IMG/VR virus record: IMGVR_UViG_3300035661_000187
Coordinates: 1-35,565 of that record
DNA: 35,565 nucleotides
DNA from: a virus
Reading direction: 5' to 3' (one strand)
Of this stretch, positions 1-35,565 are shown piece by piece (within the stretch, counting starts at the first letter, position 1; each line of letters opens with the position of its first letter). Below the pieces are notes generated by a model, which saw only the letters and a program-made list of their open reading frames with translations, searched no databases and was not told where the DNA came from. Position numbers and translations under genes: made by a program.

Positions 1-127
1 TCCCCCGCCGTTCCCGGGTTGAGGGTTGTAGTTGAAGCTCCGCTCATATCAGTTCCTCAGAGATTCAGATTCTCAGTTCTGGATGGTGAGGGGAGCGCTG
101 AAAGTCACAGCGAAGGTGCCAGCCGTG
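1..127. repeat. Terminal direct repeat, left copy (circular overlap)
   Basis: These 127 bases are identical to 35439-35565 at the other end. The gene at 34925-35485 begins inside the right copy, and its upstream neighbour in the same operon (73-492) lies just inside the left end, so the sequence closes into a 35,438-bp circle. An exact 127-base overlap is what a short-read assembler leaves on a circular or circularly permuted molecule. It is therefore probably not a physical terminal repeat or att site. Confidence 0.93.
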
Positions 128-492
128 CTCACGATGTCCGACCCGAAGTCGACATAGGCCACGAGGTTGTCAGCACTCGAAGCACCGCCCCTACGCTTGT
201 AGATCACACAGGCTCGCGCCGTGATGGTCGCCGTCGTCCAGGAGACAGCCGAGAAGGTGTACGTCTCCTTGTGGAGGGACGTGTCGAGGGCAGCCGTCAG
301 GGTGACCGCAGCACCACCCAAGGTGTAGCCCGTGCCCACAACCTCGTTGGTGACGTCAGAACGCCGGGTGTGGGTTCCCTTGTTGGGGGAATAGGTGCTC
401 GTCACCAACATGGCGTAGAAGGTGTCCGTGCTCGGGACGACTGCGCCAGTCGAGATGTCACTGAAAAGGGAATCGAAGTTAAGGGAAGCCAT
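73..492 (-). CDS. Probable virion appendage protein
   Basis: A 139-residue protein rich in Thr, Ala, Ser and Val with predicted beta character and no signal peptide or membrane segment. It starts at an ATG behind AAGGA, about 6 nt upstream. It sits between the 500-residue appendage gene at 504 and, across the circular join, the gene at 34925, which starts 25 bases downstream of its stop. The composition and place in a fibre/baseplate operon suggest a small structural component of the tail fibre or head surface. I recognise no catalytic motif, and the function is inferred from context only. Confidence 0.7.
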   Translation of the reverse strand: MASLNFDSLFSDISTGAVVPSTDTFYAMLVTSTYSPNKGTHTRRSDVTNEVVGTGYTLGGAAVTLTAALDTSLHKETYTFSAVSWTTATITARACVIYKRRGGASSADNLVAYVDFGSDIVSTAGTFAVTFSAPLTIQN

Positions 493-503
493 TCGGGTCC
501 TTG

Positions 504-1982
504 TTACTGGTTGATGGCGACTACAGCGCCGTTGAGAACTTCAAAGTAGGGGATGGCAGCCTTTGCCTTGAGAGTGCCCCCGACCTTGTAGTCGGTCGTG
601 GGGTTGGTGCCAACGATGACTGGGGCCTTGCCCGTCGCGTAGAGGAACTGGCCCCCCGACATGACTTGAATCCCAACCGGGGCTACAGCCGAGTTCCGGG
701 CCGTCAGGACATCACTGAGAACGATGGTCGAGCCAGGGAACACCATAGCCGCCGACCCGATGTAGTCAGCACAAGCCACAGGGGCAGCGCATCGAATGTG
801 GCCGGGGCCTTCCGTGGCATGGCCCGCCGTGAGGCCGCCACCCTGGACAAGGCATCGGGTCTGTACCGTGAAGATACCTCGCCCGCGTGCCGAGAGGTTG
901 GCTCCTCCCACAGTACCGAAGGTGCAACCGCTGGCCTGAACGAAGCCGTAGGACCGGCACTCATTCAGCATACAGGTGTTGAGAAGGCCATCCGTGACCG
1001 CTTCATAGAAGTCGAGCCCGTGAAGGGTGCAAGCCGTGAAGCTGGCCTGCCCACTCTCAACAACGACGCTATGGTCCTGACCGGGGATACCCAGCTCACA
1101 CGCCTCGAAGTAGACCGTCCCACCGTTCGTACCCGAGACAGAGCTTCGGATCCTGATGTCCGCTGCAATCGGCGTGTAGGTGATGACGTCGATGGTGTCC
1201 CCAACCTGGGGTTCAAGGACAGCACCGTTGGTCGCCTGATCTGCGAAGTTGGCCCTGAAGACGCCACCCACGCCGGGGGTGATGACCTTGGAGATGGGCC
1301 CCTTGTTGCCGACACGAGGGCCCGCGTTGATGCGTGCGAACTTCCCGGCTGCCCCAGAGGCTAGAGCCGTCCCTGAGACCGTGTAGGACCCGATGACGCC
1401 CGTTGCATCATTCCAGGCAGTCACAGCCGAGATGGTGTGGGACGTGACGACCGTGCGACCACCCACGAAGGCGATGGACCCATCGTTCGTGAACTTGAGG
1501 TCAACGGTCAGGGGCTCCGTGAAGGACCCCCCAATATACACGTAGACGATGCCCGATCCGTTGTCATGAATCAGGGTAGGGTCCTGCCCATCAATCGGTT
1601 GGTCCCCGATCCTGTAGAGAACCTCTTGAATACTGGCGAGCTGGAAGTCATCGGCTCCGCTGGCATTGTCGTCGTTGCCGATGATGGTGTTGACGAACCA
1701 GTTGGACCTAGAAGCTGCTCCGGGCTCGCCAATGGTCAGGTCACGAACCCAGACACCATTGTCACCCGGGTCGAGGGGAGCAGCCGTGAAGGCGTTGACA
1801 TGCTTCCGAGGGTCCAGAGGACCAGTGAAGACAGGCCCAGCAGACAACCGCCACACAGCGGGCGGGAGGGTGGTGGCCACGGTCATACCCCCCTGCTCGA
1901 AGCTGACTGCAAGGGAAGCCAGGGCAGCACGGTCTGCGAGGAGGACGGTGGGGACGACTCGGTTGAGAGTTCCGTTGCTCAT
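504..1982 (-). CDS. Large tail fibre/spike-like protein, probable beta-helix
   Basis: A 492-residue protein dominated by Gly, Thr, Val and Ala, with irregular short beta repeats in the second half (from about residue 200) like those of parallel beta-helix tailspikes and appendages. Examples are stretches of the form SGTNGGTVYFEAC and TACTLHGLDF. The ATG at 1982 overlaps the upstream gene's TGA (TGATG), so I prefer it to the GTG one codon earlier. No lyase active site is evident. It is the largest protein of the wrap-around appendage operon and is a candidate host-recognition or depolymerase protein. The fold is inferred, not demonstrated. Confidence 0.75.
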   Translation of the reverse strand: MSNGTLNRVVPTVLLADRAALASLAVSFEQGGMTVATTLPPAVWRLSAGPVFTGPLDPRKHVNAFTAAPLDPGDNGVWVRDLTIGEPGAASRSNWFVNTIIGNDDNASGADDFQLASIQEVLYRIGDQPIDGQDPTLIHDNGSGIVYVYIGGSFTEPLTVDLKFTNDGSIAFVGGRTVVTSHTISAVTAWNDATGVIGSYTVSGTALASGAAGKFARINAGPRVGNKGPISKVITPGVGGVFRANFADQATNGAVLEPQVGDTIDVITYTPIAADIRIRSSVSGTNGGTVYFEACELGIPGQDHSVVVESGQASFTACTLHGLDFYEAVTDGLLNTCMLNECRSYGFVQASGCTFGTVGGANLSARGRGIFTVQTRCLVQGGGLTAGHATEGPGHIRCAAPVACADYIGSAAMVFPGSTIVLSDVLTARNSAVAPVGIQVMSGGQFLYATGKAPVIVGTNPTTDYKVGGTLKAKAAIPYFEVLNGAVVAINQ

Positions 1983-2380
1983 CACGCGACTCCAAGGATG
2001 ACGAGCTTCTGCCCAGTTACCGAAGTGATGGCGAAGAGGATGCTGAGATCCTGGACGCTGTCAGGCGGCGTGTAGAAGCTACCAGGGGTCAAGGGCATCC
2101 CACGGGTAGCCCCAGATGCCGTAACCGCGGCCCCCCCGAGGTAGATCGGAGCCGTGTTGGTAGAATCGGCGAAGAGCTGAACCCCGAACGGGTAGGCCCC
2201 CGAAAGAGCTGCCGCTGTGGTGCCGACCGTCGCCTCCGAGCTTGTGACCGTGGCCGCCGCAGAAGCAGCGGTCGTCACGCTTCCAGCAACGTGGAGCTTG
2301 CCGTTGACGTCAACGTAGAGATCGGCGACCTGACCTTCAGGGAGCGTCGGAAGATTCGCGAGGGCTTTTACGGTCGGCAT
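1982..2380 (-). CDS. Small appendage/structural protein, first gene of the wrap-around operon
   Basis: A 132-residue protein beginning MPTVKALANLP. It is rich in Ala, Thr and Ser and contains a beta-sandwich-like second half with a PFGVQLFADS segment. An upstream extension of the reading frame has no usable start signal, whereas the ATG at 2380 has TATAGT six bases before it and no Shine-Dalgarno sequence, which suggests a leaderless message. The stop overlaps the start of the large fibre gene. The role is probably a small fibre, collar or head-decoration protein. This is inferred from position and composition. Confidence 0.75.
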   Translation of the reverse strand: MPTVKALANLPTLPEGQVADLYVDVNGKLHVAGSVTTAASAAATVTSSEATVGTTAAALSGAYPFGVQLFADSTNTAPIYLGGAAVTASGATRGMPLTPGSFYTPPDSVQDLSILFAITSVTGQKLVILGVA

Positions 2381-2386
2381 GATTGA

Positions 2387-2396
2387 ACTATACCCG
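2387..2396 (-). promoter_or_regulatory. GGTATAGT promoter-like motif before the appendage operon
   Basis: Reading leftward, the minus strand has CGGGTATAGT. The hexamer TATAGT lies at 2392-2387, 6 nt before the ATG at 2380. There is no recognisable -35 hexamer and no ribosome-binding site between motif and start. It matches the motif family seen before several other minus-strand genes. Confidence 0.65.
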
Positions 2397-2409
2397 CCGA
2401 CCCCGAACC

Positions 2410-2583
2410 TCACTGCACGCGCTTCAGGGCATCCCTCCGAGCATTGTCCAGGGCTGCAAGGTCCGGTAGAGGGGTGATGACCAGCTCGGGATGTTTCCCT
2501 TGAGCTGCTTCAACAAGGCGGCCACCGAGAGAGAAGAGCCCGTCCAAGAACTTCAAGAGCGTCATCACATCGGAGAGGCTCAC
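2410..2583 (-). CDS. Small protein at the end of the lysis-like cassette
   Basis: A 57-residue protein starting with GTG and overlapping the preceding lipoprotein stop as GTGA. It is predicted to be mainly helical (MSLSDVMTLLKFLDGLF at the N-terminus). The middle is hydrophobic but too short and charged to be a convincing membrane segment. It is the last of four genes joined by four-base overlaps, which implies translational coupling. I recognise no family. The overlap, the open frame and the absence of another gene in this gap support it being real. Confidence 0.6.
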   Translation of the reverse strand: MSLSDVMTLLKFLDGLFSLGGRLVEAAQGKHPELVITPLPDLAALDNARRDALKRVQ

Positions 2584-2942
2584 TTGATGTCTCCCATCGC
2601 TTCCTTCAGAACCGAGAAGCTGTCCCCGAGTTGACGGGCAGCATCTTCAACCTGAGCTTCTGTTGCTGTCCCCGCCTTCTCAGCCTGGAGAACATTCACC
2701 ATGACGCCCCAAGACAGCTTCACGGCAAGGTAGGAAGCCCTGGCAGGGAGGCAGAGCTTGTCCGCTGCGTCGACTTCCTTGACGCTCTGGGCTGCCTCAT
2801 AGCGAGGAATGCAGAAGGACTCGATGGCGTCGTGCTCGACCGAGGCGACGTCTCTTGTGGTGTTCGCTGAGAGGACGGCCCGGTCCTGAGCTGTCAGAGA
2901 GCAGCCGGCTAGGACGAGGGGGAATAGGATGTGTAGCTTCAC
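2580..2942 (-). CDS. Lipoprotein, candidate outer-membrane spanin or lysis accessory
   Basis: A 120-residue protein with a short signal (MKLHILFPLVLAGCSL). The lipobox LAGC puts the lipidated Cys at about residue 14, so the mature protein should be anchored to a membrane from the periplasmic side. The rest is alpha-helical with two further Cys residues near the middle. The GTG at 2942 is chosen because GAGGAG lies 5 nt upstream and it overlaps the previous stop as GTGA; earlier in-frame starts would break the signal peptide. Directly downstream of a one-TM protein, it resembles the i-spanin/o-spanin arrangement, but it is not proline-rich like Rz1. Confidence 0.75.
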   Translation of the reverse strand: MKLHILFPLVLAGCSLTAQDRAVLSANTTRDVASVEHDAIESFCIPRYEAAQSVKEVDAADKLCLPARASYLAVKLSWGVMVNVLQAEKAGTATEAQVEDAARQLGDSFSVLKEAMGDIK

Positions 2943-3115
2943 TTGGACTCCTCTTCGTTCTTCTTGGTACGACGCTCTTCGCGCCACCTCTGGATCTCCC
3001 CAACCCCGAGCTGGGCGATCCCCTGAGCCATGGCAACAAGCGCAGCGGTGAGCACGGCAAGGCCGATGCCCCTCGCCTCTTCCCTGGAGATGTTCGTCCC
3101 GAAGTCGTTGTTCAC
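2939..3115 (-). CDS. Small one-TM protein, candidate holin or inner-membrane spanin
   Basis: A 58-residue protein from a GTG start. It has a short polar N-terminus, one hydrophobic segment at about residues 16-38 (GIGLAVLTAALVAMAQGI) and a highly charged C-terminus (RWREERRTKKNEEESK). It shares GTGA overlaps with both neighbours, so it is embedded in a coupled chain. A single membrane span with a charged helical tail next to a lipoprotein is typical of phage lysis genes (small holins or Rz-like proteins). Which of these it is cannot be told from sequence alone. Confidence 0.72.
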   Translation of the reverse strand: MNNDFGTNISREEARGIGLAVLTAALVAMAQGIAQLGVGEIQRWREERRTKKNEEESK

Positions 3116-3297
3116 TTGGAAGTCTCCTGAGTAGGGCGGAACTTGACGATCAACATGGTCTCCCCCTTGTAGTCGAATTTCTCTCCCACAAGGATTTGGA
3201 TCTTTTCATCCCGAATCTCGGAGACGATGCCCGCAAGGATGAGTCCCACAATCTTCGGGTCGAGATTTGTTGGGGTGACACTTCTAGAAGCAGCCAT
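3112..3297 (-). CDS. Short hypothetical protein, first gene of the lysis-like cassette
   Basis: A 61-residue protein, MAASRSVTPTNLDPKIVG at the N-terminus, with a central Ile/Leu-rich stretch (IVGLILAGIVSEI) and a C-terminal part that reads like a small beta barrel (GEKFDYKGETMLIVKFRP). There is no signal peptide. The ATG at 3297 has TAGAGT 5 nt upstream and no Shine-Dalgarno sequence, so the transcript is probably leaderless. Its stop overlaps the next start. The function is unknown. Confidence 0.65.
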   Translation of the reverse strand: MAASRSVTPTNLDPKIVGLILAGIVSEIRDEKIQILVGEKFDYKGETMLIVKFRPTQETSK

Positions 3298-3314
3298 GGT
3301 ATACTCTACCGTGG
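3294..3314. promoter_or_regulatory. Divergent overlapping promoters in an inverted repeat
   Basis: The 21 bp read CCATGGTA-TACTC-TACCGTGG, an inverted repeat with 8-bp arms and one mismatch. On the plus strand GG-TATACT (3298-3305) can serve the gene at 3329, which has a normal ribosome site. On the minus strand GG-TAGAGT (3310-3303) lies 5 nt before the ATG at 3297. The two -10 elements overlap, so firing in one direction should exclude the other, and the symmetry would also suit a dimeric regulator. Confidence 0.55.
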
Positions 3315-3328
3315 AAAGGAGAATGATG

Positions 3329-3505
3329 ATGGATTTCGCGCAGAAATTGTATGAAATGTATGTCGAGGTTCAGACGGAGGTCGTGCCCTCGGGACCGACG
3401 CCGAAGAGCTGGCGGGAGCTTTCCGAGAACGAACAGAAGATGTGGGCCCTCTTCGGGGACCGCATCATCCGTATGTTCCCCAACAACCCGCCCGACCTTG
3501 GCTGA
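3329..3505 (+). CDS. Small hypothetical protein of the plus-strand island
   Basis: A 58-residue acidic/aromatic protein (MDFAQKLYEMYVEVQTEVV at the N-terminus) with a PKSWRELSENEQKMWALFGD segment that looks like a short helical domain. Three in-frame ATGs occur at 3323, 3326 and 3329. The last is best placed behind AAAGGAG (7-nt spacing). It runs opposite to all its structural neighbours and is followed after 3 bases by the membrane protein at 3509, forming a two-gene unit. The function is unknown. Its position in a late block on the opposite strand is typical of a moron. Confidence 0.68.
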   Translation: MDFAQKLYEMYVEVQTEVVPSGPTPKSWRELSENEQKMWALFGDRIIRMFPNNPPDLG

Positions 3506-3508
3506 TCG

Positions 3509-4084
3509 GTGACGGCCATTCTTGTCTTGAATGGCATCGTGGCCCTCTGTTGCCTGTTCTGCGGGCTTCGGAGGGCTTCGTTGTTCTTGGCTGTAGGTTT
3601 GGCTAGCGACCTTCTCAGACCCCTCTTCCGGGGCATGAGAGATGGATACGTGAAGCCTTATGTGGGTGTGGGCTTCGCTCTCTGGCTCCCCGACGTCGCT
3701 CTCATGGTGGCCATCCCCGCGGTCCTCTTGGGACTCGTGAGTCGTTGGACCACTGGAGTTGCCTTTGGTGTCTTGAGCTTCGTCTTCGTCGCGTGGAGCT
3801 ACCCTGCCTTGAGAGGCGAGTCTCTTCTACACTTCTACGAAGCGATCTACCTGGCAGCCTATCTTGTGTGCGCCCTCCTCATCTTCTGGAGAAGTACGAC
3901 AAGAAAGCTCAACCCCCAGGAAGGACTTCTCCTTCTCTACGGACTACTGGGGGTTGTGGGGGTGATCTTGGTAGTCAAGTTTGGGGTGGGTGATTGGAGA
4001 TCCGTTCTGATACCAAACGGAGCTGCGTATCTAGCAACTCTTGTTGTTGCTGTTCTAGCAGCCTGTCGGCCTCGTACCACCTAG
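3509..4084 (+). CDS. Polytopic membrane protein in a plus-strand island
   Basis: A 191-residue protein from a GTG start with about six hydrophobic segments, including residues ~3-18, 50-72, 78-96, 110-125, 138-158 and 168-187. Arg/Lys-rich turns lie between them (GLRR, RSTTRK, CRPRTT). It has no signal peptide or enzyme motif. It directly follows the small gene at 3329. Its last 110 bases overlap convergently with the minus-strand gene at 3975-4205. It could be a holin, a superinfection-exclusion protein or another membrane moron. None of these can be favoured from sequence. Confidence 0.7.
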   Translation: MTAILVLNGIVALCCLFCGLRRASLFLAVGLASDLLRPLFRGMRDGYVKPYVGVGFALWLPDVALMVAIPAVLLGLVSRWTTGVAFGVLSFVFVAWSYPALRGESLLHFYEAIYLAAYLVCALLIFWRSTTRKLNPQEGLLLLYGLLGVVGVILVVKFGVGDWRSVLIPNGAAYLATLVVAVLAACRPRTT

Positions 4085-4205
4085 CTCGAAAGGTCTGGAA
4101 CTTCTTGTGGAACCTCCAGACCCCAGCACAGATGTACAATGAAAAGGCCACAGTGATCGCCAGGCACACCCCGCAGAGAGCGCAACAGACGACCGGGCTT
4201 TCCAC
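3975..4205 (-). CDS. Small TM plus coiled-coil protein, spanin-like
   Basis: A 76-residue protein from the GTG at 4205, preceded by GGAGG (5-nt spacing) and lying one base after the stop of the gene at 4207. A Cys-rich hydrophobic segment (CCALCGVCLAITVAFSLYIC, about residues 7-26) is followed by a charged, Gln-rich helix (ADRLLEQQQQELLDTQLRLV) likely to form a coiled coil. This N-terminal-anchor topology matches inner-membrane spanins and other phage membrane accessory proteins. The longer open frame beginning at 4325 has no good start. Its 3' end overlaps the plus-strand gene at 3509-4084. Confidence 0.65.
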   Translation of the reverse strand: MESPVVCCALCGVCLAITVAFSLYICAGVWRFHKKFQTFRARWYEADRLLEQQQQELLDTQLRLVSERISNHPPQT

Positions 4206-4206
4206 C

Positions 4207-4608
4207 TCAGCCTCCAGGCTGTGCTGCCAGCTTATCTCGTGCTTCAAGTTGCTTGGTGAGAACCACGATCCGCTGGCCGGTAACCTCAGCGAGGATCTTG
4301 CCAGTGTTCTCCTCAGCGTGCTCAATCACCTGTTTGGTGGACGCCTGGACGACAAGCTCTTGAGCCTTGAAGAGCACCGGGACATCACGCATGAACTGGT
4401 TCTGAACCAACTGGTTCTCTGCTTTGATGTCGTTGGAACGTTTCATCTCGTCAAGCTCTTGCTGTGCGAGCTTGGACTTCTGTTCGAGGTGAGGCTTGAG
4501 GATGTTGTTGACAGCCCAGCGAATGGCGACTCCGAGAGCGCTTCCTGCTGTAAAGATGAAGAAGAAGATCGCAGTTGCGAGGGGTGAAAGACCGGGAATG
4601 GAAGGCAT
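4207..4608 (-). CDS. Membrane-anchored coiled-coil protein
   Basis: A 133-residue protein with an N-terminal membrane segment at about residues 9-30 (ATAIFFFIFTAGSALGVAI). A long charged helical region follows, rich in Gln, Lys and Glu (LEQKSKLAQQELDEMKRSND and beyond), likely a coiled coil. A GGAGA ribosome site lies 6 nt before the ATG. Together with the downstream gene at 3975, which has the same topology, it forms a membrane-protein pair between the fibre gene and the plus-strand island. A role in lysis (spanin- or holin-like) is plausible but unproven. Confidence 0.72.
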   Translation of the reverse strand: MPSIPGLSPLATAIFFFIFTAGSALGVAIRWAVNNILKPHLEQKSKLAQQELDEMKRSNDIKAENQLVQNQFMRDVPVLFKAQELVVQASTKQVIEHAEENTGKILAEVTGQRIVVLTKQLEARDKLAAQPGG

Positions 4609-4650
4609 GGGAGTCTCCGTTGTATCTCTTGGGGTTACCGGCTGAGGCCG

Positions 4651-5742
4651 TCAGGTGCCGACGACGCGGTCCATCGTGTAGGTAAAGTCGGCCGCATAGA
4701 AGATCGTGTTCCCCGAGATCGAGTTGGCCCCGCTTTCATCGACGAACTGGATGTAAGCCGCGACGAGAGCCTGGTTGAAGGTTATAGGAGCACCCGTCGC
4801 AACAATGGGGTGGCTCCCGTCGTACGCAGCCACGGTGGTCCCAGGGTCAAACGTCGTCCACAAAGCCACCTGCGCGCCTGTACTGGCCGTGATGTAGACC
4901 AGCGACACGGAACGCTTGGTCGTGGGCAGGGGCAGCGTGTGCGGCGAAAGTGATGCCACCCGAACAGAGATAGACGTCAACGTTGCGCCTGGAGGAAGCT
5001 GCGACAGCGGCACGTGGAGTCGGCTGCCAACACCCAACGATATCAGGTCAACGCCCGTCGAATAGGTCCAATGTGCGGGGTCCATGACGGGCGTCGAGCC
5101 CGCGATTCGGGTGTACGTGCGCGTGCTTCCGAGCTTGAACGAGGAACCAGGGGCACAGGTGACATCCGCACCTGACGTGAGACTGCCGACGGAGACTGCT
5201 CCTGTGAAAGACCCGGGTCCCGAGCAGTTAACGCCCGTGCAGTTCGCGATTCCAGTGGCGAGGGCGATACACGACACCCCCCCGTTAAAGAGGCCGCTAC
5301 CCCCACAGTTGATGTCGGCAGCGACACTGATGTCATTGCAGGTGACAGTGTTGTCCGTATAGAGCCCGTTGGTGCCAACGACGACCCCACTGCAATTGAC
5401 GTCGCTACCCACCGAGAGAGAATCATCCACTTCGAGTGTTTTGGAGATGATGGCGCTCTCAGCATTGATGCTGGTAGCCACATCAATGGCGCCGAAGTGG
5501 CAAGTGCCCCCAAAGTTGGCACTTGCCCCGGCGGAGCGCTTGACGACGGTGTTGGGGGTGGCGAGGTTCGTCGCCGAAACGAGGACCGTGGACTCGTCGA
5601 TGGTGACGTCCGTCGTCTTCGTGACGGGGTTGTCCACGACCAAGGCCCCACTGACGAAGTTGACGAAGGACCGCTCGGGCTTTTCGACTCCAGCCGCGAA
5701 GAATCTCCGGTATCCGTAGAGTTTGGTCGTGAGCCAGTTCAT
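4651..5742 (-). CDS. Tail fibre-like protein with Cys-containing beta repeats
   Basis: A 363-residue protein. An N-terminal portion (MNWLTTKLYGYRRFFAAG) probably attaches to the baseplate. Residues ~60-200 carry short repeats of the type NCSGxGxFxGxV and ADVTC, each with Cys-Gly-Ser turns, as in elongated fibre shafts. The C-terminal third (~200-363) looks like a compact beta domain that could bind receptor. The ATG at 5742 has TATGGT 5 nt before it and no Shine-Dalgarno sequence. It follows the baseplate genes and precedes the membrane proteins, as expected for a fibre. Confidence 0.75.
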   Translation of the reverse strand: MNWLTTKLYGYRRFFAAGVEKPERSFVNFVSGALVVDNPVTKTTDVTIDESTVLVSATNLATPNTVVKRSAGASANFGGTCHFGAIDVATSINAESAIISKTLEVDDSLSVGSDVNCSGVVVGTNGLYTDNTVTCNDISVAADINCGGSGLFNGGVSCIALATGIANCTGVNCSGPGSFTGAVSVGSLTSGADVTCAPGSSFKLGSTRTYTRIAGSTPVMDPAHWTYSTGVDLISLGVGSRLHVPLSQLPPGATLTSISVRVASLSPHTLPLPTTKRSVSLVYITASTGAQVALWTTFDPGTTVAAYDGSHPIVATGAPITFNQALVAAYIQFVDESGANSISGNTIFYAADFTYTMDRVVGT

Positions 5743-5747
5743 GTTCT

Positions 5748-5757
5748 ACCATACCAG
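5748..5757 (-). promoter_or_regulatory. GGTATGGT promoter-like motif before the fibre gene
   Basis: The minus strand reads CTGGTATGGT. The hexamer TATGGT at 5753-5748 lies 5 nt before the ATG at 5742, with no Shine-Dalgarno sequence between. It is a one-base variant of the TATAGT motif with the same preceding GG. Confidence 0.6.
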
Positions 5758-5768
5758 CCGAGCGACAA

Positions 5769-6497
5769 TTACAGTAGACGCCCGATGAGCGTGACCCGAA
5801 GGGGTAGGAAGAGCGTCCTGGGAGTGACCCCACCGTGTTGAATGGTGAGAGAGACATCCTTGCCCCAGTAGCCGTTGGCCCCACCGTTGGAGAAGACCAC
5901 CAAGGCTCCGTCCCTCGAAGCAGCTCCAATGTCATCGGTGCCGCTCGACGCCAAGGATCCATCGAGCAGGGGGCCGTACTCTGAAGGATGGACCCCCCAG
6001 ATGGCCTTTACGTTCGGAAGAAATCCGATGTTGTAGCTAGTACCCAAATCAAAGCTGCTCATGATCCCCTGAATCAATAGGGTGTTCCCCAGGTACAGGG
6101 ACAAGGTCACAGAGGCAGGGTCGGCCGAAGCAGTCCCGATGCCCGTGATCTGAATCGTGGCTCCTTCGATCATGTACCTGGCAGAGGGGGCCGTCCACAC
6201 CGCGGGGGCGCTGTAACCAGCTCCTGCCGACACGATGTTGTTGATGGCGACGTCCTTCGTCACCACGAAGTGGCCGAACGAAGAGATCGTCACGCCGTGG
6301 TTCACAAACGGTTGAGACGTGTCAACACGATGGCGCAGCCACACCGTTCGGTCGGCGAGAGCCTCAAGACCAACTCCAGGCTCAGCCGCGTTCCGCTCAT
6401 CCCCATCGTCAGGGACCGTGATCGTGTGCCACCCTCCTTGCCCCGAAACGTAGGCAGGGATGGCCATCGGATCTTGTTCAGTATACGTGTGACTCAT
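5769..6497 (-). CDS. Baseplate/fibre-associated structural protein
   Basis: A 242-residue protein, predicted mostly beta, beginning MSHTYTEQDPMAIPAYVSG. It contains an early segment DRTVWLRHRVD typical of virion proteins that describe or attach fibres downstream of a gp48-like protein. The ATG overlaps the previous stop (ATGA), implying translational coupling with the gp48-like gene. No catalytic motif, signal or membrane segment is visible. By position it should connect the baseplate to the fibre at 4651 or form part of the fibre network. Confidence 0.72.
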   Translation of the reverse strand: MSHTYTEQDPMAIPAYVSGQGGWHTITVPDDGDERNAAEPGVGLEALADRTVWLRHRVDTSQPFVNHGVTISSFGHFVVTKDVAINNIVSAGAGYSAPAVWTAPSARYMIEGATIQITGIGTASADPASVTLSLYLGNTLLIQGIMSSFDLGTSYNIGFLPNVKAIWGVHPSEYGPLLDGSLASSGTDDIGAASRDGALVVFSNGGANGYWGKDVSLTIQHGGVTPRTLFLPLRVTLIGRLL

Positions 6498-7411
6498 TGA
6501 GGTCCCTTCCAGTAGCGAGCTTGTGCGAAGCGGGTAGCAACCCAGGCGCCCCCAACCACTTTACCATGGTTGCCCCATGTCCCATCGGGCATGTTGGCAG
6601 CCGGGTAGGGTCCTGGAGTGAGCGGGTTGAAGGCTGTGGGGTCAAAGTTGATGATGATGTGGGGGACAAGGACTCCCGCGGGCTTACACTCAGAAACCAC
6701 CCCGCGAACCTGTTCGACATACGGCAGTGTTGCCGTAGTACCCACGGTCATATCGGGATCTCCGTAGTAGCTCGTACCATCCCCAAGAGTCCCCTCGTTG
6801 GCATTCAAGGGGACCGCAGCCGGGGCGTCAATGATGATCCAGATCCGGAAAGGGTCGGCCACATACCCTTGGCACAGGCTGTCCCAGTCCCAAGGGTGAG
6901 TGACACCCGTGTCCAAAGTTGTCGTCCCATCAGGATGAAGGACGAACCCCGTACCTGTACGGTTTTGGACTCGGAACGTGCCGTCTGTCTCGAAGGTGTA
7001 CCAAACACCTTGTGCGGTGACGATCTTCAACCGCACATTACTCGGAGCCGTTGCAGCTCGAATCAGACGGAGAAGGCCACGGGCCGTACCTGCACGGCGC
7101 CACGCAGCTCTCCAGCTACGAAGCCGACGAGCATAGGCCGTGTTCGTCTCAGCGAAGCCTTGAGGCAACCTACGGTCACGGCCGATGTAGGGCAGAGCGT
7201 CGACAGAAGAATACCCCCCAAGCTCAGGGACAGTGTCCACCTGACCCGGGAAGCTCGCCTTCCGACCCTCGTAGACGCCATCGATCATGGTGTCGAAAAC
7301 CAGGGCGATGGTGTTGAGGAGCCCGACCCAATGACTACGGCTCGGGTCCTTCATCCACCCAGGGAGCAGGTCCTCCATCTTCGCGATCAGGTTGGTAACC
7401 CCGTTGCTCAC
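6494..7411 (-). CDS. Baseplate protein, Mu gp48 / tail protein I position
   Basis: A 305-residue protein. The N-terminal half is helical and Arg/Trp-rich (RRLRSWRAAWRRAGTARGLL near residues 90-110), as in the baseplate proteins that follow gpJ in many contractile phages. The C-terminal half is beta-rich and ends in a short aromatic tail (ARYWKGPQ). It overlaps baseplate J by four bases at its start and the next gene by four at its end. The assignment rests on gene order (J followed by gp48/I) and size. Its likely role is in the outer baseplate, joining J-type wedges to fibres. Confidence 0.78.
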   Translation of the reverse strand: MSNGVTNLIAKMEDLLPGWMKDPSRSHWVGLLNTIALVFDTMIDGVYEGRKASFPGQVDTVPELGGYSSVDALPYIGRDRRLPQGFAETNTAYARRLRSWRAAWRRAGTARGLLRLIRAATAPSNVRLKIVTAQGVWYTFETDGTFRVQNRTGTGFVLHPDGTTTLDTGVTHPWDWDSLCQGYVADPFRIWIIIDAPAAVPLNANEGTLGDGTSYYGDPDMTVGTTATLPYVEQVRGVVSECKPAGVLVPHIIINFDPTAFNPLTPGPYPAANMPDGTWGNHGKVVGGAWVATRFAQARYWKGPQ

Positions 7412-8616
7412 TGCGTCACCAGTTCTGCCGTGATGGTGATGGTCGGGACAGCCACTTCACCAGACCCCAAAGGAGCATTTCCAGTGCCCCCGTCCACGAG
7501 AACATCGGCGTTGAAGATTCCGACGTTGGACTTGATGGCCGTGGCCGTGAGTGCGTCTCGGAAGACGTAGCCCGTGGCTGCCCCGGGGATGAGGGTGTTC
7601 CCTCCAATGGGCAGCTTTTGGAAGTACAACGTGAGGGCAGCACCCGCCGAAGCGATGGCCTCAGCCACCGAGACATTGCTGGACCGCGCCACATACAGGT
7701 GGACGTCCACCGTGACGATGCTCTCGATAGCGCCGTTCACGAGCGCTGAAAGCCCCACGGGGACAACCTTGTCTTGAATCGCCGTGTTCGCCAAGAAGAC
7801 GTCAGTCCCAACGAAGAGTACCGTGCCAGGGGTCGCCCCCGTTGCAGAAGCCAACCACACGGCAAGGGTGCCACCCCCAGTGTCGAGAACCCGGACCCTC
7901 GTACAGTCGATGGTCGAGCCGTCAGGACGAAGTGTGGACAAGGCCACCGCCGAGTAAGCGCTCTTGGCTCCCGCGGGCGAGAGAGGCCCCGTGCTGAGGC
8001 GGCAACGCTCCTTGAGAGCGTCATCCTCTTCTTGAGCCCCGCCGATCAGGGCTGAGGCGTTGGCGAGAGCGTAGACCCCGGCCGGGGCCACGATGGGCGT
8101 GTTGGGATACGCTAGGATTCCACCAATGGGCGTGGAGCTTCCCGTCCCCGCAGCATCGGCCGTGAAGGTCAGGGTCAACGTTGGGTAAGCCGCGGGCGCC
8201 CCAGTCCAGGAAGCAAGAGTCCCTGACGTGGTGTTGGTGAAGGTCTGCCCCGTCGCGTTGATGACACGGATCTCACCAGCAATCAGGGGGTAGAAGCCAC
8301 CGCCACGGTTCTCGATGGTGATGGGGCCGATGGCGAAAGCGGCCTCCTTGCGGCTCACCCCATACATGGTGAGAGCCAACAGGGTCAACCATGCGCCCTC
8401 AGCCGTGTCCAGGAAGCCAGCACGGATCGCCTTGACGATGATGCTGTTCCAGAACTTGGACAGTTGCTCGGCAACCGTGGTGAGAACGACCCAGACAGGC
8501 TCGCCAGGCTTCCAAGAGTCCGTGGAGAGCCCAACCGTCTGAGCTACCGTCAAGAGGGTTGCGAGGATCTCCTCACGGGAAAGGTCTTGGACGAGGTCTT
8601 CAATCGCGATGGCCAT
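7408..8616 (-). CDS. Baseplate assembly protein J-like (Mu gp47)
   Basis: A 402-residue protein with the usual J order. The N-terminal helical part contains LTLLALTMYGVSRKEAAFAIGPI. A central beta domain follows (GGGFYPLIAGEIRVINATGQTF). Next comes the typical stretch EEDDALKERCRLSTGPLSPAGAKSAY at about residues 195-220, then the C-terminal repeat domain with VPVGLSALVNGAIE-type strands. The protein builds baseplate wedges around the hub. It begins at an ATG 2 bases after the gp25-like stop and ends overlapping the gp48-like gene. Confidence 0.92.
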   Translation of the reverse strand: MAIAIEDLVQDLSREEILATLLTVAQTVGLSTDSWKPGEPVWVVLTTVAEQLSKFWNSIIVKAIRAGFLDTAEGAWLTLLALTMYGVSRKEAAFAIGPITIENRGGGFYPLIAGEIRVINATGQTFTNTTSGTLASWTGAPAAYPTLTLTFTADAAGTGSSTPIGGILAYPNTPIVAPAGVYALANASALIGGAQEEDDALKERCRLSTGPLSPAGAKSAYSAVALSTLRPDGSTIDCTRVRVLDTGGGTLAVWLASATGATPGTVLFVGTDVFLANTAIQDKVVPVGLSALVNGAIESIVTVDVHLYVARSSNVSVAEAIASAGAALTLYFQKLPIGGNTLIPGAATGYVFRDALTATAIKSNVGIFNADVLVDGGTGNAPLGSGEVAVPTITITAELVTQ

Positions 8617-8618
8617 GA

Positions 8619-9014
8619 TCAGCTCCCGACGGTAATCAGCTCAACAGTGACGGCTGAGGCCGCGATGGTGAAATCGAACTTCTTCCCCTCAACCGGAGTG
8701 ATCTGAATCGTCATCGTGACAGACACACCCATGGGCCCGTTGGCGAGGTCTGCCCTCACGAAGGCTCCGGCGACCCGATCATCTTTCTCAAGCTCGCTCT
8801 GAACCTCACGAGGGATGGTGGCGAGCTTGTCCAGGGTGAGCCCGTCGTTGATGTAATTGCTCAACGCTAGCCCATACTCTGTGTCAGCCCAGTAGGTCCC
8901 CCGGGCCGTGTTCAGGCGCATGAGGATCGCCTGAGTTAGGATGGCCTGATCATCCGTCAGCTTCGCGAAGAACGGGCTGTCGATGTTGACTGTCTCGCCG
9001 TAGAGGGTTCCCAC
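8619..9014 (-). CDS. Baseplate wedge protein, gp25/Mu gp46-like
   Basis: A 131-residue protein with an N-terminal helical segment and ILMRLNTARGTYWADTEYGL near residues 30-50, a region characteristic of the gp25-like family (the loop after RLNT). A beta-strand C-terminal half follows. It nucleates wedge assembly with J. It starts with GTG, 5 nt after TATAGT and with no ribosome-binding site, so its message is probably leaderless. It heads the baseplate-fibre segment 9014-5769. The placement just before J is diagnostic. Confidence 0.9.
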   Translation of the reverse strand: MGTLYGETVNIDSPFFAKLTDDQAILTQAILMRLNTARGTYWADTEYGLALSNYINDGLTLDKLATIPREVQSELEKDDRVAGAFVRADLANGPMGVSVTMTIQITPVEGKKFDFTIAASAVTVELITVGS

Positions 9015-9019
9015 GAGGA

Positions 9020-9029
9020 ACTATACCGC
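9020..9029 (-). promoter_or_regulatory. GGTATAGT motif before the baseplate wedge gene
   Basis: The minus strand reads GCGGTATAGT. TATAGT at 9025-9020 is 5 nt before the GTG start at 9014. The intervening TCCTC cannot serve as a ribosome site, so transcription beginning about 6 nt downstream of the hexamer would start at the GTG itself. Confidence 0.68.
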
Positions 9030-9042
9030 TGAGGGCCCTCGC

Positions 9043-9627
9043 CTAGTGCGGGTCGATGGCCGTCCCCTTGCTCGCCGTGATGAAGACCTTCTCGGATCCG
9101 ACGCTCTTCATGGGAGAGACAGGCGGGATACCCACCGCCGTGCAAAGGGCGTTCACTTTGAGCCACAGTTTGCCAAGGTTCTCGTCCGAAAGGTCCCCGT
9201 CCGCCGCGGGAACGAGGGTCGGTCCGCCAATCTCCGCACGGTCGCCCGCGAAGAACTGTGCAGTCCCTTTGGCCGTCTCCGTGATGTCTCCCGAATTCAC
9301 CGTGTAGAGGTCCGACGAGTCAATGGTGATGTTCGTCGCGATGGGCGGTCCCGGGAAGTAGTGCGCGATGAAGGGTGCGCCAGGATTGCCGCCTTCAAAC
9401 CCAACAAGGACCAAAGAAGCGGGCTTCAGGTCTTCCTTGACGCTGGAGAAGCCATGCATCTTGGGGAGCCGGAGCTGGTCCTTGAGGCCGTTGACATCGC
9501 CCACAGCTTGAAGGGAAACGGTGTCACCAAGCTGCTCGATCACCCGGTAGCGGTAGAAACCGTAGTAGATCGTCTTCTGGGTCAACCAGGCGATGAGACG
9601 CCGGAAAAGCTCATTGATGTCGTCCAT
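9043..9627 (-). CDS. Baseplate spike protein, Mu gp45/gpV-like
   Basis: A 194-residue protein. After an N-terminal helix, residues ~20-90 resemble an OB-fold (YRVIEQLGDTVSLQAVGD, LVLVGFEGGNPGAPFIAHYF) like that of central spikes. A C-terminal beta portion follows with an ITIDSS/GDRAEIGGP pattern, as in short beta-helical needle tips. It is the right size and in the right place between the hub and the gp25-like wedge. The start ATG overlaps the hub gene stop (TAATG). The protein should tip the tail tube and pierce the outer membrane. The Hx motif for iron binding at the tip is not clear. Confidence 0.85.
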   Translation of the reverse strand: MDDINELFRRLIAWLTQKTIYYGFYRYRVIEQLGDTVSLQAVGDVNGLKDQLRLPKMHGFSSVKEDLKPASLVLVGFEGGNPGAPFIAHYFPGPPIATNITIDSSDLYTVNSGDITETAKGTAQFFAGDRAEIGGPTLVPAADGDLSDENLGKLWLKVNALCTAVGIPPVSPMKSVGSEKVFITASKGTAIDPH

Positions 9628-10289
9628 TATGCCCTCACCTCGACGACAACACGCCGATCATTTACCGTCACGATGACGCTGTTTGCAACGATATCGATGT
9701 CCGAGGACTTGATCCTCACTCCAGGTTGGAAGGACTTCACCGTGTCGTCTGCAATTCCAATCACAGCAAGACGCTTCGCCGGGTCGAACGAGGACAGCGT
9801 CCACTTGACCGTTGAAGGAATTGTCGTTGCCAGCCGAGGCCCAAGAAACGTGGTCCCATCAGGCCCAACCCACCAACGAGTCCCGAAGGTCTCCAGGGCA
9901 ATAGATGCCAGGCCCGCAGCTCTCGCCCACGCATACCCCACCGAGCGATTGATGTTGGGCATCAGGACCACCTTCTCCCCAACATCAACTCCAAGGTCTG
10001 TGGCCACTTCGAGGAGCTTCACACCCTGGTCTCGACGGTAGGATCGCCCCACCGCCTGCTTGGACCAACCATCCTTGCCACCCACAACAACGTATTCGGC
10101 AGAGCTTTGGAAGACACCACCTTGACGAACGGTCCCCGTCAGGGTGAGGTCCCCAACGATGATCGTGGCCACGGCTCCGATCTTGTAGACGGTATCCGAG
10201 GCGAGCTTACACCTCACCGTCCAGTTACCCCAAAGAGGCATCTTGAGGGTGATGGCCTGGACGAGAGAACCATTCATGGTGAAGGCCAT
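9627..10289 (-). CDS. Baseplate hub protein, Mu gp44 / gpD position
   Basis: A 220-residue protein, predicted largely beta, with TLTGTVRQGGVFQSSAEYVV and later GYAWARAAGLASIALETFG, consistent with the tube-like and lysozyme-less domains of short hub proteins. It is shorter than Mu gp44 (about 380 residues) and so would be a minimal hub. It lies between the gp43-position gene and the spike, which is the standard hub position. The ATG begins 2 bases after the previous stop. The assignment rests on synteny more than motif. Confidence 0.75.
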   Translation of the reverse strand: MAFTMNGSLVQAITLKMPLWGNWTVRCKLASDTVYKIGAVATIIVGDLTLTGTVRQGGVFQSSAEYVVVGGKDGWSKQAVGRSYRRDQGVKLLEVATDLGVDVGEKVVLMPNINRSVGYAWARAAGLASIALETFGTRWWVGPDGTTFLGPRLATTIPSTVKWTLSSFDPAKRLAVIGIADDTVKSFQPGVRIKSSDIDIVANSVIVTVNDRRVVVEVRA

Positions 10290-10291
10290 GG

Positions 10292-10837
10292 TCAGTAGTT
10301 CTCCTTGTCATAGGTGGCCTGCTTCGCAGCAAGCTCCTTCTCCAACGCCTTGTTCTGGTTGTTGAGCGCTTCGTTCTCTTTTTCCTGATCCGTCTGAGCA
10401 GGCTTCACAGCCCCGCCGGCTGCCTTGAGCTTCCTGTATTCCGTGTATTCAATCTGAATGGTCCACTTGGACGCCGAAGCCTTCTTCAAGGCCCCGATGG
10501 TCGCAACGGCCACAGACTTGATCTCGTTGTGACTGAGTGCCGGGTCGCTGAGGTCATAGACTTGTGGGGGACGCTTCTTGGTGCCAGCTCGTAGCGTGGC
10601 CAAGAAAGAGTCCATGGCGTCGAAGTGCTCCTTGGTCCACAGGGTGTGCGTGTACGACACCTTGCTCGGCTCCTCACCACGGAAGATGGTGACTTGCCCG
10701 GTGAACCCCGGAGCCTGTTGATTCTCCCACTTTTGTGTGCGGTCACCCCCAGAATCAATGACAGCAAGGCCCGGTGAACGCACTCCCCCCAAGAGGTAGT
10801 AGTTGTAGACCGACGGGGTTTCAATAGGATTGGACAC
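10292..10837 (-). CDS. Tail protein at the Mu gp43 position
   Basis: A 181-residue protein from a GTG. The first 120 residues (FRGEEPSKVSYTHTLWTKEH and KRPPQVYDLSDPAL) resemble short tail/baseplate-initiator proteins that follow the tape measure in contractile phages. The last 45 residues form a charged Gln/Glu/Lys/Asn helix (QTDQEKENEALNNQNKALEK) that is probably a coiled coil. Mu has its N/gp43 protein in this position, but this protein is much shorter. It is likely a tube-baseplate adaptor. No catalytic residues are seen. Confidence 0.75.
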   Translation of the reverse strand: MSNPIETPSVYNYYLLGGVRSPGLAVIDSGGDRTQKWENQQAPGFTGQVTIFRGEEPSKVSYTHTLWTKEHFDAMDSFLATLRAGTKKRPPQVYDLSDPALSHNEIKSVAVATIGALKKASASKWTIQIEYTEYRKLKAAGGAVKPAQTDQEKENEALNNQNKALEKELAAKQATYDKENY

Positions 10838-10846
10838 GGGTTACAC

Positions 10847-12568
10847 CTAGATCCCCAGGTTCATAAGAGCGTCTTGAACCTCAGACGTGAATGCTCGACG
10901 GGCAGCGGCCTCGAAGTCAGCAACAGAACCACCAACGGGTCCGTTGAAGTTGATGGTAACCCCGCTCCCCTTCTCCGTAGCCTTGGCGGCTTTGGGGGCA
11001 CCAACAGGGGACTTCCCCAAGTCAGGGACGAGAGAGTTGGCAGCGGCCTTCTGAACTCCGTCTTCGGAGTCTTTCATACCAAGGATAAGACCTTGGCCCA
11101 TGTACCCACCGGACCGGCGCATCTTGCGAGACGGGGATTTGATTTCAGCGGCCGTCTTGACCCCGGTGTCGGCTGCCTTGCCGAGGGCAGCACCCGCGGC
11201 CGTAGCTGCCCCCAGCTTGGCCTCGATGCCCTTCACAAGACCATCGCCCATCGCCATGCCCGCGGCAGTTCCGGCAAGGCCAGCGGCATCCTTGGACGGC
11301 CCAGCATCCTTGCCTCCGGCCGTATCCCACGAGGAAGCTCCGCCCGTGCCGCCTGCTTTGGGTGCCTTCTTCAACGTGACCGTATTCCCGGTCCACTCGT
11401 TGTACAACCCAATGACCTTCTCGATGCCCGCAGCAAGAGCCACGAAGGGGGCGAGGGCTCCGGCCACAGCAACAGCCATGAGACCCATGACCACCGCCGC
11501 GCCGTAGAAGACAACCTTCATGAGCTGTCCCTTGCCCACCATCTGGCTGAGGCTGCCGATGAAGGGGATCGCCTGAATCCTGACCTTGAGGTAGGCGTTC
11601 TCGACCGTCAGGAAGCCGTAGATCAAGCCCTGGAAGAACGCTTCCGCGTAGGGCTCAGCGGCAGACAAGAAGCCGAAGAGACCATTGAAGATACGTCCAA
11701 CCACATCGGAGAGGACTCGACCCGTTGAGGTTGTCTTGGAGAACAGCGTCGCGAACTTCTCCGCGGCCTTCAAAACAGGACCAGGATCCACACCCGAGAA
11801 GAGCTTGCGGACGTCCAGGCTCAACTTGGCCGAGATCATCTGCATTTTGGCCATGCCCTTGTAACCAAGCGCAAGAGGGAGACCCATCTTGATCCCCGCC
11901 AGGGATGCCCCAACGGCGATGGCAGCGATGGCAATCCCAGCCTTGCCAGCCCCCGCGGCAACCGTGGAAAGGCCCCCACCGAGCTTCTTGAGGCCCTCAG
12001 CCCCCGCCTGGTATCCCTTCGAGTCCTTGATCTTCTCCAGGAAGGCACCCGCCTTCTCTTTGGCCGAAGCGAAGCCCTTGCTGGCAGCTCCCCCCGTAAG
12101 CGTGGCCGCGTCTGCCAGGAACTTGAAGCCCTTGGTGTCCTTCACCTTGTCGAGAAGAGCGCCGGCCTTTTCCTTCGCAGCGGCGAGCTTGCTTGTCATG
12201 GGTGCGAAGGCGCTAGCGAGGCCAGCCCCCAGCTTGTCCTTGAGGGCCGACGTCTTCTCCTTCAGGTGGTCGAAAGCATCGGCGGCGCTCTTCACAGCCG
12301 AATTGTTCTTGAAGGCTTCCTTGGCCGTGTCGAGACGTCCTCGCATACGAGAAAGAGCCTCAGCGTACTTGTCGACCGAAGAGGCGCCGTTCTTCACAGC
12401 ACTCGCCATCGCACCCGAAAGTCCCGCCGCAGCGGCCGAAGTGTTCCCTTGGAACCCCTTCAGGACTTTGTCCGTGCTCTGGAGTGCATCGTACAACGCC
12501 TCGACGGATGCTGTTGCTACGTCAGCATCGGCCGAGATGTTGTTGGTGAAGACGGCGTTGAACTCCAC
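10847..12568 (-). CDS. Tape measure protein
   Basis: A 573-residue protein from a GTG with CAGGAG upstream, next to the -1 extension of the chaperone gene as expected. It is Ala/Lys-rich and helical up to about residue 190, with repeated FASAKEKAGAFLEKIKDS-type segments. Two hydrophobic stretches follow (~200-240 and ~345-385) of the kind that insert in the host membrane. Near the C-terminus is the IKSPSRKMRRSGGYMGQGL signature common in tape measures. At about 1.5 A per residue it would set a tail of roughly 85 nm. It is short for this protein class. Confidence 0.93.
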   Translation of the reverse strand: MEFNAVFTNNISADADVATASVEALYDALQSTDKVLKGFQGNTSAAAAGLSGAMASAVKNGASSVDKYAEALSRMRGRLDTAKEAFKNNSAVKSAADAFDHLKEKTSALKDKLGAGLASAFAPMTSKLAAAKEKAGALLDKVKDTKGFKFLADAATLTGGAASKGFASAKEKAGAFLEKIKDSKGYQAGAEGLKKLGGGLSTVAAGAGKAGIAIAAIAVGASLAGIKMGLPLALGYKGMAKMQMISAKLSLDVRKLFSGVDPGPVLKAAEKFATLFSKTTSTGRVLSDVVGRIFNGLFGFLSAAEPYAEAFFQGLIYGFLTVENAYLKVRIQAIPFIGSLSQMVGKGQLMKVVFYGAAVVMGLMAVAVAGALAPFVALAAGIEKVIGLYNEWTGNTVTLKKAPKAGGTGGASSWDTAGGKDAGPSKDAAGLAGTAAGMAMGDGLVKGIEAKLGAATAAGAALGKAADTGVKTAAEIKSPSRKMRRSGGYMGQGLILGMKDSEDGVQKAAANSLVPDLGKSPVGAPKAAKATEKGSGVTINFNGPVGGSVADFEAAARRAFTSEVQDALMNLGI

Positions 12569-12570
12569 GG

Positions 12571-13280
12571 TTACTGCTCCTGTTCCTGTTGTTGCGGCCT
12601 GTTAAGCCCTCTGACCAACCACGCTGCTAGTTGAAGCATCGAGGCGTGGGCGCGGTCGTTGTACTTGTGCTTCTCAGGAAGCAGCCAACTCCCTAGCAAC
12701 TCCGCCGTGAGACCCACATCGCCCATGGCGTCAGTTGCTAGGGACAGCCTTTTTTTGCGGTATCCTCACGGATACCCGCAATCAGAGACTCACGAGCCAC
12801 GTACAGGAACACGTCGATGCGGGGCCACTTCTCCACCCACGTCAAGAACTCTTCCTTGGAAGGGTAGATGACCGTCTCCAGGATGCTGTCCCGACCGGCC
12901 ACCATCTTCTCACGGACATCCGTCAGGCCCTCTTGACGGGCCCCGAACTCGTCCGACTCCACAAGCGTCATGGGGCGAAGGATGATCGACCCCTCTTCGC
13001 AGAAGACACGAGCGACCCGCTTGGCCCCGCCGTACTGAATGAGAGCCTTTCGGAAAGCCTCATCCGCAACCAGCTCCTTGGCCGCACGCTCCGCTTCCTT
13101 CTTCTTCTCTGCCAGCTCGGCCTTCTTCTCCGCGAGCACGTTGACCGGGCTGAGGCGCTCCGCCTCACGCTTGGCCTCTGCCAGCTCGGTCTTGCCCGTC
13201 TCCTCTGCAATGGATGCCTCCAGGGCAGCAAAGTCAGCCTTCTGTGCTTCGGTCCAGGTGCTTGTATCGATGGTCGTCAT
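12571..13280 (-). CDS. Tail assembly chaperone, -1 frameshifted long form
   Basis: A 236-residue product made when ribosomes reading from the ATG at 13280 slip back one base on A-AAA-AAA at 12756-12750. Residues 1-177 are shared with the short form. The new frame adds 59 residues beginning RLSLATDAMGDVG and ending in a Gln/Glu-rich tail (RPQQQEQEQ), with TAA at 12571-12573, three bases before the tape measure GTG. The extension has no start or ribosome site of its own and is open throughout. This is the lambda gpG-GT / Mu gp41-41' arrangement. The protein loads tube subunits onto the tape measure. Confidence 0.87.
12738..13280 (-). CDS. Tail assembly chaperone, short form (zero frame)
   Basis: A 180-residue protein terminating at TAG shortly after the slippery run. 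It is highly charged and helical in the N-terminal half (EAKREAERLSPVNVLAEKKA and onwards). The second half is more globular and contains YPSKEEFLTWVEKWPRIDVF. It has a Shine-Dalgarno sequence (AAGGGAT) upstream of ATG. It lies between the tube and tape measure genes, the universal position for this chaperone. The last three zero-frame residues after the slip (GCP) are replaced in the long form. Confidence 0.88.
   Translation of the reverse strand: MTTIDTSTWTEAQKADFAALEASIAEETGKTELAEAKREAERLSPVNVLAEKKAELAEKKKEAERAAKELVADEAFRKALIQYGGAKRVARVFCEEGSIILRPMTLVESDEFGARQEGLTDVREKMVAGRDSILETVIYPSKEEFLTWVEKWPRIDVFLYVARESLIAGIREDTAKKGCP
12750..12777 (-). other. Programmed -1 frameshift site with abutting upstream hairpin
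   Basis: On the minus strand the zero-frame codons GCA AAA AAA GGC contain the slippery heptamer A-AAA-AAA, which allows both tRNA-Lys to re-pair one base back. Immediately upstream a hairpin can form: GCGGGTATCC-GTGA-GGATACCGC, a 9-bp stem with one bulged G ending right at the A run. Frameshift stimulators normally lie downstream of the slip site, so an upstream stem is unusual. The geometry (hairpin followed by A7) is not that of a terminator. Confidence 0.75.
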
Positions 13281-13301
13281 TGTTCATCCCTTGAAAGTGA
13301 A

Positions 13302-13338
13302 AACCCTGTCGATCACCATACCAGCGATCGACAGGGTT
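13302..13338 (-). terminator. Terminator-like hairpin whose loop carries GGTATGGT
   Basis: Perfect 13-bp arms (AACCCTGTCGATC / GATCGACAGGGTT) flank an 11-base loop, and on the minus strand a short T run follows (GGGTTTTC). It lies 27 bases after the tail tube stop, so it could stop or attenuate that transcript. The loop reads GCTGGTATGGT on the minus strand, matching the phage promoter motif, about 30 nt before the chaperone ATG. The same 37 bases may therefore end one transcript and begin the next. Confidence 0.6.
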
Positions 13339-13365
13339 CGTTGCCCCAGAACGGGACGGGTGGGA

Positions 13366-13824
13366 TTACTTGCGCTGCGCCAGAACCATCGGACGACCGA
13401 AGATCGTGGTGCCATCGGTGACGATGGGGTCGATGACGAGCAAGGTCACCTTGACCGTCGTGGGAGCCGGGCCCTTGGAGTTGCTCACATCGTGCCCGTT
13501 GATGGTCACGTTGGGGATGCTCACCGAGATGAGAGGCTTTCCAGGGACGCGGTACTGGCAACCCACGTTGAAGGGACGGTAGCCCCATCCATCACCAAGC
13601 GCCTTGGTGAACTTGATCCACTCCGAGTACAAAATCTCGAAGTCTGCACTGGCCTCATAGTCACCCTGGGTGTACCCCAAACCGATGATTCCGGAGCCCT
13701 TGACGACTTCCTTCTTGATGTCCTCCTTCCAGTTGAGAGCCTGGATCCCAAGGAACCTCTTCCCACCGAAATCGATTTCAGCCGAGCTGAAGGCGTGCCA
13801 AACGCCATTGATGTTCTGTGCCAT
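13366..13824 (-). CDS. Tail tube protein, Mu M-like
   Basis: A 152-residue protein beginning MAQNINGVWHAFSSAEIDFG, mostly beta, with TQGDYEASADFEILYSEW and DGWGYRPFNVGCQYR in the middle, a pattern usual in Mu-type tube proteins. It is one-quarter the length of the sheath, lies directly downstream of it, and has GAGGAG before the ATG. It stacks as hexameric rings inside the sheath and conducts DNA. It is followed by a hairpin terminator, and it is expected to be among the most highly expressed proteins along with the sheath. Confidence 0.88.
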   Translation of the reverse strand: MAQNINGVWHAFSSAEIDFGGKRFLGIQALNWKEDIKKEVVKGSGIIGLGYTQGDYEASADFEILYSEWIKFTKALGDGWGYRPFNVGCQYRVPGKPLISVSIPNVTINGHDVSNSKGPAPTTVKVTLLVIDPIVTDGTTIFGRPMVLAQRK

Positions 13825-13834
13825 GGCGTTCTCC

Positions 13835-15625
13835 TCAAACGGCCTGCTGCTGAAGGGCAGCGAGCTTCGGGTTCACGTAGCTGATATCGCCCGTCATCGA
13901 GTCGATATATGCGAGACCCGTCAACGCAACGGTGGAAGAGAGGCTCCCCCCGTTGGTCAAGGGCGTGTCGGTGCGGGAGACCGTGGCCTGGACATCCGAG
14001 GCCATGCCCGTCTTCACGACACCATCGTAGAGCGCGGACTCCATCTCCCGCTCGATCCGACGGCAATCCTCTTCCCGAACGGATCCGGGTAGAGCGTTGT
14101 CCGGGTTGCCAGCCGCGTTGACGGCGAGACCCTCTTCGAGCTGGTTCTCCAGGACGACCCGGTAGATCCCCGAAGCGATGTCCATGATCCGACGCTGGGC
14201 AATGCGGCTGAAATCCGCAAAGGCGTAGAACATGTTCCCACGGGTCACGAAGACGCCAGCCTGGTCCTTGTAGGTCCGGTGCGTCAGGAAGCGTGCATTG
14301 TGAAGCGTCTCGTCGAATCGAGCATCGTGCTCGACCAAGAGGTTGTTGTCATCGTGCAGCCTGACATCACTGGTGAGAGCACCCGTTGCCTTGCGGCCCG
14401 GATCTTCCTGGACAGGACGGCTCAAGAGACGAGCAATCGTGGCCCACATGACCGAGCGACGGTTGGACCTGCCCGTGATCGGACAAGTGATCCGCTCCAT
14501 GCCGCCCGCGATGGCGATACGGTCGTCCGCCGTCCCAGCATACTGAGCTGCCAGCCGAGCGGTGAAGAAGACGTGGTTCTCAGAAGAACCCCAGTCACGA
14601 GCCGAGAGGCACGCGAAAGAGTACGTTCCCGCGTTTTCGAGCGAGGTGAACTTGGCGCCGATGGCTCCGGCCATCGAGGGAGAAGTCTCCCCAACGATGT
14701 GGACGAAGCTCCAGGCCAACGAGCCCTTGTCCAGCTCCGTGAGGGCCGTGATGACGTCCGCAGCCTGGTAGCCAGGGGCAGTCGTCTTGAAGGTCACGAC
14801 GTCGCCCGTGTCGAGCGTACCCGCCGCGAACGAAAGCGTCAGACCCGAGGCAATCGTTCCATCGAGGATGTTGAAGGACGTAGACGTTCCGAGGCCCAAT
14901 ACGTCCGTGAACGTGGCCCCACCATCGAGGCTGTAGCGGTAGGTTATGCCGCTGACTCCAATGGTGCCCCCGAAAACCACCTCGAAGCGAACCTCGTAGG
15001 CGTCAATGGGAGTAGCCCCCGTCTCCGTGATGACCGAGGTCGACGCCCCCACCCGAGTTGTCGTCAGGGGGAGAACCGAAGCGCTCGCGGGAGTCGTGTA
15101 GAAGCTGTAGGTGTTGGTTGCGATGAGCGTACCCGCCGCGAAGTTCAGGGTGAGACCCGTACCCGCGAGGACGAGGGTCGTTGCCGTACCCAGCGCCGTT
15201 GCAACACCCGTGGTGGTTCCGCCGTCCAGAGACAGCGTGTAGAAGCAGCCCGCGGTGCCAATGGTCCCGCCCGTGGTCACAGTGAAGACCACGTCAAAGC
15301 CATCGGTGGGCGTACCCGTGACGGTGACGACCGAAGTCCCAGCGCCCGACTTGTCGACCGCCGACTTGGTTGCAGCCACAGCCACCGAAGGAATCCGGAT
15401 GCCGATGACCGGAGCGCCCGTCTGAGCGCAGGGGTAGGCCGAAGCCTTGGGCATGAGGCCACCACCGAACGTGGTCGGGATCGACAGTGGGGAACTGAAC
15501 TGAATGGGCGTGTTGAAGGGGCCGGACGTCGCGGGCCCGATGACGACGTGGATCGTGTTGGGGGGCGCGGCGATGATGCCGAGACCGCCCTTCACCACGG
15601 TCAGTGTTGCCTTGGGAATGGACAT
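13835..15625 (-). CDS. Contractile tail sheath protein, DUF2586/Mu L-like
   Basis: A 596-residue protein. Residues 1-90 form the N-terminal part that links neighbouring subunits (MSIPKATLTVVKGGLGIIAA). Residues ~94-180 and ~190-285 are two copies of a beta domain with GTIG...YSLDGG...LTLSFAAGTL. From ~285 the conserved sheath core continues, with a C-terminus containing DVQATVSRTDTPLTNGGSL and YIDSMTGDISYVNPKLAAL. It starts behind AAAAGGAG. The TATAGT motif lies 21 nt upstream. It is longer than Mu L (495), and the extra length fits the inserted domains, which would decorate the outside of the tail. Confidence 0.92.
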   Translation of the reverse strand: MSIPKATLTVVKGGLGIIAAPPNTIHVVIGPATSGPFNTPIQFSSPLSIPTTFGGGLMPKASAYPCAQTGAPVIGIRIPSVAVAATKSAVDKSGAGTSVVTVTGTPTDGFDVVFTVTTGGTIGTAGCFYTLSLDGGTTTGVATALGTATTLVLAGTGLTLNFAAGTLIATNTYSFYTTPASASVLPLTTTRVGASTSVITETGATPIDAYEVRFEVVFGGTIGVSGITYRYSLDGGATFTDVLGLGTSTSFNILDGTIASGLTLSFAAGTLDTGDVVTFKTTAPGYQAADVITALTELDKGSLAWSFVHIVGETSPSMAGAIGAKFTSLENAGTYSFACLSARDWGSSENHVFFTARLAAQYAGTADDRIAIAGGMERITCPITGRSNRRSVMWATIARLLSRPVQEDPGRKATGALTSDVRLHDDNNLLVEHDARFDETLHNARFLTHRTYKDQAGVFVTRGNMFYAFADFSRIAQRRIMDIASGIYRVVLENQLEEGLAVNAAGNPDNALPGSVREEDCRRIEREMESALYDGVVKTGMASDVQATVSRTDTPLTNGGSLSSTVALTGLAYIDSMTGDISYVNPKLAALQQQAV

Positions 15626-15646
15626 GGTGCTGGTGTCTCCTTTTGA

Positions 15647-15656
15647 ACTATACCGC
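15647..15656 (-). promoter_or_regulatory. GGTATAGT motif before sheath gene
   Basis: The minus strand reads GCGGTATAGT, with TATAGT at 15652-15647. Here 21 nt separate it from the ATG and a clear AAAAGGAG ribosome site lies between, so this promoter would yield a normal short leader, unlike the leaderless sites. That a strong ribosome site is kept for a very abundant protein is sensible. Confidence 0.7.
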
Positions 15657-15665
15657 TCAACTCAA

Positions 15666-16241
15666 CTACGGGGTCTGACTCGCTTCGTAGCTCTGTCCGC
15701 CGATCACAAAGTAGGCCGTCTTGGAAGACAAGTCGGCCGCGGGTGTAGCGAACACGTACGAGTCATCGAGGACAGGAATGTCGAACTTGGCCACGAACAT
15801 CGCCAAGGAGCCGTATACGAACTCCTGTCTCTCAGGCTTGGGCCACGTCCCCTGACCAATGCTCAAAGACCCCGTAGCCGTCCTGTAGAGTGCCGCAGCA
15901 ACCGCGTGGAGAAGCTGGCAGGTAGCTACCTGACACTTCTCCGCGTAGAGGGGGTCGTCCTGTTCACACGTGGGGACAGCGTGGATCCAGATAGGACACG
16001 CTTGGACCCTCGTGAAAAGAGACCTGGCTTGGGTCGGGATGGGGTTCGTGTCTTGGGGATACTGGCCAGGACCTAGAGGGTCCGTGAAGTCAAAAGACCC
16101 CAACCCAAAAACGACACGGCCAGCCCCGTTGTTGAGAGACTCTTTCCAGTCACCGTAGAGAAACTCCACAGTCTGGTAGCCCCTCGTAGACAGATCCTCA
16201 CGAATCGCGTCCACGATGCCAGGGATCGAAAGCTCGCTCAT
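15666..16241 (-). CDS. Tail terminator/completion-like protein, Mu gp37 (K) position
   Basis: A 191-residue protein beginning MSELSIPGIVDAIREDLSTRGYQTVEF. This N-terminal helix followed by beta strands resembles gp37/tail-completion proteins that cap the tail tube. Four Cys residues occur in the middle (ACPIWIHAVPTCEQDD, EKCQVATCQL). It overlaps the previous gene by four bases (ATGA) and is followed by the sheath. The placement between a virion morphogenesis protein and the sheath matches Mu K. The exact family is inferred from synteny. Confidence 0.75.
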   Translation of the reverse strand: MSELSIPGIVDAIREDLSTRGYQTVEFLYGDWKESLNNGAGRVVFGLGSFDFTDPLGPGQYPQDTNPIPTQARSLFTRVQACPIWIHAVPTCEQDDPLYAEKCQVATCQLLHAVAAALYRTATGSLSIGQGTWPKPERQEFVYGSLAMFVAKFDIPVLDDSYVFATPAADLSSKTAYFVIGGQSYEASQTP

Positions 16242-16618
16242 ATAGAATTCTCCAGCTCCTCAGCGATGGACTCTTCGATGATGTCCAACCACGGGGCGGG
16301 CATCGTTCCCTGCGCAGGAAAGACAGGTCGTTTGGTCGTGTGGTACTTGAGGGCGTCAGGGGCTTCTCCCACAAGAGCGTTCCCCTGCCCTTTGAAGGTC
16401 ACCTGAGAAGCCAGGGCGACGAGCTTTGAGGACGACCCGTCCGAGTTGGGAGCCCACTTCTTCCCATCGGGACCACGCTCCGAAGCGTAGTTGCTTCGGG
16501 CCATGGCTTGAATCTCGATGGCAGCCCGGTCCAACCCTCGGGGCACCGCCGTAGAAGCGTTCCTGAGCTGGTAGATGGCTTCTTCAAGCTCGTCGAAGTC
16601 ACCCGTGATGCCGCTCAT
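16238..16618 (-). CDS. Phage virion morphogenesis protein, Mu gpG-like
   Basis: A 126-residue protein. I place the start at the ATG at 16618, which overlaps the upstream TGA (ATGA), rather than at earlier codons. It contains DRAAIEIQAMARSNYASERG followed by DGKKWAPNSDGSSS, and the pair (a helix, then a G-KWAPN-like segment) is typical of tail-completion proteins in the gpG/gpS family. The C-terminus is helical (DIIEESIAEELENSI). In Mu such proteins connect tail and head. It is coupled to genes on both sides by four-base overlaps. Confidence 0.82.
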   Translation of the reverse strand: MSGITGDFDELEEAIYQLRNASTAVPRGLDRAAIEIQAMARSNYASERGPDGKKWAPNSDGSSSKLVALASQVTFKGQGNALVGEAPDALKYHTTKRPVFPAQGTMPAPWLDIIEESIAEELENSI

Positions 16619-17322
16619 CCACCCCTCACATTGAAGCGCTGGGTGTCCGCCCAAGCATAAGGGTCGGCCTCCGATTCAAAGAGGACCCCGCCCTCATCAA
16701 CCGTGGGAGAGTTGTCTGAAGCCCCATCAAGCTCAGCATCCCCAACCGAGTGGTCCTTCGCCCATTCAAGAGCTTTCTTCCACCTCGTCTCCATGTCCTC
16801 AAAGGATGCCGGGTCGACTCCTCGATTGGTGAGGAGAATGTAAACGGCGATGGCGACGGTCGACTCACAAAGACCAAGGTCTACCCGGGTCGAGTACGTG
16901 AAGACATCGTTGACGGCCACATCCCCAGCAAAGGTGACCGTCACATTGTCGATGACGATGGCCCCTGACGATGCCAGGTTTTGGGTCGTCCCGTAGAGCT
17001 TCCCGGCCTCTGTCGATAGCTGGTAGGTGAGGGGGTCGGTCCCGATGGTGCCAGCCGCCGTGAAGAGGATGGAGACATCCTGAACGAGGGTGGCGGTGCC
17101 AAGGAAGGTGGCCACGGCTCCAAGCGTCATCCCCGAGTCGTCGATGCCGTCGATGTCCGGTCGGAAGGGGAGTGTGTGCTTCTTGCGTAGGTAGGCCGCA
17201 ATTCTGCCGCTGGCCGCAAGGATGCCGCGCTTCTTGTGAGCAGGGGGCACCTTGGCAAGAGTTGCCTGTCCCAATCCCAACTCATCAAGGTCCCGAAGTG
17301 TGGCGTAGGCTTGCTGTGTCAC
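16615..17322 (-). CDS. Head-tail connector, DUF1320/Mu gp36-like with inserted beta domain
   Basis: A 235-residue protein from GTG. Residues 1-60 have a connector-like opening (DLDELGLGQATLAKVPPAHK, then an IAAYLRKKHTLPF helix). Residues ~65-147 carry a beta domain like the two in the sheath. The ending (~150-235) returns to helix (METRWKKALEWAKDH). DUF1320 proteins are normally about 140 residues, so the insertion explains the excess length. TATAGT lies 5 nt before the start and there is no ribosome site, so the message is probably leaderless. It follows the capsid gene and closes the portal. Confidence 0.82.
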   Translation of the reverse strand: MTQQAYATLRDLDELGLGQATLAKVPPAHKKRGILAASGRIAAYLRKKHTLPFRPDIDGIDDSGMTLGAVATFLGTATLVQDVSILFTAAGTIGTDPLTYQLSTEAGKLYGTTQNLASSGAIVIDNVTVTFAGDVAVNDVFTYSTRVDLGLCESTVAIAVYILLTNRGVDPASFEDMETRWKKALEWAKDHSVGDAELDGASDNSPTVDEGGVLFESEADPYAWADTQRFNVRGG

Positions 17323-17327
17323 GATCT

Positions 17328-17336
17328 ACTATACTC
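17328..17336 (-). promoter_or_regulatory. TATAGT promoter-like motif before the connector gene
   Basis: The minus strand reads GAGTATAGT. TATAGT at 17333-17328 is 5 nt before the GTG at 17322. The preceding pair is AG rather than the usual GG. A terminator-like hairpin lies 12 nt upstream. Confidence 0.6.
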
Positions 17337-17347
17337 CACAAAGGGAT

Positions 17348-17381
17348 GAGCCCCTCTCCCGGGATGTTAGGAGAGGGGCTC
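17348..17381 (-). terminator. Hairpin between capsid and connector genes
   Basis: A perfect 12-bp stem (GAGCCCCTCTCC / GGAGAGGGGCTC) with a 10-base loop lies just downstream of the major capsid stop on the minus strand. It is followed by a weak T-rich stretch (ATCCCTTTG) rather than a clean T run. It could attenuate the abundant capsid message or protect its 3' end. The next promoter motif begins 12 bases later. Confidence 0.55.
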
Positions 17382-17403
17382 GATTGAGGCGGGGAGTTCA
17401 GGA

Positions 17404-18375
17404 TCAGTGACCCGTGAACTTGATCATCGAGTAGGGGTGACCGTAGAGGGCCACATCGCGGCCACGGATCTGCCACTCGAATTCGTTGACCCGGTTCAGT
17501 TCAGCCTGGGTCATGCCCGTGTACGCGTTCATCTCGAACGCCTCACGAAGCTGGTAGATGAAGGGGCCGATGCCGCTTCCGGTGTCGGCGACGAGGTACC
17601 AGGAGTCGGGCTCGACCTCCAGCTCGTTGATGATGAGGGGCTCGACGCCGTCACCGATGAAGACGTTCTCCGTCGGTCCGCCCTGTGCCGTCGAGGAGAC
17701 GAACTTGGCGCCCGTGACTTCGAGAGCCATCTTGCGGAGCGAGGGCGGAGCAACCAGGTACTTCGCCTTCAAGTTTCTGTTACGACCGTTGGGCATCACC
17801 AGGCTGCGTAGCTTGGCTTCCCCAACCGCGTAGGACGTGATCGAGAGCGCGTAGGAAGCACCCGCGTAGATGTTCGCGTAGGTGCCCATGGCCGCGTTGA
17901 ACGGGTTCACCGGGTGAGAGGCCGAGAAGAAGGGCACGCCGTCGTAGCCGTTCTGCGTGGCACCACCGATGATGAGGCCGTTGGTCGTGGCCGCGCCGTT
18001 GACCACGGTGGGGGTCAAGAGGTATTGGGGAGCGAGAGCCATTGCAGCTCCGGCCTGACCCATCCAATCCGCGGCGAAACCGAACTCGTCATCCTTGAGC
18101 TGGTTCTTCTTGATCTTGAGACCACCGCCACGATCCGCGTTGGTCGCGGAGAACGCCTGCGTCAGCATGTTGCTGTAGATCATCGTGCCGTCGTCCAGGG
18201 GGGCGAGGTCGAAGCTCGACAGAAGGAACTGATAGATGTTGCTCGAACCCTCAGAGGTCTTCAGGGTCGCGAGCTTGTCCCACCAAGCGTTCTTGAGGGC
18301 CAGCTCGTAGTCGGTGTTGTACAGCTTGACGAACCTCTCTTCGAGGGTCCGCACTGCGCCAGTCGTGATCTGCAT
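17404..18375 (-). CDS. Major capsid protein, Mu T-like
   Basis: A 323-residue protein of HK97 fold expected from Mu T homologues. The N-terminal part has RTLEERFVKLYNTDYELALK and SEGSSNIYQFLLSSFD. The core contains the family landmark PFFSASHPVNPFN (near residue 147), PPSLRKMALEVTGAKF and NVFIGDGVEPLIINELEV. The C-terminus is REAFEMNAYTGM and onwards to YSMIKFTGH. Its size, its position after the protease/scaffold gene and these motifs are those of Mu-type capsids. An AAGGA ribosome site precedes the ATG. A hairpin lies downstream. Confidence 0.94.
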   Translation of the reverse strand: MQITTGAVRTLEERFVKLYNTDYELALKNAWWDKLATLKTSEGSSNIYQFLLSSFDLAPLDDGTMIYSNMLTQAFSATNADRGGGLKIKKNQLKDDEFGFAADWMGQAGAAMALAPQYLLTPTVVNGAATTNGLIIGGATQNGYDGVPFFSASHPVNPFNAAMGTYANIYAGASYALSITSYAVGEAKLRSLVMPNGRNRNLKAKYLVAPPSLRKMALEVTGAKFVSSTAQGGPTENVFIGDGVEPLIINELEVEPDSWYLVADTGSGIGPFIYQLREAFEMNAYTGMTQAELNRVNEFEWQIRGRDVALYGHPYSMIKFTGH

Positions 18376-18412
18376 TGTCGTCTAGTCCTTGTTCTCGTTG
18401 GGCCCTTCGGCC

Positions 18413-18829
18413 TCAGTTGGGGAAGCGGATCCAGACGCCCGCAGCCGTCACGCCCATGCACTTGCCCGCGACGCTTGCGCCAGTCGCGAGAGAAGTCACC
18501 GTCTGATCATTGAAGATATAGACGTTGAGACCGACATGGGCCGACGTGCAAGGGTCGGTCGTGTCGTTGGCGAAGAGGAAGTCCTTCTGCCCGTTGGACT
18601 GCTCGATGGAGACACGCTGCGCCCCAGCGATGCCGGCCGAGTTGTCCTTGCTCTCACGGGCAACCCCGAAAGAGATGAGGCCCGTGGCCTTGACGCCAGG
18701 CTTGCAGTTGCCGGCAGAATCGAGGACGCAAAGCGACCCCTGGAAAATCTTGACCGCAGCGGTCATCGGGACGGTGACTGCAAATCCCTGCCGAGTCTGC
18801 GTGTCGCGAGCGAGAGCTAGAGCTGCCAT
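18413..18829 (-). CDS. Capsid decoration/cement protein
   Basis: A 138-residue Gly/Ala/Thr/Ser-rich protein without membrane segments. It begins MAALALARDTQTRQGFAVTV, and the middle contains GNCKPGVKATGLISFGVA. In Mu-like phages a protein of this size and type sits between the protease and capsid genes and decorates or stabilises the shell. Five Cys residues (including GNCKPG, DPCTSA and AGKCMG) are notable for a cytoplasmically made virion protein. The ribosome-binding site is weak. The capsid gene starts 37 bases downstream. Confidence 0.78.
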   Translation of the reverse strand: MAALALARDTQTRQGFAVTVPMTAAVKIFQGSLCVLDSAGNCKPGVKATGLISFGVARESKDNSAGIAGAQRVSIEQSNGQKDFLFANDTTDPCTSAHVGLNVYIFNDQTVTSLATGASVAGKCMGVTAAGVWIRFPN

Positions 18830-18845
18830 GGTAGTGGTCTTTCTT

Positions 18846-20045
18846 TCACTTCACCGCGGCAAGGCGCCGGGCTTCGGTGGGGGTCATGACGTTGATCTTG
18901 ACGATGCCGTGAGAAGGCTTGGTATCCATCCCGCGCTTCGTGGGAGCCGAGCGGGAACCAAGGACCTTGTCGATGGTGTTGGCGACCGAGTCGGTCTCCG
19001 GAGCATCAATCTCGGCATCGGAGCCACGGGTTGCAGCAACGGCCTTGACCGCGGGTGCGCCCGAGATGAGAGGAGCCGCCTTGAGGAACTCCTTGAGGGT
19101 GTCCAGCTTCTGAACCGAGGCCCAGCTCTTGAGCGACTCCGGGATCTTCTTCCCGATGTTGTCGCGAACGAGGACAGCAACCTCATCCTTCTCCATCTTG
19201 GCTTCGAGAGCCGCGAGACGAAGAGCGAGGCTTGCGTTGGCAGAGTCGGTCTTCGAGACCGTGGCCACCTTGGCCGCCGCGATGGGCTCCTTCTTGGACT
19301 CGGGGGCTTCCTCCGTGTCCGTCTTCTTGGGGTCCTCGGACGGGGCTTCGTCAGCAGCCGCCTTCATCATCTCCTCGGCCTTGGCCTCGCCACCCACAGC
19401 CGCCACGAGAGCGTCATAGAGAGCCTGAGCCTTCGCCTTGGTGTCGTCGTCGGTGTTGGCGTCGTCCAGAATCGCCTTCAGAGCTGCGAGCATTGCTGCC
19501 TGGTCCATCTTCGTTGCCTTCTTCCTCGTCGTTTGTGCCGCAGCCCGAGTTGCGAGCTGATTGTTGTTGTGAGTCGCCGGGTTGATACAGAGAGCTGTGT
19601 TCGTGTAACTGGTGACCTCGTTGGTCTCCACGTCCTGGTAGTAGGCCGGGCTGAAGTACCGCCACTTGGGGGGAGTTGCCTCTAGTCCGTCCTTCGCCTC
19701 ACCAACCCACTCTACCGCGCAAGCCCAAAGTTCTTTGCCACCCTGCCCGTCCCGAGTTTCAAGACGGTGCCAACCAGCGGCCTGACCCGCTGTAGCCGGC
19801 CGGTTCGTGGAGAGGCTCAGGTGGTCGTAGTCGATCGAGTAGAGGTTCCCTCGCTTCGCCTGCTCTTCCATGAGGAGCTTGGCCGAACGATCGGAGAAGA
19901 CGGTGACGCCGTTGTCCGTCCTCGTGTCCCCAGCTCCCCAGATACGGAACGCACTGGGAGCCTGACCCGGAGCGGGACGCTCGATGAGCGTCTTATCATC
20001 AAGATCGATACGGCTGGCCGATGCCAGGATTCTACGAGTCGTCAT
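18846..20045 (-). CDS. Mu I-like capsid maturation protease and scaffold
   Basis: A 399-residue protein. Residues ~1-160 form the protease domain recognised by NLYSIDYDHLSLST (DYDH holds a likely catalytic His) and WRYFSPAYY, both standard for Mu I proteins. Residues ~165-320 are Ala/Glu/Lys-rich and helical, as expected for the internal scaffold (TDDDTKAKAQALYDALVAAV, SEDPKKTDTEEAPESKKEP). The C-terminus carries a conserved basic stretch. It overlaps the portal stop by four bases. The protease cleaves scaffold and capsid during head assembly. Confidence 0.92.
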   Translation of the reverse strand: MTTRRILASASRIDLDDKTLIERPAPGQAPSAFRIWGAGDTRTDNGVTVFSDRSAKLLMEEQAKRGNLYSIDYDHLSLSTNRPATAGQAAGWHRLETRDGQGGKELWACAVEWVGEAKDGLEATPPKWRYFSPAYYQDVETNEVTSYTNTALCINPATHNNNQLATRAAAQTTRKKATKMDQAAMLAALKAILDDANTDDDTKAKAQALYDALVAAVGGEAKAEEMMKAAADEAPSEDPKKTDTEEAPESKKEPIAAAKVATVSKTDSANASLALRLAALEAKMEKDEVAVLVRDNIGKKIPESLKSWASVQKLDTLKEFLKAAPLISGAPAVKAVAATRGSDAEIDAPETDSVANTIDKVLGSRSAPTKRGMDTKPSHGIVKINVMTPTEARRLAAVK

Positions 20046-21634
20046 GTGGCCTCTTCATGTGTGACGGGGGCTTCGATAGGCTTCCATTTGATTCCCCAAG
20101 AGTGCTCGCCACCCTTCTTCTTCGGGGGAATGAGGACCCGCTCTCGCTCGATCCCACACTTCCGACAGATGTTGCTCGACCCATGCTCACAGCGAGGGAT
20201 CGAATACTGTGTCATCATCTCAGCAAGAGAGGCCGCCGCGTTGGGCATCAGGGGAAGCTCGTCATCCGAGGTGTTCGTTGTCTGTTGCTCAGGAGCCGGA
20301 TCAGCCGGATCAGCCGGATCAGCCGGATCAGCCGGAGCTTTTGCAGGCTCCACAACTGGCGCGGGAGCCGGATTCGGAATCTCTTCCACATCAACCCCAA
20401 AACGAATGGCGATGGTTTTTGCCTGGCACTGATACCCATGAGGCTTCAGGGCTGCGTCCGCCTTTGCAAGGCCATCCCCAAGAGCACCAATGGTGACAGC
20501 TTGTGCCTGATGGTCCGCGGGTGGGGTGACATCCCATCCCATCTCGGGAGACTCCTCAAGAGCATCCCCACCAAAGCGACGGTTCACCCAAGGCGGGATC
20601 CCCTGCGTGTTGAGGGTGTAGGCGAGGGAGTCTCCCGTCGCCTGAATGAGGTCGGCTCGAATCGTCTTGTGAAGCTCACCCGAGGAGAAGCCGCTCGTCC
20701 CATTGGTGGACACAAGCTGTCCAGCAATACAGATGATGATCTCCTCGTTCGCCTCAGCGATGATCGCCTGGAAGCACTCGAAGCCCCGACCATTCGACTC
20801 CAAGAGCTTGGCGTCCCATCCGTCAGGAAGGGCGAAGACCGTGTTGAGGCCCCAGTTCTTGAGCGCTGTGAGGAGGCCCTTGCGTTGGACTTCCGTCGAG
20901 CCAGGCTTTGAGAAGGCAAGACGCGCCGGGTTGGCCAGCGTAGCCGCGTAGGCTTGCCGGGACATGAAGGCGTGGTCCTTCGCTACATACGAGCGAGCCA
21001 GGGGCATCCAAAGCCCATGGGTCCACGGCTCATCCTCACCCCCAGGAAGATGCAAGATCCACTCACCATCTCCAGGTGTGATCTTGATGGCGCCACCATA
21101 GGCCATGTACCACCAAGCGTTGTCATTCACCCTGTACTGAAGGTAGTAGGGGTCGAGACGTCGGAAGATGGTGTCGACCTTCCCCGTGGGGTCAGGGACC
21201 ATTTGCCCGACGCCAACGCCGAGAAGGATGCCGTCTGCCGCAATCTTGGCCAGCTCGGCGATGGGGAACTTCTGGGCGAAGACACCCTTCGTGGTGCCGT
21301 CTCCAGCAAGCTCACGAGCCATGTCCTCGCGACCTGTGATCTGGATCGGAAGACGGACCAAGCCATCGGTCCGAGTCGACAGGACACCCCTTGTCTTGCC
21401 ATCCCTGACGATGGCCCGTGCGAACTGCGCCGCGAGTTGAAGGTTCCCGTTGCCGGCTTCGTGGATCGCGTCCTCGATGTCGCTGAGTAGGAATCGAGTG
21501 ATCGTCTGAGGCGGGGGAGCAAGACGTCCCCCGAACATCTTCTTCTTCTTTTTGACGGGTGCCGTTACAACGGGAACCGGGGCGTACCCAAAGAGGGACG
21601 CCACTCGGTTAACTGTAGTGCTTAGACGTCCCAT
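20042..21634 (-). CDS. Portal protein, DUF935/Mu gp29-like
   Basis: A 530-residue protein. Its core (ARAIVRDGKTRGVLSTRTDG and then PYYLQYRVNDNAWWYMAYGG; NEEIIICIAGQLVSTNGTSG) matches Mu-type DUF935 portals. Near residues 435-450 is a four-fold DPA repeat. The C-terminal tail has a Cys/His set (C482, H484, C490, C493) that could bind zinc, plus basic residues, which are unusual for this family. TAGAGT lies 8 nt before the ATG without a ribosome site. The portal forms the dodecameric DNA gate at one vertex and docks TerL. Confidence 0.9.
   Translation of the reverse strand: MGRLSTTVNRVASLFGYAPVPVVTAPVKKKKKMFGGRLAPPPQTITRFLLSDIEDAIHEAGNGNLQLAAQFARAIVRDGKTRGVLSTRTDGLVRLPIQITGREDMARELAGDGTTKGVFAQKFPIAELAKIAADGILLGVGVGQMVPDPTGKVDTIFRRLDPYYLQYRVNDNAWWYMAYGGAIKITPGDGEWILHLPGGEDEPWTHGLWMPLARSYVAKDHAFMSRQAYAATLANPARLAFSKPGSTEVQRKGLLTALKNWGLNTVFALPDGWDAKLLESNGRGFECFQAIIAEANEEIIICIAGQLVSTNGTSGFSSGELHKTIRADLIQATGDSLAYTLNTQGIPPWVNRRFGGDALEESPEMGWDVTPPADHQAQAVTIGALGDGLAKADAALKPHGYQCQAKTIAIRFGVDVEEIPNPAPAPVVEPAKAPADPADPADPADPAPEQQTTNTSDDELPLMPNAAASLAEMMTQYSIPRCEHGSSNICRKCGIERERVLIPPKKKGGEHSWGIKWKPIEAPVTHEEAT
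20295..20336 (-). repeat. Four tandem 9-bp repeats in the portal gene
   Basis: The plus strand carries GGATCAGCC four times in tandem with a partial fifth, encoding repeated Asp-Pro-Ala on the minus strand. Identical repeats at the DNA level suggest recent slipped-strand expansion in a linker just before the Cys/His tail. Confidence 0.85.
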
Positions 21635-21642
21635 CCTGTTCT

Positions 21643-21651
21643 ACTCTACCG
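21643..21651 (-). promoter_or_regulatory. GGTAGAGT motif before the portal gene
   Basis: The minus strand reads CGGTAGAGT across the TerL stop codon (TAG at 21648-21646). The hexamer TAGAGT lies 8 nt before the portal ATG at 21634, with no good Shine-Dalgarno sequence between. It is a variant of the TATAGT motif. Confidence 0.5.
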
Positions 21652-23346
21652 TCGACCCATGGATCGATATGGGTCGTGCTGCATTGGTATAGAGAGCATT
21701 CCAGACTCTTCGTCCGTGTAGTCCCCAGCGAGGTCTTCATCTTCACGGTCGTTCCTCTTGATCCAGTTGGTCGGGTCGAGGCTTCCACATCGCCAGAGGG
21801 ACAGGGTCAGGGCGGAGACGCTGTCACAGTGGCCGCCGGACATGGCGATCCCCATGTCCGAGACTTTCCGACGCGGAGCTGAAATCTGTGTCCTGCCCCC
21901 AGACAGTCTCTTGCCCACAATCGAGAGGAGCTGCTCTGCAACGTTCTCCCGCTCGGTCTCTTCAAGAGAGCCGAGGGCGAGACGTCCTTCCACCAAGAGA
22001 GTCCTGACGCCGTCGTAGACACGGTCTTTGGCCGCAGCGTTCACGAAGGCTATCCCTCGGGTGTCGAGGACTTCACGGAAGGTGGCCGCGTAGTGGTTGT
22101 CAGCGCCCACGGACTGGCAGCCGTGGGCATTCAACGTCGTGGCGAAGGTTTCGTAGGTCGCGGACGGCTTCTGGTCTGGCCCTGAAGGAATCTCCAGGGC
22201 CAGATGAAGAGCGAACTTTCCGTCTGCATACCTGGCAGCGATGCTGAGGGCCGAGAAGTCGTGCCCGTGACCAAGGTCGGCCCCAGCTCCAAACTCTTGA
22301 ACGCGAGTCTCAGGAGCCATCCGGATACAAGCCGCAGCGACAGCATCGGCGGGGAAGTAGCTCGATGTCCCACGGGGGAACGGGATAGCGAGGATCTCTC
22401 GGTCCGCGTTCAGGTTCCCACCCGGACGGGCTCGTTCTGCCCTCTCAATCGCGTGGTCGGGATCCCATGTCGGGTTGAGCATCCTCGTGCCGACTCGGGC
22501 AGCGACGAGAGCGTTGGTGTGCTTCCCCCAGTCCGTCGTGATGAGGTTTTCGAGGACGCCTTCACCTTCTACGTTGGGCGTCGAGACGAGCCAAATCTGG
22601 GCGCCAGGGACAAGACGAGGACGAGCAGCGGCGCAGATATCCTCATCGTTGACCGCAGACCCAGCCCCAGAAAGGAAGCACGCTTCGTCGACCCCACAGA
22701 AGACCAGCGACTTGGACCGGGCCGACTGCCCACCCTTGTCCGCCACAATCACCTGAATGTCGACGAGGATGCCATCCGGACGTCGCAGGGTGAGGCTTTC
22801 CCCCGTAGGTTCACCGACAAGAGCGGACCTCAGGATGGGGCTCGCCTCGATGTAGCCCTTGACCATCGAGAAGCACTGCTTGGCCAACCTCCGCTTGGGG
22901 GCGATGATGATAGAGGCGGGATGTTCACCAGGGGTGGTCTGTTGGGCATTTGGGTAGCGTGGGTCGATAGGAGCCCCGGGGAGCCGTAGAGGCACCGTCC
23001 ATGCGGCGTGAATCGCTTTCGGGGCCATGAAGCGGCTGGTCTTGCCTCCACGACCGCCGGCCGAGATTGCGACTTCACGTCGGGGTTCTCGGGGCAGCTT
23101 GTCCAGTCCGCAGTTGAAGACCTGCTTGCAGAGCAAGTCGGCGATGGTCGTGACAGGAAGACCTTCCGAGGCATCGGCGATGGCTGCCACGATGGGCGAG
23201 AGAGCCAGGTTGATGAAGTCGGGGCTTTCAAGGAAGACACGGAAGCTGCATCGACCTGCAAAGTCGAGCTTGTCCTGTGCCTCTTGTGCCTCCATGTGCG
23301 CGAGGAGCTTGCCAGCCTGAGTGACCGGCTTCTTCTTGGGAGGCAC
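21646..23346 (-). CDS. terL: Terminase large subunit (TerL)
   Basis: A 566-residue protein. The ATPase half has a Walker A-like GGRGGKT (~97-103), a Walker B strand VFCGVDE (~215-221) and the coupling motif STPN (~255-258). The nuclease half has acidic metal ligands in GADLGHGHD (~355-363) and GADNH (~414-418), with a further Asp in GGHCDS near the C-terminus. It begins with GTG overlapping the upstream stop. It packages DNA into the head through the portal encoded next. It resembles Mu gp28 in length and order but is not paired with any transposition genes. Confidence 0.94.
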   Translation of the reverse strand: MPPKKKPVTQAGKLLAHMEAQEAQDKLDFAGRCSFRVFLESPDFINLALSPIVAAIADASEGLPVTTIADLLCKQVFNCGLDKLPREPRREVAISAGGRGGKTSRFMAPKAIHAAWTVPLRLPGAPIDPRYPNAQQTTPGEHPASIIIAPKRRLAKQCFSMVKGYIEASPILRSALVGEPTGESLTLRRPDGILVDIQVIVADKGGQSARSKSLVFCGVDEACFLSGAGSAVNDEDICAAARPRLVPGAQIWLVSTPNVEGEGVLENLITTDWGKHTNALVAARVGTRMLNPTWDPDHAIERAERARPGGNLNADREILAIPFPRGTSSYFPADAVAAACIRMAPETRVQEFGAGADLGHGHDFSALSIAARYADGKFALHLALEIPSGPDQKPSATYETFATTLNAHGCQSVGADNHYAATFREVLDTRGIAFVNAAAKDRVYDGVRTLLVEGRLALGSLEETERENVAEQLLSIVGKRLSGGRTQISAPRRKVSDMGIAMSGGHCDSVSALTLSLWRCGSLDPTNWIKRNDREDEDLAGDYTDEESGMLSIPMQHDPYRSMGRR

Positions 23347-24083
23347 TACTTCTTCTCCAGATCCTTGAGGACCGCCTTGACGAGATCCCAGGCTTTCGGC
23401 TCAGGCTTCAAGGCCGCCGTCAGCAGGATGATGAACTTCTGGAACTTGGCTGACTCAGCAATCCGAGCTTCCTGATCAGCTCCGGTCTCACCAAGAAGCC
23501 GCGCTAGATGTTCGTTGGCCTTGGTGGACGCTTGGACCGCCTGGGAGTGGGCTCGGGTGTCCGGCTTCTTCGAGGCATTGATGACGCCCTGGTAGCTTGA
23601 CTCCGCGATGAGGGTGGCCCTCTCCAGGGCAGACATCGGGATGGCGTTCGGGTCTTTCAGTGCCACGGTGTCGGCCGCGGTAGCCAGCAAGGTGGGAGAG
23701 CATGTCCGAGCGTGACGGCGAGCCTCCCCGGGCTTCAAGCCGTGGTCCTTCTCGATGGTGATGTAAGGAGTGCTCGTCAGAATCGCCGTCTCGATCGACT
23801 TCCTCTTGGTCGAGACGCAGATGAGGCACGGGCTGTGGACCGGGGCGGGGTCCACGAAAGCATCCTTGGGGACCGCTGGGGCGTCCTCGGGAAGAGGAGC
23901 TGGACCGCTTGCCAGGGCATGTAGGACCGGCCCTGGGTTCGTCAGACCATCGTGTTGATGCAGATGCCTCAACATCGAAGTCTTCGGAATCGCGAACGCT
24001 CGGGCCACGGCGCTGATAGAGGCCCCGTGGACCTTCAGGGCAGCGGCAATCTCTTCTCGATGGTCACAGGCTTTGCAATACAC
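23346..24083 (-). CDS. Probable small terminase with duplicated zinc/HTH modules
   Basis: A 245-residue protein immediately before TerL, with overlapping ends. It carries two related modules. In the first, C3-x2-C6 is followed by a helix-turn-helix-like stretch (ISAVARAFAIPKTSMLRHLH) and H40-x3-H44. In the second, C86-x2-C89 is followed by a similar stretch and H124-x3-C128. Both look like zinc-stabilised DNA-binding units. The C-terminus is helical (AKFQKFIILLTAALKPEPKA). A small terminase recognises the packaging site and recruits TerL. It starts with GTG, 5 nt after TATAGT, with no ribosome site. A transcription regulator is the alternative. Confidence 0.75.
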   Translation of the reverse strand: MYCKACDHREEIAAALKVHGASISAVARAFAIPKTSMLRHLHQHDGLTNPGPVLHALASGPAPLPEDAPAVPKDAFVDPAPVHSPCLICVSTKRKSIETAILTSTPYITIEKDHGLKPGEARRHARTCSPTLLATAADTVALKDPNAIPMSALERATLIAESSYQGVINASKKPDTRAHSQAVQASTKANEHLARLLGETGADQEARIAESAKFQKFIILLTAALKPEPKAWDLVKAVLKDLEKK

Positions 24084-24088
24084 GAAGA

Positions 24089-24098
24089 ACTATACCGG
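24089..24098 (-). promoter_or_regulatory. GGTATAGT motif before the small terminase gene
   Basis: The minus strand reads CCGGTATAGT. TATAGT at 24094-24089 is exactly 5 nt before the GTG at 24083, separated by TCTTC. It is the best-matching example of the leaderless arrangement and lies in the intergenic space after the sigma-like gene. Confidence 0.68.
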
Positions 24099-24135
24099 AC
24101 CAAGCGGACCTGATGTTGGTCTGCCTCTTGGACCG

Positions 24136-24705
24136 TCAGTTCAACACCCCCTCGCCATCACGAATGTTGGCTCGGTCGAGTGGACGTGTCTTGTCGATCC
24201 GGAAGCTGGTCTCGACATGGATCCAGGCGGCGATGGGATCATGGTCGTCAACGATGGTCGAGCGTGCTCCGACCCGTTGGTTCCGGTTCCACCTACGCTG
24301 CTTCAGAAGCGCTGTCCTGAGAACGTTGGAAGCAATCAGGAAGACGTAGTGACTGAAGCTGCTCTTCTTCGGGTCGAACGCGCTCGGGGTGCCGTTCTTC
24401 TTCAGGATCGCCAAGACGACGTCTTGCATCAGATCCTCAGCATCGAGCTTGGAAGAGTACAGGTGCGAGCCAACGATCTTCCGGATGTCGTTGTACTTCG
24501 CCCTGACGTCGATCCCAAGCCTCGCGACCTCTTGCCGGGCAAGGGCGCCTACCTCACCTTCTTGGGGGAGGCATTCGAGGATCGCCCAGAAGCTCAGAGC
24601 GATGGCCAACTCCTCATCCGTGGCACGCCTACTCGCTCTCGCCCGACGCCAACGACGATCCAGGTTGTGCTTCTCAGAATTTGACCGTCGAATTGGTGTA
24701 CCCAT
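24136..24705 (-). CDS. Sigma-70 region 2-like protein lacking region 4
   Basis: A 189-residue protein. DAEDLMQDVVLAILKK (~88-103) fits sigma region 2.2, which binds the RNA polymerase clamp. FSHYVFLIASNVLRTALLKQ (~117-136) fits regions 2.3-2.4, which melt and read the -10 element. The following ~50 residues (STIVDDHDPIAAWIHVETS and on) have no helix-turn-helix resembling region 4. The N-terminus is very basic. It begins 5 nt after TATGTT without a ribosome site. It could redirect host polymerase to promoters with a -10 but no -35, like those seen in this genome. Alternatively it is a terminase-associated DNA-binding protein. Confidence 0.72.
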   Translation of the reverse strand: MGTPIRRSNSEKHNLDRRWRRARASRRATDEELAIALSFWAILECLPQEGEVGALARQEVARLGIDVRAKYNDIRKIVGSHLYSSKLDAEDLMQDVVLAILKKNGTPSAFDPKKSSFSHYVFLIASNVLRTALLKQRRWNRNQRVGARSTIVDDHDPIAAWIHVETSFRIDKTRPLDRANIRDGEGVLN

Positions 24706-24710
24706 GAGTT

Positions 24711-24716
24711 AACATA
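24711..24716 (-). promoter_or_regulatory. Possible -10 element before the sigma-like gene
   Basis: On the minus strand TATGTT lies 5 nt before the ATG at 24705, and there is no Shine-Dalgarno sequence. It is preceded by ACAA rather than GG, so it differs from the late-type motif, and may be read by host sigma factor. A TTGCAT 20 nt upstream is a poor -35 candidate. Confidence 0.45.
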
Positions 24717-24767
24717 TTGTCATGGCCATACATGAGATGCAACGTACATTCGCAGGATTCGGACGTA

Positions 24768-24805
24768 AAAAAGCCCTTCTTCGGAGTTCCGAAGAAGGGC
24801 TTTTT
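24768..24805. terminator. Bidirectional rho-independent terminator
   Basis: A near-perfect palindrome, AAAAAGCCCTTCTTCGG on one side and CCGAAGAAGGGCTTTTT on the other with AGTT between, gives a stem with A runs before it and T runs after it on both strands. It lies after the lipoprotein gene (24822) on the minus strand, closing that operon, and before the sigma-like gene. Confidence 0.92.
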
Positions 24806-24821
24806 GTTTGAGGGGAGGTGG

Positions 24822-25283
24822 TCAGGGGGCCGGGGGGATGCAGCACTGGACGCCAAGAGGGGCGTTGTCATTGGGGGTGACGAGCGAGTAGCACAGCCAA
24901 TGATTGGGGAGGCCCGGGGGATGGCAGACATACGGCATCGAGGACTTGAGGAAGACGCCGCAGAAGGCCGTGAGATCCGACTCGGGGAAGAACCCCACGT
25001 CTTCCGGGTTGGTCACGGGAATACAGTAGCCCGCGTCGGGGTCAGGTCCCGGGTCGGCTCCCCCTGCTCCTGTGCTGGACGAGCTTGAGGAGCTTCCTGA
25101 AGAGGAAGCTGTAGCTCCCCCAACACCTTCTTGTCCGCCCGTACCAGAGGATACGCTGGACGAAGACGAGCTGGACATTGCTGACGATGATCCCGAAGTG
25201 CTCCCCGAGGCAGGGTTGACCGTCTCGGGGTCGCAGCACGCGGAGGCATACAACACGATGGCGATGAGGGAGAGCTTCTTCAT
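24822..25283 (-). CDS. Lipoprotein with Ser/Gly-rich linker and Cys-rich domain
   Basis: A 153-residue protein. Residues 1-15 are a signal (MKKLSLIAIVLYASACC) with the lipidated Cys at about residue 16. A long Ser/Gly/Thr linker (~25-75) follows. A C-terminal domain with the spacing C-x20-C-x11-C-x10-C-x15-CC is related to the protein at 25864. The ATG at 25283 overlaps the stop of the upstream TM gene (ATGA). Such Ser/Gly linkers are common in Myxococcota lipoproteins. It probably displays a disulfide-stabilised domain in the envelope. A superinfection-exclusion role is possible but speculative. Confidence 0.75.
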   Translation of the reverse strand: MKKLSLIAIVLYASACCDPETVNPASGSTSGSSSAMSSSSSSSVSSGTGGQEGVGGATASSSGSSSSSSSTGAGGADPGPDPDAGYCIPVTNPEDVGFFPESDLTAFCGVFLKSSMPYVCHPPGLPNHWLCYSLVTPNDNAPLGVQCCIPPAP

Positions 25284-25492
25284 GGGAAGGAACATACACC
25301 ATCTTGGGGGTAGAATGCAATGTCACCCCCAATAGATGAATCCGTTTTGGGGGTGACCGTGGGAGGAGGGCACACACATTCCACCTGGGGGGCAGGTAGG
25401 GGTTGGTGTGCCAGGTAGTCGATGTAGTGCAGCGAGACGGCCATCGCGGCGAAGATGGCGAAGAACAGGATGAAGGTGAGGGGCTCTTTCAT
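25280..25492 (-). CDS. Small single-TM protein upstream of the lipoprotein
   Basis: A 70-residue protein with an N-terminal membrane segment at about residues 5-22 (LTFILFFAIFAAMAVSL). A Pro-rich tail with two Cys residues follows (PQVECVCPPPTVTP). AAAGGAA precedes the ATG. It is directly coupled to the lipoprotein gene, so the pair has a TM-plus-lipoprotein layout as in spanins. The operon, however, lies far from the recognisable lysis cassette. Confidence 0.7.
   Translation of the reverse strand: MKEPLTFILFFAIFAAMAVSLHYIDYLAHQPLPAPQVECVCPPPTVTPKTDSSIGGDIAFYPQDGVCSFP
25322..25357 (-). repeat. Inverted repeat inside the TM gene, near the lipoprotein start
   Basis: Arms GTCACCCCCAA and TTGGGGGTGAC (11 bp, perfect) flank a 14-base loop, and a third TTGGGGGT-like copy lies at 25304-25311. 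All fall in the last third of the TM gene, just upstream of the lipoprotein ATG at 25283. A hairpin there could affect how much lipoprotein is made. It may instead reflect coding constraint. Confidence 0.6.
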
Positions 25493-25506
25493 GGGAATAT
25501 TCCTTT

Positions 25507-25791
25507 TCAGATGGTGAGGCCAGCGGCCCGGAGAACTTCGTCGGTGGATAGCTTCGTCTTCGGAAGCTCTTGGGGTGCGGGGGCGCCGAGGTCCACGAAC
25601 GGGATCTCATCCTCACCATCGTCCGGTGTGGGACCGGGTGCGATAGGGCATGCCGTATCCAGAACCAACACGGCCCCTCGGATGAGGAGAGCGTTGACGG
25701 TCGTGTCCTCTTCAACCGCCATGTGGGCCAGTTGCTTGTAGAGGGCATCCGGGAGAGTGGTCCTCAGCTTTTTTGAAAGTTCTTTGGTCAT
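25507..25791 (-). CDS. Ribbon-helix-helix DNA-binding protein
   Basis: A 94-residue protein. Residues ~8-46 (LRTTLPDALYKQLAHMAVEE followed by TTVNALLIRGAVLVL) read as a beta-strand, helix, helix unit of the Arc/CopG type, which binds DNA as a dimer. The C-terminal half is Pro/Asp-rich and probably disordered. GGAGA precedes the ATG. It sits between two lipoprotein genes in one minus-strand operon and near a field of 9-bp repeats that could be its operator. A role as repressor is likely but not demonstrated. Confidence 0.75.
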   Translation of the reverse strand: MTKELSKKLRTTLPDALYKQLAHMAVEEDTTVNALLIRGAVLVLDTACPIAPGPTPDDGEDEIPFVDLGAPAPQELPKTKLSTDEVLRAAGLTI

Positions 25792-25863
25792 GTGGTCTCC
25801 GAGTCCGAGTGGACACTAGAGACCTTCAATAAGAGCAATAGCGCTCACATGACGAGAAAGTCT

Positions 25864-26208
25864 TCAGAAGTTGCAGGGCATCCCGCCGTTGAAGCAACAG
25901 CAGTAGAGCGCCTGGGTGCCCCCATCCTCTGAGGGGAAGGGCGCGTAGGGGAGCGGCTGGCATTCTCCGTGAGGAGGGGCGTAGGGAGCCCCCTCGGACA
26001 GCTCACAGAGGAAGGGCAGCGTGTGCTCTGCCAGGGTGTTGCAGTCCTTCACCTGGGATTCCTGCCAGGGCTGAGAGGCGAAGCACGGCCCCACCGTGGG
26101 CTCGGGGACGTCGCCCGATGATGCCCCCGCTGCCGCCTGTGGCTCCGGGTTCTCCAAGCCGCAGCCCGAGACGAGGACGAGGGAAAGAATGGAGAGAATC
26201 TTCTTCAT
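25864..26208 (-). CDS. Second lipoprotein, Cys-rich, related to 24822-25283
   Basis: A 114-residue protein with signal MKKILSILSLVLVSGCG (lipobox VSGC, lipidated Cys ~16). A short Ala/Ser/Pro linker is followed by a Cys-rich domain (C-x13-C-x11-C-x14-C-x19-CCC). The LPFLC segment matches the MPYVC of the other lipoprotein, so the two are paralogs with different linkers. The start at 26208 is chosen because it begins the signal peptide; an extension to 26268 does not fit. It is the first gene of the four-gene minus-strand unit. Confidence 0.75.
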   Translation of the reverse strand: MKKILSILSLVLVSGCGLENPEPQAAAGASSGDVPEPTVGPCFASQPWQESQVKDCNTLAEHTLPFLCELSEGAPYAPPHGECQPLPYAPFPSEDGGTQALYCCCFNGGMPCNF

Positions 26209-26375
26209 GGAGAAGAAGTACACCATTTCGGACCCGAGGCGCTCCCGAAGAGTTGGGCTAGGAAGCATGCCAGGTCAAATCGGGGTCCCAGCACACTCAC
26301 GGCCTCTCCGGGCCTTCCACTTCTGAGGTTGGAGGTGTCCCAGATTCGGTGGGCTCTGTCACGAATGTAGGATCT

Positions 26376-26680
26376 GTGTAGGGACAGTGTAGGGTCTGAC
26401 GCCGACCCTACACTAACGAAAGGCTTCAAAACAAGCCCTTTGAGAGGTCGAGTGTAGGGAGTGTAGGGTCTGGGGGAAACTAACCTCCCAAGGGGTGAAA
26501 ATCGGAGGACTGGACAGGCTTTCAGTCCTCCGATTTTTCGCCCGCGTAGAGTTTGTTTCAAAGAACCCTACACTCCCTACATTCTGATCCGGAAATGCCT
26601 ATTTTTGAAGGACTTGCGTAGTGTAGGGTCCCAGCACAACCCTACACAACCCTACACTATGTGGGGCTCCTTCCCTACAC
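26376..26680. repeat. Eleven iteron-like 9-mers, GTGTAGGG(T/A)
   Basis: Forward copies begin at 26376, 26387, 26452, 26461 and 26621. Reverse copies begin at 26405, 26565, 26574 (ends in T rather than C), 26639, 26649 and 26672. Pairs at 26452/26461 and 26565/26574 are placed as mirror images with 9-10 bp spacing. This is one helical turn per site, which favours cooperative binding by a dimeric protein such as the ribbon-helix-helix proteins encoded on both sides, or by the replication initiator. Confidence 0.85.
26498..26537. repeat. 15-bp hairpin at the centre of the iteron field
   Basis: A perfect stem (AAAATCGGAGGACTG / CAGTCCTCCGATTTT) with a 10-base loop, centred at about 26517.5. The mirror-image iteron pairs are centred at 26517, so the hairpin is the symmetry axis of the field. 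It is followed by a T run and so could also act as a terminator, but the symmetry suggests a role at the origin. Confidence 0.75.
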
Positions 26681-26783
26681 AACCTCGTCCACCTTGCAAA
26701 GCTGCAACGAAAGAAAAGAAAGAAAGTTCTCGATTGTTTGAGCCGAAGCGCTAAGCTGTACGTCTAGAACATAGGAGGCCGCG

Positions 26784-26969
26784 ATGAAGACCACGCCGAC
26801 CATGAAGACGACCGAAGACGCAGCACAGCCCACCCCGGCTCTCAGGACCTTGAACCTCAAGGTCTCCGAGGCGGATTTCAGAACCTTCAAGAAGGGGGCA
26901 GCGGTCCAGGGTCTCAAGCACCCCGACTTCCTGTCCTACCTTCTCACGCTGATTCCGAAGAGCGAGTAA
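26784..26969 (+). CDS. Small ribbon-helix-helix-like protein, first gene of the plus-strand block
   Basis: A 61-residue protein. Residues ~20-58 (LRTLNLKVSEADFRTFKKGA followed by a helix to LTLIPKSE) fit a ribbon-helix-helix unit. AGGAGG lies 7 nt upstream of the ATG. It starts about 100 bases after the last iteron, so it is placed to regulate its own synthesis and that of the primase-helicase. The remaining N-terminus (MKTTPTMKTTEDAAQPTP) is flexible. It could act with the related protein at 25507, which is read in the opposite direction. Confidence 0.72.
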   Translation: MKTTPTMKTTEDAAQPTPALRTLNLKVSEADFRTFKKGAAVQGLKHPDFLSYLLTLIPKSE

Positions 26970-27155
26970 CAGTCGGAAGACTGTGGGCTATACAGCCCTG
27001 ATAGGTTACACTCCGACACCGCCGACCTTCTCTCCCTCATGTTGAGGCACGGGAGAAGAACCTTGGGCCGCACGGCATCCCAAGCGGGTTTGAGGCACGA
27101 GAGCCTCAAATGGCAAGAGCCCGGACCTGTTTTCGACGCAGGGGATCCGGGCTCT
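26969..27155 (+). promoter_or_regulatory. Leader with six consecutive hairpins before the primase-helicase
   Basis: Stems occur at 26969-26984 (ACAGTC-GGAA-GACTGT, with a GNRA-type loop), 26985-26998 (GGGCT/AGCCC) and 27027-27058 (TCTCCC/GGGAGA). Three more lie at 27062-27084 (CTTGGG/CCCAAG), 27089-27110 (TTTGAGGC/GCCTCAAA) and 27116-27155 (AGAGCCCGGA/TCCGGGCTCT with an inner CCTG/CAGG). They fill the gap between the small regulator and the likely primase-helicase start. No riboswitch class is recognised. They may form an RNA leader that limits translation or transcription, or act in replication. Confidence 0.7.
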
Positions 27156-27163
27156 CGGGGTAC

Positions 27164-29860
27164 GTGAACGTGAACGAAAACAACCTTAGCACAGTTTCCA
27201 TCGACAACAACAGCGAAAAGCCTGCTCTTTGGGCATCGCATCTCCAGCTTCTCCAGGATCGAGCCATCTCGAAAGAGGCCGCGGAGGAAGCTGGTCTCTA
27301 CAGCTTCGAGATGGCTGAGCCCGATCGTAACGAGCGGATGCTCAAGAAGGCTGGGCTCAACCAGTACAAGAACATCCCGAACTACCCGGGAGCGACGGGG
27401 ATCGCCATCCCCCACAAGCACCGGGCTCTGGACAAGGTCGAGCGCATCCGGTTTCGGTTCGATCAGACCGAGATCACGATTCCTGGTCCGACCGAGGGCA
27501 GTCACCACGGAGAGACGACGAAGCCCCTTCCCAGGTACGCTGCGCAGGCTGACACGAAGGTCGCTCCTTACTTCACGACGAAGGCTCTTGCTTCGGCCGC
27601 TGACACGACGGTGGACCTCTTCATCGCCGAAGCGGCGTTGAAGGCCATCAGCCTGACGTCGAACGGCTTCGCGGCCATCGGCTTGGGTGGCGTTCTCGCG
27701 GGCCTACACGATCCGGTGGCCACCCGTGAGGCTGGGGAGGTCGTTGCCAGCCCCGAGATGCAGAGGATCAACTGGCGTGGACGTCGGGCCTTCATCGTGT
27801 TCGATGCGGGTATCTGCGACAACCCCAGCGTCGCGAAGGGTGCCGCCTACGCATGGCGGGCACTTCGGGATCTCGGGGCTGACGTCTACATCGTTCAGAT
27901 CCCGATGTACCACACGAGCGCGAACGACCTGGAGAACGGGGTCCTCTGGTCCGCAAAGGATCAGGGACCGGACGATTTCCTCGCTCGCAACGGCGTCGAG
28001 GCTTTCCAGGCCCTCGTCAACCAGGCCGTCCCGGCGGATCCCGTCAAGATGGTCCAGCACGTCAGCCGGGGTCTTGTCGGAGCTGCGCGGACGACGGCGG
28101 TGTCCGAGCTGCTCACCAGCAACCTCTTCAAGGTGTTGCTCCACATCGGGGGTTCTCTCTGTCAGGACCTTGTGGCCGCAGCGGCGAAGCTCGCGGGCAT
28201 CTCGAAGCGGACGGTCACGGGGGCAGCGGACGAAGCGGCGGAGCGTCTCCAGCGCCGTGAGAAGGAAGTCGTCGAGGGTTCTCTTGAGCGTGGTGACCAG
28301 GCTGAGGTTGCCGACATGGTTCTCAAGGAGTTTGGTGGGATCGACAACTGCGCCTTCGACGAGTCCGACCTCTGGGTCTACGAGGACAACGTCTACGTCC
28401 GCAAGGATCTGGACTCGCTCGTTGGCCGTGTGAGCCTCAAGAAGGGGCTCCCGATTGGCGACAAGGGCAAGGTCCTCCTGATGTCCGACGGCTTCGCGAC
28501 GGGCGCTGTGGCCCTTCTGTGGAAGTCCGTGAAGAACTCCCTCGGGGAGCAGCCCGAGCTTGGCTTCTTCGGCTCCGGTCCGAAGGCCCTTGGGTTCTCC
28601 AACGGTGTCCTCGCCATCGACCCCAAGACGGGCAAGATCATCATGGGTGAGGACGGGACGCCCAAGCTACACCCGCACGGCAAGGAGTGGCGTCTTCGTT
28701 CGCAGTGGAAGTTCGATTACGTTCCTGGGTTGGTCCCCTCGAAGAAGATCAGCTTCCTCCAGAACTGCTTCAAGAACGACTCCGAGGCGTCGGAGAAGAT
28801 CGAAGTCATCCGTGAGTTCCTCGGGACGTGCATCTTCGGAGACGCTCCCCGGTGGCAGAAGTCCTTCATCTTCCAGGGTGCGGGTCGCGACGGCAAGTCG
28901 GAGTTTGCAAAGGCCGTCAAGCGGATGATGCCCCCCGGCTCTTGCTCCCACGTCGACCTGAACGATTTGGATAATGAATATAACAGGGCAAAACTCTCGG
29001 GGAAGTTGCTCAACATCGTCTTTGATCTTCAGGAGCGGACCCTTCTCGGGTCGGGGTCGATCAAGGCGGCGATCACGGGCGACACGCTCCAGGCTCGCAA
29101 CCCCTACGGTCGTCCTTTCGACATCGCGCCGCTCGCTGGTCACATGATCTTGGCCAACAAGCTCCCGCCCATCAACGACACCACCCTTGGGTTCAAGCGT
29201 CGATGGATCATCATCGGCTTCGGCAACTCGCTTTCCGAAGGCGAGATGGATGTCTTCTTCGCGGAGTCTCTCCGTGGCGACCTCGAAGATCAGGCGTTCA
29301 TTTCCTGGATGGTTGATGGTCTCGTCAACCTGATCGAGCGGAAGAACTTCAAGGTCCCCGCCTCTTCGGAGGAGCGTGTCAACCAGTGGATCTCGACGGC
29401 AGATCACGTCGGGCAGTTCATCTCGGAGCGGCTGGTCATCCTCTCGGGTGCGGAGAAGTCCTCGAAGAAGAACTGGACGGCTTCCGGGGCGATCTACTCG
29501 CTCTACCAGGCGTGGTGTACGGCGAACGGCCACACCTACAAGAAGAACTCGAAGAACTTCTCGACGGACCTTGAGGAGGTCGTGAAGGAGAAGTCCCGCA
29601 CGGCTTCGGGTGTTGTGTTCCCCGTTGCCATCAAGGACCTGGAAGGCGACGCTATCACGGCTGAGGACCTCACGCCCCGTCCCGAGAACGTCATGGAGCT
29701 GCCCTGCCTGCCCCGGGATGAGAACTCGGTTCACATCCTCTACCCCAGTGGGCAGTCTCGCCCTCAAGACATTGAAGGGTTGGGAGCTGCATACAAGGGC
29801 AAGTCCGTTCTGATGGTGCGTGACGGAGAGGGCTACAAGCCCTGGGCTTTGTCCTCTTGA
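27164..29860 (+). CDS. Primase-helicase replication protein
   Basis: An 898-residue protein. An N-terminal TOPRIM-like primase region contains FIAEAALKAI (~154-163) and VFDAGICDNP (~213) with later DQGPDDFLARNG, as in DUF3854-type primases. The C-terminal half is an SF3/D5-like helicase with a Walker A motif GAGRDGKSEF (~573-582) and the sensor region ILANKLPPINDTTLGFKRRW. It should prime and unwind at the nearby iteron origin. GTGs at 27164 and 27170 lie behind GGGG after the last hairpin; an ATG at 27110 would put two hairpins inside the coding region and encode a poor Arg-rich N-terminus, but cannot be excluded. Confidence 0.92.
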   Translation: MNVNENNLSTVSIDNNSEKPALWASHLQLLQDRAISKEAAEEAGLYSFEMAEPDRNERMLKKAGLNQYKNIPNYPGATGIAIPHKHRALDKVERIRFRFDQTEITIPGPTEGSHHGETTKPLPRYAAQADTKVAPYFTTKALASAADTTVDLFIAEAALKAISLTSNGFAAIGLGGVLAGLHDPVATREAGEVVASPEMQRINWRGRRAFIVFDAGICDNPSVAKGAAYAWRALRDLGADVYIVQIPMYHTSANDLENGVLWSAKDQGPDDFLARNGVEAFQALVNQAVPADPVKMVQHVSRGLVGAARTTAVSELLTSNLFKVLLHIGGSLCQDLVAAAAKLAGISKRTVTGAADEAAERLQRREKEVVEGSLERGDQAEVADMVLKEFGGIDNCAFDESDLWVYEDNVYVRKDLDSLVGRVSLKKGLPIGDKGKVLLMSDGFATGAVALLWKSVKNSLGEQPELGFFGSGPKALGFSNGVLAIDPKTGKIIMGEDGTPKLHPHGKEWRLRSQWKFDYVPGLVPSKKISFLQNCFKNDSEASEKIEVIREFLGTCIFGDAPRWQKSFIFQGAGRDGKSEFAKAVKRMMPPGSCSHVDLNDLDNEYNRAKLSGKLLNIVFDLQERTLLGSGSIKAAITGDTLQARNPYGRPFDIAPLAGHMILANKLPPINDTTLGFKRRWIIIGFGNSLSEGEMDVFFAESLRGDLEDQAFISWMVDGLVNLIERKNFKVPASSEERVNQWISTADHVGQFISERLVILSGAEKSSKKNWTASGAIYSLYQAWCTANGHTYKKNSKNFSTDLEEVVKEKSRTASGVVFPVAIKDLEGDAITAEDLTPRPENVMELPCLPRDENSVHILYPSGQSRPQDIEGLGAAYKGKSVLMVRDGEGYKPWALSS

Positions 29861-29868
29861 CAACAACT

Positions 29869-29902
29869 GAAGAGGAGGGGCTTGGGGGAGCCTCTCCTCT
29901 TC
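29869..29902 (+). repeat. 14-bp hairpin just upstream of the small gene at 29915
   Basis: GAAGAGGAGGGGCT pairs with AGCCTCTCCTCTTC (one G-T pair) around a six-base loop. It lies between the primase-helicase stop and the Shine-Dalgarno sequence (GGAGG at 29903) of the next gene. There is no T run, so it is not a classic terminator. It may stabilise the mRNA or set the ratio of the two products. Confidence 0.65.
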
Positions 29903-29914
29903 GGAGGACCCGTG

Positions 29915-30151
29915 ATGACCGACGAAGAGTTCAGCCGACAGGTTGACGCAGCTCTTGACGCGAAGAGAATCGCAGCGGACGAACACCGGATCGCTCTCCA
30001 CAAGATGGCACTTGAGGTGGACGCCCACATGCAGAGGAAAGCCTGGGACAACTACCAGGCCAACAAGAGGCAAAGAGAACGAAGAGAGGAGATCGAGACG
30101 AATACACTTCTCGACAGGATCCTCGAAGAAGTCCTGAATAAGCTGGGGTGA
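29915..30151 (+). CDS. Small coiled-coil protein
   Basis: A 78-residue protein, nearly all helical and charged (MTDEEFSRQVDAALDAKRIA and NYQANKRQRERREEIETNTL), probably a coiled coil. It starts 7 nt after GGAGG. It is co-directional with the primase-helicase and ends directly at a strong terminator. It could be a helicase accessory or nucleic acid-binding protein. No motif is recognised. Confidence 0.72.
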   Translation: MTDEEFSRQVDAALDAKRIAADEHRIALHKMALEVDAHMQRKAWDNYQANKRQRERREEIETNTLLDRILEEVLNKLG

Positions 30152-30200
30152 GAGAAGGGCGGGGTCTGAAAAGACTACCGCCCTTCTCTTTTTCGTTTTA
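30152..30200 (+). terminator. Rho-independent terminator after the replication genes
   Basis: A 12-bp stem (AGAGAAGGGCGG / CCGCCCTTCTCT) encloses an inner GTCT-GAAA-AGAC hairpin and is followed by TTTTTCGTTTT. It begins directly at the stop codon of the gene at 29915 and separates replication genes from the downstream small-gene cluster. Confidence 0.92.
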
Positions 30201-30213
30201 TCACTCATGTTTC

Positions 30214-30223
30214 CGGTATAGTG
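30214..30223 (+). promoter_or_regulatory. GGTATAGT motif before the small-gene cluster
   Basis: The plus strand reads CCGGTATAGT, with TATAGT at 30218-30223. It lies between the terminator and the gene at 30268, which has its own GGAG ribosome site, so the transcript would have a leader of about 40 nt. No -35 hexamer is visible upstream. Confidence 0.6.
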
Positions 30224-30267
30224 TCCAGGACGTACGTCGTTCTTGAACCGCACCTCGGAGATCCCTC

Positions 30268-30651
30268 ATGCCCACACGACATCCTGTTTACGGAGCTGGC
30301 TCCTCTCCCATCGGCTACACCCGCGCCGAGGAGACCGATGACGAACTCCGTGCTCGACTGACGAGGCAGCGCGAGGGGACGCCTCTCCAGCTTGCTTCGG
30401 AGTACGCCTACAGGGAACGCCTCTACGGCTTCCGGGATCAGTATGGGACTCCCCATATGCCGGCGACGTGGTCAGGGAATCCGCCGGCCCCTGTCACAGA
30501 TGAGTTCCGGGCGATGGTTCAGGAGTACCTCAACCCCGGGAGACTACAACACGGACAGCGAACCATCCTCAACCCCGACGGGACGATTGCGGCCTACATC
30601 ACGGATATTGGGCTATTGGGGATCCATGGGGGCCGATGCACATCTCTGTGA
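30268..30651 (+). CDS. Hypothetical protein
   Basis: A 127-residue protein, polar and rich in Arg, Tyr, Pro and Thr, beginning MPTRHPVYGAGSSPIGY. It includes a helical segment DDELRARLTRQREG and a C-terminal NPGRLQHGQRTILNPDGTIA stretch. It has no membrane or DNA-binding motif that I recognise. It starts behind CGGAG and overlaps the next gene by 16 bases. It is the first gene of a ten-gene plus-strand cluster of small proteins, typical of early phage host-interaction genes. Confidence 0.7.
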   Translation: MPTRHPVYGAGSSPIGYTRAEETDDELRARLTRQREGTPLQLASEYAYRERLYGFRDQYGTPHMPATWSGNPPAPVTDEFRAMVQEYLNPGRLQHGQRTILNPDGTIAAYITDIGLLGIHGGRCTSL

Positions 30652-31037
30652 TGCGCCCCCTACCCGATGGGACACACAGCGCCATGGAGACCTACAACTT
30701 CGTCCGCCCCTCCAGCGTCTCCTACGATATCGTCCACCAAGAGACGTTCACACCGATGAACAGCTCGTCCTTTTCGGACCTGACCCCAAGGGACACACCC
30801 TCTTCGGCAAGCCCCACAGGATTCAACCGTACACCTCCCCCAAATTCCAGCACGTACAGGAACACCTTCATTCAGGCTGACTTCACTCTTATGCCTCGCG
30901 GGCTGAGGGTCGACGAGAGGGAGAGGGAGTGGGCCCGTCGCTTCCAAGAGACCTTGACGAGAACCTTCTCCGATGAACTCGCCCACACGAATTACGGGAT
31001 GAGTCTCGACAGGATGCTCAAGTCCCCGAGGAGTTGA
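30636..31037 (+). CDS. Hypothetical protein
   Basis: A 133-residue protein. The N-terminal two-thirds are Ser/Thr/Pro-rich (SPTGFNRTPPPNSSTY) and probably poorly structured. The last 45 residues are helical and charged (RVDEREREWARRFQETLTRT). It starts inside the preceding gene behind a GGGGG-type ribosome site; a second start at 30651 is possible. Similar Asn-Pro-Gly/Ser segments appear in its neighbour, which hints at a shared origin. No function is recognised. Confidence 0.65.
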   Translation: MHISVMRPLPDGTHSAMETYNFVRPSSVSYDIVHQETFTPMNSSSFSDLTPRDTPSSASPTGFNRTPPPNSSTYRNTFIQADFTLMPRGLRVDEREREWARRFQETLTRTFSDELAHTNYGMSLDRMLKSPRS

Positions 31038-31042
31038 AGAAG

Positions 31043-31132
31043 ATGATCGACTTCAAGCCGGTCACGTCGGGCGGTGTTGGTGCGACCCCCAACCCTACAT
31101 CCTGGGAAGCAATCCTCAACGACGATATTTGA
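31043..31132 (+). CDS. 29-residue peptide with PTxWExILND motif
   Basis: MIDFKPVTSGGVGATPNPTS is followed by WEAILNDDI. It starts at an ATG 5 bases after the upstream stop, behind GAGGAG. Its end PTSWEAILND closely matches the C-terminus of the next protein (PTAWEVILND). That similarity, along with a ribosome site, is the case for it being a real tiny gene or a relic. Short size keeps confidence moderate. Confidence 0.5.
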   Translation: MIDFKPVTSGGVGATPNPTSWEAILNDDI

Positions 31133-31134
31133 TC

Positions 31135-31434
31135 GTGTGCAACTCGAACATCGATAGGCCCCACGTTGGCCGCTACCTGTTCCACGACGGCACATGCTGG
31201 GACCGGGTCAAGAGGGAGTTCATCCTCTTGGACTACAACACCCCGGGCTACCTGCATCGCTACAGGACGTCGTTCTTCCTTCCCTTCGAGAAGTCCGAGA
31301 ACCTCAAGTGGGACTCCAGTCTCCAGTTGATTCTCAGCTACCGCCAGTGGGCCAAGATCGAGGCGGCGATTGCAAGGGACTTCGCACCACCCGTATACCC
31401 AACAGCTTGGGAAGTGATCCTCAACGACACCTGA
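31135..31434 (+). CDS. Hypothetical protein with C-terminal PTAWEVILND
   Basis: A 99-residue protein from the GTG at 31135 (a TTG at 31129 overlapping the upstream stop is the alternative). It is aromatic-rich, with Tyr, Phe and Trp throughout (GRYLFHDGTCWDRVKREFIL), and shows no membrane segment. It ends in the PTxWExILND motif shared with the 29-residue peptide. There is no clear ribosome site, and translational coupling to the upstream stop is likely. The function is unknown. Confidence 0.65.
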   Translation: MCNSNIDRPHVGRYLFHDGTCWDRVKREFILLDYNTPGYLHRYRTSFFLPFEKSENLKWDSSLQLILSYRQWAKIEAAIARDFAPPVYPTAWEVILNDT

Positions 31435-31440
31435 GAGACG

Positions 31441-31845
31441 ATGACGATGACGAAAAAAGAAATCACTCCTGACGTCCTGGCAGAAAGGAATGCACGTAGA
31501 CTCGCTCGGCAGAAGGCATACAACGCATCCCCCCAAGGGAAAGAGGTGATGTCTGCCTACAAGAAGAGCGGGAAGTCCAAGGCCACCCGAGACGCCTGGA
31601 GAGCCAAGCACGAAGAGAAGATCCCCTACGAAAGGAAACCCAAGAGGAAGGCGAAGAGGGAAAAGACCGAGAAGGAGAAGGAGTACAACAAGAAGTACGA
31701 CAAGAGCCCCCAAAGGGTTGCGTATGAAAACTCGGAGGAAAGGAAGGCAGCGAAAGCCCTTTACGTCCGAATGAAATACTGGGGGGTCAGTGATCCCGCG
31801 GACCTACCCCCAAAAAAGGGTGAGAAATCCTCCGACCCGTCCTGA
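31441..31845 (+). CDS. Highly basic protein
   Basis: A 134-residue Lys/Arg-rich protein (for example RKPKRKAKREKTEKEKEYN) with a C-terminal part containing ALYVRMKYWGVSDPADLP. It starts 3 bases after the previous stop region, at ATG ACG ATG (31441 or 31447). Basic, helical composition suggests a nucleic acid-binding role. The YxxKYxxS-like pattern resembles linkers found next to phage endonucleases, but I see no nuclease motif. It lies directly before the palindrome at 31859. Confidence 0.68.
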   Translation: MTMTKKEITPDVLAERNARRLARQKAYNASPQGKEVMSAYKKSGKSKATRDAWRAKHEEKIPYERKPKRKAKREKTEKEKEYNKKYDKSPQRVAYENSEERKAAKALYVRMKYWGVSDPADLPPKKGEKSSDPS

Positions 31846-31858
31846 TCTTCTCCTCCGT

Positions 31859-31900
31859 CTCGGTATAGTGATAATGTTTCTATATTCTTACTATACCGAG
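31859..31900. promoter_or_regulatory. Palindrome carrying facing GGTATAGT motifs
   Basis: Perfect 11-bp arms, CTCGGTATAGT and ACTATACCGAG, flank a 20-base AT-rich centre. Each arm contains the phage -10-like motif, one per strand and pointing inwards. The plus-strand one would drive the genes from 31940 on. It could be a two-way promoter, an operator for a dimer, or an RNA hairpin. Confidence 0.65.
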
Positions 31901-31939
31901 AAAGCGGACTCCAAAAGCCGCTCAGAGGAGGATAGAGGC

Positions 31940-32185
31940 ATGATCAGCAAGAACGACGACGGCACCTTCCAGGTCAACCACGAAGCCTTCAAGGGGCAGC
32001 TCTTTGCCTCGGAAGAGGCCGCGACGGCGGCGATCTTCGCGGACCTCAAGGTGGCTCTCGCCATCACGCTTCAACACTTGGACAAGGCGGTGGCCTCTTC
32101 CACCCGCCTCTTGGCCGTCGAGCTGGCTTCGCAGGCTCGCAACGCAGCACGGATCTCTCGGCCTGACCAGGCGGTGGCCTCGTGA
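31940..32185 (+). CDS. Small hypothetical protein
   Basis: An 81-residue protein. It starts at the ATG behind GAGGATAGAGG; the open frame extends back to 31790 but has no good start there. It begins MISKNDDGTFQVNHEAFKGQ, then has an Ala-rich helical stretch (ASEEAATAAIFADLKVALAI) that is likely a helix bundle. It overlaps the next gene by four bases (GTGA). No family is recognised. Confidence 0.68.
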   Translation: MISKNDDGTFQVNHEAFKGQLFASEEAATAAIFADLKVALAITLQHLDKAVASSTRLLAVELASQARNAARISRPDQAVAS

Positions 32186-32346
32186 GGTACAAGGGCTTCG
32201 CCATTACTGGTGTATCTGGAAAGTGGTACGCCCGCATGGTGACGGCCACAGCCAAGTGGAGCTTCGGTCCGTACCGCTCTCTCTCAGCTCTCCACTCTCG
32301 TATTGACGAAAACTACATCGAAACCTGCACATTTGAATTCGTTTGA
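32182..32346 (+). CDS. 54-residue hypothetical protein
   Basis: A GTG start overlaps the upstream stop as GTGA. The protein (MRYKGFAITGVSGKWYARMV at its start) is predicted to be mixed beta, with several aromatic residues (KWYARM, KWSFGPYRS). The coupling, an uninterrupted frame and lack of any alternative gene support it. No function is recognised. Confidence 0.6.
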   Translation: MRYKGFAITGVSGKWYARMVTATAKWSFGPYRSLSALHSRIDENYIETCTFEFV

Positions 32347-32359
32347 AAAGGAACACAGC

Positions 32360-32416
32360 ATGAACACGTATCTCTTCAATCACAAGACCAACACCTTCAA
32401 TCGAGAAGTACCATGA
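32360..32416 (+). CDS. 18-residue leader peptide-like gene
   Basis: An ATG behind AAAAGGAAC, reading MNTYLFNHKTNTFNREVP and then TGA. The TGA overlaps the ATG of the two-HTH gene (ATGA). A ribosome site and this overlap are the only support for translation. It may be a coupling peptide that controls the next gene. Confidence 0.45.
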   Translation: MNTYLFNHKTNTFNREVP

Positions 32417-32988
32417 GCGCATACACCTCAGAAGAACGTATGAGAGCAAGGGCCTTGATGCTCGCCTTGGAGTCTTCCGGGGTGGGTGCCTTTCTCTCAA
32501 CACGAGTCGTCAACTCTCAAGACGCCTACCTGAAAGCACAGAAGGATCGCTACAAGCTCCCCAAGGCCTGGTTGCCTCTTGACCTGGAGATGCTGCACTT
32601 TCAGCTCGATGCTCTCGGGGGGATGATCTCCTCTCAGCGTCACCTGGGAGTCGCTCCTACCACAATTCGTTTTTGGGTCAAAGTCAACAGGATCCCTGAG
32701 TGGGCACACACCCTGCTGACTGTGTTGGTCGACAACAAGGAGGCACCCATGCTTCATGCAGCGCGACGGAACAAGAACACCGTCCCCTTCATGAAGGGCT
32801 ATGCACAGTTCTCCCCTGAGCTTCTGGCTTCAAGGATTGAAGACCTCGGGGGCAACAAGATGGCTCGAAAGGCTTTGGGGGTCACAGCGAGTCATCTGTA
32901 TCGGGCCGTGCGGACAGGCCGCACGACGCAAGAAGTCTACAACCGAATGAACGCCCTACTCTCGAAAGAATCACATGACCATCAATGA
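32413..32988 (+). CDS. Protein with two helix-turn-helix-like segments
   Basis: A 191-residue protein. One helix-turn-helix-like unit is at about residues 70-90 (GMISSQRHLGVAPTTIRFWV), and a second at about 148-172 (NKMARKALGVTASHLYRAVR). The A-x3-LGV-x2-(S/T)-x(L/I) framework repeats in both, suggesting an internal duplication. It is probably a DNA-binding regulator, for instance of late or replication genes. It overlaps the next gene by 14 bases. It could also be a small terminase-type DNA-binding protein, but it is far from TerL. Confidence 0.72.
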   Translation: MSAYTSEERMRARALMLALESSGVGAFLSTRVVNSQDAYLKAQKDRYKLPKAWLPLDLEMLHFQLDALGGMISSQRHLGVAPTTIRFWVKVNRIPEWAHTLLTVLVDNKEAPMLHAARRNKNTVPFMKGYAQFSPELLASRIEDLGGNKMARKALGVTASHLYRAVRTGRTTQEVYNRMNALLSKESHDHQ

Positions 32989-33535
32989 CAAGGCCGAAGA
33001 GATCGCACGAAGCTACGACGGCCTATCCGGCGACCCATCCCACCCCAGGTTTGATGAGTACCTCGCGGTCATTGCTCCGGGTGAGACCCGGGAGCGAGCC
33101 GTTGAAATGTCGAAGATGTCCGGCTGCGCGTTGGTTGCCGCAGCGGTCTGGAGAGCTTGTGGGATTGACCACCCTCTCCTGAATGCCCCTTACAAGGACA
33201 TGACGGCCGTCAGCAGGCTCTACGAGATTGCTCGACAAACGGGAGCCATCGTTCAACCCGAAGAAGGCATGGCGCCCCTCGCGGGGTCCGTCGTGCTCCT
33301 CACCGGGCCGGAGCATGTCTACGTGGTTCTGTGTGACAGGAACTCCCCTCGCATCGCTCTCGATGGGGGGCAGAAGGACGGCAAGGGATTCCAGTGCGTC
33401 CAGATCAAGGAGCACTTCATCACGGCGGGCTCGGAGAAGTCTCGTGTTGCCCCGGATGGCCCGTTCGGTAGAACTCGCAAAGAGGTGTGCTGGTTCGACC
33501 TTGGGGCCATCGAAGCCTTCTGTATCTACCGCTAG
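32975..33535 (+). CDS. Endolysin-like cysteine peptidase (NlpC/P60 or CHAP type)
   Basis: A 186-residue protein. Near residue 51, MSGCALVAAAVWRACGI holds a Cys placed at the start of a helix as in papain-like peptidoglycan hydrolases. Further on, AGSVVLLTGPEHVYVVLC carries a His on a strand, the usual second catalytic residue. The final GAIEAFCIYR strand completes the domain. There is no signal peptide. The family is inferred from this C...H order. It would cleave peptidoglycan, as endolysin or as a virion protein. It ends four bases inside the convergent gene at 33532. Confidence 0.7.
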   Translation: MTINDKAEEIARSYDGLSGDPSHPRFDEYLAVIAPGETRERAVEMSKMSGCALVAAAVWRACGIDHPLLNAPYKDMTAVSRLYEIARQTGAIVQPEEGMAPLAGSVVLLTGPEHVYVVLCDRNSPRIALDGGQKDGKGFQCVQIKEHFITAGSEKSRVAPDGPFGRTRKEVCWFDLGAIEAFCIYR

Positions 33536-33840
33536 GGGTTGGGGAAGTCCGTCGCCTGAACGTTGAAGGTGGCGGGCTCCCCAAAGATAGCCGCCCCAGT
33601 ACCCTTCCACCGAAGCTGCCACTTGCCCGACTCCGTGATCGGCAAGTCGACATGATACTTCCCCTTCGAGTCCCTCACAAGCTCCACGTCCGTCAAGTAG
33701 ACGAAGTCAATCTCGGCGGACACAGGGGGGAGCACTCTCAAGATGAGAGTCGTGGGGTCCACCAAAGTGTTCGTCTTGGCATTCTTGATCTCGATGTCGA
33801 CGCGGAGAAGATCCCCAATGTCTACGGGCTGATTCAGCAT
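33532..33840 (-). CDS. Small structural protein with Ig-like features
   Basis: A 102-residue beta-rich protein: LRVDIEIKNAKTNTLVDP, then VYLTDVELVRDSKGKYHVDL and GKWQLRWKGTGAAIFG. This strand order and the WxxRWKG segment resemble small Ig-like or carbohydrate-binding folds of phage appendages. It is the final gene of the wrap-around structural operon, overlapping the previous gene by 7 bases. It overlaps the endolysin gene stop by four bases at the convergent end. Confidence 0.7.
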   Translation of the reverse strand: MLNQPVDIGDLLRVDIEIKNAKTNTLVDPTTLILRVLPPVSAEIDFVYLTDVELVRDSKGKYHVDLPITESGKWQLRWKGTGAAIFGEPATFNVQATDFPNP

Positions 33841-34553
33841 GACGTGATCTCCGCGGTCGCCACGAAGGCGGGGGTGATTTCGACCTTCACAACAAAGACG
33901 TGGGATAGGGCGACAGAAGCAAGGAAGCTCTGCGACAGCTCGACGTGAGCACAGGCTTTCACCTGGACGATGACCAGATCGCCCACGGCTGTACCTTGAG
34001 GAGGTGGGGCCGTGACAGTGATGAAGCTGCCCGAAGTGTTGGCTGCCCCTGTGCCCGAAGCTGTAGGGGAGCTGGTTGAGACAGTGATGAAGCTACCAAA
34101 AGCTGCCCCATTGCCAGCCGTTGAAGCTGTAGGGGAGCTGGTTGAGACAGTGATGAAGCTGCCCGCTGTTGAAGCGTCTCCCGTGACGCCTGCATCGGGG
34201 GCGCTTCCTGTGACCGTCCCGAGGACCCCAGAAGCTCCGGCACCCGCCGTGGTGCTCACGGTCGGGGCCGAAGTTGTGGTAGCTCCTAGTGCCCCTGTGG
34301 CGCTGGAGTCGCCGGTCGCAGAGGAGCTGGGGGAAGATGTAGAAGCCGACCCGAGAGACCCAGAGGTTGTGGCCCCCCCGCTACCAGTTGCAGCAACAGC
34401 CGACGTCGTGACGCTTCCGAAAGAGGCGCTAGCGGACGCTGTACCCGTGGCCGATGCCGAGGGAGCTGTAGCTGTGACAGCAACCAGGGCGCCCGTTGTG
34501 GCAGCGTCCAGGAAGTTGACGAGCTGGTAGAGGAGAAGCCAGTTTCCAAGCAT
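33834..34553 (-). CDS. Repetitive Ser/Thr/Ala/Gly-rich appendage protein
   Basis: A 239-residue low-complexity protein with units like SFITVSTSSPTASGTGAANT, each about 22 residues, encoded in part by 66-bp DNA repeats. The C-terminal 50 residues are more ordered (VKACAHVELSQSFLASVALS and VEITPAFVATAEITSC). Its composition is that of fibre shafts or capsid decoration. A run of near-identical repeats makes length variation between strains likely. It starts directly after the previous stop (34562) without a strong ribosome site. Confidence 0.72.
   Translation of the reverse strand: MLGNWLLLYQLVNFLDAATTGALVAVTATAPSASATGTASASASFGSVTTSAVAATGSGGATTSGSLGSASTSSPSSSATGDSSATGALGATTTSAPTVSTTAGAGASGVLGTVTGSAPDAGVTGDASTAGSFITVSTSSPTASTAGNGAAFGSFITVSTSSPTASGTGAANTSGSFITVTAPPPQGTAVGDLVIVQVKACAHVELSQSFLASVALSHVFVVKVEITPAFVATAEITSC
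34057..34160 (-). repeat. 38-bp direct repeat, 66-bp period, in the repetitive gene
   Basis: Two identical 38-bp copies occupy 34057-34094 and 34123-34160, with a partial third near 34012-34030. The 66-bp period equals 22 codons, so copy-number change keeps the frame. This is a likely site of recombination-driven length change. Confidence 0.85.
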
Positions 34554-34561
34554 GGGTCAGA

Positions 34562-34918
34562 TCAGAGAACGCCAGTCATGATGCGAACGTCCCCAGCCCC
34601 ATCCCCGCTCTTGGTAGCGAAGAAGATGGTGGCCGGGTCAGGCGGCACAGGGGACGACGGGGTCACCTGGAGAGAAACAGGCACCTGAGCGAACAGGGGA
34701 GTACCCCCATTCACAACCTCAAGAGCCGTCGGAGGGAGCACAGGCGGCTCCACAACATCGTTGGGGATGGGAGAGATGAGCATCCAGACCGTGGTGCCAT
34801 CAGCAACGATGAAGCTCGTGTACTCGAAAATGCTTCCGCTCACAGGGTCGAGCTGGAGAGCAGGCACAGACATGTCAGCAGAGGTGTCGGGAACAGTGAC
34901 TTGCTTGGGGAAACTCAT
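34562..34918 (-). CDS. Small structural protein of the appendage operon
   Basis: A 118-residue beta-rich protein starting MSFPKQVTVPDTSADMSVPA, with GTTVWMLISPIPNDVVEPPV and a C-terminal FFATKSGDGAGDVRIMTG. It has no signal or membrane segment. GAGG lies just upstream of the ATG. It lies in the wrap-around operon after the gene at 34925, 8 bases before the repetitive gene. It probably contributes to the fibre or head surface. No family is recognised. Confidence 0.7.
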   Translation of the reverse strand: MSFPKQVTVPDTSADMSVPALQLDPVSGSIFEYTSFIVADGTTVWMLISPIPNDVVEPPVLPPTALEVVNGGTPLFAQVPVSLQVTPSSPVPPDPATIFFATKSGDGAGDVRIMTGVL

Positions 34919-34924
34919 GGGACC

Positions 34925-35485
34925 TCAGAGGAAGTACAAAGTGTAGGCGATGGAAGTGGAAGCGATGGCCGTGTAGGTGGCAGCCGTCGATGAAAAGATG
35001 AGACAGACCCCCGCGGGACAGGGAACACCATAGACGTTCTGACCCACCGCAGCCGATAGGCTGGCGCTGTTACCAATGCTTGCGCCGTAGTAGACAGGCC
35101 GAGCACCACCCGCGGGAGACCCTGAAGCAAGGTCGTGGATCTGTGCGAAGACAGCACCACCCGAGGTGTTTTCAACCTGGTAGTAAAGAGCAGCCCCAGC
35201 GCTGGCCTTGATGATCTTCCCCGTCGTCGCGATGGTCGACGCCTTGTCGTAGTTGGCGACTGCGTTCACGACCGGGCTGGAGAGGGCCGCCGTCTTGATG
35301 CCCACCGTGGGTAGGTTGACATCGCTGACAGGGAAGGGGTTGGCAGCCGTGACAGCACCACCGTTGACCCCAAGTGCCCCTGTATAGATTTTGCTGACGG
35401 GCATCTTGTCTGCCCCGATCAGCTCATCAATGATGGTGTCCCCCGCCGTTCCCGGGTTGAGGGTTGTAGTTGAAGCTCCGCTCAT
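34925..35485 (-). CDS. Structural protein crossing the circular join
   Basis: A 186-residue Ala/Ser/Thr/Val-rich protein (MSGASTTTLNPGTAGDTIID). It contains GGAVFAQIHDLASGSPAGG and an alternating hydrophobic C-terminus (YTAIASTSIAYTLYFL), and resembles the small appendage protein at 1982 in composition and length of strands. Its start falls in the terminal repeat (35485 equals position 47), behind a GAGGAAC ribosome site. The complete gene is available only from the right copy. It is probably a virion surface component. Confidence 0.78.
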   Translation of the reverse strand: MSGASTTTLNPGTAGDTIIDELIGADKMPVSKIYTGALGVNGGAVTAANPFPVSDVNLPTVGIKTAALSSPVVNAVANYDKASTIATTGKIIKASAGAALYYQVENTSGGAVFAQIHDLASGSPAGGARPVYYGASIGNSASLSAAVGQNVYGVPCPAGVCLIFSSTAATYTAIASTSIAYTLYFL

Positions 35486-35565
35486 ATCAGTTCCTCAGAG
35501 ATTCAGATTCTCAGTTCTGGATGGTGAGGGGAGCGCTGAAAGTCACAGCGAAGGTGCCAGCCGTG
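35439..35565. repeat. Terminal direct repeat, right copy
   Basis: Identical to bases 1-127. It contains the start codon of the gene at 34925-35485 and the end of the gene that begins at 492 on the circle, showing that the window end joins the window start. Confidence 0.93.

Follow-up and report, generated by a model that had tools for sequence, protein, structure and literature searches.

A conserved family of putative late promoters with a single -10-like element in an uncultured Mu-like phage, and a region-2-only sigma factor as its candidate reader

In an uncultured tailed phage with Mu-like morphogenesis genes and a contractile tail, one short motif recurs in front of genes, at many of them only a few nucleotides from the start codon. 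This raises the question of what the motif does, which factor reads it, and whether the mRNAs that would start from it carry a leader. The window, that is the whole stretch of DNA that was analysed (IMGVR_UViG_3300035661_000187, 35,565 nt), has a 127-bp terminal repeat and was therefore treated as a complete genome. Portal, sheath, terminase and baseplate proteins were used as scan queries, and a single close relative, L014/G001 (hereafter G001), was found.

The octamer GGTATAGT occurs seven times in the phage genome, compared with 0.12 occurrences expected (Poisson P ~6e-11). Together with its variants it forms 11 gene-facing sites, always oriented toward the downstream gene (Table 1). At seven of these the motif ends 5-8 nt before the start codon, and the remaining four precede leaders with a Shine-Dalgarno sequence. 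A motif ending 4-8 nt upstream was found at 7 of 46 gene starts, against a mean of 0.12 and a maximum of 3 when the starts were shifted at random 5000 times. The match at 19716 (GGTAGAGT, within the protease gene) and other in-gene matches were taken as chance occurrences.

All sites named in an earlier sequence-only reading of this DNA were present in the orientation given there, with the reported hexamer-to-start spacings of 5, 6 or 8 nt, and the genes at 13280 and 15625 are leadered, as it had stated (Table 1). Its description of the hexamer as mostly preceded by GG holds generally, except at 17328-17335 (AGTATAGT), where G is found only at -13. Both plus-strand motifs that it had placed before genes exist, at 30215 and 31862, but the gene behind the latter starts at 31940. 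The term "genome-wide" proved too broad, as the sites precede structural, packaging, lysis and other apparently late genes, and not the early-type genes (24.1-27 kb) or the primase gene. Table 1 also lists two features absent from that reading, the mirror-image GGTATAGT at 31890-31897 on the minus strand and the sigma ORF at 24136-24705.

Table 1. Predicted promoter motifs and neighbouring features of the phage genome, with the corresponding sites of G001
Feature	Position	Strand	Context
189-aa sigma-70 family protein P0001, region 2 only	24136..24705	-	Sigma70_r2 match, no region 4; candidate motif reader
Promoter motif GGTATAGT	24089..24096	-	5 nt before GTG 24083, TerS-like gene 23346-24083; G001 orthologue GGTACGGT-4-ATG at 7642
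Promoter motif GGTAGAGT	21643..21650	-	8 nt before ATG 21634, portal gene; G001 orthologue GGTACGGT-6-ATG at 10112
Terminator-like hairpin, 13-bp stem	17348..17381	-	Directly upstream of 17328 promoter; folded stretch -34.1 kcal/mol, z -4.5
Promoter motif AGTATAGT	17328..17335	-	5 nt before GTG 17322, head-tail adaptor gene, just past terminator hairpin; G001 orthologue GGTATAGC-5-ATG at 14503
Promoter motif GGTATAGT	15647..15654	-	21 nt before ATG 15625, AAGGAG Shine-Dalgarno, tail sheath gene; G001 at 16199: GGTAGAGT and AAAGGAGA leader
Promoter motif GGTATGGT	13315..13322	-	Within a terminator hairpin (loop and upper stem); ATG 13280 follows after 34 nt, AAGG Shine-Dalgarno; G001 GGTATGGT at 18524
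Intrinsic-terminator hairpin, 17-bp stem, then UUUU	13301..13339	-	Encloses promoter motif 13315..13322; -28.8 kcal/mol, z -5.4
Promoter motif GGTATAGT	9020..9027	-	5 nt before GTG 9014; G001 orthologue GGTACAGT-5-ATG at 22730
Promoter motif GGTATGGT	5748..5755	-	5 nt before ATG 5742; G001 orthologue GGTAACGT-4-ATG at 25992
Promoter motif GGTAGAGT	3303..3310	-	5 nt before ATG 3297; no orthologue found in G001
Promoter motif GGTATAGT	2387..2394	-	6 nt before ATG 2380; G001 orthologue GGTATAGC-5-ATG at 27167
Intrinsic terminator, GAGAAGGGCGG stem, U tail	30152..30188	+	Between gene 29912-30151 and 30215 promoter
Promoter motif GGTATAGT	30215..30222	+	45 nt before ATG 30268, GGAG Shine-Dalgarno
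Promoter motif GGTATAGT	31862..31869	+	70 nt before ATG 31940, AGGAGG Shine-Dalgarno; 31940 gene heads cassette ending with endolysin-like gene 32975-33535
Mirror-image GGTATAGT	31890..31897	-	With 31859-31869, perfect 11-bp inverted repeat CTCGGTATAGT / ACTATACCGAG (31859-31900)

Across the phage and G001 sites the consensus is cGGTAnrG(T/C), with G-14, G-13, T-12, A-11 and G-8 as the best-kept bases. Among the 21 sites, the only columns to rise above the 99.9% null were -15, -14, -13, -12, -11, -9, -8 and -7. A TANNNT core is present near the start codon, and the last base of the motif is T at all sites of the phage genome and at 8 of the 10 sites of G001, the other two having C. An extended -10 (T-15 G-14) is not what the alignment contains, position -15 being C in 17 and position -14 being G in 20 of the 21 sites. 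A -35 element of the form TTGAC or GGAAC fitted these sites no better than shuffled sequence, which, with no further column above the null, agrees with the absence of a -35 box noted in the sequence-only reading.

The genes with a close motif also stand apart in their ribosome-binding sites. Counted in the DNA upstream of each gene, whatever the transcription start site, a Shine-Dalgarno sequence occurs at 1 of the 7 close-motif genes compared with 18 of the 22 others (P 0.003), and it is present at all four leadered sites (13280, 15625, 30268 and 31940). With the motif so near the start codon, the mRNA should begin at the start codon itself. Because a close motif and a Shine-Dalgarno sequence behave as mutually exclusive, the prediction that most mRNAs of this promoter family are leaderless is strongly supported, the start sites being placed by their spacing from the motif.

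We then compared the sites with those of related phages. All eight motif-bearing phage genes that have an orthologue in G001 carry a variant of the motif at the same place there, and 14 of 15 motif-free genes with an orthologue are motif-free in G001 too (P 1.8e-5 for the two groups); with 1000 shuffled patterns, four genes at most matched in both genomes. The motif was not enriched next to gene starts in relatives with 40-47% portal identity, nor in the Meiothermus, Thermus, Myxococcus and Sorangium phages or prophages examined, so that the enrichment in related phages anticipated by the sequence-only reading extends to the close relative and not to more distant ones. Portal relatives were located in an Actinomycetota MAG, a Polyangiaceae MAG and Sorangium, while relatives of the terminase in Myxococcota genomes have the terminase alone in common with the phage. 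A Myxococcota host had been suggested by Ser/Gly-rich lipoproteins, for which the search found no relative.

Because the motif is oriented to its gene, lies at three sites (13322, 17335 and 30215) within or just after intrinsic-terminator hairpins, keeps a fixed spacing at starts devoid of a Shine-Dalgarno sequence, is followed by leaders at the exceptional sites and is conserved in 8 of 8 orthologues, we conclude from sequence comparison that it is a real, conserved promoter family, presumably active late. Both the promoter reading and the predicted leaderless starts, as originally proposed, are thereby supported.

A candidate reader is encoded by the gene at 24136-24705. Its product, P0001, matches Pfam Sigma70_r2 (PF04542) over residues 71-138 with 33.1 bits (cut-off 24), but has no region 4 match (PF04545 or PF08281) at E<=10, and no sigma region 4 was found anywhere in the complete genome. 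The best PHROG of P0001 is phrog_1740, RNA polymerase sigma factor (E 9.9e-7), in a partial match of residues 68-148 to positions 63-138 of the 567 in the profile. The gp36 protein of phage phiEco32 matches the same profile at 1.9e-45, and the direct BLASTP match between P0001 and gp36 is very weak (E 0.25). A search of viral contigs with the P0001 sequence gave no match, and a query combining it with a jumbo-phage relative (26% overall) recovered just that jumbo phage. Matches in Myxococcota were ordinary ECF sigmas with region 4 present and were set aside. An AlphaFold model of P0001 built from two sequences was too poor (pLDDT 48) to be used, as was a Foldseek search with it, which gave no match. 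A phage-encoded polymerase was rejected as the reader, as no phage protein scanned matched a polymerase and the sole ORF of such size (916 aa) is the primase. The region-2-only sigma P0001 is the best candidate reader of the motif that the genome offers.

Between the end of the sigma gene and the first late promoter (24089..24096) there are 40 bp, and the gene has no late motif of its own. It apparently starts 5 nt after a TATGTT, with no Shine-Dalgarno sequence, and the host polymerase may therefore make leaderless mRNAs too. We consider it probable that the motif is a single -10-like late-promoter element read by this sigma on the host core. The sigma would be made from an early promoter, bind the host RNA polymerase core and steer it to cGGTAnrG(T/C) sites, a -35 box being unneeded by a protein that has no region 4. 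The transcription start, ~6 nt past the element, would coincide with the start codon or lie within ~3 nt of it at seven late genes, giving a leaderless mRNA, and would lie upstream of a normal Shine-Dalgarno leader at the four other genes.

A possible but distinctly less probable explanation is that the sites are -10 elements (TANNNT) extended upstream by GG and read by the principal sigma of a host where leaderless mRNAs are common, and that the phage sigma serves another role. G001 has the same promoters, but its linear, possibly partial contig shows neither a recognisable sigma region (2 or 4) nor a phrog_1740 protein, and for this reason a host sigma reading an extended -10 keeps some credence. 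At the early-type genes at 24705 and 25283, likewise, TATGTT precedes the start by 5-7 nt and a Shine-Dalgarno sequence is lacking. However, the sites avoid the early-type genes, the C at -15 departs from a TG extended -10, and conservation is centred on G-14, G-13, T-12, A-11 and G-8. The -7 base is normally the best kept in a housekeeping -10, yet two of the ten G001 sites have C there. TANNNT ~11-12 bp before the start is the signal of leaderless genes in several phyla, namely Actinobacteria, Deinococcus-Thermus and some delta-proteobacteria (PMC3160421), which would suit a host sigma. Against a reversed control, the motif with its 5-nt spacing showed no enrichment in genomes of Actinomycetota (296) or Myxococcota (113), phyla that may not be the host's, and it is therefore not a general promoter there.

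The geometry of the sites bears on a further alternative, which we regard as very unlikely: that they bind some other phage or host regulator (activator or anti-repressor), comparable to C of Mu or Ogr of P2, which recruits host polymerase and overlaps the -10. The morphogenesis genes are Mu-like, Mu uses the activator C for its late genes, and one motif pair forms a perfect inverted repeat (31859-31900). Nevertheless, 10 of the 11 gene-facing sites consist of one asymmetric copy that lacks a second half-site, their spacing to the start suits a -10 and not an upstream activator site, and no Mor/C or Ogr homologue was found among the phage proteins scanned. Action of the motif in RNA, as an unusual ribosome-recruiting or stabilising signal, is scarcely credible: seven copies do lie at a near-fixed 5-8 nt from start codons devoid of a Shine-Dalgarno sequence, but 21-70 nt containing a normal Shine-Dalgarno sequence separate the motif from the start at 13280, 15625, 30268 and 31940, and three sites are located within or directly behind terminators, positions that call for a promoter.

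Returning to the reading by the phage sigma, our judgement is evenly balanced on the fuller picture, in which the region-2-only sigma reads an 8-bp element and sets the start on the start codon, leaderless mRNAs are the main source of the structural proteins, and promoters in terminator loops separate late units. If true, it would join minimal phage sigmas with -10-only promoters and leaderless translation, which are usually described apart, and promoter position alone would determine if the translated mRNA of a gene has a leader. One 189-aa protein and one 8-bp element would provide a compact system for what a minimal sigma needs in promoter-specific initiation, and an uncultured phage group would gain a predictable late regulon.

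Several known systems share parts of this arrangement. The gp55 protein of phage T4 has 185 aa, and the T4 late consensus, TATAAATA, differs from the motif found here. Like the 189-aa P0001, gp55 is a very small sigma, which has domain 2 and reads -10-only late promoters, but T4 late transcription requires the sigma-4 mimic gp33 and the sliding clamp gp45 (PMC2988020).

TANNNT-led leaderless genes share the core and its distance from the start (~11-12 bp) and lack both a leader and a Shine-Dalgarno sequence (PMC3160421). The motif found here differs in that GG (-14/-13) and G (-8) are near-fixed and C can replace the last T, and it is restricted to a group of late phage genes. The later mRNAs of the Thermus phage phiYS40 are also mostly leaderless; phiYS40 is a large Thermus phage, and no region-2-only sigma is described for it in the text consulted (PMC3594737).

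A close likeness is seen in phiEco32 gp36: this phage sigma has region 2 but lacks region 4, and its family is the best PHROG of P0001. The middle/late promoters that it reads consist of one conserved ~9-bp block at -10, tAATGTAtA, from which transcription starts 6-8 bp downstream. They have no -35, which has been attributed to the missing region 4 (PMC8948821). The consensus here is cGGTAnrGT instead, phiEco32 is a C3 podovirus where this phage is small and Mu-like with a contractile tail, and most late mRNAs are predicted here to be leaderless.

The sequence-only reading had proposed a family of GG-TATAGT promoters before genes, and the motif indeed occurs far more often than expected: GGTATAGT was found seven times in the window versus 0.12 expected, and 11 gene-facing sites comprise GGTATAGT, GGTATGGT, GGTAGAGT and a single AGTATAGT. 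Seven of these end 5-8 nt upstream of the start codon (0.12 expected with shifted gene starts), and, as that reading had held, their genes lack a Shine-Dalgarno sequence; nearly all other late-region genes have one. At the other four the start codon is 21-70 nt away and the gene has a Shine-Dalgarno sequence, which bears out the normal leader described behind some sites. Strong terminator hairpins enclose or directly precede three sites. Such a pattern would be expected of promoters at which transcription resumes between late units. Where two motifs face each other at the inverted repeat, the leftward copy serves no gene; the repeat might act as an operator or fold into an RNA hairpin.

The last 127 bases of the window repeat its first 127 exactly, which makes it a complete genome that maps circularly, 35,438 bp long. 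The phage is contractile-tailed and Mu-like by its morphogenesis genes (Portal_Mu portal, Mu-like protease, DUF2586 sheath, baseplate wedge, tape measure and terminase), and for DNA replication it encodes a D5-type primase-helicase. The first 24 kb had no near match among 50,697 phage records; hosts of distant relatives are Meiothermus, Thermus and Myxococcus. The GTGTAGGG cluster lies in a large non-coding region ahead of the primase gene and resembles replication-origin iterons or an operator cluster. One of the two lipoprotein-like genes encodes long Ser/Gly linkers that call Myxococcota lipoproteins to mind; that at 25864-26208 had no relative in 141 Myxococcota genomes searched.

Features of the window and of related phage sequences
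Feature	Sequence	Position (strand)	Detail
Terminal repeat	Window	1-127 and 35439-35565	exact, direct, 127 bp
Sigma gene	Window	24136-24705 (-)	189 aa; sigma-70 region 2 at residues 71-138
Lipoprotein-like genes	Window	24822-25283 and 25864-26208 (-)	small; Cys-rich ends
GTGTAGGG cluster	Window	26376-26680	ten copies (0.47 expected), direct and inverted order
Facing late-promoter motifs	Window	31859-31900	perfect 11-bp inverted repeat, CTCGGTATAGT / ACTATACCGAG, 20 bp apart
Low-complexity gene	Window	33834-34553 (-)	Ala/Ser/Thr/Gly protein
66-bp-spaced repeat	Window	33991-34163	three copies, within the low-complexity gene
Extra motif site	G001	before 4770	
Extra motif site	G001	before 6627	endolysin-like gene
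Complete sigma-70 family gene	G008 (L134)	825-1688	regions 2 and 4
Relative of window sigma	Jumbo phage LR745208 (485 kb; L013)	1773-2507	244 aa; apparent region-4-like C-terminus, no Pfam match

The motif is almost certainly real and conserved. The best relative, G001, a 32.4-kb IMG/VR contig (L014) syntenic with the window (72% identity in sheath, 65% in terminase), keeps it for all eight motif-bearing genes with an orthologue, as GGTATAGC, GGTAACGT, GGTACAGT, GGTATGGT, GGTAGAGT, GGTATAGC, GGTACGGT and GGTACGGT in the same places, and lacks it before 14 of 15 others (P = 1.8e-5). Shuffled patterns of the same make-up (n = 1000) matched at most four genes in both phages. Both leadered window genes with G001 orthologues are leadered there too. 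The 21 sites of the two phages give the consensus cGGTAnrG(T/C), and no -35 element accompanies it, in agreement with the original proposal. Among related phages, G001 conserves the motif; more distant relatives did not show it, so it is confined to the small window/G001 group. We consider it very probable that the motif is a promoter, and likely that its predicted mRNAs are mostly leaderless: at the five sites with 5-nt spacing, a start 6 nt past the element would coincide with the start codon's first base.

The candidate reader is the product of the sigma gene; the first late promoter follows 40 bp after the 3' end of this gene. A domain profile search found region 2 (33.1 bits, cut-off 24) and nothing region-4-like in its product, and region 4 was not found anywhere in the complete genome. 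Its best PHROG is phrog_1740, which includes phiEco32 gp36. For phage ECF-type sigmas, an extended -10 can serve without any -35, the contact to it coming from the segment that directly follows domain 2 (PMC5333181). Architecture, gene order and promoter form fit a region-2-only phage sigma that would direct transcription from single-element late promoters, and we lean towards this reading. In G008, a more distant relative (portal 44% identical), the sigma gene lies just after a TerS-like gene and before the portal, the place of the terminase in the window/G001 group; so a phage sigma heads the late genes at least twice in the wider group.

The main evidence against pairing sigma and motif is that G001 has the promoters, yet no recognisable sigma on its contig; as no terminal repeat was found there, part of G001 may be missing. 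Alternatively, the host principal sigma could read the sites as a TANNNT -10, which is known to mark leaderless genes (PMC3160421). In favour of this, TATGTT lies 5-7 nt ahead of the start in the sigma gene and in a lipoprotein gene, both of which lack a Shine-Dalgarno sequence; in this host, leaderless mRNAs may thus also be made by the host polymerase. However, the fixed G-14, G-13 and G-8, the C tolerated at -7 in G001, the absent TG extension and the restriction to late genes argue against host recognition, as does the lack of enrichment in 296 Actinomycetota and 113 Myxococcota genomes, phyla that may not be the host's. The pattern is not that of an RNA-level ribosome signal, since in leadered genes the motif is uncoupled from the start codon.

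Our literature search found no described case joining a region-2-only sigma, single-element late promoters and leaderless late mRNAs. Each has precedents singly, leaderless phage late mRNAs in phiYS40 (PMC3594737). Reduction of the candidate late sigma to domain 2 recalls T4 gp55, a domain-2 late sigma (PMC2988020). The combination of a sigma without region 4 and single-element promoters without a -35 resembles phiEco32 gp36, whose promoters consist of one element (tAATGTAtA) and direct transcription to begin 6-8 bp downstream of it, their missing -35 being explained by the missing region 4 of gp36 (PMC8948821).
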